Positions 1 to 64,000 of a DNA stretch of 64,000 nt are shown here, one piece after another. The stretch spans positions 620,001 to 684,000 of the forward strand of contig NZ_BMFH01000001.1 of NCBI RefSeq assembly GCF_014638095.1, given 5' to 3'. The stretch is from Muriicola marianensis. GTDB lineage: Bacteria; Bacteroidota; Bacteroidia; Flavobacteriales; Flavobacteriaceae. The notes beneath the pieces were generated by a model, which was not told the origin of the DNA, did not search any database, and saw only the letters and a program-made list of their open reading frames with translations. The translations under genes and the position numbers were made by a program. Every line of letters begins with the position of its first letter. Position 1 is the first letter of the stretch.

Positions 1-660
1 CTTCCAGGGCGCAAGTGCAGTGTCAAAATATCCTTCCGGCAAGGGAGTTTCGGAGGTTACTCTCGGGATAAAATTCACTTCTGCCACTCCTTTCGCAACC
101 CGATCCGCATAATTCTCCGCCCCGGCCTTGTCCTCATTATACTTGGTATTGACATTATTGAGCACCTCCATCCATTGCTTTTTGGTGTGATAGGTTCCCC
201 CGTATAAAGGCTTGCCATTGGGCAGGAGGATCACATTCAGGGGCCATCCGCCGTTTCCGGTCATCAACTGTACGGCCGTCATATAAACCTCATCCACATC
301 GGGGCGCTCCTCCCGGTCTACCTTGATGCTGATAAAATGCTCGTTCATAAGTTCGGCCACTTCCTCATCCTCAAAGGTCTCCTCCTCCATCACATGGCAC
401 CAGTGACAGGACGAATAGCCTATGCTGACAATGATCAGTTTCCCCTCCTCCCGTGCCTGCTCCAGCGCCTCCTCACTCCAGGGAACCCAGTTTACAGGGT
501 TATGGGCATGCTGTAGCAAATAGGGGCTCGACTCGTTCACCAGGGCATTGGTATAGGCGTGTTCTTCCCCCTTTTCGGCTTTGTCCTTACAGGAGATTCC
601 CAGGACAAAGAGTCCTGATATGATGAAAATGAACAGAAAGTTTCGGGTAATTCGATGCAT
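1..660 (-). CDS. DUF255 thioredoxin-domain protein (YyaL/SSP411 type), 3' end cut by window edge
   Basis: The first 220 residues of a long protein, start codon at 658-660, continuing past the left edge. After a short lipoprotein-like N-terminus (hydrophobic run ending in GISC) comes the DUF255 signature: N[16 protein letters not shown], the CHWCHVM thioredoxin-like motif, and [13 protein letters not shown]. Family members are usually 650-750 residues with a C-terminal (alpha/alpha)6 barrel resembling N-acylglucosamine epimerases; that part lies outside the window. The biochemical role of the family is poorly defined. The lipoprotein-like signal suggests an envelope location, which is inference. 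It is followed upstream on the same strand by an esterase, with a gap of about 50 nt. Confidence 0.9.
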
Positions 661-708
661 GATACAATCCCTGTTGGAGTTCCGAAAATACGATTATTCC
701 AAGGATCA

Positions 709-1428
709 TCAATCCCGTTTTTGTGAAACCATCCAGTCGTACAGGCCTTCTGTCTGGTACGCCTGTATCCAGGAGTCGTGCCCCACCCCTTCGTAGATCG
801 TAAAGGTGACGTCATAGCCCATTTCCTTCAGGGCGGCTACCATGTTCTCTGATTCTGAAAACGGGATGGAGCGGTCTTCCGTCCCGTGAAAGACCCAGAT
901 AGGCAGGTCCTTGTCTATCCAGGAGGCATAAGGAACGGGCGCCATCCCGCAGACCACTGCCAGGGCCGCAAAACGGTCCGGGTATTGCACGGCCAGGTCC
1001 CAGGCGGCACTCCCGCCCCTGCTCAAACCGGAGAGGTAGATACGCTTCGGATCCACCCTGTGATGAGCCATCACGGAATCCAGGAGCTGCATCACGGCGT
1101 GTACATTCCACCATTTCTTTTTATGAGGATTCTGGGGCGCCAGGACCATAAAGGGAAATGGATAGCCTTCGGCCAGCATTTTTGGCGGACCGTTCTTCTT
1201 CAATTCTTCCAGGTTTTCCCCTGATTCCCCTCCCCCGTGAAGGAAGAGCAAGAGAGGGAAAAGCTGATCGGTGTCTTCCTCATAGTCTTCAGGGAAATAC
1301 AGGTAGTACTGGAGGTTTTCCCTGAGCACTGTTTCTTCTTCAGCCTCAATGAGTTGTTTTTGGGGAATACAACTTTGGGTGATCAATAGAAAAAGTAGAA
1401 TGAAATGTGGTAGTCCCCGGCAAATCAT
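709..1428 (-). CDS. Alpha/beta-hydrolase lipoprotein (esterase/phospholipase-carboxylesterase type)
   Basis: A secreted serine hydrolase, probably an esterase or feruloyl-esterase-like enzyme. The ATG at 1426-1428 is preferred over one ten codons upstream because it places a hydrophobic stretch ending in a lipobox (ITQSC) close to the N-terminus. The catalytic set is visible: oxyanion region LHGGGESGE, nucleophile elbow GLSRGG (G-x-S-x-G), the acid in HGTEDRSIPF and the histidine in GVGHDSW. It is transcribed in the same direction as the DUF255 gene and could be co-transcribed with it. The natural substrate cannot be told from sequence. Confidence 0.85.
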   Translation of the reverse strand: MICRGLPHFILLFLLITQSCIPQKQLIEAEEETVLRENLQYYLYFPEDYEEDTDQLFPLLLFLHGGGESGENLEELKKNGPPKMLAEGYPFPFMVLAPQNPHKKKWWNVHAVMQLLDSVMAHHRVDPKRIYLSGLSRGGSAAWDLAVQYPDRFAALAVVCGMAPVPYASWIDKDLPIWVFHGTEDRSIPFSESENMVAALKEMGYDVTFTIYEGVGHDSWIQAYQTEGLYDWMVSQKRD

Positions 1429-1675
1429 ACGTTGAAATTTTTGTTTAAAGATAGGCAACCAGATGGGGAGATGATATTAGGGTTTAAAAAATTATCAGGA
1501 TATCCTGGATTTATGCCTGTCACAAAAATTAAAGAGTATTACCTCATAAAAACCAGCCGGAAAGGTAATGGGAAGGGTCGGAAAAGAATTTGGAACCATT
1601 CGTCCTTATCCCTATCGGGTATATCTCAAATTCCTTATATTTAAGAATATAAATAACCACTAAAACCAATTCATT

Positions 1676-2044
1676 ATGTCTGCTCACACCATTTACCTAT
1701 TTGCAACCACCAATAATCCAAGTCCGCCTTATATGTCCCAGGACGGTGGGGCAACCTGGAGTAACACGGACGACGCCGACTTCACGACTGAAGTTGATGC
1801 CGGGGATACCGTGCAATGGCGATTTGATCTCAATATGAATGGTCAGACCAATAATATTTCTGCGATTAACAGTATATCCCCGACCACGTATTTCAAACCA
1901 AGTAAATCACCAAACGCCAGCAACCAATTTACCGGAACCATAAATAGTGGAAATCCTCCTAATGGGGTTCAGCCCTATACCATCAGATATAACGTCACAG
2001 GTGCCGGACCTCAATCCCAGGATCCAAAAATTCAGATGAAATAG
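1676..2044 (+). CDS. Small beta-rich protein of unknown function
   Basis: A 122-residue protein I do not recognise. It has no signal peptide, no cysteine, and is rich in Asn, Ser, Thr and Pro. Alternating hydrophobic and polar residues, for example GDTVQWRFDLN and PYTIRYNV, suggest a beta-sandwich. It ends in a DPKIQMK tail. It lies 8 nt upstream of the TPR-adenylate cyclase gene, so the two are likely co-transcribed. A TATATTTA box at 1636-1643 resembles the Bacteroidetes -7 element. A function linked to the cyclase is possible but nothing in the sequence proves it. Confidence 0.75.
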   Translation: MSAHTIYLFATTNNPSPPYMSQDGGATWSNTDDADFTTEVDAGDTVQWRFDLNMNGQTNNISAINSISPTTYFKPSKSPNASNQFTGTINSGNPPNGVQPYTIRYNVTGAGPQSQDPKIQMK

Positions 2045-2052
2045 ACATTCTT

Positions 2053-3885
2053 TTGAGAGGTAACCTTTCTTATTATCTAGCCTATATTCTTATAGGCTTT
2101 TTTTTCATTGGCCCGGTATCCATATTCGGACAGGATCAACAGGTCGCTGACAGCATAAAACAGCTCCTGTCTTTTGAGGGTTCTGTGGACTCTTTGTACC
2201 TCCACAGGTTAAAAATTGTCGCTGAGGAAGAGACGGACCCTATTCTCAAAAAAAGTTTTGCCGAGGAGTTAATTCTCTTAGCTCGTGAGAACTCATCACC
2301 ATCCCTAACCATCGATGGATACCTCCAGAGAGGGAATGCAGAACGACTGCAAGGGAACTATACAGCTGCTCTCCAATCATATTTTGAAAGCCTGGGCTCG
2401 GCGAAAAATCTTAATGACCTTTCGGCTGAAGGTAAACTATATACGTCTATTGCAGACGTCTACTCCGAAACCGGAAATACAAAAAACGCAATGGCTTACT
2501 ATAACAAAGCCATCCAGACACTCAGACAAACTACAGACACCATATCACTCGCAGGAACCTTGTTAAATGCAGGGGATACTTACTTCTATTCTGAAAAATA
2601 TGATTCCGCATTGATTTACAATCAAGAAGCAGGTCAACTGTATAGAAAACTCCGCTTCGCAATAGGATCGGCTTATACCCTGGGGAATACCGGAATGGTC
2701 TATGCGGCCCTGGGCAACAACACTGAGGCAGAGGCCGCCATTAATGAAGCCGTTGAAATATTGATGGAAATGGAAGACTATTACCCCATCACGGTCTATT
2801 TGATCTATACGGCAGATATCTACCTGGAAAGAAATGACGTCAAATCTGCCAAGGACTATGTTGAGCGAAGCCTGGAACTAGCCAAAAAACATGGATTAAA
2901 AGATCAGATCAGCCTGGCCCATCTCAAACTCTCTGAAATTTTTGATCTTTTGGGAGATACGGCTTCGGCCTACAGCCACTTTAAAGAACATATTGTCTAT
3001 AAGGATAGCGTAAACAATATTGCGGCGGTCCAGGAAATGGCTGATATGCGCACGGACTATGAGGTATCTCAAAAGCAGATCGAACTGGACCTGACAGAAC
3101 AAAGACGGATCAACCAGCGGAACATCTCCATTGCTACCGGAGGAGCATTGCTGTTGATCGGATTTCTGGCTTTTGGCCTGTTTAGGAGGAATCAGTTTAT
3201 CAGGAAGACCAAAAAGATCATCGAAGATGAGAAAGAACGCTCAGACCAGCTCCTGCTGAATATCCTCCCGGAAGAAACGGCTCAGGAACTCAAGGAACAC
3301 GGAAAGGTACAGGCCCGGAAATACGATTCTGTGACCGTACTCTTCACAGATTTCAAGGGTTTTACGAGTTATTCCGAAAAACTGTCCCCTGAAGAATTGG
3401 TGAAGACGGTGGATTTCTACTTTTCCAAATTTGATGCGATCAGCGAGAAATACGAGCTTGAGAAAATCAAAACCATAGGAGATTCGTACATGTGCGTGGG
3501 CGGGTTACACGACCGGGATTCGGACCACGCTGTCCGCATGATCTCAGCAGCCCTGGAGATCGTGTCCTTTGTAGAGGAGACCAAAAATGATATGACCGCC
3601 AGCGAGCTGAGTTTCGATATCCGCATCGGGATCAACTCCGGGCCAGTGGTGGCTGGGGTGGTGGGCACCCATAAGTTCGCCTATGACATCTGGGGCGACG
3701 CCGTAAATGTCGCTGCCCGCATGGAAAACATGTCGGAACCCGGAAGGATCAACATCAGTGAGAATACCTATGAGTTGGTAAAAGAAGAATTCCGGTGCAC
3801 CTCCAGAGGGGAGATCGAGGTAAAAAACAAGGGCAAGCTGGCCATGTATTTTGTAGAGGGGAGAAAAGAAGCTGTCCGGACCTGA
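2053..3885 (+). CDS. TPR-containing membrane adenylate cyclase (class III)
   Basis: Predicted to make cAMP from ATP. The TTG start is chosen because it alone includes the signal peptide (hydrophobic to about residue 25). TPR repeats fill roughly residues 80-320, a membrane helix spans about 357-378, and a cytoplasmic class III catalytic domain lies at about 420-600. All catalytic residues appear in one chain: metal-binding Asp433 (FTDFKGF) and Asp477 (TIGDSY), adenine-selecting Lys473 and Asp545 (the K/D pair of adenylate rather than guanylate cyclases), and Asn552 and Arg556 for the transition state. It should work as a homodimer, with the periplasmic TPR region sensing a ligand or partner. 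The ligand is unknown. Confidence 0.9.
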   Translation: MRGNLSYYLAYILIGFFFIGPVSIFGQDQQVADSIKQLLSFEGSVDSLYLHRLKIVAEEETDPILKKSFAEELILLARENSSPSLTIDGYLQRGNAERLQGNYTAALQSYFESLGSAKNLNDLSAEGKLYTSIADVYSETGNTKNAMAYYNKAIQTLRQTTDTISLAGTLLNAGDTYFYSEKYDSALIYNQEAGQLYRKLRFAIGSAYTLGNTGMVYAALGNNTEAEAAINEAVEILMEMEDYYPITVYLIYTADIYLERNDVKSAKDYVERSLELAKKHGLKDQISLAHLKLSEIFDLLGDTASAYSHFKEHIVYKDSVNNIAAVQEMADMRTDYEVSQKQIELDLTEQRRINQRNISIATGGALLLIGFLAFGLFRRNQFIRKTKKIIEDEKERSDQLLLNILPEETAQELKEHGKVQARKYDSVTVLFTDFKGFTSYSEKLSPEELVKTVDFYFSKFDAISEKYELEKIKTIGDSYMCVGGLHDRDSDHAVRMISAALEIVSFVEETKNDMTASELSFDIRIGINSGPVVAGVVGTHKFAYDIWGDAVNVAARMENMSEPGRINISENTYELVKEEFRCTSRGEIEVKNKGKLAMYFVEGRKEAVRT

Positions 3886-4084
3886 ATCAGGTTTAAACCC
3901 AAGTATTTAAGTGGAATTACACAATCCGCAAATTCCCGGGAAAGACACCGCAAAATTTAACTTTCCACAGGTACATCAGACTGACAAATATCATTGGAAA
4001 TCTCATTTCTTGCTGTTACATTATTCCCTGCAGGGTGATTCAGACTAAAGATTCGCCTGTGAGCAACCTTTAAAATATAGAGCC

Positions 4085-4498
4085 ATGAAAAAAGTAGGGA
4101 TCTGGATGGATAAAGAGAAAGCGCATGTGGTCACTTTGGAAGGTGAAAAGGAATCTTTTAAAACCGTGTTCTCTGACCTCGAATTCTTTAAGGTCAAAGG
4201 AGGTTCCCGCTCCAAGACCCGCTGGGGCCCCCAGCAGGTAGTACAGGACAGCAGGTACCTAGAAAGGGAAAAACACCAGCTGAGGGAATTCTTCGGCAAT
4301 CTGGCAGAAGCAGTAAAAAAAGCCGATGTGATCTCCGTCTTCGGCCCGGCTGAGGTCAAGGAGAAGTTTGCGAAAGAAATGAATGAAAGGTATGCCGATA
4401 TAGGCGCCAGGATCAAGGCTGTGGAAACGGCCGACAGCATGACGGACAACCAGGTAGTCGAGCTGGTGAAGGAACATTACGGATGGGAAAGGCCATGA
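4085..4498 (+). CDS. Small eRF1/VLRF1-like protein (baeRF-type)
   Basis: A 137-residue soluble protein. It begins with K-VGIWMDKEKAHVV, a strand typical of bacterial relatives of the eRF1 central domain, and later has DVISVFGPAEVKEKFAKEM, matching the GP-x-E-x-K element of that fold. Bacterial members lack the GGQ loop of a peptide-release factor and none is visible here. A ribosome-linked role is inferred only from the fold. The gene stands alone and ends before a perfect palindrome at 4541-4564 that separates it from the convergent lipoprotein gene. Confidence 0.6.
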   Translation: MKKVGIWMDKEKAHVVTLEGEKESFKTVFSDLEFFKVKGGSRSKTRWGPQQVVQDSRYLEREKHQLREFFGNLAEAVKKADVISVFGPAEVKEKFAKEMNERYADIGARIKAVETADSMTDNQVVELVKEHYGWERP

Positions 4499-4540
4499 GG
4501 TCAGACCCTGCCGAAGGCTGTGTTTATAAAACAAAAAGAA

Positions 4541-4564
4541 GAAAGTCCACCCGGGTGGACTTTC
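4541..4564. terminator. Perfect 24-bp palindrome between convergent genes
   Basis: The sequence GAAAGTCCACCC followed by its exact reverse complement forms a 12-bp stem. On the minus strand it is followed by a T-rich run, as expected for an intrinsic terminator of the lipoprotein gene at 4617-5318. On the plus strand the following T run is weak. Confidence 0.75.
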
Positions 4565-4616
4565 CTCATATAAGTATTGGTCTGGTTTCTGAATAATTAG
4601 GTAATACCTGGAGGAG

Positions 4617-5318
4617 TTACAATCCGCTGATCTTAAAATTCACTCCCCCGTTTTGCTTGAACAGGCTGGTCACCTTTAACCTCTTTTCCGAGGTGGGGTC
4701 ATCGCAATCCCAGGTCAGCTCAAAGATATCCAGGTTGCGGACGGCGTCATCCACCCAGGTGGTGATCTGCATATTGTTCGCAGTAGAGCCCTCTACATAG
4801 GTGTAGTAGTCAAAATCATAAAAGGGGTCGTCTTCGATCAGCTCAAAAGTCCCTTTCAGATTGATGTGCAGATTGCCCCTGTACTCTTCCATACAGAGGT
4901 TGGAATAGATCAGGTCCCAGTTTGGAAGTGTGTAGACCTCTACGGCAAAGTCTTTGGATTGGGCCAAAAACTGTGCTTCTCCATTGGGTAATATGTGCAA
5001 ATCGATGGGAGAGCGGTAGTAACCATTCTCATCGATCTCATAGACACAGACCACGTTTTGGTCGTCTCCCCCGCAGGCTACAAAATCTCCTCCGTTTCTG
5101 ATAAATATCACTCCATGACCATTGGCCTTAGCTGTGCTTTCTGATTTGAATAAACGCGTTAAAGATTGCCGTCCACTTTCAGTGTCTAGCATGCTCGCCA
5201 GGGGGTGTTGGGAGGTGAAAGATTGCCCCTCCTCGATCCGGAGGTCGGTCCCTTCCTCAGTGGAACATGAGAAAATGATCAATAACGTACACAGTGAAAT
5301 CAGTGCTCTTGTTTTCAT
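4617..5318 (-). CDS. Lipoprotein of unknown function
   Basis: A 233-residue protein with a clear lipoprotein signal (basic start, hydrophobic core, lipobox IIFSC near residue 18), so it is probably anchored to the periplasmic or outer-membrane face. The mature part has four cysteines that could form disulfides (VACGGDD, NVVCVYE, NLCMEEY, WDCDDP) and is acidic with many aromatic residues. No catalytic motif is recognised. It is convergent with the eRF1-like gene and divergent from the AraC-type regulator at 5512. About 190 nt separate the two starts and hold both promoters. Expression coupled to that regulator is possible but unproven. Confidence 0.75.
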   Translation of the reverse strand: MKTRALISLCTLLIIFSCSTEEGTDLRIEEGQSFTSQHPLASMLDTESGRQSLTRLFKSESTAKANGHGVIFIRNGGDFVACGGDDQNVVCVYEIDENGYYRSPIDLHILPNGEAQFLAQSKDFAVEVYTLPNWDLIYSNLCMEEYRGNLHINLKGTFELIEDDPFYDFDYYTYVEGSTANNMQITTWVDDAVRNLDIFELTWDCDDPTSEKRLKVTSLFKQNGGVNFKISGL

Positions 5319-5511
5319 AATACAGGTGTTTTAAAAGTTGTTGTGTAAAATTCCCTAAAACCAGAAAAAGAGTACTTCACCCATGTGGCGGATGCTTTAA
5401 AATTTTTTTGAAAGCGTTAAATTATGATGTCATTCACTTTCAGGGAGTTGCATTTTTATTAATCAGCCGAAACCTTTAACTTTAAGAAACACCTAATACA
5501 CGTTTTACCTC

Positions 5512-7452
5512 GTGAATGCGTCAGATTTTATTTCCCGGGCAAGAGAGATCGTCCTAGAAAACCTCCTGAACCCCCAGTTCGGGGTGGAGATGCTCGCCAG
5601 AGAAATGGGAGTAAGCCGCTCCGAGCTCTACAAGCGGATCAAGAAACACGAGAATAAGTCGGCCAGCCAGTTCATCCGGGAGATCCGACTCGAAAAAGCG
5701 CTCGAACTCCTTAAGACAGACTCCTATTCCGTCGGGGAGATCGCTTATATGGTGGGCTTTCACAGCCCTACTTACTTTTCCACCTCCTTTAAGGAATACT
5801 ACGGGTATTCACCCAGCAGTTCCAAGGAAAAAGATCTGGAGCCTGTAATAAAAACAGAACCGCACCCGGGGAGAAGGACCGTCCCTCTGGTCCTCGGGGG
5901 TGTACTGATCCTGGCCCTCGTCTTCTGGTCCCTCAGTGCCCTCCAGGGATCACAGGCAACAGGAGAAAGCGTCGACCTTTCCGTAGACCGGCAGACCAGC
6001 CTGGAAGCTTACCGCCTATACCTGGGAGCCTATGAACTCGTCGAACAACGAAAAGACAGTGCTTTTCCCGTTGCGGTGGAACTTTTGGAGAAAGCCATTG
6101 AGCTCGACCCTTCCTTCGCAGAGGCTTATGCCGAGATGTCTTTTCTGTACGGGCAGTGGCATTATTACGGCAGCCTGAAGAAAACAGACCGGGACAAGAT
6201 GATGAGGAAGTATCTGGATCTGGCCATTAGCCTCGACTCGGCAAGTCCGGAGGTATTGCTGGCCAGGGCCGATTATAATTGGAAGCATCGAAATTTTCCT
6301 GAGGATTCTACCGAGATCCTTTCAGGTTTTCAAAGCGTTCTGGAAAAGGACCCCGAACATGACAGGGCACATTATCGTTTGCACCAGGCAAGGCGGGCCC
6401 TGGGTCAATACGAGGTTGCACATGCCCATTTAGAGAAAGCATCCGCACTTAAGCCAAAAAATTACTTCTACAAAACGGTACTGGCCAGAGACTTATTCTG
6501 GAAGAGAGGAGAACGAGGAAGGGCGATGGAAATGATAGAAGAGGTAATCAATAACAGTGATCGTCCCGGAGGCGTGTATTTCAAGTCAATGTTTCTGACG
6601 GAAAGTTCCAAAGACGGCCATGTGCAGGCTTTTAAGAATTTTCATAAGGCGCTAAAGGATTTTCCCTTCCTGTATGGCTATATGTACTGGAATACCGTAA
6701 TCTCATTAGACCTGGACCTCCTTCCTCTGGCAGAGCGCTACAGCCGACTGATCCAAACACGTTATCCCGAGAATACGTTCTACACATACAATCACGCCTA
6801 TGATATATTACTTGCAGAGGAACGATACGATGAGGCCATGGACCTCACCATCATCTGGAATACCAACAAGGGGTTGAATGACAAATCGGCCATTGCTAAC
6901 ATTGCCAGAGCACATTTACTTAAAGGGAATCCGGAAGGCAGCAGACAGATCCTGCTTGAGCAATTCAGTGATCTTTTTGAAGGGATCGCTGGTGGTGGAT
7001 ACCCGACGGTATCAATAACAAATCCGGAGATTCGTGCTATCAGGACTTATATCGATGTGCTGAGAGAAACAGGGGAAAGTGAAATAGCCATACCTCTGGC
7101 AGATTTTATCTGTTCCTATTATGAGGAGTTTCATGCGCGAGCATTTTTCGCTAAAAAATTCGATCGGGTCGACTGTTACTATCTACAAAATGATCTGGAT
7201 GGTTTCGTAAATTCCCTCAGGGATGGGTATTTTAATGGAGGAAACAGGCTAGGAGTATACCGGGACCTGAAGTTAATGAGATACCCTGCCTTTGAAGATA
7301 AACCGGCATACCAGGCACTGTTCCGCGAAATTGAAGAAGATACCCACCGCATGCGTGCCCAGGTGATTGAATACCTGAAGGAGGAGGGCGACTGGGATCC
7401 CGCATGGGATAAAAGACTCAATCTCGCTGACGAAGACGTTGCCTTGCGTTGA
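5512..7452 (+). CDS. AraC-type HTH regulator with membrane helix and periplasmic TPR domain
   Basis: The protein starts with GTG and has the DNA-binding part first: two helix-turn-helix motifs at about residues 5-105 (LAREMGVSRSELYKRIKKHENKS and VGEIAYMVGFHSPTYFSTSFKEYYGYSPS). A membrane helix follows at about 125-147 (VPLVLGGVLILALVFW), then about 480 residues of TPR-like helical repeats. This inverted one-component layout, with cytoplasmic HTH and periplasmic sensor joined by a single helix, is known in Bacteroidetes and resembles CadC/ToxR logic. Its targets are unknown; the divergent lipoprotein gene is a reasonable guess. The 646-residue length is complete, with no frameshift seen. Confidence 0.85.
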   Translation: MNASDFISRAREIVLENLLNPQFGVEMLAREMGVSRSELYKRIKKHENKSASQFIREIRLEKALELLKTDSYSVGEIAYMVGFHSPTYFSTSFKEYYGYSPSSSKEKDLEPVIKTEPHPGRRTVPLVLGGVLILALVFWSLSALQGSQATGESVDLSVDRQTSLEAYRLYLGAYELVEQRKDSAFPVAVELLEKAIELDPSFAEAYAEMSFLYGQWHYYGSLKKTDRDKMMRKYLDLAISLDSASPEVLLARADYNWKHRNFPEDSTEILSGFQSVLEKDPEHDRAHYRLHQARRALGQYEVAHAHLEKASALKPKNYFYKTVLARDLFWKRGERGRAMEMIEEVINNSDRPGGVYFKSMFLTESSKDGHVQAFKNFHKALKDFPFLYGYMYWNTVISLDLDLLPLAERYSRLIQTRYPENTFYTYNHAYDILLAEERYDEAMDLTIIWNTNKGLNDKSAIANIARAHLLKGNPEGSRQILLEQFSDLFEGIAGGGYPTVSITNPEIRAIRTYIDVLRETGESEIAIPLADFICSYYEEFHARAFFAKKFDRVDCYYLQNDLDGFVNSLRDGYFNGGNRLGVYRDLKLMRYPAFEDKPAYQALFREIEEDTHRMRAQVIEYLKEEGDWDPAWDKRLNLADEDVALR

Positions 7453-7548
7453 TGAGAACCGAGTTTCCTATCATTTGGATACCCCCATAAACGATACTTC
7501 CAGCTACGTAATTTAATGCCGATCACAGAATAATTCTCCCCTTGTATT

Positions 7549-7556
7549 TATCTTTG
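7549..7556 (+). promoter_or_regulatory. -7 box of the mechanosensitive-channel gene
   Basis: TATCTTTG matches the Bacteroidetes -7 consensus TAnnTTTG exactly, 17 nt before the start codon of the MscS-family gene. No convincing TTG is seen at the -33 position. Confidence 0.6.
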
Positions 7557-7573
7557 TCGAGCTAAACGACCTA

Positions 7574-8839
7574 ATGCAGAGATCGATGGAAGTAGCCAAC
7601 GGCTTGTCACACATCGTATACAACGCCTTATTAGAAGCTGGACTCAGCGAGACCCTGGCATCTTACCTCAACCTGCTCATCCTCCTGTTGAGTTCGGTCC
7701 TCTTTGTGTGGCTGCTCGACTTTTTGATCTGGAAAGGCCTGCGGTGGATCACCATAGTAGTCGCCAAAAGATCCAGGACAAATTTTGACAATTTCCTGGT
7801 GCTCAACCGGGTGCCCAGGTACATCGCCCATATTATCCCCCTGGTAGTACTGTTCGAACTGATGCCGATCGCCTTTGTCGACTTTGAACTAGGAGCCCTG
7901 ATCGCCAAAAAAGTGCTCAAGATCCTGATCGTTATCCTGACCATCTTTACAGCCAGGGCCTTTTTAAGAACCATTCGGGATTACCTGAAGACCAAGGCCC
8001 AGTACAAGGACAAGCCCATTGACAGCTTTATTCAGGTGTTTATGATCCTGGCCTGGATCGTGGGACTCTTCGCGATCTTCGCTATCATCACCCAACTGGA
8101 GATCTGGAAGTTTTTTACAGCCCTCGGAGCCGGATCGGCCATTATCATGCTGATCTTCAAGGATTCCATCCTGGGCCTGGTGGCCAGCATACAGGTAAGC
8201 ATCAATGACATGGTGCGCATAGGCGACTGGATCACCTTTGAAAAATACGGGGCAGACGGAAATATCATCGAGATCACCCTGGCCACGGTGAAGGTGCAGA
8301 ACTTTGACCGCACCATCACCACCATCCCCACCTACGCCCTCATTTCGGATTCATTTAAGAACTGGAGGGGGATGCAGGACTCCGGGGGCAGGCGGATCAA
8401 AAGGGCAGTGATCATCAGCCAGAAAAGCGTGCGATTCCTGTCAAGTGAGGAAATTGATGAACTCAAAAAGATACAGCTCATCAGCAGGTACCTATCAACA
8501 CGAAGCAATGAGATCGATGCCCATAACGCCCAGCATGAAATAGATAAATCACTCCCCATCAATGGCCGGAATATGACCAACCTGGGGGTCTTCAGGAAGT
8601 ACGTCCTGACCTACCTGGAAAACCAGCCCGTGATCAACAAACAGATGTCCCTGATGGTACGCCAGCTGGATCCTACTCCTCAGGGCATCCCCCTGGAGAT
8701 CTACGCCTTTGTGAAGGACAAGCGGTGGGAGAATTACGAGTACATTGTCTCCGACATCTTTGACCACCTCATATCCGCCCTGCCATACTTCAAGCTGGAG
8801 GTGTATGAACTGCCTGTGGCGGTGAACAGGCAGAAGTAG
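7574..8839 (+). CDS. MscS-family mechanosensitive ion channel, YbdG type
   Basis: An inner-membrane channel that opens under membrane tension and protects against osmotic downshock. It has about four to five membrane helices in the first 190 residues. The pore-lining helix and beta domain follow (FTALGAGSAIIMLIFKDSILGLVAS, then VRIGDWI and NIIEI). After the MscS core comes the YbdG-specific region: SFKNWRGMQDSGGRRIKRA. The 421-residue length matches E. coli YbdG (about 415). It is a single gene, with intergenic repeats starting just after its stop. Confidence 0.9.
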   Translation: MQRSMEVANGLSHIVYNALLEAGLSETLASYLNLLILLLSSVLFVWLLDFLIWKGLRWITIVVAKRSRTNFDNFLVLNRVPRYIAHIIPLVVLFELMPIAFVDFELGALIAKKVLKILIVILTIFTARAFLRTIRDYLKTKAQYKDKPIDSFIQVFMILAWIVGLFAIFAIITQLEIWKFFTALGAGSAIIMLIFKDSILGLVASIQVSINDMVRIGDWITFEKYGADGNIIEITLATVKVQNFDRTITTIPTYALISDSFKNWRGMQDSGGRRIKRAVIISQKSVRFLSSEEIDELKKIQLISRYLSTRSNEIDAHNAQHEIDKSLPINGRNMTNLGVFRKYVLTYLENQPVINKQMSLMVRQLDPTPQGIPLEIYAFVKDKRWENYEYIVSDIFDHLISALPYFKLEVYELPVAVNRQK

Positions 8840-8861
8840 AGAGATTTAGGGGGTTAACGGA

Positions 8862-9040
8862 GTTGATGAATACAGGATTAACTTTGTTGATGATTACAGG
8901 ATTAACTTTGTTGATCCTGACAGCGCTCCGCGCTGAAATTCAAAAAAGCCGTTGGAGTAAACTAGGATTACTGTGTTGATAAATACAGGATTAACTGCGT
9001 TGATCCTGACAGCGCTCCGCGCTGAAAATCAAAAAAGCCG
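8862..9040. repeat. Tandem intergenic repeats with GC-rich hairpin
   Basis: Two copies of a 57-nt unit at 8895-8951 and 8984-9040 differ at only three positions. Each contains the hairpin CAGCGC-TCC-GCGCTG followed by an A-rich run. Shorter copies of its left part (GTTGAT..TACAGGATTAACTTT) precede it at about 8862-8894. The hairpin could help end transcription of the channel gene, but the repetition suggests a dispersed intergenic element. No open reading frame of note is present. Confidence 0.7.
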
Positions 9041-9046
9041 CAAAAT

Positions 9047-9080
9047 AAAAAAGCAAGCTATTCATTTTGCTTGCTTTTTT
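9047..9080 (-). terminator. Terminator after tRNA-Arg
   Basis: AAAAAAGCAAGC and GCTTGCTTTTTT form a 12-bp stem around a 10-nt loop. Read on the minus strand it lies 10 nt after the tRNA-Arg 3' end. Confidence 0.85.
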
Positions 9081-9090
9081 GATTTATTCG

Positions 9091-9164
9091 TGATCGCGCC
9101 AGGATTCGAACCTGGGACCGTCTGCTTAGAAGGCAGATGCTCTATCCAGCTGAGCTACGCGACC
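9091..9164 (-). tRNA. tRNA-Arg (anticodon TCT)
   Basis: The minus strand folds as a full cloverleaf. The acceptor stem is GGTCGCG/CGCGATC and the D arm is GCTC..GAGC. The anticodon arm is TCTGC-CTTCTAA-GCAGA with anticodon TCT. The T arm is CCAGG-TTCGAAT-CCTGG and the discriminator base is A. CCA is not encoded. It is followed by its own terminator and preceded on the minus strand by degenerate copies of its 5' half. Confidence 0.95.
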
Positions 9165-9195
9165 ATAATTTAATTTTTTCTAGTTCAATGCCCTT

Positions 9196-9246
9196 GGGAC
9201 CGTCCCGCCAAGGGCGGGATACTCTATCCAGCTGAGCTACGCGACC
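9196..9246 (-). pseudogene. Decayed copy of tRNA-Arg 5' half
   Basis: A 51-nt segment the same length as positions 9114-9164 of the intact tRNA-Arg. The first 25 nt (acceptor 5' strand and D arm) are identical. The anticodon arm is replaced by another self-complementary sequence (TCCCGCC..GGCGGGA), and the T arm and 3' acceptor strand are missing. It cannot make a tRNA. A third, shorter remnant of the same 5' end lies at 9293-9304. The 41 nt between the remnants contain an imperfect inverted repeat (CTGCCT..AGGCAG). Confidence 0.75.
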
Positions 9247-9425
9247 TTGCCTTGCGAAGCTGCCTGTCCGTCCGAAACGATGTGGAGGCAGAAGCTACGC
9301 GACCTGTTTATTTCGCCCGGCAAATATACTAATGTCCCCCGGAGTAAAAAAGGCAATCTGTTCAATATTTGAGGCCTGTGTTCCGGAATCAGCTCAAAAT
9401 AAACTTCAACGGACTTTTTAAATTT

Positions 9426-9440
9426 AGTATACGGCATACT
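9426..9440. promoter_or_regulatory. Candidate TetR-family operator
   Basis: AGTAT-ACGGC-ATACT is an inverted repeat 64 nt before the TetR-type regulator gene. Related AGTATA sequence recurs at 9465-9470. TetR proteins usually bind short palindromes near their own start, so autoregulation is plausible but not shown. Confidence 0.4.
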
Positions 9441-9503
9441 AATACGCTATAAATAACGATATATAGTATATGAACTTAACTCAGTGCATACAGGAGAGAC
9501 CCT

Positions 9504-10145
9504 ATGAAAATAAATAAAACCAAGAAAAAAATCATCCTCGCTGCGGTAGAACTCTTCAATGAGTCCGGGATACACAGCGTAAGAAACCAGGATATTGCCG
9601 AAAAAAGCGGGATCAGCCTGAGTAACTTCAACTACCACTACCCTACTAAAAAAGACCTGGTCTTGGCCATATTCGACTATATGACCCATGTACTGGTGGA
9701 AGACGTATACGGCAACCGGAAGTTTATCATGGAAGGGGAAGGCCTGTTGATCACCAAGAGCTTTTTTGTTTTCCAGCAGCAATTCAGCTTCTTTTTCCTG
9801 GACACTCCCAATATCATCAAGGCCTTTCCGGAGATAAGCAAACTGATCAGAGAACAGGTAGAAGAGGCCTTTAAGATGATCAAAGGCGTGAATTACCTGG
9901 CCATTGGAATGGGATATATGAAGCCGGAACCGCCCGAATTTCCAGGACTCTATGATGAATTGGCGGCCCACCAGTGGAGGAATACCCACTTCTGGATATC
10001 CTATGCAAGGATCAAGGGAATGGAGGATGACCTTATCCTGAAAGGGATGGAATCCCAGTTTAGTTTGATCTACCCATATCTAACTGAAAAAGGCATTGAG
10101 GCCAACAAGAGATTTCTCAAAAAGCTGGAACAAGGTGAGGTCTGA
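9504..10145 (+). CDS. TetR/AcrR-family transcriptional regulator
   Basis: A 213-residue one-component regulator. The N-terminal TetR helix-turn-helix is clear at about residues 8-55: KKIILAAVELFNESGIHSVRNQDIAEKSGISLSNFNYHYPTKKDL is the classical pattern, with the NYHYPTKKDL ending. The remaining 150 residues are helical and aromatic-rich (SFFFLDTPNIIKAF), as in a ligand pocket, but the ligand is unknown. It sits at the left edge of the signalling/exopolysaccharide locus, 122 nt before the lone receiver gene and upstream of that gene's repeat array. Its role in that locus is a guess. Confidence 0.85.
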   Translation: MKINKTKKKIILAAVELFNESGIHSVRNQDIAEKSGISLSNFNYHYPTKKDLVLAIFDYMTHVLVEDVYGNRKFIMEGEGLLITKSFFVFQQQFSFFFLDTPNIIKAFPEISKLIREQVEEAFKMIKGVNYLAIGMGYMKPEPPEFPGLYDELAAHQWRNTHFWISYARIKGMEDDLILKGMESQFSLIYPYLTEKGIEANKRFLKKLEQGEV

Positions 10146-10153
10146 AGCTTATT

Positions 10154-10244
10154 TCATTGGTCTAAGGCAAACTTCCATTCGTCTACACTTATTTTCCATT
10201 CGTCTTCAGTTTGCAAAGCGGAATTATGTAAAACCGGATCTTAG
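10154..10244 (+). promoter_or_regulatory. LytTR-type promoter 1: three 21-nt-period repeats plus -7-like box
   Basis: Direct repeats TCATTGGTC (10154), CCATTCGTC (10175) and CCATTCGTC (10196) are spaced at exactly 21 nt. A GATCTTAG box starts at 10237, exactly 41 nt after the start of the last repeat. ACTTAACC follows at 10251-10258, just before the ATG at 10268. The same layout occurs at 16633, 18397 and 25701. Paired 9-nt direct repeats one or two helical turns apart are how LytTR regulators such as AgrA bind. Confidence 0.75.
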
Positions 10245-10267
10245 GCAATTACTTAACCCTTACCGCG

Positions 10268-10669
10268 ATGAATATACTCTTCATTGAAGACGATGCTATT
10301 GAGTCGTTGAAACTCAACAGGACCATTTCGAAATGGCCCGTCAAACACAAGATCATACAGGCCAAGAACGGGGAAGAAGCTCTGGACTTCCTGAACGGAC
10401 CCGAAAAGCTTCCCGATATCATTTTGCTGGACCTGAATATGCCCAGAATGAATGGGATCGAATTTTTGCGAATCCTGAAGGACGATGCGGAACTCAGATA
10501 TTTGCCCACTGTGGTGCTCACCACATCACAGAACCGGGCAGACCTCCTTGAATGTTATCGTATCGGGATAGCCGGTTATATCATAAAACCGCTGAAATAC
10601 GAGGATTACGAAGACAAGATCCAAAAACTGATCGCCTACTGGGAGATAAACGAACTGATCAAAGCCTAA
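10268..10669 (+). CDS. Stand-alone receiver (CheY-like) protein
   Basis: A 133-residue protein made of one receiver domain with no output domain. Acidic pocket Asp8/Asp9 (FIEDDA), phospho-acceptor Asp55 (LLDLNMP), the switch Thr in LTTSQ and Lys in IIKPLK are all present, so it should be phosphorylatable. It stands 76 nt before the H-NOX gene and is probably transcribed with the H-NOX, kinase, HPt and LytTR genes. The kinase there has no receiver of its own, yet an HPt protein exists. This receiver is therefore the best candidate for the intermediate step kinase, receiver, HPt, LytTR. It is preceded by the repeat-bearing promoter at 10154-10244, which implies feedback control. Confidence 0.9.
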   Translation: MNILFIEDDAIESLKLNRTISKWPVKHKIIQAKNGEEALDFLNGPEKLPDIILLDLNMPRMNGIEFLRILKDDAELRYLPTVVLTTSQNRADLLECYRIGIAGYIIKPLKYEDYEDKIQKLIAYWEINELIKA

Positions 10670-10682
10670 TGAAAATCGATGT

Positions 10683-10730
10683 TTCACAACATATTTTTTT
10701 CATCAGGTCTTAATTTTCCTACATTGTGAA
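10683..10730. promoter_or_regulatory. Inverted repeat before the H-NOX gene
   Basis: TTCACAA (10683-10689) and TTGTGAA (10724-10730) are perfect 7-nt inverted arms 34 nt apart. The right arm overlaps a TACATTGT sequence that resembles a -7 box. It could be a regulator site or chance. Confidence 0.3.
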
Positions 10731-10745
10731 GCATTAGATTAAGTT

Positions 10746-11288
10746 ATGAAAGGCATTGTTTTTACCGAATTCCTGGAGATGGTCGAAGAGACCTTTGGCC
10801 TGGAAGTTACCGAACAGATCATTGAAGAATCCTCCCTTCCCTCGGAGGGAATTTACACCTCGGTGGGGACCTACGACTTTAACGAAATGGTCTCCCTGCT
10901 TACCAACCTTAGCAAGACAGTGGATATCCCGGCGAATAAATTACTTCATACCTTCGGACTTTATCTGTTCGACAGCCTGGGCAGGGCACATCCAGATATC
11001 ATCCAAAGCTATAAATCACCGCTTGCCTTACTCATGTCTATTGAGGACCACATCCATGTGCATGTAAAGAAGCTCTATCCCGATGCCGAACTGCCCACCT
11101 TCACCATCGTTGAAAAGACAGACAATTCCCTGTCCATGATCTATAACTCTTCCAGGGGGTTATACTGCCTGGCTCAGGGACTGATGGAAAAATGCTTTAT
11201 TCATTTTAACGGTTCAGCCCGTATCTCCTACGAACTGCTGAAAGAAGACGGGACCCAGGTAAAATTTGATATCCTCCAGCATGGATAA
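10746..11288 (+). CDS. hnoX: H-NOX haem nitric-oxide/oxygen-binding sensor
   Basis: A soluble haem sensor of 180 residues, the usual H-NOX length. The proximal haem ligand is His104, seven residues before the conserved Tyr-Pro (YPDAELPTF), as His105 is in soluble guanylate cyclase. The haem-propionate motif Y-x-S-x-R is Tyr133-Ser135-Arg137. In other bacteria H-NOX proteins bind NO and inhibit or control a neighbouring histidine kinase, often affecting biofilm. The stop codon overlaps the ATG of the following PAS kinase by 8 nt, so translation of the two is coupled. Whether this protein favours NO only or also O2 cannot be decided here. Confidence 0.93.
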   Translation: MKGIVFTEFLEMVEETFGLEVTEQIIEESSLPSEGIYTSVGTYDFNEMVSLLTNLSKTVDIPANKLLHTFGLYLFDSLGRAHPDIIQSYKSPLALLMSIEDHIHVHVKKLYPDAELPTFTIVEKTDNSLSMIYNSSRGLYCLAQGLMEKCFIHFNGSARISYELLKEDGTQVKFDILQHG

Positions 11289-13257
11289 CAAGGAAGTCGC
11301 CTTGCTGAAAAAGGCGCTGGAACGTCAGAAAAAAGCGCGGCGGCAAGCAGAAAGTATCCTGGAAGAGAAATCCCGGGAACTCTACGAGACTTCACGCCAA
11401 CTGCAGGAGACCAACGACAGACTGGAAAACCTGCTCAGTGAAAAAACTTCAGAACTCGAAGGTGTATTTGTCAATATCGTAGACCCTTATGTGGTCATGG
11501 ACCTGGATACCAATGTGATCAGGATGAATTCGGCAGCCGTAGAATTCCTGGGATACGATCACACCAAAGAGCCCCTGAACCTAAGCACACTGGTGCACCC
11601 TGATTTCAAGGAATACACCCTGAATTCCTTAAATCAGCTTTTCAGTGCAGGTTCCTTAAAAAATTACCGGGCCAGGATCTTCATCAAGGACGGGTCGACC
11701 CGATTTGTACAGATCAACAGCAGTATGATCTATGACAAGGACCGCAACCCCATCGCCGCCCAGGGGATCATTCGCGACATCACTGGAGAAATGGAGGCTG
11801 AAGAACAGATCCGGGCCTCCCAGAACCGCCTGTCTACATTGATCTCCAACCTGCAAACCGGGGTACTGCTCGAGAGCGAGGACCGAAAGATATCCCTGAC
11901 CAACCAAATGTTCTGTGACCTTTTTCAGATCCCGGTACCCCCGGATCAATTGAAAGGGGCCGACTGCTCCAACGCTGCTGAGGAGAGTAAACACCATTTT
12001 ACGGATCCCGAAGGCTTTGTCAAAAGGATTGATGAGATCCTGAAATCAAAAAAACTAGTGCTTTCCGATGAACTTGAAATGAAGGACGGGAGGATCCTGG
12101 AAAGAGACTACATCCCCATTTTCAGTGACGGGAAATACAAGGGTCACCTCTGGACCTACCAGGATGTGACCCTCCGGAAGAACTACAAGAAGAACATCGA
12201 AGCTCAGAAAGAGAAGTACTGGAGTATCATCGCCAATATGAACCTCGGGCTTGTAGAGGTTGACAACGAAGACACCATCCAACTGGTCAATCAGAGTTTC
12301 TGCTCCATGAGCGGCTACTCCGAAAAAGAATTGCTGGGCTCCAAGGCTGCTGATCTGCTCAAGGTCCACGAAAAAAACCTGATCCAGAAAAAAGGGAAAG
12401 AACGCCTTAAAGGCAAGTCGGATTCATACGAAATAAAGGTCCTGTCTAAATCCGGGGAGGAAAAACACTGGCTGGTGAGCGGGGCACCGCGATACGATGA
12501 AACCGGAAAAGTGGTAGGTTCCATCGGTATCCACCTCGACATTACCTCCCAGAAAAACCTGGAGATCCAAAAGGAAGAACTGCTCTCAGAACTGGAAGCC
12601 AGTAACAAGGGCTTGCAGGAATACGCCCATATCGTTTCCCATGACCTGAAATCTCCCCTGAGGAGTATCAGCACCCTGGCCACCTGGCTTCACGATGATT
12701 ACAAGGACAAACTGGACGAGGCGGGGATCTACAACCTGCAGATGATGCAGGAAAAGGTGGAAGGCATGGACAAACTGATCGATGGCATTTTGAAATATTC
12801 CAGTATCAAGAGCGAGACCCTGGAGAAATCTCCTGTAGACCTGAATACCGTCGTGAATGAGATCAGGGAGATCATTTACATTCCCGAACACGTCAATGTG
12901 ATCATTATGGATCCCCTCCCCACTCTTGAAGCGGATGCCACTAAGATGCATCAGCTCTTTCAGAACCTCATCGGCAATGCCGTTACCAATATCGACAAGG
13001 AAGAAGGGATCGTGGCCATAGGAGTCAGGGAAGAAAAGGATCACTGGGAATTTTATGTCAGGGATAATGGCGTGGGCATCCCTGAAGAATACCATGAGAA
13101 GATCTTTAAGATATTTCAATCCATCGGGAACGAAGAACGCTCAACGGGGATCGGATTGTCTATAGTTAAGAAGATCATCGACCTCTACCAGGGCGAAATC
13201 TGGCTGGAAAGCGAGGTAGGTCAAGGGACCACCTTCTTCTTTACGCTAAAAAAATAA
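11281..13257 (+). CDS. PAS-domain sensor histidine kinase partnered with H-NOX
   Basis: A soluble kinase of 658 residues; the ATG at 11281 is chosen over an upstream TTG because it gives the usual overlap with the H-NOX stop. Domains in order are an N-terminal coiled coil (about 1-60, KKALERQKKARRQAESILEE type), three PAS domains (about 60-180, 185-300, 305-430), HisKA with phospho-acceptor His454 (SHDLKSPL), and HATPase with N box (NLIGNA), G1 (DNGVGIP) and G2 (STGIGLS). It has no membrane helix and no attached receiver. It should signal to the lone receiver at 10268 or directly to the LytTR regulator. The coiled coil is the likely contact for H-NOX. Confidence 0.93.
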   Translation: MDNKEVALLKKALERQKKARRQAESILEEKSRELYETSRQLQETNDRLENLLSEKTSELEGVFVNIVDPYVVMDLDTNVIRMNSAAVEFLGYDHTKEPLNLSTLVHPDFKEYTLNSLNQLFSAGSLKNYRARIFIKDGSTRFVQINSSMIYDKDRNPIAAQGIIRDITGEMEAEEQIRASQNRLSTLISNLQTGVLLESEDRKISLTNQMFCDLFQIPVPPDQLKGADCSNAAEESKHHFTDPEGFVKRIDEILKSKKLVLSDELEMKDGRILERDYIPIFSDGKYKGHLWTYQDVTLRKNYKKNIEAQKEKYWSIIANMNLGLVEVDNEDTIQLVNQSFCSMSGYSEKELLGSKAADLLKVHEKNLIQKKGKERLKGKSDSYEIKVLSKSGEEKHWLVSGAPRYDETGKVVGSIGIHLDITSQKNLEIQKEELLSELEASNKGLQEYAHIVSHDLKSPLRSISTLATWLHDDYKDKLDEAGIYNLQMMQEKVEGMDKLIDGILKYSSIKSETLEKSPVDLNTVVNEIREIIYIPEHVNVIIMDPLPTLEADATKMHQLFQNLIGNAVTNIDKEEGIVAIGVREEKDHWEFYVRDNGVGIPEEYHEKIFKIFQSIGNEERSTGIGLSIVKKIIDLYQGEIWLESEVGQGTTFFFTLKK

Positions 13258-13259
13258 AT

Positions 13260-13577
13260 ATGGAACAACCCAATCTCTCCTATATCAAACAACTGGCCGG
13301 AGGTGATACCGCTTTCGAAGATAAATTTATCACTATCTTGAAGGATGAATTCCCGGGGGAGAAAAAGGAGTATGAAAAGGCCTTGCAAGAGAAACGCCTG
13401 CATGATACGGCCCTCATAGTTCATAAATTGAAACACAAACTGAATATTCTGGGGCTGGAGCAGGGTTATGGTATAGCTGTTGACTATGAAGAGAGGTTGC
13501 GCCGAGGAAATTCTGACCTGTCCGGAGCCTTCCGGGAGATCCTTGAAACCATTGAAAAGTACTTAAAGACCATTTGA
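13260..13577 (+). CDS. Stand-alone HPt phosphotransfer protein
   Basis: A 105-residue all-helical protein starting 2 nt after the kinase stop. It has the HPt signature around His55 (IVHKLKHKLNILG), the H-x-L-K pattern that carries phosphate between two receivers. Free HPt proteins take phosphate from one receiver and give it to another. The receiver at 10268 and the LytTR regulator at 13580 fit as donor and acceptor. No catalytic domain is present. Confidence 0.88.
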   Translation: MEQPNLSYIKQLAGGDTAFEDKFITILKDEFPGEKKEYEKALQEKRLHDTALIVHKLKHKLNILGLEQGYGIAVDYEERLRRGNSDLSGAFREILETIEKYLKTI

Positions 13578-13579
13578 CC

Positions 13580-14287
13580 ATGACATGCATTATCATTGAC
13601 GATGAAGCAGCTGCCAGGGCTATTGTCTCCCAGCTCTGTGCCAAAACCCCGGAACTCGATGTCATCGAAGAGTTTTCCAACGCCATCGACGCCATCAAAT
13701 TCCTCAACCAACAAAATATCGATCTCGTCTTCCTCGATATCCATATGCCGGGCTTTACGGGGATCGACTTTGTACAGACCCTCAAGAATCCCCCAATGGT
13801 GGTCCTGACCACTTCCGATACGAATTTTGCCATAGAGGCCTATGAATACGAAGCTATTGTGGATTACCTGGTCAAACCCATCACCCCGGAACGGTTCGCT
13901 AAGTCCATCCAAAAAGTAAAGAATTCCCTTACCGCCCAACCGGTGCAGGGTGCTGATACCGCCTCTTCAGGGGTTGGAAATGAACTTTATATCAACATCG
14001 ACCGCCGCCTGATCAAACTGAAATTTGAGGATATCCTTTTTATTGAAGCCAAGGGCGACTATATCGATGTGAAGACAACGAAGGAAGACTATCGGGTTCA
14101 CAACACGCTGAAAAAGATCAAGGAGAAACTACCTGCTGAACTCTTTTTACAGATCCATCGGTCTTACATCATCAACTTCACCAAGATCATCGACATTGAG
14201 GACAACAGCGTCCTTATTGAGAAGAATGTGATCCCCATCAGCCGATCCAACAGGCCGGAGCTCATGCGAAGATTGAACCTCCTCTGA
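13580..14287 (+). CDS. LytTR-family response regulator
   Basis: The transcriptional output of the relay. The receiver domain spans residues 1-120 with acidic IIDDE, phospho-acceptor Asp53 (VFLDIHMPG), TTSDTNFA and Lys in YLVKPI. The LytTR DNA-binding domain spans about 137-235 (ILFIEAKGDYIDVKTTKEDYRVHNTLKKI and IHRSYIINFTKI). The ATG at 13580 is preferred to a TTG six nt upstream and leaves a 2-nt gap after the HPt gene. LytTR domains bind pairs of about 9-nt direct repeats, and this locus has four promoters with CCATTCGTC-like repeats at 21-nt period, so it is the prime candidate for binding them. It ends 2 nt from the convergent TPR/barrel gene with no room for a terminator. Confidence 0.93.
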   Translation: MTCIIIDDEAAARAIVSQLCAKTPELDVIEEFSNAIDAIKFLNQQNIDLVFLDIHMPGFTGIDFVQTLKNPPMVVLTTSDTNFAIEAYEYEAIVDYLVKPITPERFAKSIQKVKNSLTAQPVQGADTASSGVGNELYINIDRRLIKLKFEDILFIEAKGDYIDVKTTKEDYRVHNTLKKIKEKLPAELFLQIHRSYIINFTKIIDIEDNSVLIEKNVIPISRSNRPELMRRLNLL

Positions 14288-14289
14288 CC

Positions 14290-16356
14290 CTAAAGACGGG
14301 CGAGCATTTTCTTGTAATACAGGGGGACTTCGCTGAGGTTCCACCTGAACGCGATCCCTATCTCTGTAAATTCAAAACCAGCAGCAGTAGCCGAGGCTAT
14401 ATTGCTGTACTTTCCGTACAACTCAGCACCTAACCTCTTGGAAAACCGGTGCTTTACTCCGGCTTCCAGCCTGAAGACCGCGGATTGAGGGTCATCCTCT
14501 ACCTGCTGCAGCCCAACAGCCCCGTTGAATCTGAAATTTGTCGATTCCGATACAGACCCATTGACTTCCCCGAACACCTCTACAGCCTGGTATTTCTCAG
14601 GACTGAAGTAGAGTTCGGGCAGCTGCTCCGCAAATGATATATACTGAAAGTTGATCCCAGTTTTTACAGCCGGGAGCTTCATGAGATTGTAATAGAGGGA
14701 GGTAAAAAGCAGGTTACGGCTGTTCCCATCGGTTTGCGCGGTATGCATGATCTGCGTATACCATCCCAGGCCCATCGTGGTACTGAGGTTGTAATTCAGT
14801 CCCAGGTGGTTCATCACGATCTCCCGCTCAATGAGATCGGCATTGAAATTCTGCACCTCCCTGCGATATCCGAGCTCCGCATTTTGCAGTCGAAAGGGCT
14901 TGAACTGTAAGCGGAGGTCGACCACCGGCTGGGTGTATTCCCCAAGATCAGATCGGGACGTGTTAAAACCGGCATTAGCTTTTATCCGTGTATTGGGCAT
15001 GAGTGTATAGGTGAGTCCGCCCATAACCACATGAGAAAGGGCCCGGTTTCCGGAAAGTGTGTTCTCGGTCTCCCGGTAGAGGTACGAAAGTTCGGTCGCG
15101 AACCTGGTTGAAAATGGGATCTGCAATTGCAGCTGATTCCCGAAAGCAATGTTATTGCCATTGTCAAAAGTGTAGAAGGGCTTGTCTTCAACAGCGGGAA
15201 TATACTTTTCATTGATCTTTTCGATCAAAGCCTGCGCATCGGCCTGGCCAGGGAAATAGGTCAGGGTCCTGAAAGCAGCCCGGTAAGCCGGAACAGGGCG
15301 GTCTGAGGCGAAAAGTGCATTGGCATTGCCCAGATTGCCATCAAATGAGGTGCTGTCATTGAGTAATATATCATTGTACTCGTTTATAGCAACATCAAAC
15401 TTTCCGGTGTACATTCCCAGGGTGGCTCGAAGGGCCTTAACCCAGCTTTCTTCTGGCATAAGCTGTTCCAGGCTGTCGATCTGTTTTTCTGCCCGGGTAT
15501 ACCTGCCATTCCATATCAATGCCTGCACGTAACGCTCGCGGGAGCGCTGACTGAGTTCCACATCTGTTATACTCCGGGATTTCTCCAATCCTTCAGCGGC
15601 AGTTCGGAGGGCCTGTTTTTCGTCCCGATCCAAATGGGCCACCAGGGATAGTCCGCTAAGAGCCCTAACGGAATCCTGAAGAGTAGTTGCCATTTCGATA
15701 AATGTCCGCCTGGCCTTATCCGTTTCCTTCTTCATCAGGTAGAGGTTGGCCAGACTGATCAACGTTTCACGGTCTGAAGGGAAATCTATGAAATTCTCCT
15801 TGAACAATGCTTCAGCGCTATCATACTCCTTGTCCTTTATCTTTTTGTCTGCATACCCTAGTTTGATATACTTCCTGGAGATCCTGGCACTGGCATTGGA
15901 GCTGTCCAGAGCGATGGCCTTATCGATCCACTTAAGGGCCTGGGGATATTCCCCGAGATTGCTGAGTGTATTGGCATATCCGAGGACAGAGGCGAAAGAT
16001 TCGGGGTATTCCCTGACGAGGGATTCGTAAAGTGGTCTGGCCTTTTCGTATTGGCCATCCCATAAAAAAGCCTCGTTAAAATTAAGGTCGACCTCCAGAT
16101 CACCAGGGTACTGTTCTTTCAGGGTTTCAAAAAGAGAGATCGCCTTTGCGGGATTTCCGTTGAGTCCGACAGCCCTTCCGTAACAGATCAGGGCCGTTTT
16201 GTTCTCAGGTGCTTCCAGGAGATATTCGTCAAAAAATTCCTCTGCACCGGCAAAATCCCCGGAATCCAGAAGGTGGAAGCCCTCATTCATATTCCCCTGC
16301 CCGAACAGGGTAAAGGCAGAGATAAGAAGAACTGAAATTGTCAGGTAAAGTCGCAT
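14290..16356 (-). CDS. TPR plus outer-membrane beta-barrel protein (YaiO/PgaA-like layout)
   Basis: A 688-residue exported protein with a signal peptide (hydrophobic, cleaved near FGQG). TPR repeats fill about residues 20-390 and a C-terminal domain of alternating strands lies at about 400-688 (FTEIGIAFRWNL near the end), resembling the YaiO outer-membrane barrel. The same two-part design occurs in polysaccharide secretins such as PgaA and BcsC, so export of the locus polysaccharide is the likely role. Upstream on the minus strand it shares ACTTAACCT directly before its ATG with four other genes of the locus, but I found no repeat pair at the 41-nt position. Confidence 0.8.
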   Translation of the reverse strand: MRLYLTISVLLISAFTLFGQGNMNEGFHLLDSGDFAGAEEFFDEYLLEAPENKTALICYGRAVGLNGNPAKAISLFETLKEQYPGDLEVDLNFNEAFLWDGQYEKARPLYESLVREYPESFASVLGYANTLSNLGEYPQALKWIDKAIALDSSNASARISRKYIKLGYADKKIKDKEYDSAEALFKENFIDFPSDRETLISLANLYLMKKETDKARRTFIEMATTLQDSVRALSGLSLVAHLDRDEKQALRTAAEGLEKSRSITDVELSQRSRERYVQALIWNGRYTRAEKQIDSLEQLMPEESWVKALRATLGMYTGKFDVAINEYNDILLNDSTSFDGNLGNANALFASDRPVPAYRAAFRTLTYFPGQADAQALIEKINEKYIPAVEDKPFYTFDNGNNIAFGNQLQLQIPFSTRFATELSYLYRETENTLSGNRALSHVVMGGLTYTLMPNTRIKANAGFNTSRSDLGEYTQPVVDLRLQFKPFRLQNAELGYRREVQNFNADLIEREIVMNHLGLNYNLSTTMGLGWYTQIMHTAQTDGNSRNLLFTSLYYNLMKLPAVKTGINFQYISFAEQLPELYFSPEKYQAVEVFGEVNGSVSESTNFRFNGAVGLQQVEDDPQSAVFRLEAGVKHRFSKRLGAELYGKYSNIASATAAGFEFTEIGIAFRWNLSEVPLYYKKMLARL

Positions 16357-16632
16357 AGGTTAAGTTTTAAAAGTTGGCGCAATCGCTGTTTTGGGTCTTA
16401 CGCCACAATGGGTTCTTTAAAATGGATGTTCACGATAAAAAATTTTGAAGGGTACCTAAAATGGTCATTGCGTCTAAGATCAATGTCAGGAGGAGCCTCA
16501 AGACAAATTGAAATTGCCGCCCCTTGTACAAATACCCCAGAACTACAGATGACATAACGTTCCTTTTTTAGTGAATTAAATTGATATGGTAAAGTTACGG
16601 CGACTCCTTCCGCACCGGAAGTGCGAGAATGC
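16357..16632. other. Divergent intergenic region, no gene seen
   Basis: Together with the repeat promoter at 16633-16702 this makes a 389-nt divergent spacer. On the minus strand ACTTAACC lies at 16359-16366, directly before the barrel gene. A GATCTTAG box on the minus strand starts at 16481, but no CATTCGTC-type repeat lies 41 nt upstream of it. I see no open reading frame or RNA structure here. Confidence 0.5.
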
Positions 16633-16702
16633 CCATTCGTCTATAGTAATCCGCCGTCCGTCTTAGAGGACTAAAAAAAGACGTCAGTTCAGTGGATCTT
16701 TG
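16633..16702 (+). promoter_or_regulatory. LytTR-type promoter 2 (STAS-flippase operon)
   Basis: Repeats CCATTCGTC (16633) and CCGTCCGTC (16654) have 21-nt period. A GATCTTTG box starts at 16695, 41 nt after the start of the second repeat. ACTTAACC follows at 16723-16730 before the ATG at 16746. Confidence 0.8.
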
Positions 16703-16745
16703 GCATCAAATGTTCAAGAAGTACTTAACCTAAATTCCTATAGTT

Positions 16746-17048
16746 ATGGCTTTAATGATCACAGAAAAGAATAACATGATCAAAGTTTGGGGGCATCTCA
16801 ATGCCCAGAACATGAACAGTCTCAGCAAGCATCTGGAACAATCAAAAAGAAGGAGTGAGTACCTGGTACTTTCCCTGGATCATGTTGAAAGCATAGACCC
16901 GGCAAGTACCAAAGTTCTGGAGAACGCTTATTGTGATACGGCCGCGAATAACCAGGTCCTGACCATCATTGGGAGGCATAATACAGCTGTAAGCTGGGTA
17001 ATGCGGAGTACTAATACATCTTATATCCTCAGCAATGACCGCGTTTAG
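16746..17048 (+). CDS. STAS-domain protein
   Basis: A 100-residue protein matching the STAS/anti-sigma-factor-antagonist fold: MIKVWGHLNAQNMNSLSKHL at the start, then LVLSLDHVESIDPASTKVLENAY, where a Ser or Thr after the Asp is the usual phosphorylation point. It overlaps the flippase gene by 14 nt and is thus translated with it. In other bacteria STAS proteins adjust exopolysaccharide or transporter activity by binding partners. A regulatory role for the flippase or another locus protein is inference. Confidence 0.75.
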   Translation: MALMITEKNNMIKVWGHLNAQNMNSLSKHLEQSKRRSEYLVLSLDHVESIDPASTKVLENAYCDTAANNQVLTIIGRHNTAVSWVMRSTNTSYILSNDRV

Positions 17049-18267
17049 ACTCATCCTGAAAAAAGTAAGCCCTGAACAACTCTTTATGGGAAGCGTCCTC
17101 CTTGTCAACGGAGGCAATTACCTGTACAACCTGTTGTTGGGAAGGATCCTCGGCCCTGAAGCCTATGCGGATGCGGCCCTGCTGGTGACCCTGCTTCTGG
17201 TTTTCTCCTTCCTGGGGATGACGTTTCAACTGGCTACCACTAAGTTTGCCGTACTTTTCTCAGGAAATGACTGGGAATCATTCCTCAACAGAACCTATAA
17301 ACAGGCCATTGCGGTAGGGATTTTTGTCGCGGCGGTCTTTGTTTATTTTGCCAAGGACCTGCAGGAACTCTTCCATACATCTTCTCCCTATATGTTTGTG
17401 GCCCTGGGATTTGGCATCCCTCTTTATTTTGTGATGAGTGTGAACCGGGGGACCTACCAAGGAAGACAAGATTTCAACCTGCTCTCGATTACCTACCAGA
17501 CCGAGATGTGGAGCAGGCTGCTCATTACCCTGGCCTTCGTGATCTTCAGTCCATGGGATCCAGGAATTTCTGTAGCCCTGGGTATCGCATTTTCATTTCT
17601 ATTTGGTTTGATCCCCTCAAATTTCAAAGGGATCTCTATTGGCAGGCCCTCTCTTTTGGCAAAACCGCTCGCCCTAAATGTTAACCGTTTTATGGTACTG
17701 ACTCTCGGTTACGAGATCACCCAGATCATCATCAATAACAGCGATGTACTGATGGTCAAACACTATTTCGAAGCTGGTGAGGCCGGTCTATATGCCTCCC
17801 TGGCCCTGATAGGAAGGGTCGTCTATTTTGTGGCCTGGATGTTTGTAATGCTCCTTTTGCCTGCCGTAGTCCAGAAAGAGAAAAACAATGAAGCCACAAC
17901 TCCTATCCTGTTCAGGTATGTGGGCTATGTGGGATTACTTTCTGTTTCGATCATCACCACCTGCTATTTCTTTCCCGAACTGATCATTCAGCTGATGTTC
18001 GGAGAGGCCTATGTGTCTATGGCAGACCTCCTATGGCAATACGCCCTGGCCACTGCCCTTTTTGCTATCGGTAATATCTTTACCTACTATTTTTTGTCCC
18101 TGGACCGGTATGTTCCCGTGATCATTTCCGGATTGCTGGGACTTTCCCAAATCGCAGGCATCAGCCTGCTCCACCGTTCCCTTGAACAAGTCGTTCACGT
18201 TCAGATCGGGATCATGCTATTGCTGTTGGGTTCGCAATTGCTGTTCTTCATTCTGAAGAAGGGATAA
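17035..18267 (+). CDS. Polysaccharide flippase (Wzx/MOP superfamily)
   Basis: A multi-pass inner-membrane protein of 410 residues with about 12 predicted helices, the expected size for Wzx-type lipid-linked oligosaccharide flippases. The N-terminus has the family pattern LLVNGGNYLYNLLLGRILGPEAYADAALL; later MVLTLGYEITQIIINNSDVLMVKHYF matches the second half of the fold. It would move polysaccharide repeat units across the inner membrane. It overlaps the STAS gene and is followed by a strong terminator, so the two form a short operon driven by the repeat-bearing promoter. Confidence 0.9.
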   Translation: MTAFRLILKKVSPEQLFMGSVLLVNGGNYLYNLLLGRILGPEAYADAALLVTLLLVFSFLGMTFQLATTKFAVLFSGNDWESFLNRTYKQAIAVGIFVAAVFVYFAKDLQELFHTSSPYMFVALGFGIPLYFVMSVNRGTYQGRQDFNLLSITYQTEMWSRLLITLAFVIFSPWDPGISVALGIAFSFLFGLIPSNFKGISIGRPSLLAKPLALNVNRFMVLTLGYEITQIIINNSDVLMVKHYFEAGEAGLYASLALIGRVVYFVAWMFVMLLLPAVVQKEKNNEATTPILFRYVGYVGLLSVSIITTCYFFPELIIQLMFGEAYVSMADLLWQYALATALFAIGNIFTYYFLSLDRYVPVIISGLLGLSQIAGISLLHRSLEQVVHVQIGIMLLLLGSQLLFFILKKG

Positions 18268-18293
18268 TAGGGGAAAATTCCCCTTTATGAGAA

Positions 18294-18338
18294 AGGATCA
18301 GTCATAAGGATTGCGGACTGGTCCTTTTTCTTTTTTTA
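18294..18338 (+). terminator. Terminator after the flippase gene
   Basis: AGGATCAGTC and GACTGGTCCT form a 10-bp stem (one G-T wobble) followed by a long T run. A smaller GGGGAAAATTCCCC palindrome precedes it at 18270-18283. Confidence 0.85.
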
Positions 18339-18396
18339 GTAACTGAGTGAAAGTAATATCCAGGAGTTATAAAAACCGTTTACCGACATTGATTTT

Positions 18397-18466
18397 CCAT
18401 TCGTCTACAGCAGCCCTGCATTCAACAGATATCGCCCATTTCAATGTTACTTATAAAGGATATTTG
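18397..18466 (+). promoter_or_regulatory. LytTR-type promoter 3 (GT4 gene)
   Basis: A perfect CCATTCGTCTACA repeat starts at 18397 and a degenerate GCATTCAAC at 18418, with 21-nt period. A weaker CCGTT.. occurs one more period upstream at 18376. A GATATTTG box starts at 18459, 41 nt after the second repeat start. ACTTAACC at 18488-18495 is followed by T and the ATG. Confidence 0.75.
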
Positions 18467-18496
18467 TCCTGTAAAAACAAGTAAAATACTTAACCT

Positions 18497-19732
18497 ATGA
18501 AACTAGCAATTGTAACCGCCTATCCCCCGAGTAAGGTCACCCTTACCGAGTACGGCTATCACCTGGTAAAGCATTTTCGCCTGCAGGAAGAAGTCGACGA
18601 GATCGTACTGATCACAGATCGTACGGCAGAGGAAAAGGACTTATCCTTTGAAGAGGAAGGGTGTAAGATCACTGTCCGGGAAGCTTGGGATTTCAACAAC
18701 TACTTCAGTCTTTTCGGAATTCTGAAGACGGTGAGGCAGACCAAACCCGATGCCGTCCTGTTCAACCTCCAGTTCCTGAAATTCGGGGATAAAAAAGTAC
18801 CTGCGGCACTAGGTTTACTGGCTCCCTTCTTTTGCAAGATCCAGGGGATCCCGACCATTTCCCTCATCCATAACATCCTGGAGCAAGTCGACCTGGAAAA
18901 TGCAGGGATCACCCAGAACAAAATCCTTCAAAAGGTCTATAACTTTATCGGTGGAATGTTGACCCGGTTTGTATTGGCCTCTGATGTTGTCGCTGTGACC
19001 ATCAGTAAATACGTGACGATTCTGGAGAAGAAATACAAGGCCAGAAATATTGCCCTGATCCCACATGGGTCATTCGAAACTCCACCAGAGCCGGATTACA
19101 GCCTTCCCGCAGGGCCTAAACAAGTGATGGCTTTTGGCAAGTTCGGAACCTACAAACGCGTAGAAGTCCTGATAGAAGCTGTGGAAATGATCAGGAAACG
19201 AAGTACGGAAGACATTGAGATCGTGATCGCCGGTACAGATAGTCCCAATACACCCGCATATTTGCAGGAAATGGCTGAGCGATATGCACATGTACCTCAA
19301 CTGAGATTTACCGGTTATGTTGCCGAGGAAGATGTCCCCACCATCTTTGGGGAGAGTGCCGTTGCCGTATTCCCCTATACCTCCACTACCGGTAGCTCGG
19401 GAGTACTTCACCAGGCCGGGAGCTATGGCAAGGCTGTTGCCCTGCCCGACCTGGGCGACCTGGGGATCCTCGTACGGGAGGAAGGGTATGCCGGAGAGTT
19501 CTTCGAACCGAATAACACAGCCTCCCTTGCCAATGCCATTCAAAAGATCCTGGAAGATGATGCTTACAGGGTAGCCCTTGGAAAGACAAATTACAAGGCT
19601 GCCTGTTCCCTGCCCATGTCTGAGATCACAAAGATGTACACGGATTATTTTAAAGCGATCCGATTTAAGAACCTGCCTGAAAAATTATCTCTGGACTCCA
19701 CTATAAAACAAGAGGAGCTGAAACCGTACTAA
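18497..19732 (+). CDS. GT4-family glycosyltransferase
   Basis: A 411-residue cytoplasmic glycosyltransferase with the GT-B fold. The N-terminal half starts KLAIVTAYPPSKVTLTEYGYHLVKHF. The C-terminal half has the GT4 pattern: VMAFGKFGTYKRVEVLIEA, IVIAGTDSP, LRFTGYVAEEDVPTIF and the donor-binding VFPYTSTTGSSGVLHQAGSYGKAV. It probably adds a sugar from an NDP donor during repeat-unit assembly. It is single, with its own repeat-bearing promoter and a terminator overlapping the end of the convergent hydrolase gene. Confidence 0.88.
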   Translation: MKLAIVTAYPPSKVTLTEYGYHLVKHFRLQEEVDEIVLITDRTAEEKDLSFEEEGCKITVREAWDFNNYFSLFGILKTVRQTKPDAVLFNLQFLKFGDKKVPAALGLLAPFFCKIQGIPTISLIHNILEQVDLENAGITQNKILQKVYNFIGGMLTRFVLASDVVAVTISKYVTILEKKYKARNIALIPHGSFETPPEPDYSLPAGPKQVMAFGKFGTYKRVEVLIEAVEMIRKRSTEDIEIVIAGTDSPNTPAYLQEMAERYAHVPQLRFTGYVAEEDVPTIFGESAVAVFPYTSTTGSSGVLHQAGSYGKAVALPDLGDLGILVREEGYAGEFFEPNNTASLANAIQKILEDDAYRVALGKTNYKAACSLPMSEITKMYTDYFKAIRFKNLPEKLSLDSTIKQEELKPY

Positions 19733-19758
19733 ACGCAAAGGTTAGGTTAAGTAGAAGT

Positions 19759-19794
19759 GGGTGTCATTCTAGTAATGGCGCCCATTTCATTTTT
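19759..19794 (+). terminator. Terminator after GT4 gene
   Basis: GGGTGTCATT and AATGGCGCCC pair over 10 bp with two G-T wobbles, followed by a T-rich run. It overlaps the end of the convergent glycoside hydrolase gene. Confidence 0.6.
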
Positions 19795-21319
19795 GGGAAG
19801 AAGATACCAGCGCACCAAAGGCAGGTTTTTCCCTTCCGTTATTGTCTATGAGACCAAAATGACGTTGAGGTGCTTTCCGCCAGGGCAGGCGACCCACCAC
19901 CTCCGCCGGGACCTGATCAAAATCATAAAGCGTCCAGGAAAGGAAGGGAAGATTCTCCCCCTGAAGAGATATGACCATTTTTTGATAATAGTCTACCTGA
20001 GATTCTTCTGAACCTGTAAAGAAATTCCAGATACCACTGTAGGACGAGAAACCGATCTCGCTGATCACGACCTGTTTGTCTCCTATTTTCTCCTGCAGTT
20101 TTTCATGATATGAGACAAACATGTCCGGATCTTCGTAAAAATGGTATGAGACAAAATCCAGGCGTTCATGGAGATTATCAGCTGCCGCCGGGGAAGACCA
20201 CCCGATCGTCAAAGGATGTACTTTATCCCACTTCTTGACTTGCCTTACCATTTCTTCCAGCCAGGCCATGACCTCTGCCCTGCCCCTGGATTTGAAGTCG
20301 AGATCAGGCTCATTCTTGATGTCCCACCCCAGCAAGGCAGGGTGCTCCTTCAGGGCCCCTACAAGGGTCTCAGCATGCCTGTGTGTACGAGTCCAGTCCG
20401 CCAGGTCGTAATTCCCGTAGAAATCGAAAAGGGTCACCAGAACCTTTAATCCGGCTTCATCAGCCAGGTCCATCAACCTGACCAGCTTTTGAAGTTTTTC
20501 CGGCTTTACAGTAGCTGCCCCGAAATCCTCATAGGGAATGAATACTCGGAGGGTGTTGAGTCCCATGGCACTGACCTTTTCAAAATCCCCTGCAAGCGTT
20601 TTTGGATCGAAATCATCCCCAAAAGTATCCCAGGGCGACCGGGCAGGATAGTAATTCAGCCCTTTAATTTGCCCTATACTGGCAGGGCCAGTAATTCTCT
20701 CTGGAACAGCACCGTTGCTCGGATTTGGTATCTCCTCCATATGCCTTACCCTCCAGAAACCGTCTTCCAGTAGCATCATGACTCGGTAAGAAGAAATGAG
20801 TGGTCCTGATGCGAGTTTTTGTTCTCCTTTCCGAATCTCCTGGAACCATTCCATCCCGGTATCTGTAAATACGACTAGCTTTCCATCGAGGCTGTAAAAT
20901 TCGAGTGACAGGTGATGATTCAGGGTGGAAAGTGAAATCCGCGTATCCTGGTCCTTATTCAATTTAATGATTTCCGTGAGTTTACGGTAAAGACTGTCCG
21001 TGTAATAATCCTTCAGCCCATACGGGTCGAGCTGATCAAATGCAATACTGCGTACATACCACGAGCGGATATAGTCCCTTTCTATGTCCTGCAGGGTCTG
21101 GGATTCCATGGGCCTCCCGGGATTTTCGAGGTTTCTCCATTCAGTATCAGGAAGATAGGTATCTTCCGTTTCTGAGGCGATATGGAGGATGGAGGTCTTG
21201 TCTGCCCCGGAATTCATATACACCCAGACCGCGCCTATCCCAAAAAGGAGGGCTGCATTGACCCCCAGGAAGGAGATCAGCAACAGGGCCCGGTATATGT
21301 TCTTATTCCGTGTCTTCAT
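19787..21319 (-). CDS. Membrane-anchored glycoside hydrolase (GH5/GH39-like, clan A)
   Basis: A 510-residue protein with an N-terminal membrane helix (about residues 11-34) and a periplasmic body. Residues about 60-210 resemble an NTF2/SnoaL-like domain, and about 215-505 form a TIM-barrel hydrolase. The acid/base is Glu337 (WDIKNEPDL) and the nucleophile Glu421 (VVISEIGF), the spacing of clan-A glycosidases. PslG, a GH39 enzyme of the Psl locus, has a comparable role in exopolysaccharide trimming; a similar job here is inference. The start overlaps the end of the Ig-lipoprotein gene by 17 nt, so the genes are translationally linked. Confidence 0.85.
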   Translation of the reverse strand: MKTRNKNIYRALLLISFLGVNAALLFGIGAVWVYMNSGADKTSILHIASETEDTYLPDTEWRNLENPGRPMESQTLQDIERDYIRSWYVRSIAFDQLDPYGLKDYYTDSLYRKLTEIIKLNKDQDTRISLSTLNHHLSLEFYSLDGKLVVFTDTGMEWFQEIRKGEQKLASGPLISSYRVMMLLEDGFWRVRHMEEIPNPSNGAVPERITGPASIGQIKGLNYYPARSPWDTFGDDFDPKTLAGDFEKVSAMGLNTLRVFIPYEDFGAATVKPEKLQKLVRLMDLADEAGLKVLVTLFDFYGNYDLADWTRTHRHAETLVGALKEHPALLGWDIKNEPDLDFKSRGRAEVMAWLEEMVRQVKKWDKVHPLTIGWSSPAAADNLHERLDFVSYHFYEDPDMFVSYHEKLQEKIGDKQVVISEIGFSSYSGIWNFFTGSEESQVDYYQKMVISLQGENLPFLSWTLYDFDQVPAEVVGRLPWRKAPQRHFGLIDNNGREKPAFGALVSSSQK

Positions 21320-22529
21320 CTGTCAGTTCAATAAGCATTTCATGTGACTGTCCTCCGATCTCTACCCTGGTAAGGTATCGTCCTGCAGACAAGCTAAGAT
21401 TACCCAGGTCAAAACCTGCATACCCATCAGACAATTCAGCATCTCGATTCATTACATTGACTCCCTTCTCATTGAACAGTGTCAGGGTAACCCTGAGTCC
21501 ATCCGGTTGGAACTGGTCGAGAAAACCATCGACCGGTCCTACGACCACAGTGCGGGAATCAGCCTTCCATTCCAGGTCGAAGTCCCGGATCACCGGGAGG
21601 AATTCTACCTCTAACTCCTGGCTTCCGGCCACTCCTGCTAGATGGGCCGTCACGGTCCACGTATCCCCCCGGTCAGGATGCAACATGCGGGCCTCAGCCA
21701 CTCCGTTCAGGGTTGTGCCCTGCGTTCTGAGTACCTTGCCATCTGCATCGATAACTGAAAACGAAACCATAGTACCGTCACTGACGATATTCCCATAGGT
21801 ATCCTTCAGGGTTGAAGTCGAGAAAGTGATCACCTGGTTCCCGTCTGCGTACGGATGGAATCTTGCGTATTCAATCTCAAAGTCTTCCGGCAAGGCCGGG
21901 TGAATATCATAGGTGAGTTCTTTGGATGTACTCCCTGCAGCACTGACCGAAAGGAATGCCCTTGAGGCCTTCTCCTCTGCGTAGATGCGATCCCATGCCA
22001 GCATTCCCCCGGATTGGATCTCTTTGCTGTCATATTGCTCCGATATCTGCTTTTGAAGCTCCAGAACAGTACCATCCGGCATGGGGTTTCCAAACTTGTC
22101 TGAAGGCACGGTTACGAGCATGGTATGGTCAACTGGACCTGCGATTACATTCCGGGGCCCGAGATAGGTCTCTATACGCTCGTCTATAGCCAAAGGTTGA
22201 ATTTCTATGACACCTGAGCGGAGCACGGAATCTGCCAGCACCAGCGACCAGTGGCAGGGACCTGATTTTTTTGAATACGGTCCCGGCAGGGTGAAGCGGA
22301 GGCGTTCACCTTCATCCCGGCCTTCCAGAACACTTTGACCCAGAGAATTCCTCAGAAAGAGTATAGGTCTACCCTTTCCCATGCCTTTGAAATCCAGGGA
22401 GATCTGTTCCCCTGCGTTCGCCCGATCAGGAACCTCCATAATCTGGAGGGAATAAGTAGATACGGGCACTGCCGGATCTGAACAGGCCAGCGCGAGAATA
22501 CAGAGTACTGTGAAGGCGAGTTTTCTCAT
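21303..22529 (-). CDS. Lipoprotein with Ig-like (invasin/Big1-type) domains
   Basis: A 408-residue lipoprotein (signal ending in lipobox LALAC near residue 16). The body shows at least two Ig-like repeats of the bacterial Big_1/invasin type: pattern D-KFGNPMPDGTVLEL around residues 145-160 and DTYGNIVSDGTMVSFSV around 245-260. Such domains usually build rods or bind partners. It is the middle gene of a three-gene operon between the PTPS-related membrane protein (22530, no gap) and the glycoside hydrolase. It may scaffold the polysaccharide machinery in the periplasm, which is a guess. Confidence 0.75.
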   Translation of the reverse strand: MRKLAFTVLCILALACSDPAVPVSTYSLQIMEVPDRANAGEQISLDFKGMGKGRPILFLRNSLGQSVLEGRDEGERLRFTLPGPYSKKSGPCHWSLVLADSVLRSGVIEIQPLAIDERIETYLGPRNVIAGPVDHTMLVTVPSDKFGNPMPDGTVLELQKQISEQYDSKEIQSGGMLAWDRIYAEEKASRAFLSVSAAGSTSKELTYDIHPALPEDFEIEYARFHPYADGNQVITFSTSTLKDTYGNIVSDGTMVSFSVIDADGKVLRTQGTTLNGVAEARMLHPDRGDTWTVTAHLAGVAGSQELEVEFLPVIRDFDLEWKADSRTVVVGPVDGFLDQFQPDGLRVTLTLFNEKGVNVMNRDAELSDGYAGFDLGNLSLSAGRYLTRVEIGGQSHEMLIELTDEDTE

Positions 22530-25500
22530 CTATTTGGGATTACCTATAAAGTGATCCGTTTCTATCTTAATAAACCCATTAACGCCGTTTTTCACGGGTT
22601 GCAAGAGTGGCCTTTTGCTGTCCTCTCTTCCTGCCGATAGCCTTTTTCGGGCGATCTCATCATTGGGGAGTCCATTGACAAAGCAATTGGACATATCGGG
22701 CGATATCACTTCCAGATCTTCCAGGTTCGGCAGCGGATGTTCAAACGCCTGTACCCGTTGCACCCTGATCCCGTCTTGCACAAAGGACTGGTCTACCCAA
22801 AGAAGTTCTCTGTTGTCGTCATAATACGATATGAGCACCAGGGGAATGGTTACCTCCTGCACCCCACTGTTAAAGAGGGTCCCGCGGATTTCCTTTTCCG
22901 AAAATTCTACTCTCTGAACAGCCACGTCCTTGTAAAGTTCAGAGGTTGCGATATTGGCAGCAGACTGGAGGTTGAACCTGACGGGGTCTTCCTCAAGGAC
23001 CACGGGGTCGAACTCGTCCGGGTTAAAGGTAGCCGGCATGGTATCCTCCTTTGTTCGCCAGGAAATCTTTTCAAAATCGATCCTGAAGGAAGTAACCTCC
23101 ATAGGCATCAGTTTATGCTTCATGTGGTATTTCGCATTATAGGAAGCCAATACTTTGCTCCTTTCATTGTACAAGGTGGCAGAAAGCGTAACGTCTGCCG
23201 GAACACGATCGATGTTCTGCACTTCCCCAACGATGGCAAACCGGTCTCCAAACCTTACCAGGCGGGCTGTGAGAATTTCCAGAACCGGCTGTTCGAGCAC
23301 GTCTTCATGATGGGTTTGCTGGGTGGTGATCTTCCTCCTGCCGTGATTGTAATACCTGGTGACATTCGAGGAAAAGAGCTGATCTGAAGGTATGTCCCTT
23401 TGAGGCGGGTCCGGAAGGAGGTACCACAGTCCGTCCTGCTTCACAACCTGTTTCCTGTCTGTTCTCCTGATAGTCTCCAGGGGGGTGATCCAGACGGTCT
23501 CTACCTCCAGGGATGTTGTATTTCCGGATCTTGAGAGTTCCTTCACGCCCAGGGAATCTAACTTGGCATAGGAACTCAGGATCCCGTCCGTAACTGCTAC
23601 CTCCAGCATATACTGTTCCAGGGAGATGGCCTCGGAGGGGGCCAGGTAAGAATGTGCCCTCTCGAATTCCTTGAAATCAAGGGCATCATAATAGGCTTTG
23701 ACCACATTCTCAGGTGATCGTTGGGTATTGTTCTCCAGGTAAAATTGATATCCGGCATAGGCGAACAACAGGGATAACAGGAGTGCCCATACAGCATTCA
23801 GCCTGATGAGCCCAGGCGAAAATCCCCTGAGCGTATTGCCCGATTTCATGTAGGCGGCTTCCGTTTGGGTTGTGAACTTCAGGACCCTCACCCAGATCAA
23901 TCGGATATTCAGTAAAAACGCGATCAATACTGTCAACACCGGCAGCGTACCCCACATGAGTTTGAGGTAAACCGACACGTCTTCTTTGGGGATTATTGTG
24001 GGCAAGGGAGGCACGTTCAGGCGTTCCCAGACCATGATACCGTTTTCGAGTTGTTGCAAACGCTGCCAGCCGCAGAAATAGAGGACGGGATCATAAAACT
24101 TGTCATTGGAGAAGATGTACTTCAGGTTGTATTTCTCAGGGACCACCAGGAATTGCTGCAGTGACCCGATGCCTTCGACTCCCCGGAATTTGGAATTTTC
24201 CAGTCTTTCAATAGCCTTGGTGGTCAGTTCGGGCAATCTCCTTGCCGAGTGGTAATTTCCATCAACGGTCGCTGCACGGGTCTGGGCAGACAACCAGGCC
24301 ATCTGATCGCCGAAACCCAGGGTGAGATACCGCCACTGGTCGTGCATGTCCTGATTGAGGAAATTCACGATTGGCAGTATATTGATCTTCTGCGGTTGGG
24401 AAGGCCTGAAATATCCGAGACTCATGGAAAAAATGACCATAAAGAGGATGCCTCCTGCCAGGAGACCTCCGGTAATGCGGTGAAGGACCGATCCAAAGCG
24501 CTGTTCGAGGCTTTCTTTGAGATCCCCTTCCACGAGGCGGTACATAAATTCTCCAAAGAGCGGCAATGCCATGATCGTCGCCCAGAGCGTAAACCTGTCC
24601 AGGGTCAGGATATTGAAGGCCGTTTCCCCCAGGAGCATCCTTGGAATGGGAGTGGTGCCCCCGGTACCCAACAAGGTGAGCAAACTGAAGGACAAGCCGA
24701 AGAAAAGGTATCTTTTGCTGAAGAATCGATAAAAAAGGTATGGAAGCAGGAATAGGAGTATCCCCCAGGGAATAAGGAAGAACACGAGGCCCGAGGAGGT
24801 CACTTCCAGAAAATTGTCCCTGGATCCATGAGGGATGGGGATCTGGGTGATGGGATTCTCCCTGGAATTGATCCAGTAGGGAAGGATACAGAAAATGATC
24901 AGAAATAGGGATCCTGCTCCAAAAGCCACGATCCTCCAAAACAGTTTTTGAAAGGACCGGAAGAATACTTTAAACGTTATCTGCTTACTTTCTGAAACCG
25001 TGGTCCGGGCATCATCCATGACGGCCATCCCGATAAGGGGAAAGATAAAGAACACCATCCCGAAGATGGGTGTTACATGGTGCGAAGTCACGGTAACGGC
25101 AATCAGGGAGAAGGCCAACCCCAGTTTTATCAGTTTCCCGGTTCTCAGCCATTCGTAAATTTCGGGTAGGGAATGGAGTAAAACAGAGAGGCCAACGATA
25201 CTAGGAAGCTGTCCAAACAGGTGGAGCGTCTCAATAAAAGTAGATGAAACCACCGCCAGCAGGGCCGCATATCCGGCGATCCTCCGGTTCCCGGTCATAA
25301 TCAGCCCAAATCGGTACACCCCGGTTATAAAAAGAACTATGGCCGTCAGTGCAACGACGTACAACCCAAATTTGAGTCCGCCCAGCAGAGACAAAAGCGC
25401 CATCATCTGGTGTACCAGAGGGGGATATCCCATCACAGTAAATCCTGTGTACCACCTGTAATCCCAGGGTTCCCACCATTGGGTAGCGTAATGATCTGCA

Positions 25501-25616
25501 AAGAACAGATGGATAAGGGCATCGTAAGTAGACTCCAGGGTAAAGAACAGAGCAGAACCATGGAATGCCAGCCCCAGGAACAGTGCGAGCAACAGCAGTA
25601 AATTAGATCTTTTCAT
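22530..25616 (-). CDS. Large PTPS-related multi-pass membrane protein (GT-C-like)
   Basis: The start at 25616 is chosen because it puts a hydrophobic helix directly at the N-terminus; an ATG 11 codons upstream lacks this. About 1028 residues. The N-terminal 560 residues carry 11-13 membrane helices with the early motif STYDALIHLFFADHY..WYTGFTVMGYPPLVHQ, typical of the PTPS_related family of membrane proteins that resemble GT-C glycosyltransferases. After a further helix, about 650-770 resembles an NTF2-like domain, and the rest is beta-rich. As the first gene of the minus operon it is the candidate polymerase or lipid-linked sugar transferase of the locus. Confidence 0.75.
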   Translation of the reverse strand: MKRSNLLLLLALFLGLAFHGSALFFTLESTYDALIHLFFADHYATQWWEPWDYRWYTGFTVMGYPPLVHQMMALLSLLGGLKFGLYVVALTAIVLFITGVYRFGLIMTGNRRIAGYAALLAVVSSTFIETLHLFGQLPSIVGLSVLLHSLPEIYEWLRTGKLIKLGLAFSLIAVTVTSHHVTPIFGMVFFIFPLIGMAVMDDARTTVSESKQITFKVFFRSFQKLFWRIVAFGAGSLFLIIFCILPYWINSRENPITQIPIPHGSRDNFLEVTSSGLVFFLIPWGILLFLLPYLFYRFFSKRYLFFGLSFSLLTLLGTGGTTPIPRMLLGETAFNILTLDRFTLWATIMALPLFGEFMYRLVEGDLKESLEQRFGSVLHRITGGLLAGGILFMVIFSMSLGYFRPSQPQKINILPIVNFLNQDMHDQWRYLTLGFGDQMAWLSAQTRAATVDGNYHSARRLPELTTKAIERLENSKFRGVEGIGSLQQFLVVPEKYNLKYIFSNDKFYDPVLYFCGWQRLQQLENGIMVWERLNVPPLPTIIPKEDVSVYLKLMWGTLPVLTVLIAFLLNIRLIWVRVLKFTTQTEAAYMKSGNTLRGFSPGLIRLNAVWALLLSLLFAYAGYQFYLENNTQRSPENVVKAYYDALDFKEFERAHSYLAPSEAISLEQYMLEVAVTDGILSSYAKLDSLGVKELSRSGNTTSLEVETVWITPLETIRRTDRKQVVKQDGLWYLLPDPPQRDIPSDQLFSSNVTRYYNHGRRKITTQQTHHEDVLEQPVLEILTARLVRFGDRFAIVGEVQNIDRVPADVTLSATLYNERSKVLASYNAKYHMKHKLMPMEVTSFRIDFEKISWRTKEDTMPATFNPDEFDPVVLEEDPVRFNLQSAANIATSELYKDVAVQRVEFSEKEIRGTLFNSGVQEVTIPLVLISYYDDNRELLWVDQSFVQDGIRVQRVQAFEHPLPNLEDLEVISPDMSNCFVNGLPNDEIARKRLSAGREDSKRPLLQPVKNGVNGFIKIETDHFIGNPK

Positions 25617-25646
25617 GTCTGATCCCTGTAGGAAAATATAACAGTT

Positions 25647-25654
25647 CAAAGGTA
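25647..25654 (-). promoter_or_regulatory. -7 box of the PTPS-Ig-GH operon
   Basis: On the minus strand TACCTTTG matches TAnnTTTG, about 30 nt before the start codon at 25616. No clear TTG at -33. No CATTCGTC repeat is found 41 nt upstream on this strand, so this operon may be controlled differently from the plus-strand promoters. Confidence 0.55.
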
Positions 25655-25700
25655 GATATATTGTGGTATTGATCGATAATCGGCCACAGATACTACGGGT

Positions 25701-25770
25701 CTGTTCGTCTACAGAAATCCGTCATTCGTCTCCGGCCACCCAAAATGAAGGTCTCCCCCGTTTACTTTTG
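25701..25770 (+). promoter_or_regulatory. LytTR-type promoter 4 (receiver-GT2 gene)
   Basis: Repeats CTGTTCGTC (25701) and TCATTCGTC (25722) have 21-nt period. TACTTTTG, a perfect TAnnTTTG box, starts at 25763, exactly 41 nt after the second repeat. ACTTAACC at 25822-25829 is followed by T and the ATG at 25831. Confidence 0.8.
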
Positions 25771-25830
25771 TGTCAGAAATCGGAATAATAGCCGGTCTCT
25801 CTTAACCTTTAAACAATAAATACTTAACCT

Positions 25831-26970
25831 ATGAAAATCCTAGCTATTGACGATCAGCAGCTTATCCTGCTATCCATCGAAAAGAAACTCACCGAATCAG
25901 GCTTTGATGTATGCATTTCCGATTCCGGAGATAAAGGCATTGTACTCTATGATCAATTTAAACCGGACCTCGTCATTGTCGATATCAACATGCCCGGGAT
26001 GAGCGGACTGGACGTCGTGAAACACATCCGCCTCAACAAAGCCGATGAGACCCCAATCTTGATCCTGTCCGGCAATACAGACGAACAGGTAATCATCGAC
26101 GGATTCGATCTGGGGATCAACGACTACATGAAAAAACCGGTCAGCCTCAATGAGATGGCCGCCAGGGTAGACCGCATCCTTGGGATCCGCAATTTACCCG
26201 AAAGGAGGATCCCAGCGAAAACCAATCAAATGCTCCAGCAGTATTGCGTGGGTATCGTGATCCCCTGCTACAACGAAGAGGAGCGCCTTACGAGTGCTGC
26301 TTTCCAGGAGTTTGCCAACGAAAACCTGGGGTATCACCTGTGTTTCGTCAATGACGGAAGTACAGATAACACCCTGGAGGTCCTGAATAAGCTGAAGGAA
26401 GGGAACGAAGACCGTATCAGTGTCTACAATTGCGAGAAGAACGGTGGGAAGGCCGAAGCGGTAAGACAAGGAATGAAGCACCTGGCCAAAGACAAACAGT
26501 TCGATTACCTCGGGTACCTCGATGCCGATCTTTCTACGGATTTCAGGGATTTTGATGAACTGGTCAGGACCCTGGAGAATTCAGACTTCAAGATCGTCAG
26601 TGGATCGCGAATCAGTCGGATGGGCGCGAACATCACCAAAGAATCTGCCCGAAAGATCATCAGTAAGACCATCAATATGATCATTCAGACCATCCTTGGT
26701 ATGCCTTTTAAGGATACTCAGTGCGGGGCCAAGATCATGACCCGCGATATGGTGGAACCGATCTTTGAAGATAAATTCATCACCCGATGGCTGTTCGACG
26801 TGGAGATCTTTATGCGAATGAAGGGGTTCTACGGGAAGGAAAAGGCGAAAAACCTCATCTGCGAACAACCTTTGAAAAGGTGGATACACGCAGACGGATC
26901 TAAACTTTCCATGAAGGATTCGGTCAAGATCGTAGGACAGCTCGGCCAGATCGCGCTCTATTACAAATAG
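25831..26970 (+). CDS. Receiver domain fused to GT2 glycosyltransferase
   Basis: A 379-residue soluble fusion. Residues 1-118 form a complete receiver: acidic IDDQQ, phospho-acceptor Asp51 (LVIVDINMPGMSG), LILSG and Lys in YMKKPV. From about 134 a GT2 (dolichyl-phosphate-mannose/glucose synthase-like) domain begins: VGIVIPCYNEEERL, FVNDGSTDNT, GGKAEAVRQGM and the metal-binding D-x-D Asp231-Asp233 (LDADLS). No HTH or membrane helix is seen. Phosphorylation could therefore switch sugar transfer directly. The HPt protein at 13260 could supply the phosphate. Receiver-GT2 fusions are rare. The gene is driven by a repeat-bearing promoter and followed by a strong terminator. Confidence 0.92.
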   Translation: MKILAIDDQQLILLSIEKKLTESGFDVCISDSGDKGIVLYDQFKPDLVIVDINMPGMSGLDVVKHIRLNKADETPILILSGNTDEQVIIDGFDLGINDYMKKPVSLNEMAARVDRILGIRNLPERRIPAKTNQMLQQYCVGIVIPCYNEEERLTSAAFQEFANENLGYHLCFVNDGSTDNTLEVLNKLKEGNEDRISVYNCEKNGGKAEAVRQGMKHLAKDKQFDYLGYLDADLSTDFRDFDELVRTLENSDFKIVSGSRISRMGANITKESARKIISKTINMIIQTILGMPFKDTQCGAKIMTRDMVEPIFEDKFITRWLFDVEIFMRMKGFYGKEKAKNLICEQPLKRWIHADGSKLSMKDSVKIVGQLGQIALYYK

Positions 26971-26991
26971 AATAATCAACCTGCTTAAAGG

Positions 26992-27016
26992 CCCCTTCTC
27001 ACGAAGGGGTTTTTTA
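26992..27016 (+). terminator. Terminator after receiver-GT2 gene
   Basis: CCCCTTC-TCAC-GAAGGGG followed by a T run; a clear intrinsic terminator at the right edge of the locus. Confidence 0.9.
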
Positions 27017-27105
27017 TTTGCCTATAACACAGATAAAAACAATGTGTTCCCGGATTTAGTTCTGTTACTGGAATATCCTTAGATCTGCAGCCAAACTTTA
27101 TAGGT

Positions 27106-28488
27106 TCAGGTGAGGAGGGTGTCTTTCAGATAAACGATAAAAGGGTCTTTTTCGTTCCTGGTATCAAACAGGGTGTCGTAGATCATCACCGCCCTTTCGT
27201 AGCACTGCATCTTGTACCGTATCCCTGCTTTTTCATCTACAACCTGGTAATGGGTTTTTGAAGCTTCGAGGTCGCCCAGATAAATATTGGCCTCGGCCAT
27301 GGTCACAAACTTGGGCACACTGTCGTAGGGATACTGGTCAGCAGCACTTAAAGCAATGGCTGCGTACTCCCGCATCTCTCTTTTGCTAAGGTCGAGTTTT
27401 GCCAGCATAAAGGCGATCTTTCCCGCGTTGGTAAAGACCTGTTCCTCATCTTCGGTCTTCACCGCCAGCGCATAGGCTTTTCGGTAGATCTCCAGGGCTT
27501 CTTCCCCCTCTTTCTGCAACCTGTGTTTCAGGTAGTGGTTTCGGTACAGGTCGCCGAGGGTCTCCATCAGGTCGGGGTCTGATTTCGTCCTCTTATTCCG
27601 GTTAAGGGCCTCTATGGCATCCTCTACCCTGCCCACGGCCTCCATGGATTTGATCAGTTTGATAAAACTGTCCTCATCCAGGGCCCCTACATTGGGCTCA
27701 AATTCTGCGATGATGGATTCGTGATCCTGGGCATTTCTTGGGAAGTGACTCAGGATCAGGTTCTCAGACATCTGGGTTTTGAAATAAGGGGTCTGAACCA
27801 CGGCGTTTCCCTCTTCATCTTCACAATTAGCGGCCATACGCGGAACTTCGTTAAAGATGTATTCCACCACATCCATCATGCTGACCTCCGGTTCGGTAAA
27901 GGGCCTCACATGCCTGCCTGCCAGTACGTCCAGCAAGGCCCGGGTAAAGAAACTGTGATCGCCATAGCCGTACGATTTCTCATTGTCCTGGCAGGATGCC
28001 ATGATCCAGATGCCCTGCTCATCATTGAGTTTCTGGGCCATGCCGTAAAGCCCCTTGATCCCGCTCTGTACCATCCCTTCTGCGTGGCAGCAATCCAGGA
28101 ATAACACCAGCTTATTGGAAGGGAGATCGTTGATCTTGTCCCTCAGTTCTTCGGCCGTGATCATGGTCTCCATAATATTGTCTGCTGTCATGTCTGAGGG
28201 TTGAAGGAAGAACTTATGGCGGTCGCTGTATTTACCACCATGACCCGAATAATACAGGAGGATGGTAGATTCTTCGTTTGTCTTTTCTTTGAGTTCGTCA
28301 AAAGCCTGCAGGATCCCCGCCCTGGTCGCCTCTTTCTCGGTCCTCAGGATCACATTCTCTTCGGGATAGCCAATCAACTTGTCATCGATCAGGCTTTCCT
28401 GCAGCATTTTGGCATCGTTGACGGTGTATTCGATCTTATCACCCCCAACCCCAATGATCAGGGCAAAATTGTTCTCTGAATTGTACAT
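27106..28488 (-). CDS. Caspase-like (peptidase C14) protease with C-terminal TPR region
   Basis: A 460-residue cytoplasmic protein. Residues about 5-235 form a caspase/metacaspase p20-like domain: FALIIGVGGDKIEYTVNDAKML, catalytic His in LLYYSGHGG and catalytic Cys in LFLDCCHAEG. The C-terminal 200 residues are helical with TPR character, a possible partner-binding region. The gene follows a membrane TPR protein on the same strand after 69 nt, so they probably form an operon. Bacterial caspase-like proteases act in regulated proteolysis and in some abortive-infection systems; none of the usual defence partners (nucleases, Avs-like ATPases) is seen. Metacaspases prefer Lys or Arg at the cut site, of interest given the Lys-rich repeat peptide at 30745. 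Confidence 0.88.
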   Translation of the reverse strand: MYNSENNFALIIGVGGDKIEYTVNDAKMLQESLIDDKLIGYPEENVILRTEKEATRAGILQAFDELKEKTNEESTILLYYSGHGGKYSDRHKFFLQPSDMTADNIMETMITAEELRDKINDLPSNKLVLFLDCCHAEGMVQSGIKGLYGMAQKLNDEQGIWIMASCQDNEKSYGYGDHSFFTRALLDVLAGRHVRPFTEPEVSMMDVVEYIFNEVPRMAANCEDEEGNAVVQTPYFKTQMSENLILSHFPRNAQDHESIIAEFEPNVGALDEDSFIKLIKSMEAVGRVEDAIEALNRNKRTKSDPDLMETLGDLYRNHYLKHRLQKEGEEALEIYRKAYALAVKTEDEEQVFTNAGKIAFMLAKLDLSKREMREYAAIALSAADQYPYDSVPKFVTMAEANIYLGDLEASKTHYQVVDEKAGIRYKMQCYERAVMIYDTLFDTRNEKDPFIVYLKDTLLT

Positions 28489-28557
28489 CGGTTATTTGTT
28501 ATCCCCCCGCAGAGGGTGTTGGTTATTCACATTCGAAGACTGCTCGCAGCCTTTGCC

Positions 28558-30636
28558 CTACCCTTCATTCCAGAAGTTCAGGACCTTCCTGAATTCCGGG
28601 GATGCCTTCAGTGGCTGAAAAAGGTAATCATTATGAAAGGTGGTGCTGGTAAAGCGTTTTCCCGCTGCTACTGCCTGTAATAAATACTTTAAAGCCACTT
28701 CTTCTTCTCCCTTAAAAGCGTGAAACCGGGCCAGGTTGTAGTCCACTTCTCCAAACTGATATTCTGAACGCATCTCACTCACCTCCAACATAGCGTTCTG
28801 TGCTTTTTCCTCTTCCCCATTCTTCAGATAGGCCATGGCCAGATAGGTCTTCATACCGAGGGGATCGTCACTGTCGGGCAGCAAAGCCTCCAGCAGTGCA
28901 CCCGCCCTGTCATAATCTTCCATGTAAAAAGCTGTTTCAGCCTGTAGTTCCCTTTCGGACTGACTAAGTTGACGGCCCCTCTGTTCCTGAAATGCAGTTA
29001 CACCGGTCAGATACTTCATGGCCTCAGCCTTATTTCCGGTCTTCATGTATTCCAGTCCGGTTTTCAGCATCATCAGCTGCCAGTACTCTATCCGGCCCAG
29101 GAGCCGGATGTGCTCCATTAGGTCAGCAACGGCAGCGTGATCTCCTTCCAGGACATAGGCTTTCATCAACACCTCCTTGATCCACTCCTGTCCGGCTGTG
29201 TTGGCATAAGGTTTAAGCATTTCAATGGTCTCGGCAACCCTGCCCAGTTCCAGGTTTGCCATCCCCTGTACAAAGTCGCGATATTCACAGGATATACAAT
29301 TGTCCAGGTCGAAGTCTTCCTGCGGAATGACGGCGTAGATCGTATCCACAGCCTGAGGCATGTTCACGAATTGCAGAGCCAGGACCATCATGCTGAGGTT
29401 CATCTCAATTTCCTTTGGGGCGCTGTTGTATTCTTCCTTATAGGTTTTGAAAGCCGTTCTGTTATCGCCTTTAAAACAAGCCTCGTAATGCTGTATCATA
29501 TTGAGCTGTTCCCTCTTTGTCCCGGTTTCTGCTGCCAGGACTTGCAGGAGTGAGTCGGCTATGGCAAATTCATCACGGTTGTAGTAATAAGCGACCCTGT
29601 CTAATTTAGGTCTGAAGAAACTGCTGTCGGCGGCGATTGCCTCATTGATAGTCCTCAGCTGATCCGGGGACTGGATCTGTTGGAGGTCATAACTTTCCAG
29701 CCAGAGTTTATACGCATTAAAGTTCGGGGGTTTTTCTTCGATCCCGATGATCTTTGTCCCTCTCGAGCCCAGATACCCAAGTACCCGCTGCTTCACGTTT
29801 TCAATACAATCCAGGGGACTATCGGCATCACACTCTACCTGCTCAAAAGAGACCAGCGTCCGGTTCATATTGCCGTTCATAACCGAACACTGAAGCAAGA
29901 GTCGACCGTTATTCAGATAATAGGTACCCTTCACCACCTTGGATGGTCTGAGATACTCTTTAAGGACCCCGTTTTCTTCGCTGGGGATCACAGCTGCTTT
30001 GAGGACATTGGTATAATCCTCCACGATCTGGGGGGAGATCACCTGCCCCACCTTATTCTGGGTGATCCCGTGCATGATCCAGTCCACAGCCATATTCCCG
30101 ATCACATCCAGGTTAGGATCTGCGGTGTTATTTTGAAAAGTAAGGACCGCGATCCGGTCATTATCCGGTTCATCAGGAAAGGTAAAGGCGCTCATGTCTT
30201 CCTGTTCGATGAAGTTGGCGCGGACGATCAGGGATGCCGAGAGCAAGACGACCAGGCTGATGACGAAGAGAGCTGAAAAGTACATCCTCTGAAAGGGACT
30301 CAACAAACGAACCCCCGGCAGGTGGACCTTCTTTTTTTTAAGCCCGTTTTCATCTTCAGGTCCATCCGAGGATTTTGAAGTCACCTTTATTCCGTCCCGG
30401 TTTTTATACCGGGTCTCCAATGGTTTTAGCCGGTAGCGCCATAAAAGGTAAATATAAAACGGAAAACTGATCAGTAATGCTAAAAGAAGATAGGTCATGC
30501 TGATCTTCGGTAACCCTATGGGCTCGTAGATCTCAGAGAAAACCTGGATCAGGACCCAGCTGGAAACTATATAAATAGAGAGATTCTTAAAGACCTCTTT
30601 CTCATGACATTCCTTGATGAAGTCCTTTAGGTTCAT
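28558..30636 (-). CDS. Membrane-anchored TolB-N-like/TPR protein (paralogue A)
   Basis: A 692-residue protein with the N-terminal membrane segment FIKECHEKEVFKNLSIYIVSSWVLIQV, equivalent to the F-x-ELKRRNVFRVAxAYxVxxWLLxQ module found at the start of many TPR signalling proteins. Two helices lie within residues 20-70 and another at about 118-138. Residues about 160-290 resemble the TolB-N/FlgO-like domain (IAVLTFQNNTADPNLDVIGNMAVDWI). The rest is TPR. It has no HTH or cyclase domain. It precedes the caspase gene and is about 45-50% similar by eye to the 32529-34598 gene. A sensory or scaffold role for the protease is inference. Confidence 0.8.
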   Translation of the reverse strand: MNLKDFIKECHEKEVFKNLSIYIVSSWVLIQVFSEIYEPIGLPKISMTYLLLALLISFPFYIYLLWRYRLKPLETRYKNRDGIKVTSKSSDGPEDENGLKKKKVHLPGVRLLSPFQRMYFSALFVISLVVLLSASLIVRANFIEQEDMSAFTFPDEPDNDRIAVLTFQNNTADPNLDVIGNMAVDWIMHGITQNKVGQVISPQIVEDYTNVLKAAVIPSEENGVLKEYLRPSKVVKGTYYLNNGRLLLQCSVMNGNMNRTLVSFEQVECDADSPLDCIENVKQRVLGYLGSRGTKIIGIEEKPPNFNAYKLWLESYDLQQIQSPDQLRTINEAIAADSSFFRPKLDRVAYYYNRDEFAIADSLLQVLAAETGTKREQLNMIQHYEACFKGDNRTAFKTYKEEYNSAPKEIEMNLSMMVLALQFVNMPQAVDTIYAVIPQEDFDLDNCISCEYRDFVQGMANLELGRVAETIEMLKPYANTAGQEWIKEVLMKAYVLEGDHAAVADLMEHIRLLGRIEYWQLMMLKTGLEYMKTGNKAEAMKYLTGVTAFQEQRGRQLSQSERELQAETAFYMEDYDRAGALLEALLPDSDDPLGMKTYLAMAYLKNGEEEKAQNAMLEVSEMRSEYQFGEVDYNLARFHAFKGEEEVALKYLLQAVAAGKRFTSTTFHNDYLFQPLKASPEFRKVLNFWNEG

Positions 30637-30704
30637 GGATTAGGTACACTATGGGATTTACGTAGAAAGCTTAACTCTATAAGTTAGGAATCCTCCTAGT
30701 TTTT

Positions 30705-30717
30705 CACTAATATAGTG
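30705..30717. promoter_or_regulatory. Palindrome in the divergent promoter region
   Basis: CACTA-ATA-TAGTG lies between the divergent starts of the membrane TPR gene (30636) and the repeat micropeptide (30745). It may be an operator for either; no known regulator matches by eye. Confidence 0.3.
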
Positions 30718-30744
30718 ATAAATTAACTCTAAAAACTTTAAGCC

Positions 30745-30873
30745 ATGGGGACCACAAAACCAAAGGTATCATCCAAAGAAGGACATGTACCGAAAACCAA
30801 AGCGACTTCTAAAGAAGGTCATGTACCAAAAACAAAGGTTACCTCCAAAGGGGGAGGACACGTGCCTAAGTGA
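30745..30873 (+). CDS. Micropeptide of three tandem repeats, 42 residues
   Basis: A very short gene of unknown function. After a short start (MGTTKP) it consists of three copies of K-x-(S/T)-S-K-E-G-H-V-P-K, with the second and third copies joined by TK; the last copy has GGG for EG. It is strongly basic and has no signal or hydrophobic run, so it is probably cytoplasmic and disordered. Evidence that it is real: in-frame ATG, three in-frame repeats that keep protein sequence while codons vary (for example GGA/GGT/GGA and GTA/GTG), and its own terminator 48 nt later. It is divergent from the TPR-caspase operon, so it could be a substrate or ligand of it; that is speculation. Confidence 0.7.
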   Translation: MGTTKPKVSSKEGHVPKTKATSKEGHVPKTKVTSKGGGHVPK

Positions 30874-30920
30874 TCAAAGAAGTAATAGAAAGTTTTCTGC
30901 GATTGTGAGATAATCGCATC

Positions 30921-30952
30921 AAATCCGGTTGTTTTTCCTCCGGATTTTTTTT
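30921..30952 (+). terminator. Terminator after the repeat micropeptide
   Basis: AAATCCGG and CCGGATTT form an 8-bp stem followed by a run of eight T residues. Confidence 0.9.
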
Positions 30953-31021
30953 GTGCAAGCCACAGGCAAATGAGACCTCGAAATGTCGAAATTTAAGTCC
31001 CTCCTGAAGTTATAGGAGTGT

Positions 31022-31171
31022 TTAATTCTTCCCGGAAGTACTTTCAGGATTCGAAACAGCCCATGCTCGTTCCCGCTGCAAGGCTTTTAGTACATTGACA
31101 TCAAATCGAACTCCATCCACATGCATATCTGCCAGAGGCAGTTGACTCCTTAAATCTATTCCCTTTTTCAT
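31022..31171 (-). CDS. Possible small protein, 49 residues
   Basis: A short reading frame with ATG at 31169-31171 and stop at 31022, beginning MKKGIDLRSQLPLADMHVDG. It is of ordinary composition and has no motif I know. It lies alone in the 517-nt gap between the micropeptide and the fasciclin gene, with an AT-rich region upstream that could hold a promoter. The remainder of the gap shows nothing else. Could be chance. Confidence 0.3.
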   Translation of the reverse strand: MKKGIDLRSQLPLADMHVDGVRFDVNVLKALQRERAWAVSNPESTSGKN

Positions 31172-31390
31172 AGCAGTTTTTTACACCCTCAAGATAACGA
31201 GTTTTTGTTTAACTATTATATATAAAAAGTTAAACATTTTATAATGTACTCTGTATTTTTTCGATTGTCATCCAATTTTTCTATTGTATAAGTGAGAAGA
31301 GACAAACCTTCTATTCGATTCTGTATGAGGTAAGTCAGACCTCTTATCTTCTATAAGGATTTAAGGGGTATTTCAAATCAAAAAAACAAT

Positions 31391-32005
31391 ATGAAAAAGA
31401 ATTTATTTATTAAGTCGATTTTTATTTTCACCCTTATCCTGGTGATTTCGTGTAAGGAAAAAACTCCCAGTACTGAGATGGTCTCAGTTTCCACTTCGTA
31501 TCGAACATCCCTCGACTACGACCGCACTGTGCTGCAGATCCTCGACCAAAGTCCGGTTTACAACAGTTTTCTCAAATTGGTAAATGCCGTAGAATATTTC
31601 GACGAGATCCGAAACATGAACAATGTAATGGTATTTGTACCGACAGACGAGGCTTTTGGACCCAGTAAGTACCTCATCAACGAGTTGAGTTCACCGGAAA
31701 ATCTGGATCGCCTTGTCGACATCCTTGAATACCATTTTGTCCGCGGAGATCTGGATGCAGAGAATCTGCAAGCCGACCTCTCTGCGGCGAGTGGGCCTAT
31801 CCGCTTGAAAACGATCAATGGAGGCTATCTCGCTTTTAGAATGCAGAAAGGCAAACTCAGCATTCTGGACGAAAGCACTGGGGTAGCTTTTATTTCTAAG
31901 TCGAGCATCCGTGGTAGCAACGGGGTAGTATTTACGATAGACCGTGTATTGCGTCCTAATCGTGACAACACGACCAAGCCGGGTGTGGCCATGTCCCGTA
32001 AATAA
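31391..32005 (+). CDS. Fasciclin (FAS1) domain lipoprotein
   Basis: A 204-residue lipoprotein with signal ending in lipobox LVISC near residue 21. The mature part is a single FAS1 domain at about residues 45-190: TVLQILDQSPVYNSFLKLVNAV, the conserved VMVFVPTDEAF (FAS1 H1-like box) and VVFTIDRVLRP (H2 box). FAS1 proteins mediate adhesion to matrix or other cells, so it probably acts at the cell surface. It is followed after about 105 nt by the ArsC/Spx-like gene. Confidence 0.9.
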   Translation: MKKNLFIKSIFIFTLILVISCKEKTPSTEMVSVSTSYRTSLDYDRTVLQILDQSPVYNSFLKLVNAVEYFDEIRNMNNVMVFVPTDEAFGPSKYLINELSSPENLDRLVDILEYHFVRGDLDAENLQADLSAASGPIRLKTINGGYLAFRMQKGKLSILDESTGVAFISKSSIRGSNGVVFTIDRVLRPNRDNTTKPGVAMSRK

Positions 32006-32110
32006 TATGAACTATCCCCTTGGGATGAGGGATTACACTTCCTCTATGTCGTACCTCATTATCGGGCTAAAATCCCTACCCCATGTTCTTAATATTTTAT
32101 CCAAAAACTC

Positions 32111-32518
32111 ATGAATGTAATTTCCAGCAACAAAAGATTATTAAAAGTTTACATGAACTCTGCGGATCCCAATGACAGGGAGGCCAGAGCCTATTTATCT
32201 TCTGTTCGTAAACACATATTATTCGTAGACCTCAGCGTGAGCCCCCTGACCCAGAGGCAATGGGCCGGAGTGATAGAAAAACTGGACCTTCACCCAAGTA
32301 AAATAACAGATCCAAATCACAAACTTCTTAAAAACGAACGGGGCGAGCGGGTGTTTCTTTCTATGGATGATTGGCTGAATGTCCTGGCCATCTCCCCGGA
32401 GATCGTCATGGGCACCATAGTCGTGGAGGGAGATGAAGTCCTGTACTTCAGGTCCCCCAAAGACCTCATTCAATACGTAGTTGCCAAACCGGTAAGTAAG
32501 AATAATTCAAGAGAATAA
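32111..32518 (+). CDS. ArsC/Spx-fold protein lacking the active-site cysteine
   Basis: A 135-residue protein resembling the arsenate-reductase-like (ArsC/Spx) thioredoxin fold: an initial strand followed by ADPNDREARAYLSS where family members have a C-x(n) redox site, then LTQRQWAGVIEKLDLHPSKI and the late SPKDLIQYV resembling the family end. There is no cysteine in the expected place, so redox or arsenate reduction is unlikely. The assignment is by pattern and moderate; a binding or regulatory role is possible. It ends 11 nt from the convergent TPR gene. Confidence 0.5.
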   Translation: MNVISSNKRLLKVYMNSADPNDREARAYLSSVRKHILFVDLSVSPLTQRQWAGVIEKLDLHPSKITDPNHKLLKNERGERVFLSMDDWLNVLAISPEIVMGTIVVEGDEVLYFRSPKDLIQYVVAKPVSKNNSRE

Positions 32519-32528
32519 CCCCTTCCGG

Positions 32529-34598
32529 TCAATGCCAGAAGGTCAGGACGTTTTGAAAAGCATCCAAGTCCCTATAAGGCCTCATTAGCACATCGTCGTG
32601 AAATGTCCCGGGGTTGTAGCGCTTTCCGGCGGCAACGGCCCTGATAAGATGCTGAATGGTAAGATCCGTGTTTCCCGTGAAGGCATGGTAACGGGCCTTG
32701 GCATAGTCTATGGCACCGTATTGATAATCCGTACGGAGTCCTTCCAGCTGTTCCAGCACCTCTTCCGCTTTTTCCACTCCGCCCGTTTTCCAGAGTGACA
32801 TAGCCAGAAAGGCATTAAAGTCGATATCATCTGGGTTCAATGAGACAAGCTCCTCCAGATGTTTCACAGCCCTGGGGTAATCTCCCTTGTAAAAATGAGC
32901 CATGGCCATTTGTTCTAACTCGACTTCGGTCAGTTCCTTGTCTGACATTTCGAAGGACCCCAGCAGCAAATCCAGGTAGGAATCCGAGACTTCCTTTTTC
33001 CCCTGAAGCAGGAATTGTTTGCCTAACAGCAGACATTTATCCCGCCATATTTTATTATTTCCCGTGAGTTTTACGGTGGTAAGGATCTCATCGACCTTAT
33101 CCCGCTCCCCCGTTCTCACAAAGGCGTACAGCAGGACGTCCTTTACCCAGTAGAATTCCTTGACGGTGCCATATTTACCAAACATTTCAATGGGAACCTC
33201 GGGCCTGCCTAAGGCGATGTCGGCCATGCCCTTGGTATAGAACCTGTATTCACATGTAAGGCAGTTCAGGCTGTCTATCTTTTCCATGGCCAATTGTTTA
33301 GTGTAAATAGAGTCTACCGCCTCCGGCCTGTTGACGAACTGCAGGGCTACGACCATGGTACTGCTATTGTTGTTCAGATCATCAGGCTCCCAATTGTATT
33401 CCTTTTTCAGGTAGGTGAAGGCCTTCTTATTGTCTCCCCTTACCAGGGCATTCCACAGTTTGACGATGTTTTTTTGCCGGCTGCCTTTCAGGTCATCCCT
33501 GGCCAATGCCTGTATAAGGGAATCCGTCTTTCCGAACTCTCCTATATTGTAGTAGTAGGTGATCCGGTGCATTTTAGGTTCAAAATAATTGCTGTCCAGG
33601 GCTATGGCCTCGTTCATGATCCGCAGGTACTCCGGATCGGTATTGTCAACATTTTCGGCCTCCAGGATCATTTTGTAGGCCTCATAATTGGGGGGTTCTT
33701 CTTCATAAAGGGTCCACCTTTCCTTCTCACCCAGGAGAGAACCCAGCAGTCGCTGTTTGAGTTCTTCAATACATTCCAGCGGATTGTCTGTGGCGCAGGA
33801 AACAGGCTCTATGGTCTCCAGTGTTTCATTCATATTTCCGTCGAGGATGGCACACTGGATGAGCAATTTGCCGTTACTGAGGTAGTATTTCCCCGTAATC
33901 ACCTTTCCCGGTTTGAGAACTTCCGTAAGAATGCTGTTCTCGTCATCAGAAACAATGGATGCCTTCATGACGGTATTGTATTGCTCCAATACCTTGGGAG
34001 AGATCACCTGTCCCATCTCATTTTGTGTGATCCCGTGGATGATCCAGTCGACCGCCATTTTCCCCACCACATCCAGATCTGCATTCATAGTATTATTCTC
34101 AAACGACAGTACGGCTACCTTGTCATTCCTGTCTTCGGATGGAAAAGTAAAAGCCCCCGGATCCGGTTCTGTGATGAAATTGGCCCGCACGATCCAGGAA
34201 ACGGAGCCCAGTGAAAGGAGGAAGATAAACGTGAGAAAGGCGAAATACATCTTTTGAAAGGGACTGTAGAAACGTATGCCCGGCAGATGTTTCTTAGTTT
34301 TATCGGTTGGATTTTCTTTCGGATCAACATCCTCTCCCCTGACTATCTTCAGGTTATTGCTGCGGTCCGAGTCCTGTTCTGCGGGTTTTAGTCGGTACCG
34401 CCAGATGAGATAGGTGTAAAAAGGAAAGCCTGCGATCAAAACCAGGAGGAGGTAGGTCATGGAGATCTTTGGCAGGCCAAAGGGTTCACGGATCTCGGAA
34501 AAGACCTGTATCAGGACCCATCCGCTCACGATGTAGATGGAGAGATGCTTGAAAACGTCTCTCTGATGACATTCCTTGACGAATTCCCGAAGTTGCAT
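32529..34598 (-). CDS. Membrane-anchored TolB-N-like/TPR protein (paralogue B)
   Basis: A 689-residue paralogue of the 28558-30636 protein with the same order of parts: N-terminal FVKECHQRDVFKHLSIYIVSGWVLIQVFSEI, two membrane helices to about residue 70, a third at about 118-140, a TolB-N-like domain (KVAVLSFENNTMNADLDVVGKMAVDWIIHG) and about 370 residues of TPR. The C-termini also match (IQHLIRAVAAGKRYNPGTFHDDVLM against LKYLLQAVAAGKRFTSTTFHNDYLF). Unlike paralogue A it has no caspase next to it. The duplication probably arose locally, with the micropeptide, fasciclin and ArsC-like genes between the copies. Confidence 0.8.
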   Translation of the reverse strand: MQLREFVKECHQRDVFKHLSIYIVSGWVLIQVFSEIREPFGLPKISMTYLLLVLIAGFPFYTYLIWRYRLKPAEQDSDRSNNLKIVRGEDVDPKENPTDKTKKHLPGIRFYSPFQKMYFAFLTFIFLLSLGSVSWIVRANFITEPDPGAFTFPSEDRNDKVAVLSFENNTMNADLDVVGKMAVDWIIHGITQNEMGQVISPKVLEQYNTVMKASIVSDDENSILTEVLKPGKVITGKYYLSNGKLLIQCAILDGNMNETLETIEPVSCATDNPLECIEELKQRLLGSLLGEKERWTLYEEEPPNYEAYKMILEAENVDNTDPEYLRIMNEAIALDSNYFEPKMHRITYYYNIGEFGKTDSLIQALARDDLKGSRQKNIVKLWNALVRGDNKKAFTYLKKEYNWEPDDLNNNSSTMVVALQFVNRPEAVDSIYTKQLAMEKIDSLNCLTCEYRFYTKGMADIALGRPEVPIEMFGKYGTVKEFYWVKDVLLYAFVRTGERDKVDEILTTVKLTGNNKIWRDKCLLLGKQFLLQGKKEVSDSYLDLLLGSFEMSDKELTEVELEQMAMAHFYKGDYPRAVKHLEELVSLNPDDIDFNAFLAMSLWKTGGVEKAEEVLEQLEGLRTDYQYGAIDYAKARYHAFTGNTDLTIQHLIRAVAAGKRYNPGTFHDDVLMRPYRDLDAFQNVLTFWH

Positions 34599-34777
34599 GG
34601 TGGTTGGTATTCCTACTCAAGATAAGAATAAATTGAGAAGTAATGTTTGAATCTATTCCATAGAATCCTTAAATCCAAACCATTGAGTCAGAGGTCTCTC
34701 TTTTTTTGGTACCTTTCTGAAGCCGGGATTGGTCACCCACCTACTATTCAAATCGAATCACAAAACGCCAAAACACC

Positions 34778-35662
34778 ATGAAAAAATTAAAGAAAGAACA
34801 GATCATGCAGGAGGTGTTCGACCTCTACGATGCCTATGCGCATAACAAGCTGCAAAGGAGGGAATTCATAGAAAAGCTGTCGGTGTATGCGGTCGGTGGG
34901 ATCACGGTGGCCTCCCTGATGAGCTTTCTGATGCCGAATTACAGGGATACCCTCCTGGTAAAGCAGGACGATCCTTCCCTGGATTCAGGTTATATTACCT
35001 ATAACTCCCCGAATGGCGGAGGCGAGATCCGGGGATTGCTCTCCATGCCTAAGAAGCGGGAGGGCACCCTGGGAGGTATCGTGGTGGTCCATGAGAACCG
35101 TGGCCTCAATCCCTATATAGAAGATACCGCAAGAAGGGCCGCCCTGGCCGGGTTTGTGACCCTGGCCCCTGATGCTTTGTGGCCCCTGGGTGGATATCCC
35201 GGAAATGACGATGAAGGCAGGGCTATGCAGCGTGAACGCGACCGGAACGAGATGCTGGAGGATTTTATCGCAGCTTTCAATTACCTGAAAGGTCATGAAG
35301 CCTGTAACGGGAAAGTTGGCGTTGTCGGTTTCTGTTTCGGGGGATGGATCTCCAATATGATGGCCGTGAAAGTACCCGATCTGGCAGCTTCTGTACCCTT
35401 TTACGGGGGGCAGCCCAAGGAGGATATCGATAAGATCAATGCACCTCTTATGCTGCAGTTTGCCGGACTGGATGAACGTGTCAATGCCGGGTGGCCTGCC
35501 TATGAAGAAGCCCTGAAAAAGCACGGGAAGGAGTACGTGGCCTATACGTATCCGGATGTAAACCACGGCTTCCACAACACCAGTACACCCCGGTATGACA
35601 AGCCTTCGGCCGAACTGGCCTGGGGCAGGACGATCGAATTTTTTAAGGAGAAGCTCCGGTAA
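34778..35662 (+). CDS. Dienelactone hydrolase-family protein with Tat-like signal
   Basis: A 294-residue alpha/beta hydrolase. An N-terminal extension has LQRREFIEKLSVYAVGGITVASLMSFL, resembling a twin-arginine signal or anchor. The hydrolase starts at about residue 70: VVVHENRGLNPYI, nucleophile Cys in GFCFGG, acid Asp in FAGLDERVNA and His in DVNHGFHN, the classic Cys-Asp-His set of dienelactone hydrolases. The Tat-anchored form is known in Bacteroidetes and as YghX in enterobacteria. The substrate is unknown. Confidence 0.88.
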   Translation: MKKLKKEQIMQEVFDLYDAYAHNKLQRREFIEKLSVYAVGGITVASLMSFLMPNYRDTLLVKQDDPSLDSGYITYNSPNGGGEIRGLLSMPKKREGTLGGIVVVHENRGLNPYIEDTARRAALAGFVTLAPDALWPLGGYPGNDDEGRAMQRERDRNEMLEDFIAAFNYLKGHEACNGKVGVVGFCFGGWISNMMAVKVPDLAASVPFYGGQPKEDIDKINAPLMLQFAGLDERVNAGWPAYEEALKKHGKEYVAYTYPDVNHGFHNTSTPRYDKPSAELAWGRTIEFFKEKLR

Positions 35663-35700
35663 GCTAGTTCAGGGACCTGAATTAGTCGGATACTTTATAA

Positions 35701-35802
35701 GAAAAAAAACCTATCAAAACCAGAATCGGAAGACGGGCATTTATCAGGAACACTTGTCTGGCAGGGGGCGGACTCATGCTGGGAATTAGTTGGCTGAATT
35801 AA
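35701..35802 (+). pseudogene. Relic of a Tat-exported molybdoenzyme-type gene (signal peptide only)
   Basis: A 33-codon stretch reads KTRIGRRAFIRNTCLAGGGL followed by MLGISWLN and a stop. This is a textbook Tat signal, closest in pattern to those of xanthine dehydrogenase/isoquinoline oxidoreductase large subunits. It has no start codon (preceded by an in-frame stop at 35698-35700) and no mature protein follows. I read it as the leftover 5' end of a deleted gene. It could be fusion debris rather than a decayed native gene. Confidence 0.55.
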
Positions 35803-35913
35803 CCCCTATCTTTACATATACCCCGCAGGTATAGGTCTAAGCCTATTCCCCTTATTTCAAAAGATGGGAGATCATTAAACAGGCTGACTTGTACGGCTTG
35901 AAATAAGGAAATC

Positions 35914-36414
35914 ATGGTCGTGATCGTATTAGGTTTACCGGGATCAGGCAAGAGCTATTTTGCCGAAAAACTTGCCGGGAAGATTGAGGCAGAATATATC
36001 AGCAGTGACCGATTGCGAAAGGAACTATTCGCAGAACGCACGTATTCCAAAGCAGAAAAGGCCCGGGTGTACGAAGAGATGCTCAAGAGAACGGAACTGG
36101 CTATTTCTAACAATAAGCCTGTAGTTCTGGATGCTACTTTCTACGAGGAGGAAACGCGGGAAATGTTCCTGGAAAATTTAGGAATACAAACTTTTATCGT
36201 TGAAATACAGGCCTCCGAATCCCTTATCAAAGAGCGGCTAAAGAAAAAACGGCTTTACAGTGAGGCGGATTTTGAGGTATACCAGATGATCCGCAACAAA
36301 TGGATTGAAGTAAAACAGCCGCGTCTCATCTTAAAATCTACTGATACCAACGTTGACGATATGCTCAACAGGGCTTTAGAATACCTGAGTAATGACACCG
36401 GAACAGATCCATAA
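35914..36414 (+). CDS. P-loop kinase-like ATPase
   Basis: A 166-residue soluble protein with Walker A in VLGLPGSGKSYFAE and a Walker-B-like VVLDATFYEEE; the rest fits the AAA_33/zeta-toxin-like small-kinase fold (IKERLKKKRLYSEADFEVY). Its last 23 nt overlap the next gene, an APH-fold kinase. In many proteobacteria these two domains are one chain, in the order APH then ATPase; here they are separate genes in reversed order. They probably act together in phosphorylating an unknown small molecule. Confidence 0.8.
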   Translation: MVVIVLGLPGSGKSYFAEKLAGKIEAEYISSDRLRKELFAERTYSKAEKARVYEEMLKRTELAISNNKPVVLDATFYEEETREMFLENLGIQTFIVEIQASESLIKERLKKKRLYSEADFEVYQMIRNKWIEVKQPRLILKSTDTNVDDMLNRALEYLSNDTGTDP

Positions 36415-37408
36415 ACTAATTACCGAAGGGGAATTCCCTGAATTCTCTTCCGGACGGGAATTGATCGAGACCCATATCTCCTGGGTCATTCTGTGCGATG
36501 AATTTGTGTACAAGATCAAAAAGCCGATCAGGTATTCCTTCCTCGACTTTCATTCCCTGGAAAAGCGGAAATTCTTCTGCGAAAGGGAACTGGAGCTAAA
36601 CAAGCGATTTGCCAAGGACATTTACCTGGAAGTATTGCCTATCTACGAGGTCAACGGAACATTAAAGATAGGCGAACACCGTGGATCCCTTGTCGATTAC
36701 ACTCTGAAGATGCGCAAGCTCGATCCTGACAAGCGACTGGACAAACTGCTCAGGCGGGGTGAAGTCAGCGCCGATGACATCAAATCCCTGGCATTGTGGG
36801 TTGCAGATTTCCACAATAAATCGGCCGTGATCCGGGAAAAGAACATATTGGACGTGGGAGTAAAATTCAACGATCTGACGACTCAAAAGGAATTGATTTC
36901 TACCGGACTCGGGGAAGCCCGGGCCCGGATCATCGACTGGTCTGTCGAGGTTTCCGATATGTTCTTGCAGAAAAACGAAGCCTTGCTGACTGAACGTCTG
37001 AAAGCCGGCTTTTACAGGGATTGCCACGGTGACCTGCATGCGAGGAACATTTTTATGTTGCCGGCGCCCCAGCCGTTTGATTGCCTGGAGTTCAATGACG
37101 ACTACCGACAGATGGACGTGCTCAATGAGATAGCCTTTCTCTGCATGGACCTGGACGCCTTTGAAGAACACAGCTTGTCAGATTTGTGTATCCAGCACTA
37201 CAATCTTTATTTTCCCGCGATACGGACGACAGAAGAACGGGATCTTTTTGAATACTACAAGGCCTATCGTGCCAATGTGCGGGCCAAGGTCAACAGCCTC
37301 CGGGCAGGGAGTGAATCAGACATGGACAAAAAAGAAAAGATGCTGGCCGAGACACAAAAGTATTTGGGGATGATGGAAGGGTATCTTCAAGCCCTTACCA
37401 TTGCTTAA
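36392..37408 (+). CDS. APH-fold phosphotransferase (partner of the P-loop ATPase)
   Basis: A 338-residue protein of the aminoglycoside-phosphotransferase fold: VILCDEFVYKIKKPIRYSFLDF near the start (nucleotide-binding Lys), catalytic loop YRDCHGDLHARNIFM (H-G-D-x-H-x-x-N) and metal-binding DCLEFNDDYR. The gene overlaps the P-loop ATPase by 23 nt. In the fused version the pair is annotated as a bifunctional aminoglycoside phosphotransferase/ATP-binding protein. Nothing here supports antibiotic resistance; a metabolic kinase is more likely. Confidence 0.82.
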   Translation: MTPEQIHKLITEGEFPEFSSGRELIETHISWVILCDEFVYKIKKPIRYSFLDFHSLEKRKFFCERELELNKRFAKDIYLEVLPIYEVNGTLKIGEHRGSLVDYTLKMRKLDPDKRLDKLLRRGEVSADDIKSLALWVADFHNKSAVIREKNILDVGVKFNDLTTQKELISTGLGEARARIIDWSVEVSDMFLQKNEALLTERLKAGFYRDCHGDLHARNIFMLPAPQPFDCLEFNDDYRQMDVLNEIAFLCMDLDAFEEHSLSDLCIQHYNLYFPAIRTTEERDLFEYYKAYRANVRAKVNSLRAGSESDMDKKEKMLAETQKYLGMMEGYLQALTIA

Positions 37409-37431
37409 AAGTAACTAAGGCTTCTTTCCCT

Positions 37432-38418
37432 TTAGTTCTTCCCTCCTTTTTCCTTGAGCTGTTGCCTCTCAAGCTTCCTGAAATAGCCACGGGTGAGGAA
37501 GTTGTGCTTCAGGGCCTCCATATTCTGGTTGAATTTTTCCACCCCCTCTTCTACATTTTTCACCGTGTTTTCCAATTGACGAACAAGGAGGGTATCCTGG
37601 GTCAGGTAACGCACGGCCCCTCCTTCCCTGTCGATTCCCGTCATAAGGGTATCCAATTTAATCACGACATTTTCAAGGCCCTGGCTCGAAGATTCCAAAT
37701 TATTGATAACGCTTCTGATCTGATTTGTTGTAAGGCTGTCTGCCAACAGCAGTCCGGCTGCGCTTTGCTCAAAATCGATCTTTTGCATGATCTTGTTTAA
37801 TTCTGACAACGCCGCATTCGCCTGGCTACTGGTTTGTTTCAGGTTGGTTATGGTCTGTTGAAGGTCACCGGCCATCACCGTGTCGTTCAAAAGTCGGCCA
37901 AAGGTACCTTTCCCCCTTACCAGTGCCTGTGATACCTTTAGCAGATCGGCAGTCAGAAGGGCGGCATTTTCATTGGTGGTATTCAGGGTACTGAGAATAT
38001 CCTGAGTCGCGATCTTGCTATAGGATCTCAGTTGATCTCCCGGTTCAACGAGGAGTGTATCCCCTTCGGAAGGCACTATATTGACCAGCATACTACCCAC
38101 CAGTCCGTCCGTACCTATCATGGCCACAGCATCTTTTCTGATATGGTCGCGCATTTTGTCGTCTATGATCATATACACCTTGATGGTAGTGTCGTTGATC
38201 ATTTCGATGCGATTGACTGTCCCCACATTGATCCCGGAAAACCGGACATTATTCCCTTTTTGCAGGCCGCTTGCATTCTTAAAATCGGCGTTGAGCTGAA
38301 ACGTATTTCCGAAAAGGTTTTGCTGATTCCCGATCAGGTAAGCTGCTATCACCAATAATACAGTTCCAATGACCACAAACACGCCAAGTCTTATATTGTT
38401 TGCCCTTGTTTTTTCCAT
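37432..38418 (-). CDS. mlaD: MlaD-like MCE-domain substrate-binding protein
   Basis: A 328-residue protein with one N-terminal membrane helix (about 11-30) and an MCE domain at about 38-115 (FKNASGLQKGNNVRFSGINVGTVNRIEM). A long helical tail follows (about 150-320). It carries lipid between inner and outer membranes, acting with the permease and ATPase directly upstream. The gap to the ATPase gene is only 4 nt. It is longer than E. coli MlaD (about 183) because of the helical tail, as usual in Bacteroidetes. Confidence 0.9.
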   Translation of the reverse strand: MEKTRANNIRLGVFVVIGTVLLVIAAYLIGNQQNLFGNTFQLNADFKNASGLQKGNNVRFSGINVGTVNRIEMINDTTIKVYMIIDDKMRDHIRKDAVAMIGTDGLVGSMLVNIVPSEGDTLLVEPGDQLRSYSKIATQDILSTLNTTNENAALLTADLLKVSQALVRGKGTFGRLLNDTVMAGDLQQTITNLKQTSSQANAALSELNKIMQKIDFEQSAAGLLLADSLTTNQIRSVINNLESSSQGLENVVIKLDTLMTGIDREGGAVRYLTQDTLLVRQLENTVKNVEEGVEKFNQNMEALKHNFLTRGYFRKLERQQLKEKGGKN

Positions 38419-38422
38419 GGTG

Positions 38423-39220
38423 TTACTTTTTAAAGAATGCTTCTACTTTCGGGTCTTTGTCGGAGGATAGTTCGGCATACGTTCCTTCGGCATAATTGAT
38501 ACCATCAACCAGTAGGACCATGCGTTCGGATATGACCCTGGCACAGTCAACATCATGAGTGATAATAAGCGAAGAGGTGTTGTATTTCTTCTGAATACTC
38601 CGCATAAGTTCAATGATTTCCTTGGCTGTTATAGGATCGAGTCCGCTCGTTGGTTCATCATACAGGATCACTTTGGGTTTCAGTATGAGTGTACGGGCCA
38701 GGGCCACCCGTCTCTTCATCCCGCCCGACAATTCCTCAGGCATAAGATCGAGGGTATGGGCCAGCCCCACATTTTCAAGGGCTTCCAGTACCATAGGTTC
38801 CGTATCAGCAAAAGCACCTAGTTTTTCCTTATGCCTGCGCATGGGAAATTCCAGGTTCTCTCGCACCGTCATGGAGTCATACAAGGCACTGCCCTGAAAA
38901 AGAAAACCGATATCCGCTCTCAGGGTATCGAGCTGAGCCCGGTCCAGAGTGTTCACTTCCTTACCCAAAACTTCGATATAACCGCTATCTGCCTGCATCA
39001 GTCCAACCAGGCACTTGATCATCACAGATTTGCCCGAACCTGATTTACCCATGATCACCAGATTCTCGCCTTCGTAGAGTCTCAGATTAAATCCATTGAG
39101 CACATGGTTATCCCCAAAACTCTTCCGCAGATCCCTGATTTCTATGACCACCTTCCTACCCTCCGGATCTTTTTGTAAGGTCCCGTTTTTTACATATGGT
39201 ATGTGGGTTCTCTGGTTCAT
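38423..39220 (-). CDS. mlaF: MlaF-like ABC transporter ATPase
   Basis: The start at 39220 is chosen because it lies just past the permease stop (39222) and gives the usual MlaF length of about 265 residues; a longer upstream reading frame overlaps the permease. Walker A is MGKSGSGKS, the signature LSGGMKRR, Walker B ILYDEPTSGLD, and the switch His lies in IITHD. It drives phospholipid transport through MlaE. Confidence 0.92.
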   Translation of the reverse strand: MNQRTHIPYVKNGTLQKDPEGRKVVIEIRDLRKSFGDNHVLNGFNLRLYEGENLVIMGKSGSGKSVMIKCLVGLMQADSGYIEVLGKEVNTLDRAQLDTLRADIGFLFQGSALYDSMTVRENLEFPMRRHKEKLGAFADTEPMVLEALENVGLAHTLDLMPEELSGGMKRRVALARTLILKPKVILYDEPTSGLDPITAKEIIELMRSIQKKYNTSSLIITHDVDCARVISERMVLLVDGINYAEGTYAELSSDKDPKVEAFFKK

Positions 39221-39221
39221 A

Positions 39222-40028
39222 CTACAATTCGTAAAAAATATCGGATACAAAGACAGCGATAAAATCCACCATAAACAGTAAAAGTGAAGCCGTGACCACT
39301 GCCGTGTTGGCAGCAATCCCCACTCCTGCCGTTCCTTTTTTGCTGAAATATCCCTTATAACAGCCTACCAGACCGATCACAAAACCAAAAAAGAAGGACT
39401 TGACCGTGGCAGGTATCAGGTCGCCATACCCAAGTGCATTAAATACCGTATTAAAATAGAGCTGAAATGAAACATCACCTTTCAGATTTTCTACCAATGC
39501 TGAGCCAAAGAGGGCTACCAGATCTCCAAAAACGACCAGCAGGGGAAGCATGAGGGTGGTAGCCAAAATACGGGTCACCACCAGAAATTTGAAAGGGTTG
39601 GTTCCGGAAACCTCCATGGCATCTATTTGCTCCGTCACCCTCATAGACCCCAATTCTGCTCCCATCCCGGAGGCGACACGCCCGGCACAGATCAGGGCTG
39701 TGATCACAGGACCTATCTCGCGAACGATAGAGATTCCCACCATGTTCGGCATCCAGGAAACCGCTCCAAATTCTATGAGGGTCGGCCTGGATTGCAGGGT
39801 GAGCACCAGGCCGATGATAAAACCGGTGACCACGACCAACATCAACGATCTGTTACCAACATTGTAACACTGCCGAAGCAGTTCCCTGAATTCCATAGGT
39901 GGTTTAATGACTTCTCTGAAGAAACGGGCGGCGAAATAAGCAAGGGCACCTGTTTCCTGAAAGAAATTCATCACGGCCCCATAAAATCTGTTGGCCAAGC
40001 GTCTTTGAGTCTGTTGCCCGACAGTCAT
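39222..40028 (-). CDS. mlaE: MlaE-like permease
   Basis: A 268-residue inner-membrane permease with five to six helices and the MlaE signature RIVREIGPVITALICAGRVASGMGAELGSMRVTEQIDAM. It is the first gene of the mlaEFD operon, overlapping or abutting the ATPase gene. The set maintains outer-membrane lipid asymmetry or imports lipids. No mlaA, mlaB or mlaC gene is next to it, as is common in Bacteroidetes. Confidence 0.92.
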   Translation of the reverse strand: MTVGQQTQRRLANRFYGAVMNFFQETGALAYFAARFFREVIKPPMEFRELLRQCYNVGNRSLMLVVVTGFIIGLVLTLQSRPTLIEFGAVSWMPNMVGISIVREIGPVITALICAGRVASGMGAELGSMRVTEQIDAMEVSGTNPFKFLVVTRILATTLMLPLLVVFGDLVALFGSALVENLKGDVSFQLYFNTVFNALGYGDLIPATVKSFFFGFVIGLVGCYKGYFSKKGTAGVGIAANTAVVTASLLLFMVDFIAVFVSDIFYEL

Positions 40029-40203
40029 AATCTTAAAGGTAGTTTATCACTCTGAATTGAAAAATGATATTGATCATGCCGGGAATTCACTCTTTCTTAG
40101 TGCCAGAACGTACAATTCAATATCTTTATCTCAGGATATTCTTACCGTGGAGATGGAGTTGAAGAACTGAACTCCCGGACATGGCTGGTGTTTCGGGATC
40201 GGT

Positions 40204-40380
40204 GATCCTGAAGGGAGAGAATCTGCAGTAAAGTGAACCTGTTCGCTGCGCTCAAACAGTTTCTTTCCTAACTTAAAAAAGGATTACGCCCGGAAAGTAG
40301 AGCATAGCTCACTTTCGGGCGTGATCCTGAAGGGGGGAGGTGACAGTAAAGTGAACCTATTCGCTACGCTTACTTTGTTT
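40204..40380. repeat. Intergenic direct repeats and a long hairpin
   Basis: Two related copies of about 50 nt (GATCCTGAAGG..GTAAAGTGAACCT..TTCGCT..CGCT) lie at 40204-40256 and 40323-40373. Between them at 40286-40322 is a hairpin with 12-bp arms (ACGCCCGgAAAGT / ACTTTCGGGCGT). This is part of a gap from 40029 to 40469 without a gene. It may be a dispersed intergenic element; no open reading frame is seen. Confidence 0.65.
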
Positions 40381-40434
40381 TTTATTTTCCTGACTCTCAT
40401 CAGAATGAATTCCACTCACTTCAGGAAAATAAAA

Positions 40435-40458
40435 AACCATCGCCTAAAGACGATGGTT
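40435..40458 (-). terminator. Terminator after tRNA-Pro/tRNA-Ser
   Basis: AACCATCG and CGATGGTT form an 8-bp stem followed on the minus strand by TTTTTATTTT. It lies 11 nt beyond the tRNA-Pro 3' end. Confidence 0.85.
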
Positions 40459-40469
40459 CTACTTTACTG

Positions 40470-40544
40470 TCGGGGTGGCAGGATTCGAACCTGCGACCTC
40501 CTGCTCCCAAAGCAGGCGCGATAACCGGGCTACGCTACACCCCG
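40470..40544 (-). tRNA. tRNA-Pro (anticodon TGG)
   Basis: On the minus strand: acceptor CGGGGTG/CACCCCG, anticodon arm CCTGC-TTTGGGA-GCAGG with anticodon TGG, T arm GCAGG-TTCGAAT-CCTGC, discriminator A. It lies downstream of tRNA-Ser with 83 nt between; the spacer has a GGCGGAC-GT-GTCCGCC hairpin at 40586-40601. Confidence 0.93.
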
Positions 40545-40627
40545 AGGCAGCTATTGCTGCATATACCAAATTAAGAACATATTTAGGCGGACGTGTCCGC
40601 CGGAGCTGCGTTTTAACACAGCGGAGG

Positions 40628-40711
40628 CGGAGAGACTGGGACTCGAACCCAGGCGACACTTACGCGTCGACAGATTAGCAATCTGCTCCGTTACCACTCC
40701 GGCACCTCTCC
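40628..40711 (-). tRNA. tRNA-Ser (anticodon GCT)
   Basis: On the minus strand: acceptor GGAGAGG/TCTCTCC, anticodon arm AGATT-GCTAATCT with anticodon GCT, a long variable arm (GTCGACGCGTAAGTGTCGC region) as in class II tRNAs, T arm CTGGG-TTCGAGT-CCCAG, discriminator G. Probably transcribed together with tRNA-Pro. Confidence 0.93.
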
Positions 40712-40798
40712 AAAATTTCAATCACTCAAAAATGATCTTACGATTCATCAATGAAGCGGGTGCAAAAGTACTTTTTCAGTGGTAATAACGCAACTTTT

Positions 40799-43165
40799 TC
40801 AATCGATTTTATCAAAAAAGACTTCAATGCTTCCCTGCTTTCCATCCTGGGTGAAGACGGTGGCCTCCAGCCTTATCTGGTCGAGGGCAGTAGACTCAGG
40901 GACAGGTATCACTACCTCACCGTTTTTATCCGTTCGCAGTTCTGGGCCCCAGAAGATTGTGGTTATGGATGCATTGCGTTTTCTTCTGACACGAGTATCC
41001 GTCCCTAGTTCATCAAATGCAATGGATTCATGGTATCCCTGTAAAGGTGCCTGGGCATCCTTTCTTGCCAGATAGTCGAGGTCTGACCCCGATCTCGTTT
41101 TAATGGAGATCACCCCTCCGGCCGACCGGGTACCGTAAAAAGATGCCTCCCCACCCATCAGGATCTCAATTCGTTCCACATCCGTAAAGGGAACCAGGTT
41201 CATGATATCCACCAGGGTTGTACTCTGGTCGAGCAGGAAGCCATCCAAGATCCATAAGAGCGGACCTAAACGTGCTGCTCTCGGGATTGATAAGTACGGA
41301 TATGGAGAGCCTAGTCCCACCACCTGTACCCCGGGAATATTGAGAAACAGCTGATCTATGGGCCTGGGTCTTTCCGGATCCTGTTCAATGGCTTTGGTAG
41401 CCATGAGAGCGAATTCCGGAATCTTGGATTTACTCAATTCCCTCGTGGCCACCACCGTTACCGATTCCAGGGAGATTGTCCTTTCTTTTTCTTCCCGGGT
41501 GGACTGGGCTGAGAGCAATTGGCCTGAGCCTGGTGAGTCGGTATTAGCCATTTTTTGCAGGCCCTTCCTCCTCCCTTCCGGGCTTGCCAACAGAGGGGTT
41601 TCATATTCAAAAGGGATCACCTTCACCAGTTTGGCCGCACTCTCATCTCCCGCCGTCCTGAAGACCAGCGTTGCATCGCCGAGGATATCCAGCCCGCTCA
41701 ATGTAAACATACCGTCCTGGTCTGTCACTACCTCCTGTACCGTGACCTGGTCCCCATTCTCAATGAGGATCTGCATCTCGCTGTTTACTAAAAGTTCGTT
41801 ATTCAGGTTATAGGCTTGCCCGATAAAGTCGAGCCCTTTTTGAAAATCGAACACGATCCTATCCGGGACCCGCATACGCGGAAGGATGTTTGTCAGGTTG
41901 GTATGTTTACCTGTCAGCACCCGCAGGTCTTTCAGGAAGGCTGTATTGCGTTCCTGCTCGCGTTTCTCTATGGACTCTACAGTGCTGAAACCTGCTGTTT
42001 CACTTGAATCATCTCCATTAACGCTAACAGATAATGTTGTCGATACCGGATTCTGATCCCTGTCTGTTACTCGTAATAAAATGGATTCTGATCCATCCTC
42101 ATTTATCTGCTTTTGGGCATTGACACGCAATTCATTCTTTTCAATGAGTACGGGCCGGTGCGCCCAAATCTGTCCTTCTTCATCCGCGATATACAGATCC
42201 AACAGTCCATCGGGTATCTCAGCCCTTGAGATCTCAAAAGAGGCGACATTACCCCCTTCAAATTCAATGTTCTTATCCACATAAGTGACCTGGTCGTATC
42301 TCCCTTTCAGGTATACCGGCTTTTGAAGAAGAGATTCGGTCACTTCGATACGGATGAGGATTTTTTCAGGTTGAAGATTATTGACCTGCAGGCTGTATCC
42401 GTTTTCCATGACCTCCGGTAAGGGGAGTAGCCTATTATCCGGCAGCCGGATAGAATATTGTTGTCCTGCTTGAGGAGTCAGTCTGAAAGATCCTAGTTTA
42501 CGGCCGTATTCTTCCACTTTTGCGACAACCTCTCCCTTTTGATTTAGTACCGGTATCCTGTTAAGCTCATGGTTGCGGGACGACACTACCACCTGCGTCA
42601 TCAGTCCGTCTACAAGTTGACCACCTTCTGGTTGGATGCTAACTTCCTGCTCCGGCAGGAGGACCGGATCGTTATCTCTGCGATCTTTGATCAAAATCTC
42701 CCGGGCAGGCAAGAAATGAAGGCCGTAATTCAGCATCCAGCGGGTATAGGCTCTCAGAAAATAAATCCCTGATTCCATTTTTACAGGCACTTCTATGGAC
42801 CCGGCACTACGCCCATTCGTGATCCGGTGTACCTGCTTCTTGATCAGGTTCCCACTCTGGTCCAACAGCTCTACCCTGAGTACCTCACTGGCGCTAACCC
42901 TGAATTTTTCTGGGCCTGTGAGGATATTGGCCTTGAAGAACAGTGTTTCACCTGCACGCAATTCCTCCCTGTCTGTCTGGAGTGAGACCTGCTCCTGCCA
43001 GAGCCACAGGGAATCAGCCATCATTTGAACTGCACCTGCATCAATGTAAGAACGGGAGGCAGATTTTGTCAGGTCAAAAGGACTGGAGGTGCCCTGAGCG
43101 CGTAAGCCGCTAAGCGAGGTCAGGAGAATTAAAGCAAAACTGAAGGAGAGGTGCAAGTATTTCAT
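40799..43165 (-). CDS. MG2/TonB-plug-domain outer-membrane protein without barrel
   Basis: A 788-residue exported protein (signal ending near LRAQG). The first half has macroglobulin-like domains (VSLQTDREELRAGETLFFKANIL, then IYFLRAYTRWML). A carboxypeptidase-regulatory-like domain follows at about 480-550. A TonB-receptor plug-like domain lies at about 620-740 (LFLNIPGVQVVG, DVERIEILMGGEASFYGTRSAGGVISIKTR). A full receptor barrel is missing and the chain ends soon after the plug. Such plug-only MG2 proteins are common in Flavobacteria and their role is not well established. Not fused or truncated by frameshift as far as can be seen. Confidence 0.8.
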   Translation of the reverse strand: MKYLHLSFSFALILLTSLSGLRAQGTSSPFDLTKSASRSYIDAGAVQMMADSLWLWQEQVSLQTDREELRAGETLFFKANILTGPEKFRVSASEVLRVELLDQSGNLIKKQVHRITNGRSAGSIEVPVKMESGIYFLRAYTRWMLNYGLHFLPAREILIKDRRDNDPVLLPEQEVSIQPEGGQLVDGLMTQVVVSSRNHELNRIPVLNQKGEVVAKVEEYGRKLGSFRLTPQAGQQYSIRLPDNRLLPLPEVMENGYSLQVNNLQPEKILIRIEVTESLLQKPVYLKGRYDQVTYVDKNIEFEGGNVASFEISRAEIPDGLLDLYIADEEGQIWAHRPVLIEKNELRVNAQKQINEDGSESILLRVTDRDQNPVSTTLSVSVNGDDSSETAGFSTVESIEKREQERNTAFLKDLRVLTGKHTNLTNILPRMRVPDRIVFDFQKGLDFIGQAYNLNNELLVNSEMQILIENGDQVTVQEVVTDQDGMFTLSGLDILGDATLVFRTAGDESAAKLVKVIPFEYETPLLASPEGRRKGLQKMANTDSPGSGQLLSAQSTREEKERTISLESVTVVATRELSKSKIPEFALMATKAIEQDPERPRPIDQLFLNIPGVQVVGLGSPYPYLSIPRAARLGPLLWILDGFLLDQSTTLVDIMNLVPFTDVERIEILMGGEASFYGTRSAGGVISIKTRSGSDLDYLARKDAQAPLQGYHESIAFDELGTDTRVRRKRNASITTIFWGPELRTDKNGEVVIPVPESTALDQIRLEATVFTQDGKQGSIEVFFDKID

Positions 43166-43261
43166 AATTTTGATAGTAATACTATTATTTTATAAAAGTA
43201 TCACCTTTAAAATAGGATTTGATGACGGGACAGCCAAGCAATTTAGGACTTCCTTAACTCC

Positions 43262-45310
43262 TTACTCCGGGTACTCCACCCTCAGATGGTAGATGTTGGT
43301 CAGTTTTTGTTTGAGGACTTTTTTTACCATCTCGATCTCCTTAAAGGTGATATTGGCGTTGAGGAACTGGTTGGATTTCATCTGTCCGTTCACGATCTTT
43401 TCAACAAATTCCTCGATCACTGGGTAGGAAGGGTTTACCAGGCTCTTGGAAGCGGCCTCTACCGAGTCGGCCATCATCAGGATCGCGGTCTCCTTTGAAA
43501 ACGGAATAGGCCCCGGATAGGTGAAGTCGGCTTCCTCCGCCTCCGGATTGTTTTCCAGTTCCTTTTTGTAGAAGTAGTACACCCTTGTGGTGCCGTGGTG
43601 TGTTCGGATAAAGTCGATCACCCGGTCTGGCAGATTGTTCTTCTGAGCCAGTTCTATCCCCTCGATCACATGGTTGATTATGATCTCAGCGCTTTCCTTT
43701 GGGTTGATATCGTCATGTGGATTCACATTGGTCACCTGGTTCTCCGTAAAATAGGTGGGGTTGTTCATCTTCCCGATATCGTGGTACAGGGCCCCTACCC
43801 TGGTGAGCATGGCATTGGCACCGACCGCATTGGCCGCAGCTTCGGCCAGGTTGGCAACCTGCAGGGAATGGTGGAAGGTCCCGGGTGCCTTATTCGAAAG
43901 TTCTTTGAGCAGCCTGGAATTTGTATCAGATAATTCCAGGAGAGAGACGTCCGATATCATCCCAAAGATCTTCTCGTAGATGTAAATAAGAGGCTGAGCA
44001 AAGAGAGTGATCATTCCGTTCAGGATAAAGATCCCGAAGGTATATATGTTTATGTCCTCCAGAGTCCCCTCGTGAATGATATGAAAGGCGAAATAACCCA
44101 CGATGTAGATCAGGGTGATCTGCCCTACCGAAATAAAGAGGTTGGCCCTTTTGTACAATTCGGATACCGTCAGGATGGTGACGATACCGGCGATGATCTG
44201 CAGGAAGGTATATTCAAAACTGTTGGGTACCACAAAACCCAGGATAAGGACGGTCAGCACATGAACGAACAATCCGAGACGGGCATCAAAAAAAGTCTTG
44301 AGGATCAGTGGCAGGATACAAAGGGGGACCACAAAAACATAGGTCTCATCATACTTCACCACCAGGGTGGTGAGAAAGACCATCAGCAGGACGTTAAAAA
44401 AGATAAAAGTGACCTTTACGTTGTTCCGGTAAATAGCAGGCCTGTACTTCTGCAGGAAGAGGAACAGCATCATCAGCACCAGGGCTACGAGGATGGTATA
44501 ACCAAAAAGGATAAAGTACTGGCTGTTCTCAGACCAGAGTTCCGACTCGTATTCTGCCTTAAGGGAATTGAGGATATTCAGGTTTTCAGCCTCCACCACT
44601 TCCCCCCGCGCGATGATTAGCTTGCCCTCATCAACGTTGCCTCTGGTCGTGGAGATCCTTGACAATTCGTCTGCCAGTTCCTTTTCCGACAACTCAGCGT
44701 CATAGGTCACGTTGGGTTTCAACGCATTGAACAATACTTCCTGGTAAAGGGGGTAAAACTGTTCTGCCCTTCTCGTATTCAGGATTCCCCTGACCACTGA
44801 ATCTACCTGTGAAAGGGAATACAAGGCATCCGCTCTTATCCTGCTGGCTTCATTATTCCTGACAAGATAAAGATCATCCGGTGTGTCCCTGCCAGAGGCC
44901 TTTTGAAGTATCCCGTTCTGGTAGAGTTCTACCAGTACCTCCTCCCCTATGCGGGTGAGGCGACCTTTCTGACTATCTGATAGTTGCTCATCCTCCAGAC
45001 TCTCCTGAAAATCTAAAAGGAAATTCTGACTCACCTCCTCAACTACTGCGGTATCGTAGGTGTAGTAGGGAATTTGGCGCTCTCTAATGGCCTGTTGCTC
45101 CTCAGCGATCTCAGCTTCTCCTTTCCTGATGGAAAAATCAAACGGGGCGTATAAATTCTCATATTGCCAGGGCTTCCCCTTCTGGAATTCGTACTTGAAC
45201 TTCCCTCCCCTGGGAAAAAAGAAGACGATGCAACCCACCGTCACAACATACAGGATGTACTTGTAGATCAGGCCCTGATTCTTATACAGCTTATCTAATG
45301 AATCTTCCAT
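43262..45310 (-). CDS. 7TM-HD phosphodiesterase, PgpH type
   Basis: A 682-residue membrane protein. An N-terminal helix and extracellular 7TMR-HDED domain (about 40-265) are followed by seven helices (about 270-455) and a cytoplasmic HD domain with HHSLQVANLAEAAANAVGANAMLTRVGALYHDIGKM and the later FIRTHHGTTR. This layout matches PgpH, a c-di-AMP phosphodiesterase of Gram-positive bacteria and Bacteroidetes. It would lower c-di-AMP in response to an envelope signal. Single gene, divergent from the thiolase. Confidence 0.88.
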   Translation of the reverse strand: MEDSLDKLYKNQGLIYKYILYVVTVGCIVFFFPRGGKFKYEFQKGKPWQYENLYAPFDFSIRKGEAEIAEEQQAIRERQIPYYTYDTAVVEEVSQNFLLDFQESLEDEQLSDSQKGRLTRIGEEVLVELYQNGILQKASGRDTPDDLYLVRNNEASRIRADALYSLSQVDSVVRGILNTRRAEQFYPLYQEVLFNALKPNVTYDAELSEKELADELSRISTTRGNVDEGKLIIARGEVVEAENLNILNSLKAEYESELWSENSQYFILFGYTILVALVLMMLFLFLQKYRPAIYRNNVKVTFIFFNVLLMVFLTTLVVKYDETYVFVVPLCILPLILKTFFDARLGLFVHVLTVLILGFVVPNSFEYTFLQIIAGIVTILTVSELYKRANLFISVGQITLIYIVGYFAFHIIHEGTLEDINIYTFGIFILNGMITLFAQPLIYIYEKIFGMISDVSLLELSDTNSRLLKELSNKAPGTFHHSLQVANLAEAAANAVGANAMLTRVGALYHDIGKMNNPTYFTENQVTNVNPHDDINPKESAEIIINHVIEGIELAQKNNLPDRVIDFIRTHHGTTRVYYFYKKELENNPEAEEADFTYPGPIPFSKETAILMMADSVEAASKSLVNPSYPVIEEFVEKIVNGQMKSNQFLNANITFKEIEMVKKVLKQKLTNIYHLRVEYPE

Positions 45311-45424
45311 GCGTTGCTGAGCTGGGATAAAAATAGAAAATATAATGTCAACCCTCTTCTTTTATATCCATCGGGTGATCCATTGGCGCATAATTTCTTA
45401 ATTTCGCGACAGAACTGAACAACT

Positions 45425-46600
45425 ATGAAAGAAGTCGTAATCGTATCCCTCGCACGTACTCCCATAGGGAGTTTTATGGGAGCATTATCCGGAATACCAG
45501 CACCTAAATTAGGAGCTGTCGCGATTAAAGGAGCGCTGAAAAAAATTGGTCTTTCACCTGATAAGGTGGAAGAAGTTTTGATGGGAAATGTGGTGCAGGC
45601 AGGAACAGGCCAGGCCCCTGCGCGTCAGGCGGCCATATACGCCGGCATACCCGATACTGTCCCTTGTACCACCGTGAACAAGGTATGTGCCTCCGGGATG
45701 AAGGCCATCATGCAGGGGGCCCAATCTATCGCTCTCGGAGATACCTCCATCGTCGTTGCCGGTGGAATGGAGAACATGAGTTTGATCCCGCACTACGTGC
45801 ACATGCGCACCGGGCAGAAATTCGGACCGGCCACCCTGGAAGACGGAATGCAGAAAGACGGTCTGGTTGATGCCTACGATCAGAATGCCATGGGAGTCTG
45901 TGCAGACCTGTGTGCCGTGGAACACAAATTCAGCAGGGAAGACCAGGATGCCTTTGCCATACAGTCTTACCAGAGATCAGCCAGGGCATGGGCAGACGGA
46001 AAGTTCGCTGACGAAGTAGTCCCTGTAGAAGTACCACAGCGCAGGGGAGAGCCCCTGATCTTTAATGAAGATGAGGAGTTCAAGAACGTAAAAATGGAAA
46101 AAATACCCGGTTTGAGGCCAGCCTTTTCAAAGGACGGCACGGTCACCGCGGCCAATGCCTCCACTATCAATGACGGAGCGGCAGCCGTAGTACTGATGAG
46201 TGCCGAAAAGGCAGCGGAATTAAACCTCAAGCCCCTGGCTTCCATAAAAGCCTATGCAGATGCGGCTCAGGAACCTAAGTGGTTTACGACAGCCCCTGCC
46301 AAAGCCCTGCCCAAAGCGCTGGCAAAGGCAAATTTGAAAATCGAGGATATCGACTTTTTTGAGTTCAATGAGGCTTTCTCCGTAGTGGGATTAGCCAATA
46401 TGAAGCTCCTCGGCCTTAATGATAAGAATGTAAACGTAAATGGAGGTGCCGTTTCCCTGGGTCACCCCCTGGGATGTTCCGGAGCCCGTATCGTGATCAC
46501 CCTCCTGAGCGTGATGCAGCAGAACAATGGTAAATACGGAGCAGCAGCCATATGTAACGGAGGAGGCGGCGCCTCGGCCCTTATCCTGGAACGTAAATAA
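45425..46600 (+). CDS. Acetyl-CoA C-acetyltransferase (thiolase)
   Basis: A 391-residue cytosolic thiolase. The catalytic residues are Cys88 (NKVCASGMKA), His347 (SLGHPLGCSGAR) and Cys377 (ICNGGGGAS). NEAFS is in the usual place. It joins or cleaves acetyl-CoA/acetoacetyl-CoA, in fatty-acid or branched-chain degradation or ketone metabolism. No neighbouring beta-oxidation gene is present; an NlpC/P60 gene follows at once. Confidence 0.93.
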   Translation: MKEVVIVSLARTPIGSFMGALSGIPAPKLGAVAIKGALKKIGLSPDKVEEVLMGNVVQAGTGQAPARQAAIYAGIPDTVPCTTVNKVCASGMKAIMQGAQSIALGDTSIVVAGGMENMSLIPHYVHMRTGQKFGPATLEDGMQKDGLVDAYDQNAMGVCADLCAVEHKFSREDQDAFAIQSYQRSARAWADGKFADEVVPVEVPQRRGEPLIFNEDEEFKNVKMEKIPGLRPAFSKDGTVTAANASTINDGAAAVVLMSAEKAAELNLKPLASIKAYADAAQEPKWFTTAPAKALPKALAKANLKIEDIDFFEFNEAFSVVGLANMKLLGLNDKNVNVNGGAVSLGHPLGCSGARIVITLLSVMQQNNGKYGAAAICNGGGGASALILERK

Positions 46601-46606
46601 GCATAC

Positions 46607-47374
46607 TTGCAAAAAAACACCCATCACTACGGGCTCTGTGCCCAGAGTATTATCCCGGTTCGCGCAGCGGCAAGTGCTTCCGGAGAACAGGTCACCCAGC
46701 TGCTTTACGGGGATTTGTACAAGGTGACCGACCACCGTAAGGACTGGGTTAAGGTACGGGTAACCTGGGACGGAACGGAAGGATGGATCCCTAAAAACCA
46801 GTCGTACCCCCTGGAAAAAGAAAGTTACAGGGAATTCAAAGGCACCAAGGAACCGGCCCATGCCTCAGACCTGATCGCTTTTGTCAGCTCAGGTAAAAGC
46901 CAGTTGATTCCCATACTCCTGGGTTCCGTGGTTCAATTTGCCCGCTCCATGAACCATATCTACGAGGGGGAACTGGTCAGGGGAAAGCTGGAAAAATCCA
47001 ATTTACTCAACACGGCCCTTCAATACCTCGATGCCCCATATCAGTGGGGAGGAAAAACCCCTTTCGGGATCGATTGCTCGGGCCTCACCCAGATGGTCTA
47101 CAAGATCAACGGGTATTCCCTGCCCAGAAACGCATCAGACCAATCGGCCCTCGGCGAAGTATTGAGCTTTGTGGAGGAAAGCAGTCCGGGCGACCTCGCT
47201 TTCTTCGACGACGAAGAGGGAAGGATCACCCATGTGGGCATCATCATGAAAGACAACCATATCATACACGCCCATGGAAGGGTACGGATAGACAGGCTCG
47301 ATCAAAGCGGGATCTATGACTCTGATCAGGGGCGGTATACCCATAAGCTGAGAGTGATCAAAAAGATCCTATAA
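46607..47374 (+). CDS. NlpC/P60-family cell-wall hydrolase with SH3-like domain
   Basis: A 255-residue protein; TTG at 46607 is the only possible start, 6 nt after the thiolase stop. Residues about 10-65 form an SH3-like domain (RKDWVKVRVTWDGTEGWIPKNQ). The C-terminal 110 residues are NlpC/P60 with catalytic Cys in GIDCSGL, His in THVGIIM and the third residue in IIHAHGRV. It would cleave peptidoglycan stem peptides. No signal peptide is seen, which is odd for a wall enzyme, though flavobacterial relatives often look this way. Likely cotranscribed with the thiolase. Confidence 0.88.
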   Translation: MQKNTHHYGLCAQSIIPVRAAASASGEQVTQLLYGDLYKVTDHRKDWVKVRVTWDGTEGWIPKNQSYPLEKESYREFKGTKEPAHASDLIAFVSSGKSQLIPILLGSVVQFARSMNHIYEGELVRGKLEKSNLLNTALQYLDAPYQWGGKTPFGIDCSGLTQMVYKINGYSLPRNASDQSALGEVLSFVEESSPGDLAFFDDEEGRITHVGIIMKDNHIIHAHGRVRIDRLDQSGIYDSDQGRYTHKLRVIKKIL

Positions 47375-47376
47375 AA

Positions 47377-47402
47377 AAACCCGGCCTTTGAAGACCGGGT
47401 TT
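47377..47402. terminator. Bidirectional terminator
   Basis: AAACCCGG and CCGGGTTT with T/A runs on both sides, between the convergent NlpC/P60 and TPR genes. Confidence 0.9.
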
Positions 47403-47422
47403 CTTACTTCTAAAAAGAAATC

Positions 47423-48688
47423 TTATTCTCCGAGGAGCTTTTTGATCCTCATGAAGTTCTCATTGTCGCCCAGCGCCCCGTAGATATTCTTGAGCTGGGT
47501 CAGGATGCCCTGGTTGTCAGGATTGTTCTTAAGAGCGTCCTCGAGTACGATGGCTCCTTCTCTGAACAATTCATCCTTTTGTTTTTTGAGCTCCTCGTAA
47601 CGGGCGATGTCGGCCCTGGAATTACCCAGGCTGTTCATCTCATCGATCAGGCCGTTACCCTCGTTTACGTATGTGGTTGAGAGGTTCAGCTGGGCATTCA
47701 CATATCCCGGATTGATCTCGATAGCCCTTTTGTAGGCAGTTCTGGCTTCTTCGAGGTTCCCCTGTTCCATATTGATCACCCCGATGTTGTACTGCAGGTC
47801 AGGATTGTCAGGAGCCATAGCTGAGGCCTCAGCCATCAGAGACTTGAACTTATCCTTGTCGCCCAACTTGTAATATAAGTTAGCTTCGTTCAGCACGAGA
47901 TTGACGTCATCAGGGTTTTCAGCCCTGGCATCTGTGTAAGCCTGAAGAGCCTTTTCGTCCTGTCCTAACTGAGTGTAGATCAGGGCGATATTCTTGATGA
48001 TCTCCGACCTTTTAGAAGGGGTCCTTTCCATCACCGGGTCTTTGTAGGTACCGGACTTTACCATGATATCCATCTGGGTCTTGTCGTTCATTTCCTCTAC
48101 TTCACCCGTCTCAATGTTGGTCGCTTTATAGGACATGGTGCTCCCGTCATAATTGAGTTTTTTCAACTCCTCGTAGTATCCGAGAGCCTGCTCGTAGTGC
48201 TGTCCGTTAACAGCACTGCTGGCAGCGTAATACAGGTAGATGGTATCCCTGGGGCTCAACTGGTAAGCCATGTAGAGTTTATCTGCACCTTCCTTGTATT
48301 TCTTGTTATTGTTGTCGTCCACTGCAGCATTGATCAGGTCTGAAGTCATCCCTGCCAGCATCTGCCGGCTATCAGAGCTGTATTTCGCTTTCCCGCTGGC
48401 ATCCTCGATCTCTATCACCTTCTGATAAGAAGAAATAGCTTCATCAAAGGCACTGGCCTGTCCTTTCTTGGCGAGATCTGCAAATACCTGACCTCTTACA
48501 AAATAATATTGGGCCTGGGTACGCTCATCAGCTCCACCGATCATCCCGGAAATGGATTCCAGGCTTGACTTGGCAGCTGTCGCATCTCCGTTCTTAAGGG
48601 CTTTCTCCGCATCTTTCAACTCACTCTTTTGGGAAAAAGCGAGCGTGCTAAACATCATAGCCATTAAAATGAATAGTTTCGTTCTCAT
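47423..48688 (-). CDS. Periplasmic TPR protein downstream of gyrA
   Basis: A 421-residue protein with signal peptide (cleavage near AFSQK) and at least five TPR repeats, for example QDEKALQAYTDARAENPDD and GNLEEARTAYKRAIEINPGY. It has no enzyme domain. It follows gyrA by 30 nt on the same strand, an arrangement common in Flavobacteriaceae, so the two are likely co-transcribed. A scaffold role in the periplasm is inferred; the link to gyrase is positional only. Confidence 0.85.
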   Translation of the reverse strand: MRTKLFILMAMMFSTLAFSQKSELKDAEKALKNGDATAAKSSLESISGMIGGADERTQAQYYFVRGQVFADLAKKGQASAFDEAISSYQKVIEIEDASGKAKYSSDSRQMLAGMTSDLINAAVDDNNNKKYKEGADKLYMAYQLSPRDTIYLYYAASSAVNGQHYEQALGYYEELKKLNYDGSTMSYKATNIETGEVEEMNDKTQMDIMVKSGTYKDPVMERTPSKRSEIIKNIALIYTQLGQDEKALQAYTDARAENPDDVNLVLNEANLYYKLGDKDKFKSLMAEASAMAPDNPDLQYNIGVINMEQGNLEEARTAYKRAIEINPGYVNAQLNLSTTYVNEGNGLIDEMNSLGNSRADIARYEELKKQKDELFREGAIVLEDALKNNPDNQGILTQLKNIYGALGDNENFMRIKKLLGE

Positions 48689-48718
48689 TGTTTCTCTCTT
48701 TTGTTTAGTGTTTATTAA

Positions 48719-51250
48719 TTATTGTTCTGATTCCGGTTCCTGAGTATCAAGAGCCGTGCCATCTTCTGTTTTTACTTCTATATCCCTCACATCTACTTCC
48801 TCGAGGTTATCCTCGTCCTTCATGACCTTGGCCACCGCAGCGATAGAATCGTTGTCCTTGAGGTTGATCAGTTTAACCCCCTGGGTTGCCCTTCCCATTG
48901 TCCTCAGGTCGTCCACGCTCATGCGAATCGCGATGCCCGATTTGTTGATGATCATCAGATCGTCTGAATCGGATACGTTCTTGATGGCGACCAATCCGCC
49001 TGTCTTCTCAGTAATGGAAATGGTCTTCACTCCTTTTCCGCCACGATTGGTAATTCGGTAGTCGTCTATGCTGGACCTCTTGCCATATCCGTTCTCGGAA
49101 ACCACCAGGATGTCCTCTTCAAAGTTATGGACAGAGATCATTCCGATCACTTCGTCATCGTCGTCTGCCAGGGTGATACCGCGAACACCGGAGGCACTAC
49201 GGCCCATAGGTCGGGTTTTGCTCTCCTCAAATCGAATGGCTTTCCCGGACTTAAGTCCCAGGAAGATCTGGCTGGTACCTGTAGTGAGCTTGGCTTCCAG
49301 CAATTCGTCACCTTCCCGCACATTGATCGCAATGATTCCATTTTGTCTCGGCCTTGAATACTGCTCCAGGGAAGTTTTTTTGACCACACCTTTTTTGGTG
49401 GCCATGATCACGTAGTGACTGTTCACGTAATCATCATCCTTAAGGTCCTGGGTACAGATAAAGGCTTTGACCTTGTCTTCGGTTTCTATGTTGATCAGGT
49501 TTTGTATCGCCCTTCCCTTGGAAGTCCTGCTTCCTTCAGGGATCTCAAAGACCCTCATCCAGAAACACTTACCGCTCTGGGTAAAGAACAGCATGTACTG
49601 GTGGTTGGTCCCTACAAAGAGGTGTTCCAAAAAGTCTTCGTTACGGGTAGCAGAAGCTTTCTGCCCTACCCCTCCCCTGTGCTGGGTCTTGTATTCAGTA
49701 AGGGGTGTTCTTTTGATATACCCGGCATGGGAAATGGTGATGACCACCTGCTCATCAGGGATCATGTCTTCTATACTCAGATCCCCTCCGGCAAAGTTGA
49801 TCTCCGAACGCCTATCGTCTCCGTATTTCTCCTTTACCTCCAGGAGCTCCTCCTTGATGATCTCCATCCTTCTCTCCTTTCTGGCGAGGATATCCTTGAG
49901 ATCTTCAATGGTTTTTAGGATCTCTTCGTATTCTGATCTGAGTTTATCCTGCTCAAGACCGGTGAGTTGCCTCAGTCGCATCTCCACAATGGCTCTGGCC
50001 TGAATTTCTGTCAGTTCAAAACGGTCGATCAGGTTTTGCCTTGCTGTATCTGCATCTGATGAGGCCCGGATGATGCTGATCACCTCGTCAATATTATCAG
50101 AGGCTATGATCAGACCTTCCAGGATATGTGCCCGGTCTTCGGCCTTCTTCAGGTCGTACTTCGTCCTGCGGACCACTACCTCATGCCTGTGCTCCACAAA
50201 GTAGGAGATGATCTCCTTTACATTGAGTAACTGGGGACGTCCGTTGACCAGGGCGATATTGTTCACGCTGAAGGACGACTGCAGGGCTGTGTATTTGAAA
50301 AGCGTATTAAGCACAATGTTAGGAATAGCATCCCGCTTGAGGATGTACACCACACGCATCCCTTTCCGGTCACTCTCATCCCGGATATTGCTGATCCCTT
50401 CTATCTTTTTATCATTGATCAGGTCGGCCGTCTTCTTGATCATATCGGCCTTGTTCACCTGGTACGGGATCTCCGTCACGATGATGCACTCACGCCCGTC
50501 TACTTCTTCAAAATGGGCTTTGGCCCTCATCACGATTCGCCCGCGACCGGTGTGGAATGCTTCCTTAACTCCATCGTATCCGTAGATGATCCCCCCGGTT
50601 GGAAAATCAGGGGCTTTGATGTGAGTGATCAGTTCGTCTATTTCGATCTCGGGATTATCGATAAAGGCCACGGTCCCATCCACCACCTCCGAGAGGTTAT
50701 GAGGGGGCATATTGGTAGCCATCCCTACGGCGATACCGGACGCACCGTTGATCAAAAGGTTGGGTATCCTCGCAGGCAATACGGTGGGTTCCTGAAGGGA
50801 ATCGTCAAAGTTGAGCTGATGGTCGACGGTCTCCTTTTCTATGTCCGTCAGCATCTCATCAGCGATCTTCCTCATCCGCGCCTCCGTATATCGCATAGCA
50901 GCCGGACTGTCACCATCGATGGAACCGAAGTTACCCTGTCCGTCTATGAGCATGTACCTCAGGCTCCACTCCTGGGCCATACGCACCATGGTATCGTATA
51001 CCGAGGTATCTCCGTGCGGGTGATATTTACCTAAAACCTCCCCGACAATACGGGCAGATTTCTTATGGGCGCTGCTGGATCTCACCCCCAGTTCATGCAT
51101 TCCGTAGAGCACCCTTCTGTGCACTGGTTTCAACCCATCCCTGACATCGGGGAGGGCACGTGACACAATGACCGACATTGAATAATCAATGTAGGCAGAT
51201 TTCATTTCATCCTCTATGTTGATCGGGATCAATTTTTCTCCTTCTGCCAT
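48719..51250 (-). CDS. gyrA: DNA gyrase subunit A
   Basis: An 843-residue topoisomerase subunit, near the usual length. The DNA-breakage Tyr lies in [10 protein letters not shown]. The quinolone-determining region reads [10 protein letters not shown], with Thr where E. coli has Ser83; many species carry Thr naturally. The C-terminal wrapping domain has [11 protein letters not shown] as the GyrA box and acidic tail residues. It introduces negative supercoils together with GyrB, which lies elsewhere. Divergent from clpC with a 260-nt spacer. Confidence 0.97.
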
Positions 51251-51510
51251 ATAAAAATCCTATTGCTTATCAGTGGTTAAAACATCGGCCCAATATACAC
51301 AAAATGATAGGTTAAGGCGCACAAAACATTGACTTTATTGCAGAATTTATCAACATGACAGATAGGCGTTTTCGTTGATAAAACGCCTGTTAATTATTTT
51401 GTAAATCGGGCATTTTTTCGTCATTTAGACCAACTTAATCTAATATAGGTACGGTATTTGACGTTCTTATGGTAAGTTTTACTAATTTTAAAGTGATTTA
51501 AGGAATTCCT

Positions 51511-54060
51511 ATGGACGATAATTTTTCACCAAGAGTAAAAGACGTAATTGCGTACAGCAAGGAAGAGGCCCTGAGGCTTGGTCACGACTTCATCGGGACC
51601 GAGCATTTGATGCTGGGATTACTCCGGGATGGCAGTGGCAAGGCCATTAGTATCCTGGACGCTTTGGACGTGGACCTCGATCATCTGCGCAGAAAGGTGG
51701 AAATCCTGAGTCCCGCAAACCCCAATCCCGGGAACACACAAAAAGACAAGAAGAACCTGCATCTCACCAGGCAGGCAGAGCGCGCTTTGAAGACTACCTT
51801 CCTGGAGGCAAAACTGTTCCAGAGTTCTTCCATCAATACAGCACACCTCCTCCTCTGCATCCTGAGGAATGAAAATGATCCCACCACCAAATTACTGCAC
51901 AAGCTCAAAGTGGATTATGACGGGGTGAAAGAACAATTCAAGTCTATGATCACCAGCGAGGACGATTATATAGATTCCCCCACCTCCGAATCCTTCCCCA
52001 GTGACTCAGACGAGCCCTCTGAAGGAAAGGAAGCCTCTTATGGAGGTACTTCTGCCCAGAAAGGAAGCAAGAAATCCAAGACCCCGGTCCTGGATAATTT
52101 TGGGAGGGATCTCACCCGCCTGGCGGAAGAGAACAAACTCGACCCGGTTGTAGGACGCGAAAAGGAGATCGAACGCGTCTCCCAGATCCTGAGCCGTAGA
52201 AAAAAGAACAATCCCCTCCTTATCGGTGAACCCGGTGTAGGAAAGAGTGCCATAGCGGAAGGTCTTGCCCTTCGTATTATCAACAAAAAGGTATCCCGTA
52301 TCCTTTATAACAAAAGGGTCGTGACCCTCGACCTGGCATCTCTGGTTGCCGGCACCAAATACCGCGGTCAGTTCGAAGAGAGGATGAAGGCCGTGATGAA
52401 CGAGCTGGAAAAAAATGACGACGTGATCCTGTTCATTGACGAGATCCATACCATCGTCGGAGCCGGAGGAGCCACAGGCAGCCTGGACGCTTCCAACATG
52501 TTTAAACCGGCCCTGGCAAGAGGAGAGATCCAGTGTATTGGAGCGACCACCCTTGACGAGTACCGCCAGTATATAGAGAAGGACGGAGCCCTCGAGCGAA
52601 GGTTTCAGAAGGTAATGGTTGAACCTACCACGGTAGAGGAGACCATAGAGATCCTCAGGAATATCAAAGGGAAATACGAGGACCACCATAATGTCCACTA
52701 TACGGACGATGCCATCCTGGCATGTGTAAAGCTCACAAACCGGTATATGACAGACCGATTCCTGCCGGACAAGGCTATTGACGCCCTTGACGAAGCAGGC
52801 TCCCGTGTTCACATCGTGAATATGGATGTGCCCAAGCAGATACTCGAACTCGAAAAGCAGCTAGAGGACGTGAGGGAACTCAAGAATACCGTGGTAAAAA
52901 AGCAGCGGTACGAAGAAGCAGCCAAGTTGAGAGACGATGAAAAACGCCTCGAAAAAGAACTGGCCGTAGCCCAGGAAAAATGGGAGGAGGACAGCAAGCT
53001 GCACAGGGAGACCGTCACCGAGGACAACGTGGCAGACGTGGTATCCATGATGAGTGGCATACCTGTGAATAAGATCGCACAGACCGAAAGCAATAAACTG
53101 GCCGAATTGCCCGCCCTGATAAAAGGGAACGTGATCGGACAGGACGAGGCCGTAGCCAAGGTGGCCAAGGCCATACAGAGGAACAGGGCCGGACTCAAGG
53201 ACCCCAACAAACCTATTGGCTCCTTTATCTTCCTCGGACAAACCGGGGTTGGTAAGACCCAGCTGGCGAAAGTTCTGGCCAAGGAACTCTTCGATTCCGA
53301 AGACGCCCTTATACGTATAGACATGAGCGAGTACATGGAGAAATTTGCCATCTCCAGACTTGTGGGAGCCCCTCCGGGGTATGTGGGTTACGAAGAAGGG
53401 GGACAGCTCACTGAGAAAGTGAGGCGCAAACCCTATTCTGTCATCCTCCTCGACGAGGTGGAGAAAGCTCACCCCGATGTCTTTAACATGTTGCTACAGG
53501 TGCTGGATGACGGATATCTGACAGACAGCCTGGGGAGGAAGATCGACTTCAGGAACACCATCATTATCATGACTTCCAATATCGGAGCCCGCCAGCTGAA
53601 GGACTTCGGACAAGGCGTTGGTTTTGGTACGGCGGCCAAGAAATCCCAGGAAGACTCACATCAGAAAAGCGTGATCGAGAATGCCTTGAAAAAGGCTTTT
53701 GCACCGGAATTCCTAAACAGGATAGACGATGTGATCGTCTTCAATCCCCTGGAAAGGGAGCATATCCACCAGATCATCGATATTGAGCTCGCCAAACTGT
53801 ACAGCAGGATCAAGGACATCGGCTATGACCTGAATCTTTCGAATAAGGCAAAAGACTATATCGCAGATAAAGGATTTGACAAACAATACGGCGCAAGGCC
53901 ACTGAAAAGGGCTATCCAGAAATATATAGAGGATGCACTTGCCGAGGAGATCGTCAATTCCAAGCTGGAGGAAGGCGACAGCATCTTCATGGACTACGAT
54001 GGAAAATCGGAATTACTGTCCATTAAGATCAAAAAGGCTAAGAAGTCTTCCGAGGCTTAG
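51511..54060 (+). CDS. clpC: ATP-dependent Clp protease ATP-binding subunit ClpC
   Basis: An 849-residue HSP100 unfoldase. It has an N domain with two Clp repeats (about 1-150), the first AAA+ module with Walker [10 protein letters not shown] and Walker [11 protein letters not shown], and the middle UVR-like coiled region ([13 protein letters not shown]). The second AAA+ module has GQTGVGKTQ and [15 protein letters not shown]. The short coiled middle domain separates ClpC from ClpB. It feeds substrates to ClpP. The gene is single with a strong terminator. Confidence 0.96.
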
Positions 54061-54083
54061 ATTGTAGGAAATAATTCTATTGA

Positions 54084-54113
54084 GGGTGTCATTAAACTGA
54101 CACCCTTTTTTTT
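54084..54113 (+). terminator. Terminator after clpC
   Basis: GGGTGTCA and TGACACCC form an 8-bp stem with a 6-nt loop, followed by eight T residues. Confidence 0.93.
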
Positions 54114-54242
54114 GCCGTTTAATCTCATTCCTGCCCATGGGGAGCACATCATGTCGATTAAACGATTTTTACGCCTTTAATCTAATATTTTTCAATCCCG
54201 ATGGCCTTCCGAATACTTTCGTATTGAACACTACAAAACTAC

Positions 54243-54650
54243 ATGGGGATGAAAGTAAGGCCGATAAAAACACCGGTTGTCGTAAAGGAGTATGTGCTGG
54301 ATATAGGAACCGTGCAGGTCTTCGATGACTATATGGTGGCCGTTTACAACGAGGGAGTCACTGTGACTCTGGAAAGGGCTTACCAATTGATCGGGATCTC
54401 CGAGATCCATTACAGGGACAGGCCCTTTGGTTTTATCAGCTACCGAAAGAATTCTTACGCTATAGACCCAACGATTTACAACTATGTTCGGGAGTTGCCA
54501 AATTTAAAGGCATATGCTATTGTCTCTGTGAAAGAAATGCACATGCACAATTTCACCATAGAGAAGATGTTCTACAAAAAGCCGATGAAATTCTTTATCG
54601 ACTACAACAATGCCCTCACCTGGGTCAAAAGACGGGTAGCCAAAAATTAA
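54243..54650 (+). CDS. Conserved flavobacterial protein of unknown function
   Basis: A 135-residue basic protein I cannot name. Patterns such as VVVKEYVLDIGTVQVFDDYMVAVY followed by LKAYAIVSVKEM and FFIDYNNALTWVKRRV recall small STAS/SpoIIAA-like proteins of Bacteroidetes, but no functional residue is recognisable. A second ATG lies two codons further in. It stands between the clpC terminator and the convergent nnr gene, 1 nt from its end. Confidence 0.7.
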   Translation: MGMKVRPIKTPVVVKEYVLDIGTVQVFDDYMVAVYNEGVTVTLERAYQLIGISEIHYRDRPFGFISYRKNSYAIDPTIYNYVRELPNLKAYAIVSVKEMHMHNFTIEKMFYKKPMKFFIDYNNALTWVKRRVAKN

Positions 54651-54651
54651 G

Positions 54652-56190
54652 TTACTCCCCTTCCTCTTCGTTACTTTGGGTTGAATCTTCCAGGTAGAAT
54701 TCCCGGAAGGCTGTTCCAAGTTGTATTATAATATCCCCCGCTGTAAGGGATTCCATACTTTGTGCTTGCAGGCATAGGTCTCCTGCCCTGCCATGTACAT
54801 ACACCCCCATAAGTGCGGCCTCCAGGGGGGTGTATCCCTGGGCGAGCAGTCCGGTGATCACCCCCGTAAGGACATCCCCGCTACCGGCAGTGGCCATCCC
54901 CGGGTTCCCCGAGGTATTCACATAGCCTTTTTCTTTATCGAGTACTATGGTATGCGCTCCCTTAATGACAAGGATGCAGCCTACCTTCTTCACGAATTCC
55001 CTGGCCATCTCCAGTTTTTCGAATTCGTTTTTCCAGGAACCGATCAGACGTTCCAGTTCGCCGGGATGAGGGGTCAGCACGGAGAGTGGGGGCAGAAGTT
55101 TCAACATGGCCTTTTCTTTAGCCAGCATATTCAGTCCATCAGCGTCAACTACTACAGGGGATGACCATCCCTCCAGGAAGGACCTGAATGCTGCTAAGGA
55201 AGGTTTGGAAGTGCCCATACCCATCCCGATACCGACAACTGTTGGTTGAAAGGGAATTTTTATTTCCCTGATCTCCTTTTCTTCTCCATCGGTCAGAACC
55301 ATCACTTCCGGGATACTGGATTGCAAGGGGTTCAGCCCACAGCCCGGCACATAGGCCGTAACGAGTCCGCTCCCACTTCTTAGGCAGGCCTCTGCTGCAA
55401 GTTTTATTGCACCAATTTTACCATGAGACCCACCAGCAATTACGGCATGACCAAAAGTACCTTTATGAGAAAATTTACTCCTGAATCGATAGAGAGGTCT
55501 GATCTCGTGGTAACCTATCAATTCATAATCCGTATCCAGGGAATTTATAAAGGCCTCATCCAGACCGATATCCAGGGCCACCCACTGTTCACAAAAACTT
55601 CCTGTGGATGGCAGGAAAAAGACCAGTTTCGGGTGTTGAAAGGTCAGGACGTAGTTGGCGTGAATAACCCGGCCCAGATCAGAAGGTTTGTCGAGGAACA
55701 TCCCGGAGGGTATGTCTATGGAAACCAACAGGTTCTTGCCAGAGTTCAAGTCTTGCATGAGTCGGCCCACCCATGGACTTGGCTCCCTGTTCAACCCTGT
55801 TCCGAAGATAGCATCCACTACTATATCACCGTCTTGTATGTCGGGCATGGGACTTTTCTCCTTTAAAATTTCAGGCCATACCTTTTGCTCCTTGAGCCTG
55901 TCAAAATTGATCAGGAAATCCTGCGACCTTTTGTCGCTATAGTTCACGACGTACACTTGAATTTTATACCCGTGTTCCAGCAGATGCCTTGCTACGACCA
56001 GTCCGTCTCCCCCATTATTGCCGATCCCGCAGAATATGTGCAAGGTGACGGGAGAACCATTCAATTGCTGGTGCAACCAATTGAAAATGGTGATCCCGGC
56101 CCTTTCCATAAGCTCTTCACTCCGGAGGTTCTGGCTTTGTATGGTATAGGCATCAGCAGCCCTGATCTGTTCCGCGGATAGTATTTTCAT
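54652..56190 (-). CDS. nnr: Bifunctional NAD(P)H-hydrate epimerase/dehydratase
   Basis: A 512-residue metabolite-repair enzyme. The N-terminal YjeF domain (about 1-220) is the epimerase: EELMERAG, CGIGNNGGDGLVVARHLLEHG, DAIFGTGL. The C-terminal domain (about 230-500) is the ADP/ATP-dependent dehydratase: GSHGKIGAIKLAAEACLRSGSGLVTAY, VDADGLNML, LTPHPGELERLIG, GNPGMATAGSGDVLTG. It restores NADH and NADPH from their hydrated forms. Single gene, divergent from the thr operon. Confidence 0.95.
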   Translation of the reverse strand: MKILSAEQIRAADAYTIQSQNLRSEELMERAGITIFNWLHQQLNGSPVTLHIFCGIGNNGGDGLVVARHLLEHGYKIQVYVVNYSDKRSQDFLINFDRLKEQKVWPEILKEKSPMPDIQDGDIVVDAIFGTGLNREPSPWVGRLMQDLNSGKNLLVSIDIPSGMFLDKPSDLGRVIHANYVLTFQHPKLVFFLPSTGSFCEQWVALDIGLDEAFINSLDTDYELIGYHEIRPLYRFRSKFSHKGTFGHAVIAGGSHGKIGAIKLAAEACLRSGSGLVTAYVPGCGLNPLQSSIPEVMVLTDGEEKEIREIKIPFQPTVVGIGMGMGTSKPSLAAFRSFLEGWSSPVVVDADGLNMLAKEKAMLKLLPPLSVLTPHPGELERLIGSWKNEFEKLEMAREFVKKVGCILVIKGAHTIVLDKEKGYVNTSGNPGMATAGSGDVLTGVITGLLAQGYTPLEAALMGVYVHGRAGDLCLQAQSMESLTAGDIIIQLGTAFREFYLEDSTQSNEEEGE

Positions 56191-56337
56191 TTCATTAGGT
56201 TCGGATATGATACGTCACACCTCTAGGGATCATCAGCAGGATCCTGATAGAAAGTTCACACTTTTTCCCGGTGTCTGTATGAAATCCGCAAAAAAGCTCG
56301 AGATTCTCCTGCATGTCCTCAAAAATCCATTGATTTG

Positions 56338-56368
56338 TTTGGGCGGCTAGGTAAAAATACTACATTTG
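56338..56368 (+). promoter_or_regulatory. thr operon promoter
   Basis: TTTG at 56338-56341 and TACATTTG at 56361-56368 match the Bacteroidetes -33 (TTG) and -7 (TAnnTTTG) boxes with a 19-nt spacer. The expected transcription start is at about 56373-56376, almost at the ATG of the leader ORF, leaving a 5' leader of about 150 nt before thrA. Confidence 0.75.
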
Positions 56369-56374
56369 AACCGT

Positions 56375-56470
56375 ATGAGATCGAATCCCTTTTCATTCTT
56401 GCCAATCCACTGGGTGGTAACCTTGTACCCTTTTCAAAAGGTGGTGACCACCATCACCCCATGGGGGTAG
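56375..56470 (+). CDS. Candidate thr operon leader peptide
   Basis: A 31-codon reading frame that starts within a few nt of the predicted transcription start and ends 57 nt before thrA. Its C-terminal part reads QKVVTTITPWG, with Thr-Thr-Ile-Thr, the same quartet as in the E. coli thrL peptide, which stalls ribosomes when threonyl- or isoleucyl-tRNA is scarce. GC-rich palindromes overlap these codons (GGTGGT-G-ACCACC, CCCCATGGGG). No T-run terminator follows, so a classical attenuator is not complete; control could act on translation of thrA. Not a proven gene. Confidence 0.5.
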   Translation: MRSNPFSFLPIHWVVTLYPFQKVVTTITPWG

Positions 56471-56527
56471 TCTCACATCATTCTCAGCAGTCCCATTTCT
56501 CTTTAGTTTCCTTAATTCCTTATTACG

Positions 56528-58972
56528 ATGAAAGTTTTAAAATTTGGTGGTACTTCCGTGGCCTCTGCCGACGTGATCAAGCAGGTCAGGGACATTTTGA
56601 ATCACACAGATACAGACAGGGTAGCCGTGGTAGTCTCTGCCCTGGGGGGGATCACTGACCACCTGCTCGATACTATGGATATCGCTTCCCGCCAGGATGC
56701 CGCATATCGAAAATCACTCAAGGGCATAGAGAACAGGCATTTGGAAGTGGTCAGGGAGCTGATGCCGATGAAATCCCAAAGCGGTGTGCTCAGCAAGGTA
56801 AAAAGCGAACTCAATGTGCTGGAGACCCTTCTGGATGGCGTATTTTACATTGGTGAGATAACTCCCCGGTTATCAGACAGGATCGTCAGCTTTGGAGAGT
56901 TGTTGTCTGCCTTTATCATCAGCGAGTATTTTAAGTCGAGCGGGTTAAACGCCGTATTTAAAGACTCCCGGGAACTCCTTCTCACCGACCAAAGCCATGG
57001 GAAGGCCGCAGTTGATTTTAAGGAATCCAACAAACGAATTCGGGAGTACTTTGAGCAGGAGAAGGCAGCCGTAGTGGTACTTCCAGGTTTTATCGCTTCC
57101 TCCGAGGACGGCAATGTAACAACCCTGGGAAGAGGGGGATCAGATTTCACAGCCTCAATCCTGGCCGCAGCTGTGGAAGCGGAGGAATTACAGATATGGA
57201 CCGATGTGAGTGGGATGTATACCGCGAATCCCAGGATCGTGAAACAGGCCAAGCCCATCGCCCATATATCATATGAAGAGGCCATGGAACTATCGCATTT
57301 TGGCGCCAAGGTGCTCTATCCGCCCACGGTGCAGCCCGTCCTGGCGAAAGGCCTCCCCATTCTGATCAAGAACACTTTCGATCCCGCTGCCACCGGAACG
57401 CTGATCACGAAAAAGTCACCGGAAGAAGGGAGGACAGTCAGGGGGATCAGTTACATCCCGGGGATTTCCCTCCTCTCCCTGGAAGGTCCGGGCATGATCG
57501 GTATCCCCGGTATCTCCAAGCGTTTATTTGAGGTACTTTCCGCAGCCAGTATCAGTGTGGTCCTTATCACCCAGGCTTCTTCGGAGCACTCTATCTGCAT
57601 CGGTATTGCCGATGAGGACGCCTCAAAAGCGATCAGGGAGATCGACAAGGCTTTCAGTTACGAACGGTCTCAGGGAAAGATCAAACCCGTAATCCACGAA
57701 AAAGACCTGGCCATCATCGCCCTGGTAGGGGATCAGATGAAGAACCACCAGGGGCTGAGTGGCAGGATGTTCAGCACCCTGGGGAAAAACAACGTAAACA
57801 TCAGGGCCATTGCCCAGGGGGCTTCTGAGAGAAATATCTCGGCTGTGATCCGAAAGGAAGACGTGAAGAAGGCTCTGAACACCCTCCACGAGACATTCTT
57901 CGAGGAGAACATCAAACAGTTAAACCTTTTTGTGCTCGGGACGGGGAATGTAGGAGCGAAACTACTGGAGCAACTCAGGAAACAAAAGAAGTACCTGAAG
58001 GACCATCTGAGGCTCAATGTCAGGGTGCTCGGGATCTCCAACTCCCGAAAGATGTACTTCGATGAGCAGGGCATTCCGCTTCAACAGTGGCCAGATCTCC
58101 TGCAAACAGGTGCGAAAGCAGACCCCAAGGAATTCTTCAAGACCATTCAGCATATCAATGCCCGCAACAGCATCCTGGTCGACAACACGGCCAGCGAGAA
58201 GGTGGCTGAGCGCTATCCCCAGTATCTAAGGGAAAGTATTTCTGTCGTCACCTGCAACAAGATCGCGTGTTCCTCGGCTTTCAGCAATTACAAACAGCTG
58301 AAGGGCCTAGCCTCAAAGTACAGGGCACCTTTCTTATTTGAGACCAATGTGGGGGCGGGGCTGCCGATCATAGACACCCTGAAAAATCTGATAGCCTCCG
58401 GGGATGAGGTCAGGGAGATCAAGGCAGTGCTTTCAGGCAGTCTTAATTTTGTCTTCGACCATTTCAATGAGGACACCACCTTTCACGACGTGGTGAAACA
58501 GGCCCAGGAAGAAGGATATACTGAACCTGATCCTAAGATCGATCTCAGCGGGATCGACGTGATGAGAAAGATCCTGATCCTGGCCAGGGAAAGCGGATTC
58601 CAACTGGAACTCTCCAAGATCGAAAACCGGTCCTTTCTTCCGGAGGAAGCTTTGAAAACCAAGGATAACGACAGTTTTTTCGCCGCTCTGAAGAAACACG
58701 AGCCCGGTTTCCAAAAACTGGTAAAGGCAGCCAAGGCAAAAAAGTGCAAATTAAAATTTGTGGCATCCCTCAAGGACGGTAAAGCCAGTGTGGGACTGGA
58801 GCACATCCCCGCAGGGCATGATTTCTATTCCCTGGCGGGCAGTGACAATATCGTCCTTTTCTATACGAAGAGGTATCCTAAACAACCGCTGATCATTAAA
58901 GGCGCAGGTGCCGGGGCCGATGTCACAGCATCGGGTATCTTTGCCGATATCATCAGAGTTGGGACGTATTAA
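56528..58972 (+). CDS. thrA: Bifunctional aspartokinase/homoserine dehydrogenase
   Basis: An 814-residue enzyme for the first and third steps from aspartate to threonine. The aspartokinase domain (about 1-290) starts KFGGTSVASAD and has TLGRGGSDFTAS. Two ACT-type regulatory domains follow at about 300-450 (GMIGIPGISKRLFEVLSAASISVVLI). The homoserine dehydrogenase (about 460-814) starts LFVLGTGNVGAKLLEQL and ends KGAGAGADVTASGIF. The fused order is as in E. coli ThrA. It heads thrABC, with thrB 61 nt and thrC 2 nt after the preceding stops. Confidence 0.97.
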   Translation: MKVLKFGGTSVASADVIKQVRDILNHTDTDRVAVVVSALGGITDHLLDTMDIASRQDAAYRKSLKGIENRHLEVVRELMPMKSQSGVLSKVKSELNVLETLLDGVFYIGEITPRLSDRIVSFGELLSAFIISEYFKSSGLNAVFKDSRELLLTDQSHGKAAVDFKESNKRIREYFEQEKAAVVVLPGFIASSEDGNVTTLGRGGSDFTASILAAAVEAEELQIWTDVSGMYTANPRIVKQAKPIAHISYEEAMELSHFGAKVLYPPTVQPVLAKGLPILIKNTFDPAATGTLITKKSPEEGRTVRGISYIPGISLLSLEGPGMIGIPGISKRLFEVLSAASISVVLITQASSEHSICIGIADEDASKAIREIDKAFSYERSQGKIKPVIHEKDLAIIALVGDQMKNHQGLSGRMFSTLGKNNVNIRAIAQGASERNISAVIRKEDVKKALNTLHETFFEENIKQLNLFVLGTGNVGAKLLEQLRKQKKYLKDHLRLNVRVLGISNSRKMYFDEQGIPLQQWPDLLQTGAKADPKEFFKTIQHINARNSILVDNTASEKVAERYPQYLRESISVVTCNKIACSSAFSNYKQLKGLASKYRAPFLFETNVGAGLPIIDTLKNLIASGDEVREIKAVLSGSLNFVFDHFNEDTTFHDVVKQAQEEGYTEPDPKIDLSGIDVMRKILILARESGFQLELSKIENRSFLPEEALKTKDNDSFFAALKKHEPGFQKLVKAAKAKKCKLKFVASLKDGKASVGLEHIPAGHDFYSLAGSDNIVLFYTKRYPKQPLIIKGAGAGADVTASGIFADIIRVGTY

Positions 58973-59033
58973 CCGCACTCACGGTGTTTAAACAAAGATT
59001 TTGTAGTAGTTTCGAACCAGGTATTCGCAATTC

Positions 59034-59981
59034 ATGATACAAAACGAGATCAAAGTATTCTGTCCAGCCACCATCGCCAATATATCCTGTGGCTTTGATG
59101 TCCTCGGCCTTGCCCTGGGATCGGTTGGGGACGAAATGGTGATCAGAAAAACGGAATTACCCGGTATTGTGATCACCCGGATCACAGGACAGGATCTCCC
59201 TTTGGAAGCCCAAAAAAACGTCGCCGGTGTGGCCGGGTTGGCCATGCTGGAATCCCTGAACTATCAGGGTGGTTTTGAGCTTGAGATCCATAAAAAGATC
59301 AAAGCCGGTAGTGGGATCGGGAGCAGTGCGGCAAGTGCCTCCGGCGTGGTATGGGGCATCAATCAGCTCCTCGGCGAACCGTGCACGGAAGAACAACTGG
59401 TCCGCTTCGCCATGGAAGGCGAGAAACTGGCCAGCGGTACACCCCATGCAGACAATGTGGCCCCAGCCATCTACGGGGGTATCACCCTCGTGCGGAGTTC
59501 TGACCCCCTGGATGTGGTCCGAATCCACTGCCCCTCCGAGCTCTACGCTTCCGTCGTGCATCCCCACATAGAGATCAAGACGGCAGATTCCCGCAAGATC
59601 CTGAGGACGAGTATTTCCCTGGCCGACGGGATCAGGCAGTGGGGTAACCTCGGTGCCCTCATCGCCGGTTTCTACAAAGAAGATTACGCCCTGATCAGCA
59701 GATCCCTGGAAGACCACATCATTGAACCCATCCGATCTATCCTTATCCCGGGCTTCGACGAGATCAAGCAACAGGCCCTGGCTGCAGGTGCCCTGGGATG
59801 CGGCATATCGGGATCGGGGCCGTCCATTTTTTCCCTCAGCAAAGGTGAGGAAACCGCCCAAAATGCAGCCCGTGCCATGAGTGATGTGCTCAGTAAACTC
59901 GACCTCGAGCATGATGCCTACGTTTCCGGCATCAATACCGAAGGAATAAAACTCATCACTGGTAAAGGAGTAAGCCCCTGA
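59034..59981 (+). CDS. thrB: Homoserine kinase
   Basis: A 315-residue GHMP kinase. Signature KIKAGSGIGSSAASASG is the ATP-binding GHMP loop; the later GCGISGSGPSIFSLS is the family C-terminal motif. It phosphorylates homoserine for ThrC. The start follows thrA by 61 nt and its stop is 2 nt before the thrC ATG. Confidence 0.96.
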   Translation: MIQNEIKVFCPATIANISCGFDVLGLALGSVGDEMVIRKTELPGIVITRITGQDLPLEAQKNVAGVAGLAMLESLNYQGGFELEIHKKIKAGSGIGSSAASASGVVWGINQLLGEPCTEEQLVRFAMEGEKLASGTPHADNVAPAIYGGITLVRSSDPLDVVRIHCPSELYASVVHPHIEIKTADSRKILRTSISLADGIRQWGNLGALIAGFYKEDYALISRSLEDHIIEPIRSILIPGFDEIKQQALAAGALGCGISGSGPSIFSLSKGEETAQNAARAMSDVLSKLDLEHDAYVSGINTEGIKLITGKGVSP

Positions 59982-59983
59982 AG

Positions 59984-61276
59984 ATGAAGTACTACAGTCT
60001 CAACAGAAGGTCACCCTCGGTCTCTTACAGGGAAGCGGTCATTCGCGGGATTGCTCCGGACGGCGGACTTTACTTCCCGGAAGAGATCCCAAAGTTTAAA
60101 AAGGGATTCATCGATGAGATCAGGAATCTCTCACCTGTGGAAATCGGGATGGAGGCCATGAAACCTTTTGTCCAAGAGGAAATACCTCCTGATGTCCTCG
60201 AAGAGATCTTAGACAAAGTACTGGATTTCAAATTTCCCCTGGTTTCTTTGGATAAAGGAATCTCCTCCCTGGAGCTTTTCCACGGCCCGACCATGGCCTT
60301 TAAGGATGTAGGCGCCCGTTTTATGGCACTCAGCCTGGGATATTTTTTCAGGAACACCGATCAGGAAGTAACCGTACTCGTAGCTACTTCAGGGGATACG
60401 GGCGGGGCCGTCGCTAAAGGATTCCTCGGTGTACCCGGGGTGAATGTGGTTATCCTCTACCCGGACAAAAAAGTAAGCGACATTCAGGAGCGGCAGCTCA
60501 CCACCCTGGGCCAGAATATAAAGGCCTTAAGGGTCAAAGGTACTTTCGACGATTGCCAGCGCATGGTAAAAAAAGCCTTCGTCGATGAGGCCCTCTCTAA
60601 ATCCGTACAGCTTACCTCGGCCAACTCTATCAACGTGGCACGCTGGCTGCCACAAATGCTGTATTACCTGATAGCCTACAAGCAGAGAACCGAAACAGAT
60701 AAAAATCTGGTCTTTTCCGTGCCCAGTGGTAATTTCGGTAATATATGTGCAGGGATGATGGCCCAGCAGATGGGGTTGCCGGTCGGCCATTTCATTGCCT
60801 CAACCAATGTAAACGACACTGTTCCCAGATTCATGCAGACATCTCAGTATGAACCCCACCCCTCTACTGCCACTATCTCTAATGCGATGGATGTGGGAGA
60901 TCCGAGCAATTTTGTCAGGATACTGGAATTATACGACAACGACTTTTCACGCCTGGAGCAAAATCTGAGTTCCTATTCTTTTACCGACTCTGAAACCAAG
61001 TCGGCAATGACCCGTCTATTTAAGCAATACGATTATGTGGCAGACCCTCACGGAGCTGTGGGATATCTGGGGCTGAAAAAATATATGGAGACACATCCGG
61101 AAACTGATGGAGTCTTTTTGGAAACAGCGCATCCCGTAAAATTCCTGGATGTGGTACGGTCTACTCTGCACATAGAAATCCCTCTTCCCAGGCAGATCCG
61201 TGAAGTGATGGATCGCGAAAAGGTTTCTGTTCCTCTGCAGACCTATGATGAGCTCAGGGACTTCCTGATGTCGTGA
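59984..61276 (+). CDS. thrC: Threonine synthase
   Basis: A 430-residue PLP enzyme converting O-phosphohomoserine to threonine. The PLP lysine lies in HGPTMAFKDVGARF, the phosphate-binding region includes TSGDTGGAVAKGF, and NSINVARWLPQ and PSGNFGNICAGMMA are conserved. Last gene of thrABC, with no strong hairpin terminator seen after it. Confidence 0.96.
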   Translation: MKYYSLNRRSPSVSYREAVIRGIAPDGGLYFPEEIPKFKKGFIDEIRNLSPVEIGMEAMKPFVQEEIPPDVLEEILDKVLDFKFPLVSLDKGISSLELFHGPTMAFKDVGARFMALSLGYFFRNTDQEVTVLVATSGDTGGAVAKGFLGVPGVNVVILYPDKKVSDIQERQLTTLGQNIKALRVKGTFDDCQRMVKKAFVDEALSKSVQLTSANSINVARWLPQMLYYLIAYKQRTETDKNLVFSVPSGNFGNICAGMMAQQMGLPVGHFIASTNVNDTVPRFMQTSQYEPHPSTATISNAMDVGDPSNFVRILELYDNDFSRLEQNLSSYSFTDSETKSAMTRLFKQYDYVADPHGAVGYLGLKKYMETHPETDGVFLETAHPVKFLDVVRSTLHIEIPLPRQIREVMDREKVSVPLQTYDELRDFLMS

Positions 61277-61343
61277 ACCTTCTCCCCTTTCAAAAAAATG
61301 GTTAAAACTTTTACGCCGGAAAGTGGTCAAGACTAATTTTCAA

Positions 61344-61351
61344 TACCTTTG
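61344..61351 (+). promoter_or_regulatory. -7 box of gcvT
   Basis: TACCTTTG matches TAnnTTTG 23 nt before the gcvT start codon. No convincing TTG at -33. Confidence 0.6.
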
Positions 61352-61374
61352 CGCCACATTGAAAAAAGCGCATC

Positions 61375-62463
61375 ATGAAGACCATCACGCTGAATGAACT
61401 CCATGTTTCCCTGGGGGCAAAAATGGTCCCTTTTGCAGGTTATTCCATGCCTGTTTCCTACGAGGGGGTTACTGTAGAACACGAGACCGTCCGCAAGGGA
61501 GTCGGGGTCTTTGACGTATCCCATATGGGGGAATTCCTGATTGAAGGACCCAATGCTCTCGAGCTGGTACAGAAGGTCACTTCCAATGACGCTTCCAAAC
61601 TTGAAGTCGGAATGGCTCAATACAGCTGTATGCCCAATGAGACGGGAGGGATCGTGGACGACCTGATCGTCTACCGGGTCAAAGAGGAAACATATCTCCT
61701 GGTGGTCAATGCATCGAACATAGAGAAAGACTGGGAACACATTGCAAAGTACAATGTGGAGATCGGGGCGGTGATAAAGAATATCTCAGACAACTATTCC
61801 CTTCTCGCCATTCAGGGACCCAAGGCCGTGGAAGCCATGCAATCATTGACCTCCGTCGACCTTTTATCGATCAAGTTCTACACCTTCGTGGTGGCCGATT
61901 TTGCAGGCATCCCTCACGTGATCATTTCCGCAACGGGATACACAGGGTCCGGGGGCTTTGAGATCTATTGCAAGAACGAAGAAGTGGAACAGGTCTGGAA
62001 AAAGGTACTGGATGCGGGGAAAGAATACGGTATAAAGCCTATCGGGCTGGCCGCCAGGGACACGCTGCGCCTTGAAATGGGGTATTGCCTCTACGGCAAC
62101 GATATTGATGAGAGTACGTCTCCGCTGGAAGCCGGACTCGGATGGATCACCAAGTTCGCCAAAGAGGATTTTGTCAATAAGGAAGGCCTCGAACAACAGA
62201 AAAAAGAAGGCATCAAAAGGAAGCTGGTGGCTTTTGAATTAAAGGATCGGGGGATCCCGAGACAGGGGTACCCTATCCTCGATTCGGCCGGTAATGAGAT
62301 CGGGCAGGTGACCTCCGGTACGATGTCCCCTTCTCTGGGAAAAGGAATAGGTCTTGGGTATGTACCCATCGAACATGCTTCAGCCGGTTCCGAGATCAGG
62401 ATCCAGATCCGGAAAAATGCCATGGAGGCCTCAATCGTAAAACTACCCTTCTACAAGGGCTGA
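61375..62463 (+). CDS. gcvT: Aminomethyltransferase (glycine cleavage T protein)
   Basis: A 362-residue folate-dependent protein of the glycine cleavage system; it takes the aminomethyl group from the H protein to tetrahydrofolate, releasing ammonia. The first residues ([28 protein letters not shown]) and [10 protein letters not shown] are the family signature, with [18 protein letters not shown] and the Asp-rich NDIDEST region in the second half. gcvH and gcvP are not in the window. The reductase gene begins 27 nt later, probably in the same operon. Confidence 0.96.
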
Positions 62464-62490
62464 GAGGATAGAGGGAAGCAGGAAGGAACG

Positions 62491-63318
62491 GTGCAAGTAG
62501 ATTCAAAGAAAATACTGATCTTAGGTGCGAGCGGGTTCATTGGGAATGCGCTGTACAAGGAACTGTGTAATTACTACGATACCTATGGCACCTATTTCTC
62601 TTCCAGAAATGGCTTTGCCTCCAACAAGCAATTCTTCCAGTACGATATGCAGGAAGACGATGTGTATCAGCTTCTTGAAAGGATTCGCCCCAATATTGTG
62701 ATCTCAGCGCTTCGCGGGGATTTCCCAGCTCAGGTACAGGCTCATGAACACCTGGTGGAATACGTGGCAAAACACCCCTGCCGACTGTACTTTCTCTCCT
62801 CGGCAAACGTTTTTGACGCCTATAGTAAATTCCCTTCCTACGAATATGACAAGACCCTTTCCGAAAGCATTTACGGAAGGTTGAAGATCAAGATCGAGAA
62901 TATGTTGCTAAGGCTTCCAAAAAAGAAAGCGTGCATCCTGAGGCTGCCGATGGTCTTTGGAAACGCCTCCCCCCGCATACGGGAAATCAAACAGGCTATC
63001 TGGAACAATGAACCCATTGAGGTCTTCCCCAACCTGATCATCAACGTGACGGATGACAACAAGCTCAGCCAGCAGGTCCACTATCTGGTCAACCGGAATA
63101 AAACCGGGATCTTTCACCTGGGCAGTTCTGACCTCGTACACCACGAGGATTTCCTCAGGGATATCATAGATCGGGTAGGGAGTTTCAACCCAATCTTCAA
63201 ACGTGTCTTTACCACGAATGAAGAACGCTATCTGGCAGTGCTGCCCAAAGACAATCTCCTCCCTAAAAACCTCCGCTTTACTTGCCAGGAGATCATCGAC
63301 CATCACGTCATGGGATAA
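62491..63318 (+). CDS. NAD(P)-dependent sugar-nucleotide reductase (RmlD-like SDR)
   Basis: A 275-residue extended SDR starting with GTG. Rossmann loop LILGASGFIGNALYKEL (G-x-x-G-x-x-G) and active-site Y-x-x-x-K in SIYGRLKIKIE fit the RmlD/dTDP-4-dehydrorhamnose reductase group, and LRLPMVFGNASPRIRE is the typical C-terminal substrate part. The true substrate is unknown. It is not in a rhamnose cluster, so the RmlD role should not be assumed. Confidence 0.8.
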   Translation: MQVDSKKILILGASGFIGNALYKELCNYYDTYGTYFSSRNGFASNKQFFQYDMQEDDVYQLLERIRPNIVISALRGDFPAQVQAHEHLVEYVAKHPCRLYFLSSANVFDAYSKFPSYEYDKTLSESIYGRLKIKIENMLLRLPKKKACILRLPMVFGNASPRIREIKQAIWNNEPIEVFPNLIINVTDDNKLSQQVHYLVNRNKTGIFHLGSSDLVHHEDFLRDIIDRVGSFNPIFKRVFTTNEERYLAVLPKDNLLPKNLRFTCQEIIDHHVMG

Positions 63319-63424
63319 TGAACATCCTGTGAACCGTTCCCTTTAAAGGTTTTTACTCGTATCTTAGAGGTGATCCCTCTTTCGGCAAGAGAGGCGATTT
63401 GTCGAATAAAATAAAATCAAAACC

Positions 63425-63712
63425 ATGGAAAAACTACAGCCCGCTGACATCGAAAAAAGACTGCAGTCATTGGATGGATGGGAATTCAACGACAACGCAA
63501 TCGAAACCTCTTTAGAATTTAAGAACTTCAAGGAGGCCTTCACGGTCATGACGCGCATCGCCTTTGAATGCGAGGCACAGAATCATCACCCGGACTGGAG
63601 CAATGTGTATAATTCCCTCCAAATCCGCCTGAACACACATGATGCAGGAGGGGTAACAGAGAAGGATTTTACCCTGGCAAAAGCCATTGAGAACATCATC
63701 GAGAGCGAGTGA
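63425..63712 (+). CDS. phhB: 4a-hydroxytetrahydrobiopterin dehydratase
   Basis: A 95-residue pterin-4a-carbinolamine dehydratase (DCoH/PhhB). The signature residues are NHHPDWSNVYN and THDAGGVTEKD, with the two active His in the HHP motif. It recycles the pterin cofactor of aromatic amino-acid hydroxylases. It is separated by 106 nt from the reductase and 76 nt before the YebC gene. Confidence 0.94.
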   Translation: MEKLQPADIEKRLQSLDGWEFNDNAIETSLEFKNFKEAFTVMTRIAFECEAQNHHPDWSNVYNSLQIRLNTHDAGGVTEKDFTLAKAIENIIESE

Positions 63713-63731
63713 TTACAGAGATCTCACCCCC

Positions 63732-63761
63732 TTGAGATAGCTAAAATAATCATTACATTTG
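63732..63761 (+). promoter_or_regulatory. Promoter of the YebC-family gene
   Basis: TTG at 63732-63734 and TACATTTG at 63754-63761, separated by 19 nt, the same geometry as the thr operon promoter. Confidence 0.75.
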
Positions 63762-63788
63762 CCCCGGTTTTTACTGAGTTTTTATCCT

Positions 63789-64000
63789 ATGGGAAGAGCA
63801 TTTGAATTCCGAAAAGCACGTAAATTAAAGCGTTGGTCAGCCATGTCGAAGGCCTTTACCCGAATCGGGAAGGATATAGTCATGGCGGTGAAAGAAGGAG
63901 GACCTGATCCCGATTCGAATTCCCGTCTTCGTGCTGTGATACAGAATGCGAAGTCTGTGAACATGCCCAAGGACAATATTGAAAGGGCTATCAAAAGAGC
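63789..64000 (+). CDS. YebC/PmpR-family protein, 3' end cut by window edge
   Basis: The first 70 residues of a YebC-family protein (usual length about 240). It starts [38 protein letters not shown], and then shows [27 protein letters not shown], the conserved first domain. Members bind DNA as transcription regulators or assist translation of proline runs. The rest is beyond the window. Confidence 0.93.

Follow-up and report, generated by a model that had tools for sequence, protein, structure and literature searches.

Direct repeats of 21-nt period at four promoters of a Muriicola marianensis polysaccharide cluster: a probable operator of an H-NOX-linked LytTR response regulator

In the genome of Muriicola marianensis, we found direct repeats with a period of 21 nt before four transcription units. 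The window, that is, the whole stretch of DNA that was analysed, comprises 64,000 nucleotides of contig NZ_BMFH01000001.1 (positions 620,001 to 684,000). The repeats and their spacing are conserved in relatives, are confined to one cluster in their own genome, and co-occur with a LytTR response-regulator gene. Very probably, they are the site of one regulator at four promoters of one polysaccharide cluster, chained with a nitric-oxide-sensor-like protein. With good confidence, we also read them as the operator of the LytTR protein encoded at 13580, which would be phosphorylated by a relay and would activate the polysaccharide cluster together with its own relay operon. The repeats and boxes are as follows.

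10154..10212, + strand, unit 1 repeat array (copies at 10154, 10175 and 10196; period 21; scores 12.4, 23.1 and 15.9)
10237..10244, + strand, unit 1 -7 box GATCTTAG, 41 nt from the last repeat
16633..16670, + strand, unit 2 repeat pair (copies at 16633 and 16654; scores 20.2 and 4.4)
16695..16702, + strand, unit 2 -7 box GATCTTTG, at +41 from the last repeat
18376..18413, + strand, unit 3 repeat pair (copies at 18376 and 18397; scores 12.6 and 19.5)
18459..18466, + strand, unit 3 -7 box GATATTTG, 62 nt from 18397
25701..25738, + strand, unit 4 repeat pair (copies at 25701 and 25722; scores 16.4 and 10.2)
25763..25770, + strand, unit 4 -7 box TACTTTTG, at +41 from the last repeat

The preliminary description had placed repeats and boxes before the units starting at 10268, 16746, 18497 and 25831, and both were found there. 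It had also set the last repeat exactly 41 nt before the box in all four cases. The box distances stand, but the last copy named for unit 3, at 18418 (GCATTCAACAG), scores -6.5 and is a degenerate sequence rather than a convincing repeat. A better unit 3 copy, previously overlooked, lies at 18376 (score 12.6) and has a counterpart in a genome of the same genus. What all four promoters have in common is a strong repeat that starts exactly 62 nt before the box, and the site 21 nt nearer is weaker. Similarly, a (T/G)A-n-n-TTTG-like box had been claimed for all four; the boxes are in place, but that of unit 1 has no TTTG. In addition, the repeat extends beyond 13 nt, with about 17 informative columns, CCATTC(A/G)TC(T/G)ACA(C/G)TAA.

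In the window, there were five matches to paired CATTCGTC at period 21 with at most three mismatches, whereas shuffles expect 0.50 and none of 100 shuffled windows reached five. When the 3.03-Mb genome was scanned for CATTCGTC-N13-CATTCGTC with 0-2 mismatches, the five matches were all at these four promoters, so the repeats are not widespread before unrelated genes. A further 19 genome matches had three mismatches each, and the 24 matches with up to three mismatches compare with 23 for a reversed-pattern control. These 19 sites were rejected, as their best nearby pair scored no more than 8.2 in a matrix built from relatives, against 24.6-39.0 for the four real promoters. With the same matrix, pairs in the window were found only at 10154, 10175, 16633, 18376 and 25701, and none was found on its minus strand. 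The genes of the cluster are listed below.

10268..10669, + strand, RR1, a single-domain response regulator and the first gene of the relay operon (Pfam Response_reg)
10746..11288, + strand, H-NOX (haem NO-binding) protein (Pfam HNOB, 128.9 bits; 207-210 bits to PDB 6bdd/6bde)
11266..13257, + strand, PAS histidine kinase (several PAS-type matches but no receiver domain in Pfam)
13260..13577, + strand, HPt-like phosphotransfer protein (Pfam 23.0 bits, just below the cut-off of 24.6)
13580..14287, + strand, LytTR response regulator, the proposed repeat binder (Pfam LytTR 74.7 bits, Response_reg 70.7 bits)
14290..16356, - strand, TPR protein (sub-cut-off PgaA, BcsC and PrsT matches; without repeats, with the ACTTAACCTATG leader)
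16746..17048, + strand, STAS-domain protein
17035..18267, + strand, putative flippase-like membrane protein (without a match in Pfam or NCBIfam)
18497..19732, + strand, GT1, glycosyltransferase group 1 (present in 53 of 199 genomes)
19787..21319, - strand, cellulase/GH5-like protein
22530..25649, - strand, 1039-aa protein, judged from its sequence a membrane protein (no Pfam match)
25831..26970, + strand, fusion of a receiver domain with a GT2 glycosyltransferase

The LytTR response-regulator gene lies within the cluster, as had been proposed; the listed ORF begins at a TTG at 13574, with an ATG at 13580. The protein matches PF04397 with 74.7 bits (cut-off 22.6) and the receiver family PF00072 with 70.7 bits. 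The receiver translation contains LVFLDIHMPG, the Asp of which we take to be the phospho-acceptor. Among the relay-operon proteins, only LytTR has a DNA-binding domain in Pfam. When the LytTR domain by itself was compared with the PDB, the matches, to 3d6w and to ComE (4cbv), were weak; AgrA and ComE are LytTR direct-repeat systems. In the NCBIfam search, no equivalog cut-off was reached among the matches listed. The TPR protein may have an outer-membrane-barrel-like role in export. A shared start-codon leader, ACTTAACCTATG, occurs also at this repeat-less TPR gene.

To see the conservation of the arrangement, we used 199 genomes of the family Flavobacteriaceae, nearly one per genus. An ortholog of the LytTR protein was present in 83 of them (list picked by hand at an identity of at least 52%; the next matches reached at most 44% among the matches listed), and 80 of these loci were examined, leaving out the window genome, G170 and G147. 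Arrays were present at 72 of the 80 loci, and the matrix found none at the other eight. In total, 211 arrays were in the LytTR orientation and five in the opposite one, as counted by a matrix trained on the same 80 loci. Among periods of 14-34 at a threshold of 15, there were 231 forward and 6 reverse pairs at period 21, and no other period exceeded 21 pairs. The TTTG of the -7 box was at +40, +41, +61 or +62 in 149 of the 211 arrays. The arrangement is found again in dozens of related genera.

Furthermore, 80 held-out loci were named, and the 11 that duplicated training loci were removed; the species of the remaining 69 are probably in part congeners of the training species, and most RR1 promoters fall outside the 3 kb taken per side. 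Arrays were found in 40 of the 69 loci (51 arrays vs 2 opposite), and period 21 was dominant among 14-29. The TTTG was exactly at +41 in 45 of the 51 arrays, so the spacing is kept in relatives. Two other periods were inspected, with 14 cases each. Period 17 (17 cases) was rejected: seven of the 14 had a box at 44-45 and five had none, and since adding 17 gives 61-62, they look like mis-registered 21-nt pairs. Period 22 (21 cases), with a box at 40-41 in eight of the 14, looks like a real minor variant.

The motif occurred in 40 of the 83 genomes with a LytTR ortholog vs 5 of the 116 without, counts that are linked by shared ancestry and not independent, and 46 of 56 motif sites were within 20 kb of LytTR. 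As a control, 17 author-chosen loci of paralogous LytTR genes (0.337 Mb) contained two arrays. HPt was matched beside LytTR in 77 of the 80 loci. Outside the family, three class-level LytTR relatives (G315, G485 and G338) gave no box-associated pair, even after the threshold was lowered.

In the relatives, arrays precede the same four units and hardly ever the internal genes. For instance, when genes without an available start or 450-nt upstream stretch were left out, an array was found upstream of RR1 in 37 of 41 relatives, of the flippase gene in 24 of 39, of GT1 in 21 of 40, and of the receiver-GT2 fusion in 8 of 19. Upstream of HPt there was one in 73, and there was none upstream of HNOB (0/52), the kinase (0/39), LytTR (0/50), the TPR barrel (0/39) or GH5 (0/30). 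Among the 37 RR1 arrays, 11 had no box at any allowed offset. A TTTG at -33 was found at 2 of 92 array promoters vs 5 of 92 in the background, and its absence is as expected for activator-dependent promoters.

GT1 is present in 53 of the 199 genomes, 52 of which also have the LytTR ortholog. Eight polysaccharide clusters lie apart from LytTR (the GT1 of G195 and the second GT1 copy of G124, both at contig ends, are left out); six have an array with box before GT1 and two have no arrays. The two are those of G172 and G011, where RR1, H-NOX, kinase and HPt accompany the polysaccharide genes, with no LytTR match within the 20 kb and no arrays, and both genomes carry a LytTR ortholog with an array elsewhere. 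These array-less clusters indicate that LytTR control of polysaccharide is not universal.

In the mechanism that we propose, phosphate would pass through a His-Asp-His-Asp relay from the PAS histidine kinase to RR1, HPt and the LytTR receiver, and H-NOX beside the kinase probably tunes this relay. A LytTR dimer would bind two or, in some cases, three direct repeats along the same face of the DNA, with units starting at about -74 and about -53. Phospho-LytTR would then recruit sigma-A RNA polymerase to promoters with a -7 box and without a -33 box. The targets switched on would be the polysaccharide export/synthesis cluster (STAS-flippase, GT1 and receiver-GT2 fusion) and the relay operon itself, which would give positive feedback. 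NO is the presumed signal, and a matrix polysaccharide the presumed output. The interpretation of LytTR as an activator is supported by co-occurrence, operator geometry and the missing -33 TTTG, although a few genomes do not follow the co-occurrence. Binding, phosphorylation and activation rather than repression are inferred.

It is quite conceivable, though we consider it the less probable case, that H-NOX and NO are not the main input of an otherwise unchanged LytTR regulon. PAS domains or STAS and receiver partners would then set the signal, with H-NOX as a minor or oxygen-linked modulator. The kinase has several PAS-type matches, and H-NOX was unmatched in 12 of the 80 loci, 10 of which still carry arrays, some of these stretches being cut by contig ends. 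However, H-NOX stands ahead of the kinase and LytTR in 67 of the 80 loci, and even G485, from another family, retains the order H-NOX-HK-LytTR.

That another DNA-binding protein acts at the repeats is quite improbable; the candidates are a TetR-type protein (9504-10145), an AraC-type protein (5512-7452) or an unlinked regulator. In this genome, the unit 1 array lies directly next to the TetR-type gene. In addition, arrays are retained without a LytTR ortholog in G049, a genome called 100% complete that has RR1-HNOB-kinase and a strong array, and in G158, which has two arrays and is 87% complete. On the other hand, the TetR-type protein had no match (E 1e-5) in any of the 80 relatives' loci, yet most of these have arrays, and it was therefore discarded as the binder. 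Same-strand direct repeats spaced by 21 bp suit LytTR better than TetR, the sites of which are usually palindromes; LytTR is also the sole Pfam DNA-binding protein of the relay operon.

LytTR may be bound at the repeats but repress, or repression may be relieved only by phosphorylation. Some H-NOX pathways work by derepression; this was reportedly described for HnoC by Plate and Marletta in 2013 (cited in PMC8738867). However, we consider this very improbable here, since the arrays are placed ahead of the core promoter without covering it, which together with the missing -33 element fits activation, and HdrR repeats in the corresponding position activate (PMC6193735). Finally, although single repeat copies are short, chance or a repeat artefact, which the preliminary description had already thought hard to accept, is practically negligible given the shuffles and the held-out +41 spacing.

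The activator reading may be part of a broader one, which is tentative and rather doubtful: family-wide matrix control, in which an NO-sensing H-NOX relay with separate kinase, receiver, HPt and LytTR would govern a regulon with fixed repeat code and 41-nt geometry but genus-exchanged cargo. This cargo could be the polysaccharide cluster, secreted DUF4114/DUF6923 proteins, or UDP-sugar dehydrogenase and Wzc-like genes. In the clade to which this genome belongs, a second element at the start codon, ACTTAACC(T)ATG, might add a post-transcriptional layer that also takes in the repeat-less TPR-barrel export gene.

For a phospho-LytTR protein that 83 of the 199 flavobacterial genomes sampled encode, our results give a concrete operator, a regulon and a probable cognate regulator. 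No description of this regulon was found in the open-licence PMC papers searched, and a literature search with the repeat sequence strings gave only unrelated titles among the matches listed.

The H-NOX of the window aligns over 176 residues to 6bde, including the HIH and YxSSR stretches, which we take to be the haem-holding residues. Its closest solved relative is the Kordia algicida H-NOX (6bdd/6bde; PMC7356049 for 6BDD), known there as a structure. A testable pathway can now be attached to it, with the question of whether NO turns surface polysaccharide on or off. In Vibrio fischeri HnoX-HahK-SypF, as here, an H-NOX beside a kinase leads through HPt to an exopolysaccharide regulon, syp; however, HPt is there a domain of SypF and here a free protein, and the part of that source on the pathway does not mention LytTR (PMC8738867).

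The two-turn direct-repeat geometry claimed as LytTR-like equals that of published LytTR operators, which have 9-bp repeats, mostly a 12-bp gap, and lie about 10 bp before -35 (PMC6193735). By eye, CCATTC(A/G)TC resembles the published ACCACTTAT-like repeats loosely, with agreement at some positions only. HdrR/BrsR and other LytTR operators also have one-strand direct repeats just upstream of the core promoter, and HdrR/BrsR-type systems share the positive autoregulation arrangement (PMC6193735). Unlike that type, the present repeats have about 17 informative columns (CCATTC(A/G)TC(T/G)ACA), sometimes three copies, a flavobacterial -7 box without -33, and several cluster promoters instead of one operon. 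The LytTR protein at 13580 does not belong to the LRS, which are defined by a membrane partner rather than a phosphorelay: it has a receiver domain, kinase and HPt genes precede it, and no LRS-type membrane partner was seen next to it. The LRS-like operons of Bacteroides (B. thetaiotaomicron, B. ovatus) likewise have direct repeats upstream of a Bacteroidota -33/-7 promoter. There, however, the repeats measure 11 bp, as does the gap between them, the -7 box is 45 nt away and a -33 element is listed; the LytTR proteins carry transmembrane segments, and the operons are autoregulated (PMC6193735, Table 3). In Flavobacterium psychrophilum, the sigma-A box spans -12 to -5 (PMC9723704). From the last repeat start to the -10 start, we computed 41-43 nt for 18 non-Bacteroides rows of Table 3 of PMC6193735, and the distance here is 41 or 42. 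With 36-42 nt at the five S. mutans operators of its Table 2 and 45 nt in both Bacteroides rows, this distance is not fixed across all LytTR systems. The comparison suggests that LytTR activators stand about as far from the core promoter here, with a -7 and no -33 element, as at the mostly Gram-positive operators (PMC6193735).

The preliminary description had placed direct repeats of 21-nt period before four transcription units, with the last repeat 41 nt before a -7 box, and had proposed that the LytTR response regulator encoded at 13580 activates these promoters through the repeats. When the sequence was printed out, the repeat and box positions were correct at all four promoters. The genes of the cluster are listed below.

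Features of the cluster (window positions)
10268, plus strand, unit 1: operon of, in order, a single-domain response regulator (RR1), H-NOX, PAS histidine kinase, HPt and the LytTR response regulator (Pfam)
After the unit 1 operon, minus strand: TPR protein (TPR barrel), sub-cut-off matches to PgaA, BcsC and PrsT
16746, plus strand, unit 2: STAS protein and flippase-like protein, the latter without a Pfam match
18497, plus strand, unit 3: group 1 glycosyltransferase (GT1)
Between units 3 and 4, minus strand: GH5-like, Ig-like and 1039-aa proteins
25831-26970, plus strand, unit 4: fusion of a receiver domain with a GT2 glycosyltransferase (RR-GT2; Pfam)
10250, 16722, 18487, 25821 (plus) and 16365 (minus): leader ACTTAACC close to the start codons of five genes of the cluster

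At 23.0 bits, the HPt match lies slightly under the Pfam cut-off of 24.6. Because Pfam found no receiver domain in the PAS histidine kinase, RR1 and HPt could complete a His-Asp-His-Asp relay. The receiver-GT2 fusion suggests direct phospho-control of synthesis. Elsewhere in the window are a TPR protein that also has an adenylate/guanylate cyclase domain (2053-3885, 199 bits), a caspase-like C14 peptidase matching TPR-S below the cut-off (27106-28488), and two long proteins (28558-30636 and 32529-34598) whose translated N-termini are very similar; the former had no Pfam match.

A search for CATTCGTC pairs of period 21, allowing up to three mismatches, gave five matches in the window where 0.50 were expected; 0 of 100 shuffles of the window reached five pairs. 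In the whole-genome scan (3.03 Mb) that the preliminary description had called for, all five pairs with at most two mismatches were those of the four promoters. The 19 three-mismatch pairs of the genome were regarded as noise, based on the matrix described below and on a reversed-pattern control (23 matches against 24).

An ortholog group of the LytTR regulator, with at least 52% identity, was found in 83 of 199 family genomes and was clearly separated from the next matches (at most 44% identity among the matches listed). Close relatives occur in named species of, among others, Maribacter, Zobellia, Cellulophaga, Arenibacter and Robiginitalea. Stretches of at most 20 kb around the gene were taken from 80 relatives, some ending at contig ends. 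Of these loci, 67 had a match to RR1, 68 to H-NOX, 73 to the kinase and 77 to HPt, and all five relay genes occurred together in 57. GT1 was matched in 40 and RR-GT2 in 23, and the TetR gene upstream of unit 1 in none of the 80. One relative (G131) carries two LytTR orthologs side by side (59% and 57% identity). In a genome of another family (G485), the order H-NOX-kinase-LytTR is retained (49%, 33% and 43% identity), and no recognisable repeats were found at that locus.

In the 80 loci, period 21 yielded 40 core pairs with at most two mismatches in the forward orientation and none in reverse; the remaining periods between 10 and 39 each gave 0-3 forward and 0-1 reverse pairs. From the period-21 pairs a 17-column matrix was made, which detected 211 arrays forward versus 5 reverse in 1.557 Mb, with at least one array in 72 of the 80 loci. 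Because these loci had also served for training, 69 other named loci were scanned, giving 51 arrays forward and 2 reverse, and 56 forward pairs at period 21 against at most 4 at any other period from 14 to 29. An array was present in 40 of these 69 shorter stretches, outside which most RR1 promoters lie.

The spacing was also conserved in relatives: a TTTG box stood at +41 (nt from the last repeat start) in 45 of the 51 held-out arrays. In the training loci the offset was +41 in 92 arrays, +40 in 26, and +62 and +61 in 17 each, the latter two being one repeat further; together, 149 of 211 arrays had TTTG at one of the four offsets. A fuller box pattern gave 138 matches at these offsets versus 21 at 101 other offsets (15-119) together. 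A -33 TTTG is absent (2/92 arrays versus 5/92 in a background stretch; for TTG, 12 versus 13). Within the window, the matrix placed the strongest copy of each unit (10175, 16633, 18397, 25701) exactly 62 nt from the box, and the copy at 41 nt scored from good (15.9) to unconvincing (-6.5, unit 3).

Arrays at most 450 nt upstream of a gene were assigned to it, and a box at an allowed offset was counted separately. Arrays preceded RR1 in 37/41 relatives (26 with box), the flippase in 24/39 (23), STAS in 3/4 (3), GT1 in 21/40 (21) and RR-GT2 in 8/19 (8); among the remaining tested genes there were none, except for HPt (1/73). Further targets near LytTR in relatives included sorting-tail secreted proteins with DUF4114 or DUF6923, a CAP-domain protein, a UDP-sugar dehydrogenase and a protein that we read from its sequence as probably Wzc-like; four of nine such proteins had no Pfam family. 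One isolated array, with the box TATTTTTG at +41, lies outside the cluster before a protein of 118 aa (stretch L302, minus strand, 6820).

Among the 83 genomes with the LytTR ortholog, 40 had a 20-letter motif pattern, versus 5 of the 116 lacking the ortholog (Fisher p 1e-13, shared ancestry ignored), which supports the proposal that LytTR binds the repeats. Of 56 motif sites, 46 lay at most 20 kb from the LytTR gene, five lay elsewhere in ortholog genomes (three preceding relatives of RR1, the flippase or RR-GT2) and five in genomes without the ortholog. As a control, 17 paralogous LytTR loci (0.337 Mb) contained two arrays, one with a box. Of the 199 genomes, 53 contained GT1, and 52 of these also had the ortholog; in the exception (G106) GT1 is at a contig edge.

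In eight genomes that were examined, the polysaccharide genes lie apart from LytTR, on another contig, megabases off or 40 kb away (G138). In six (G100, G138, G144, G002, G177 and G147) GT1 was preceded by an array whose box stood at an allowed offset; the array scores in G002 were weak. In the polysaccharide clusters of the other two (G172, stretch L304; G011, L305), RR1, H-NOX, kinase and HPt are present, no LytTR match was found within 20 kb and arrays are absent, the best pair scoring 4.5 and 5.6. Their LytTR gene is elsewhere in the genome, with an array before its own RR1. Therefore, the arrays follow the LytTR operon, and polysaccharide can escape. Two further genomes also count against a simple motif-LytTR rule: G158, with arrays and no LytTR ortholog, and G049, where an RR1-H-NOX-kinase operon (stretch L323) has a strong array but neither an HPt nor a LytTR match as neighbour, and none of the genome's 10 LytTR proteins is an ortholog.

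The units also share a leader. The four plus-strand copies of TACTTAACC in the window are divided one each among the leaders of units 1-4, and a fifth copy is on the minus strand (19753). ACTTAACC stands directly before the start of the minus-strand TPR barrel gene, and the genome has just three exact copies of ACTTAACCTATG, at the starts of TPR barrel, GT1 and RR-GT2. In the 18 closest loci, CTTAACC lay no more than 22 nt from the start in 6/12 cases for RR-GT2, 8/16 for GT1, 7/15 for TPR barrel, 1/4 for STAS, 1/15 for RR1, none for the eight other cluster genes and 5/208 for other ORFs, two of these five being array targets themselves. Our best guess is that this leader reflects leader-level control common to the units and the TPR barrel gene.

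The repeats reported in the preliminary description are real, and its interpretation is supported. The system belongs among those with LytTR direct repeats and combines them with an H-NOX relay and a polysaccharide output; LytTR binding, activation and an NO signal are putative. In PMC6193735, LytTR operators are described as 9-bp direct repeats with gaps mostly of 12 bp, lying some 10 bp before -35. From its tables, we computed 41-43 nt from last repeat start to -10 hexamer in 18 non-Bacteroides rows (Table 3), 36-42 nt in five S. mutans rows (Table 2) and 45 nt to the box in two Bacteroides rows; for the window repeats the distance is 41 nt, becoming 42 when the 9-mer is taken to begin one base earlier. 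In Flavobacterium psychrophilum the sigma-A box spans -12 to -5 (PMC9723704), and therefore the repeat units start near -74 and -53. The window H-NOX is closest to the solved Kordia algicida H-NOX protein, and in Vibrio fischeri, according to PMC8738867, H-NOX controls syp exopolysaccharide via HahK and the SypF HPt.
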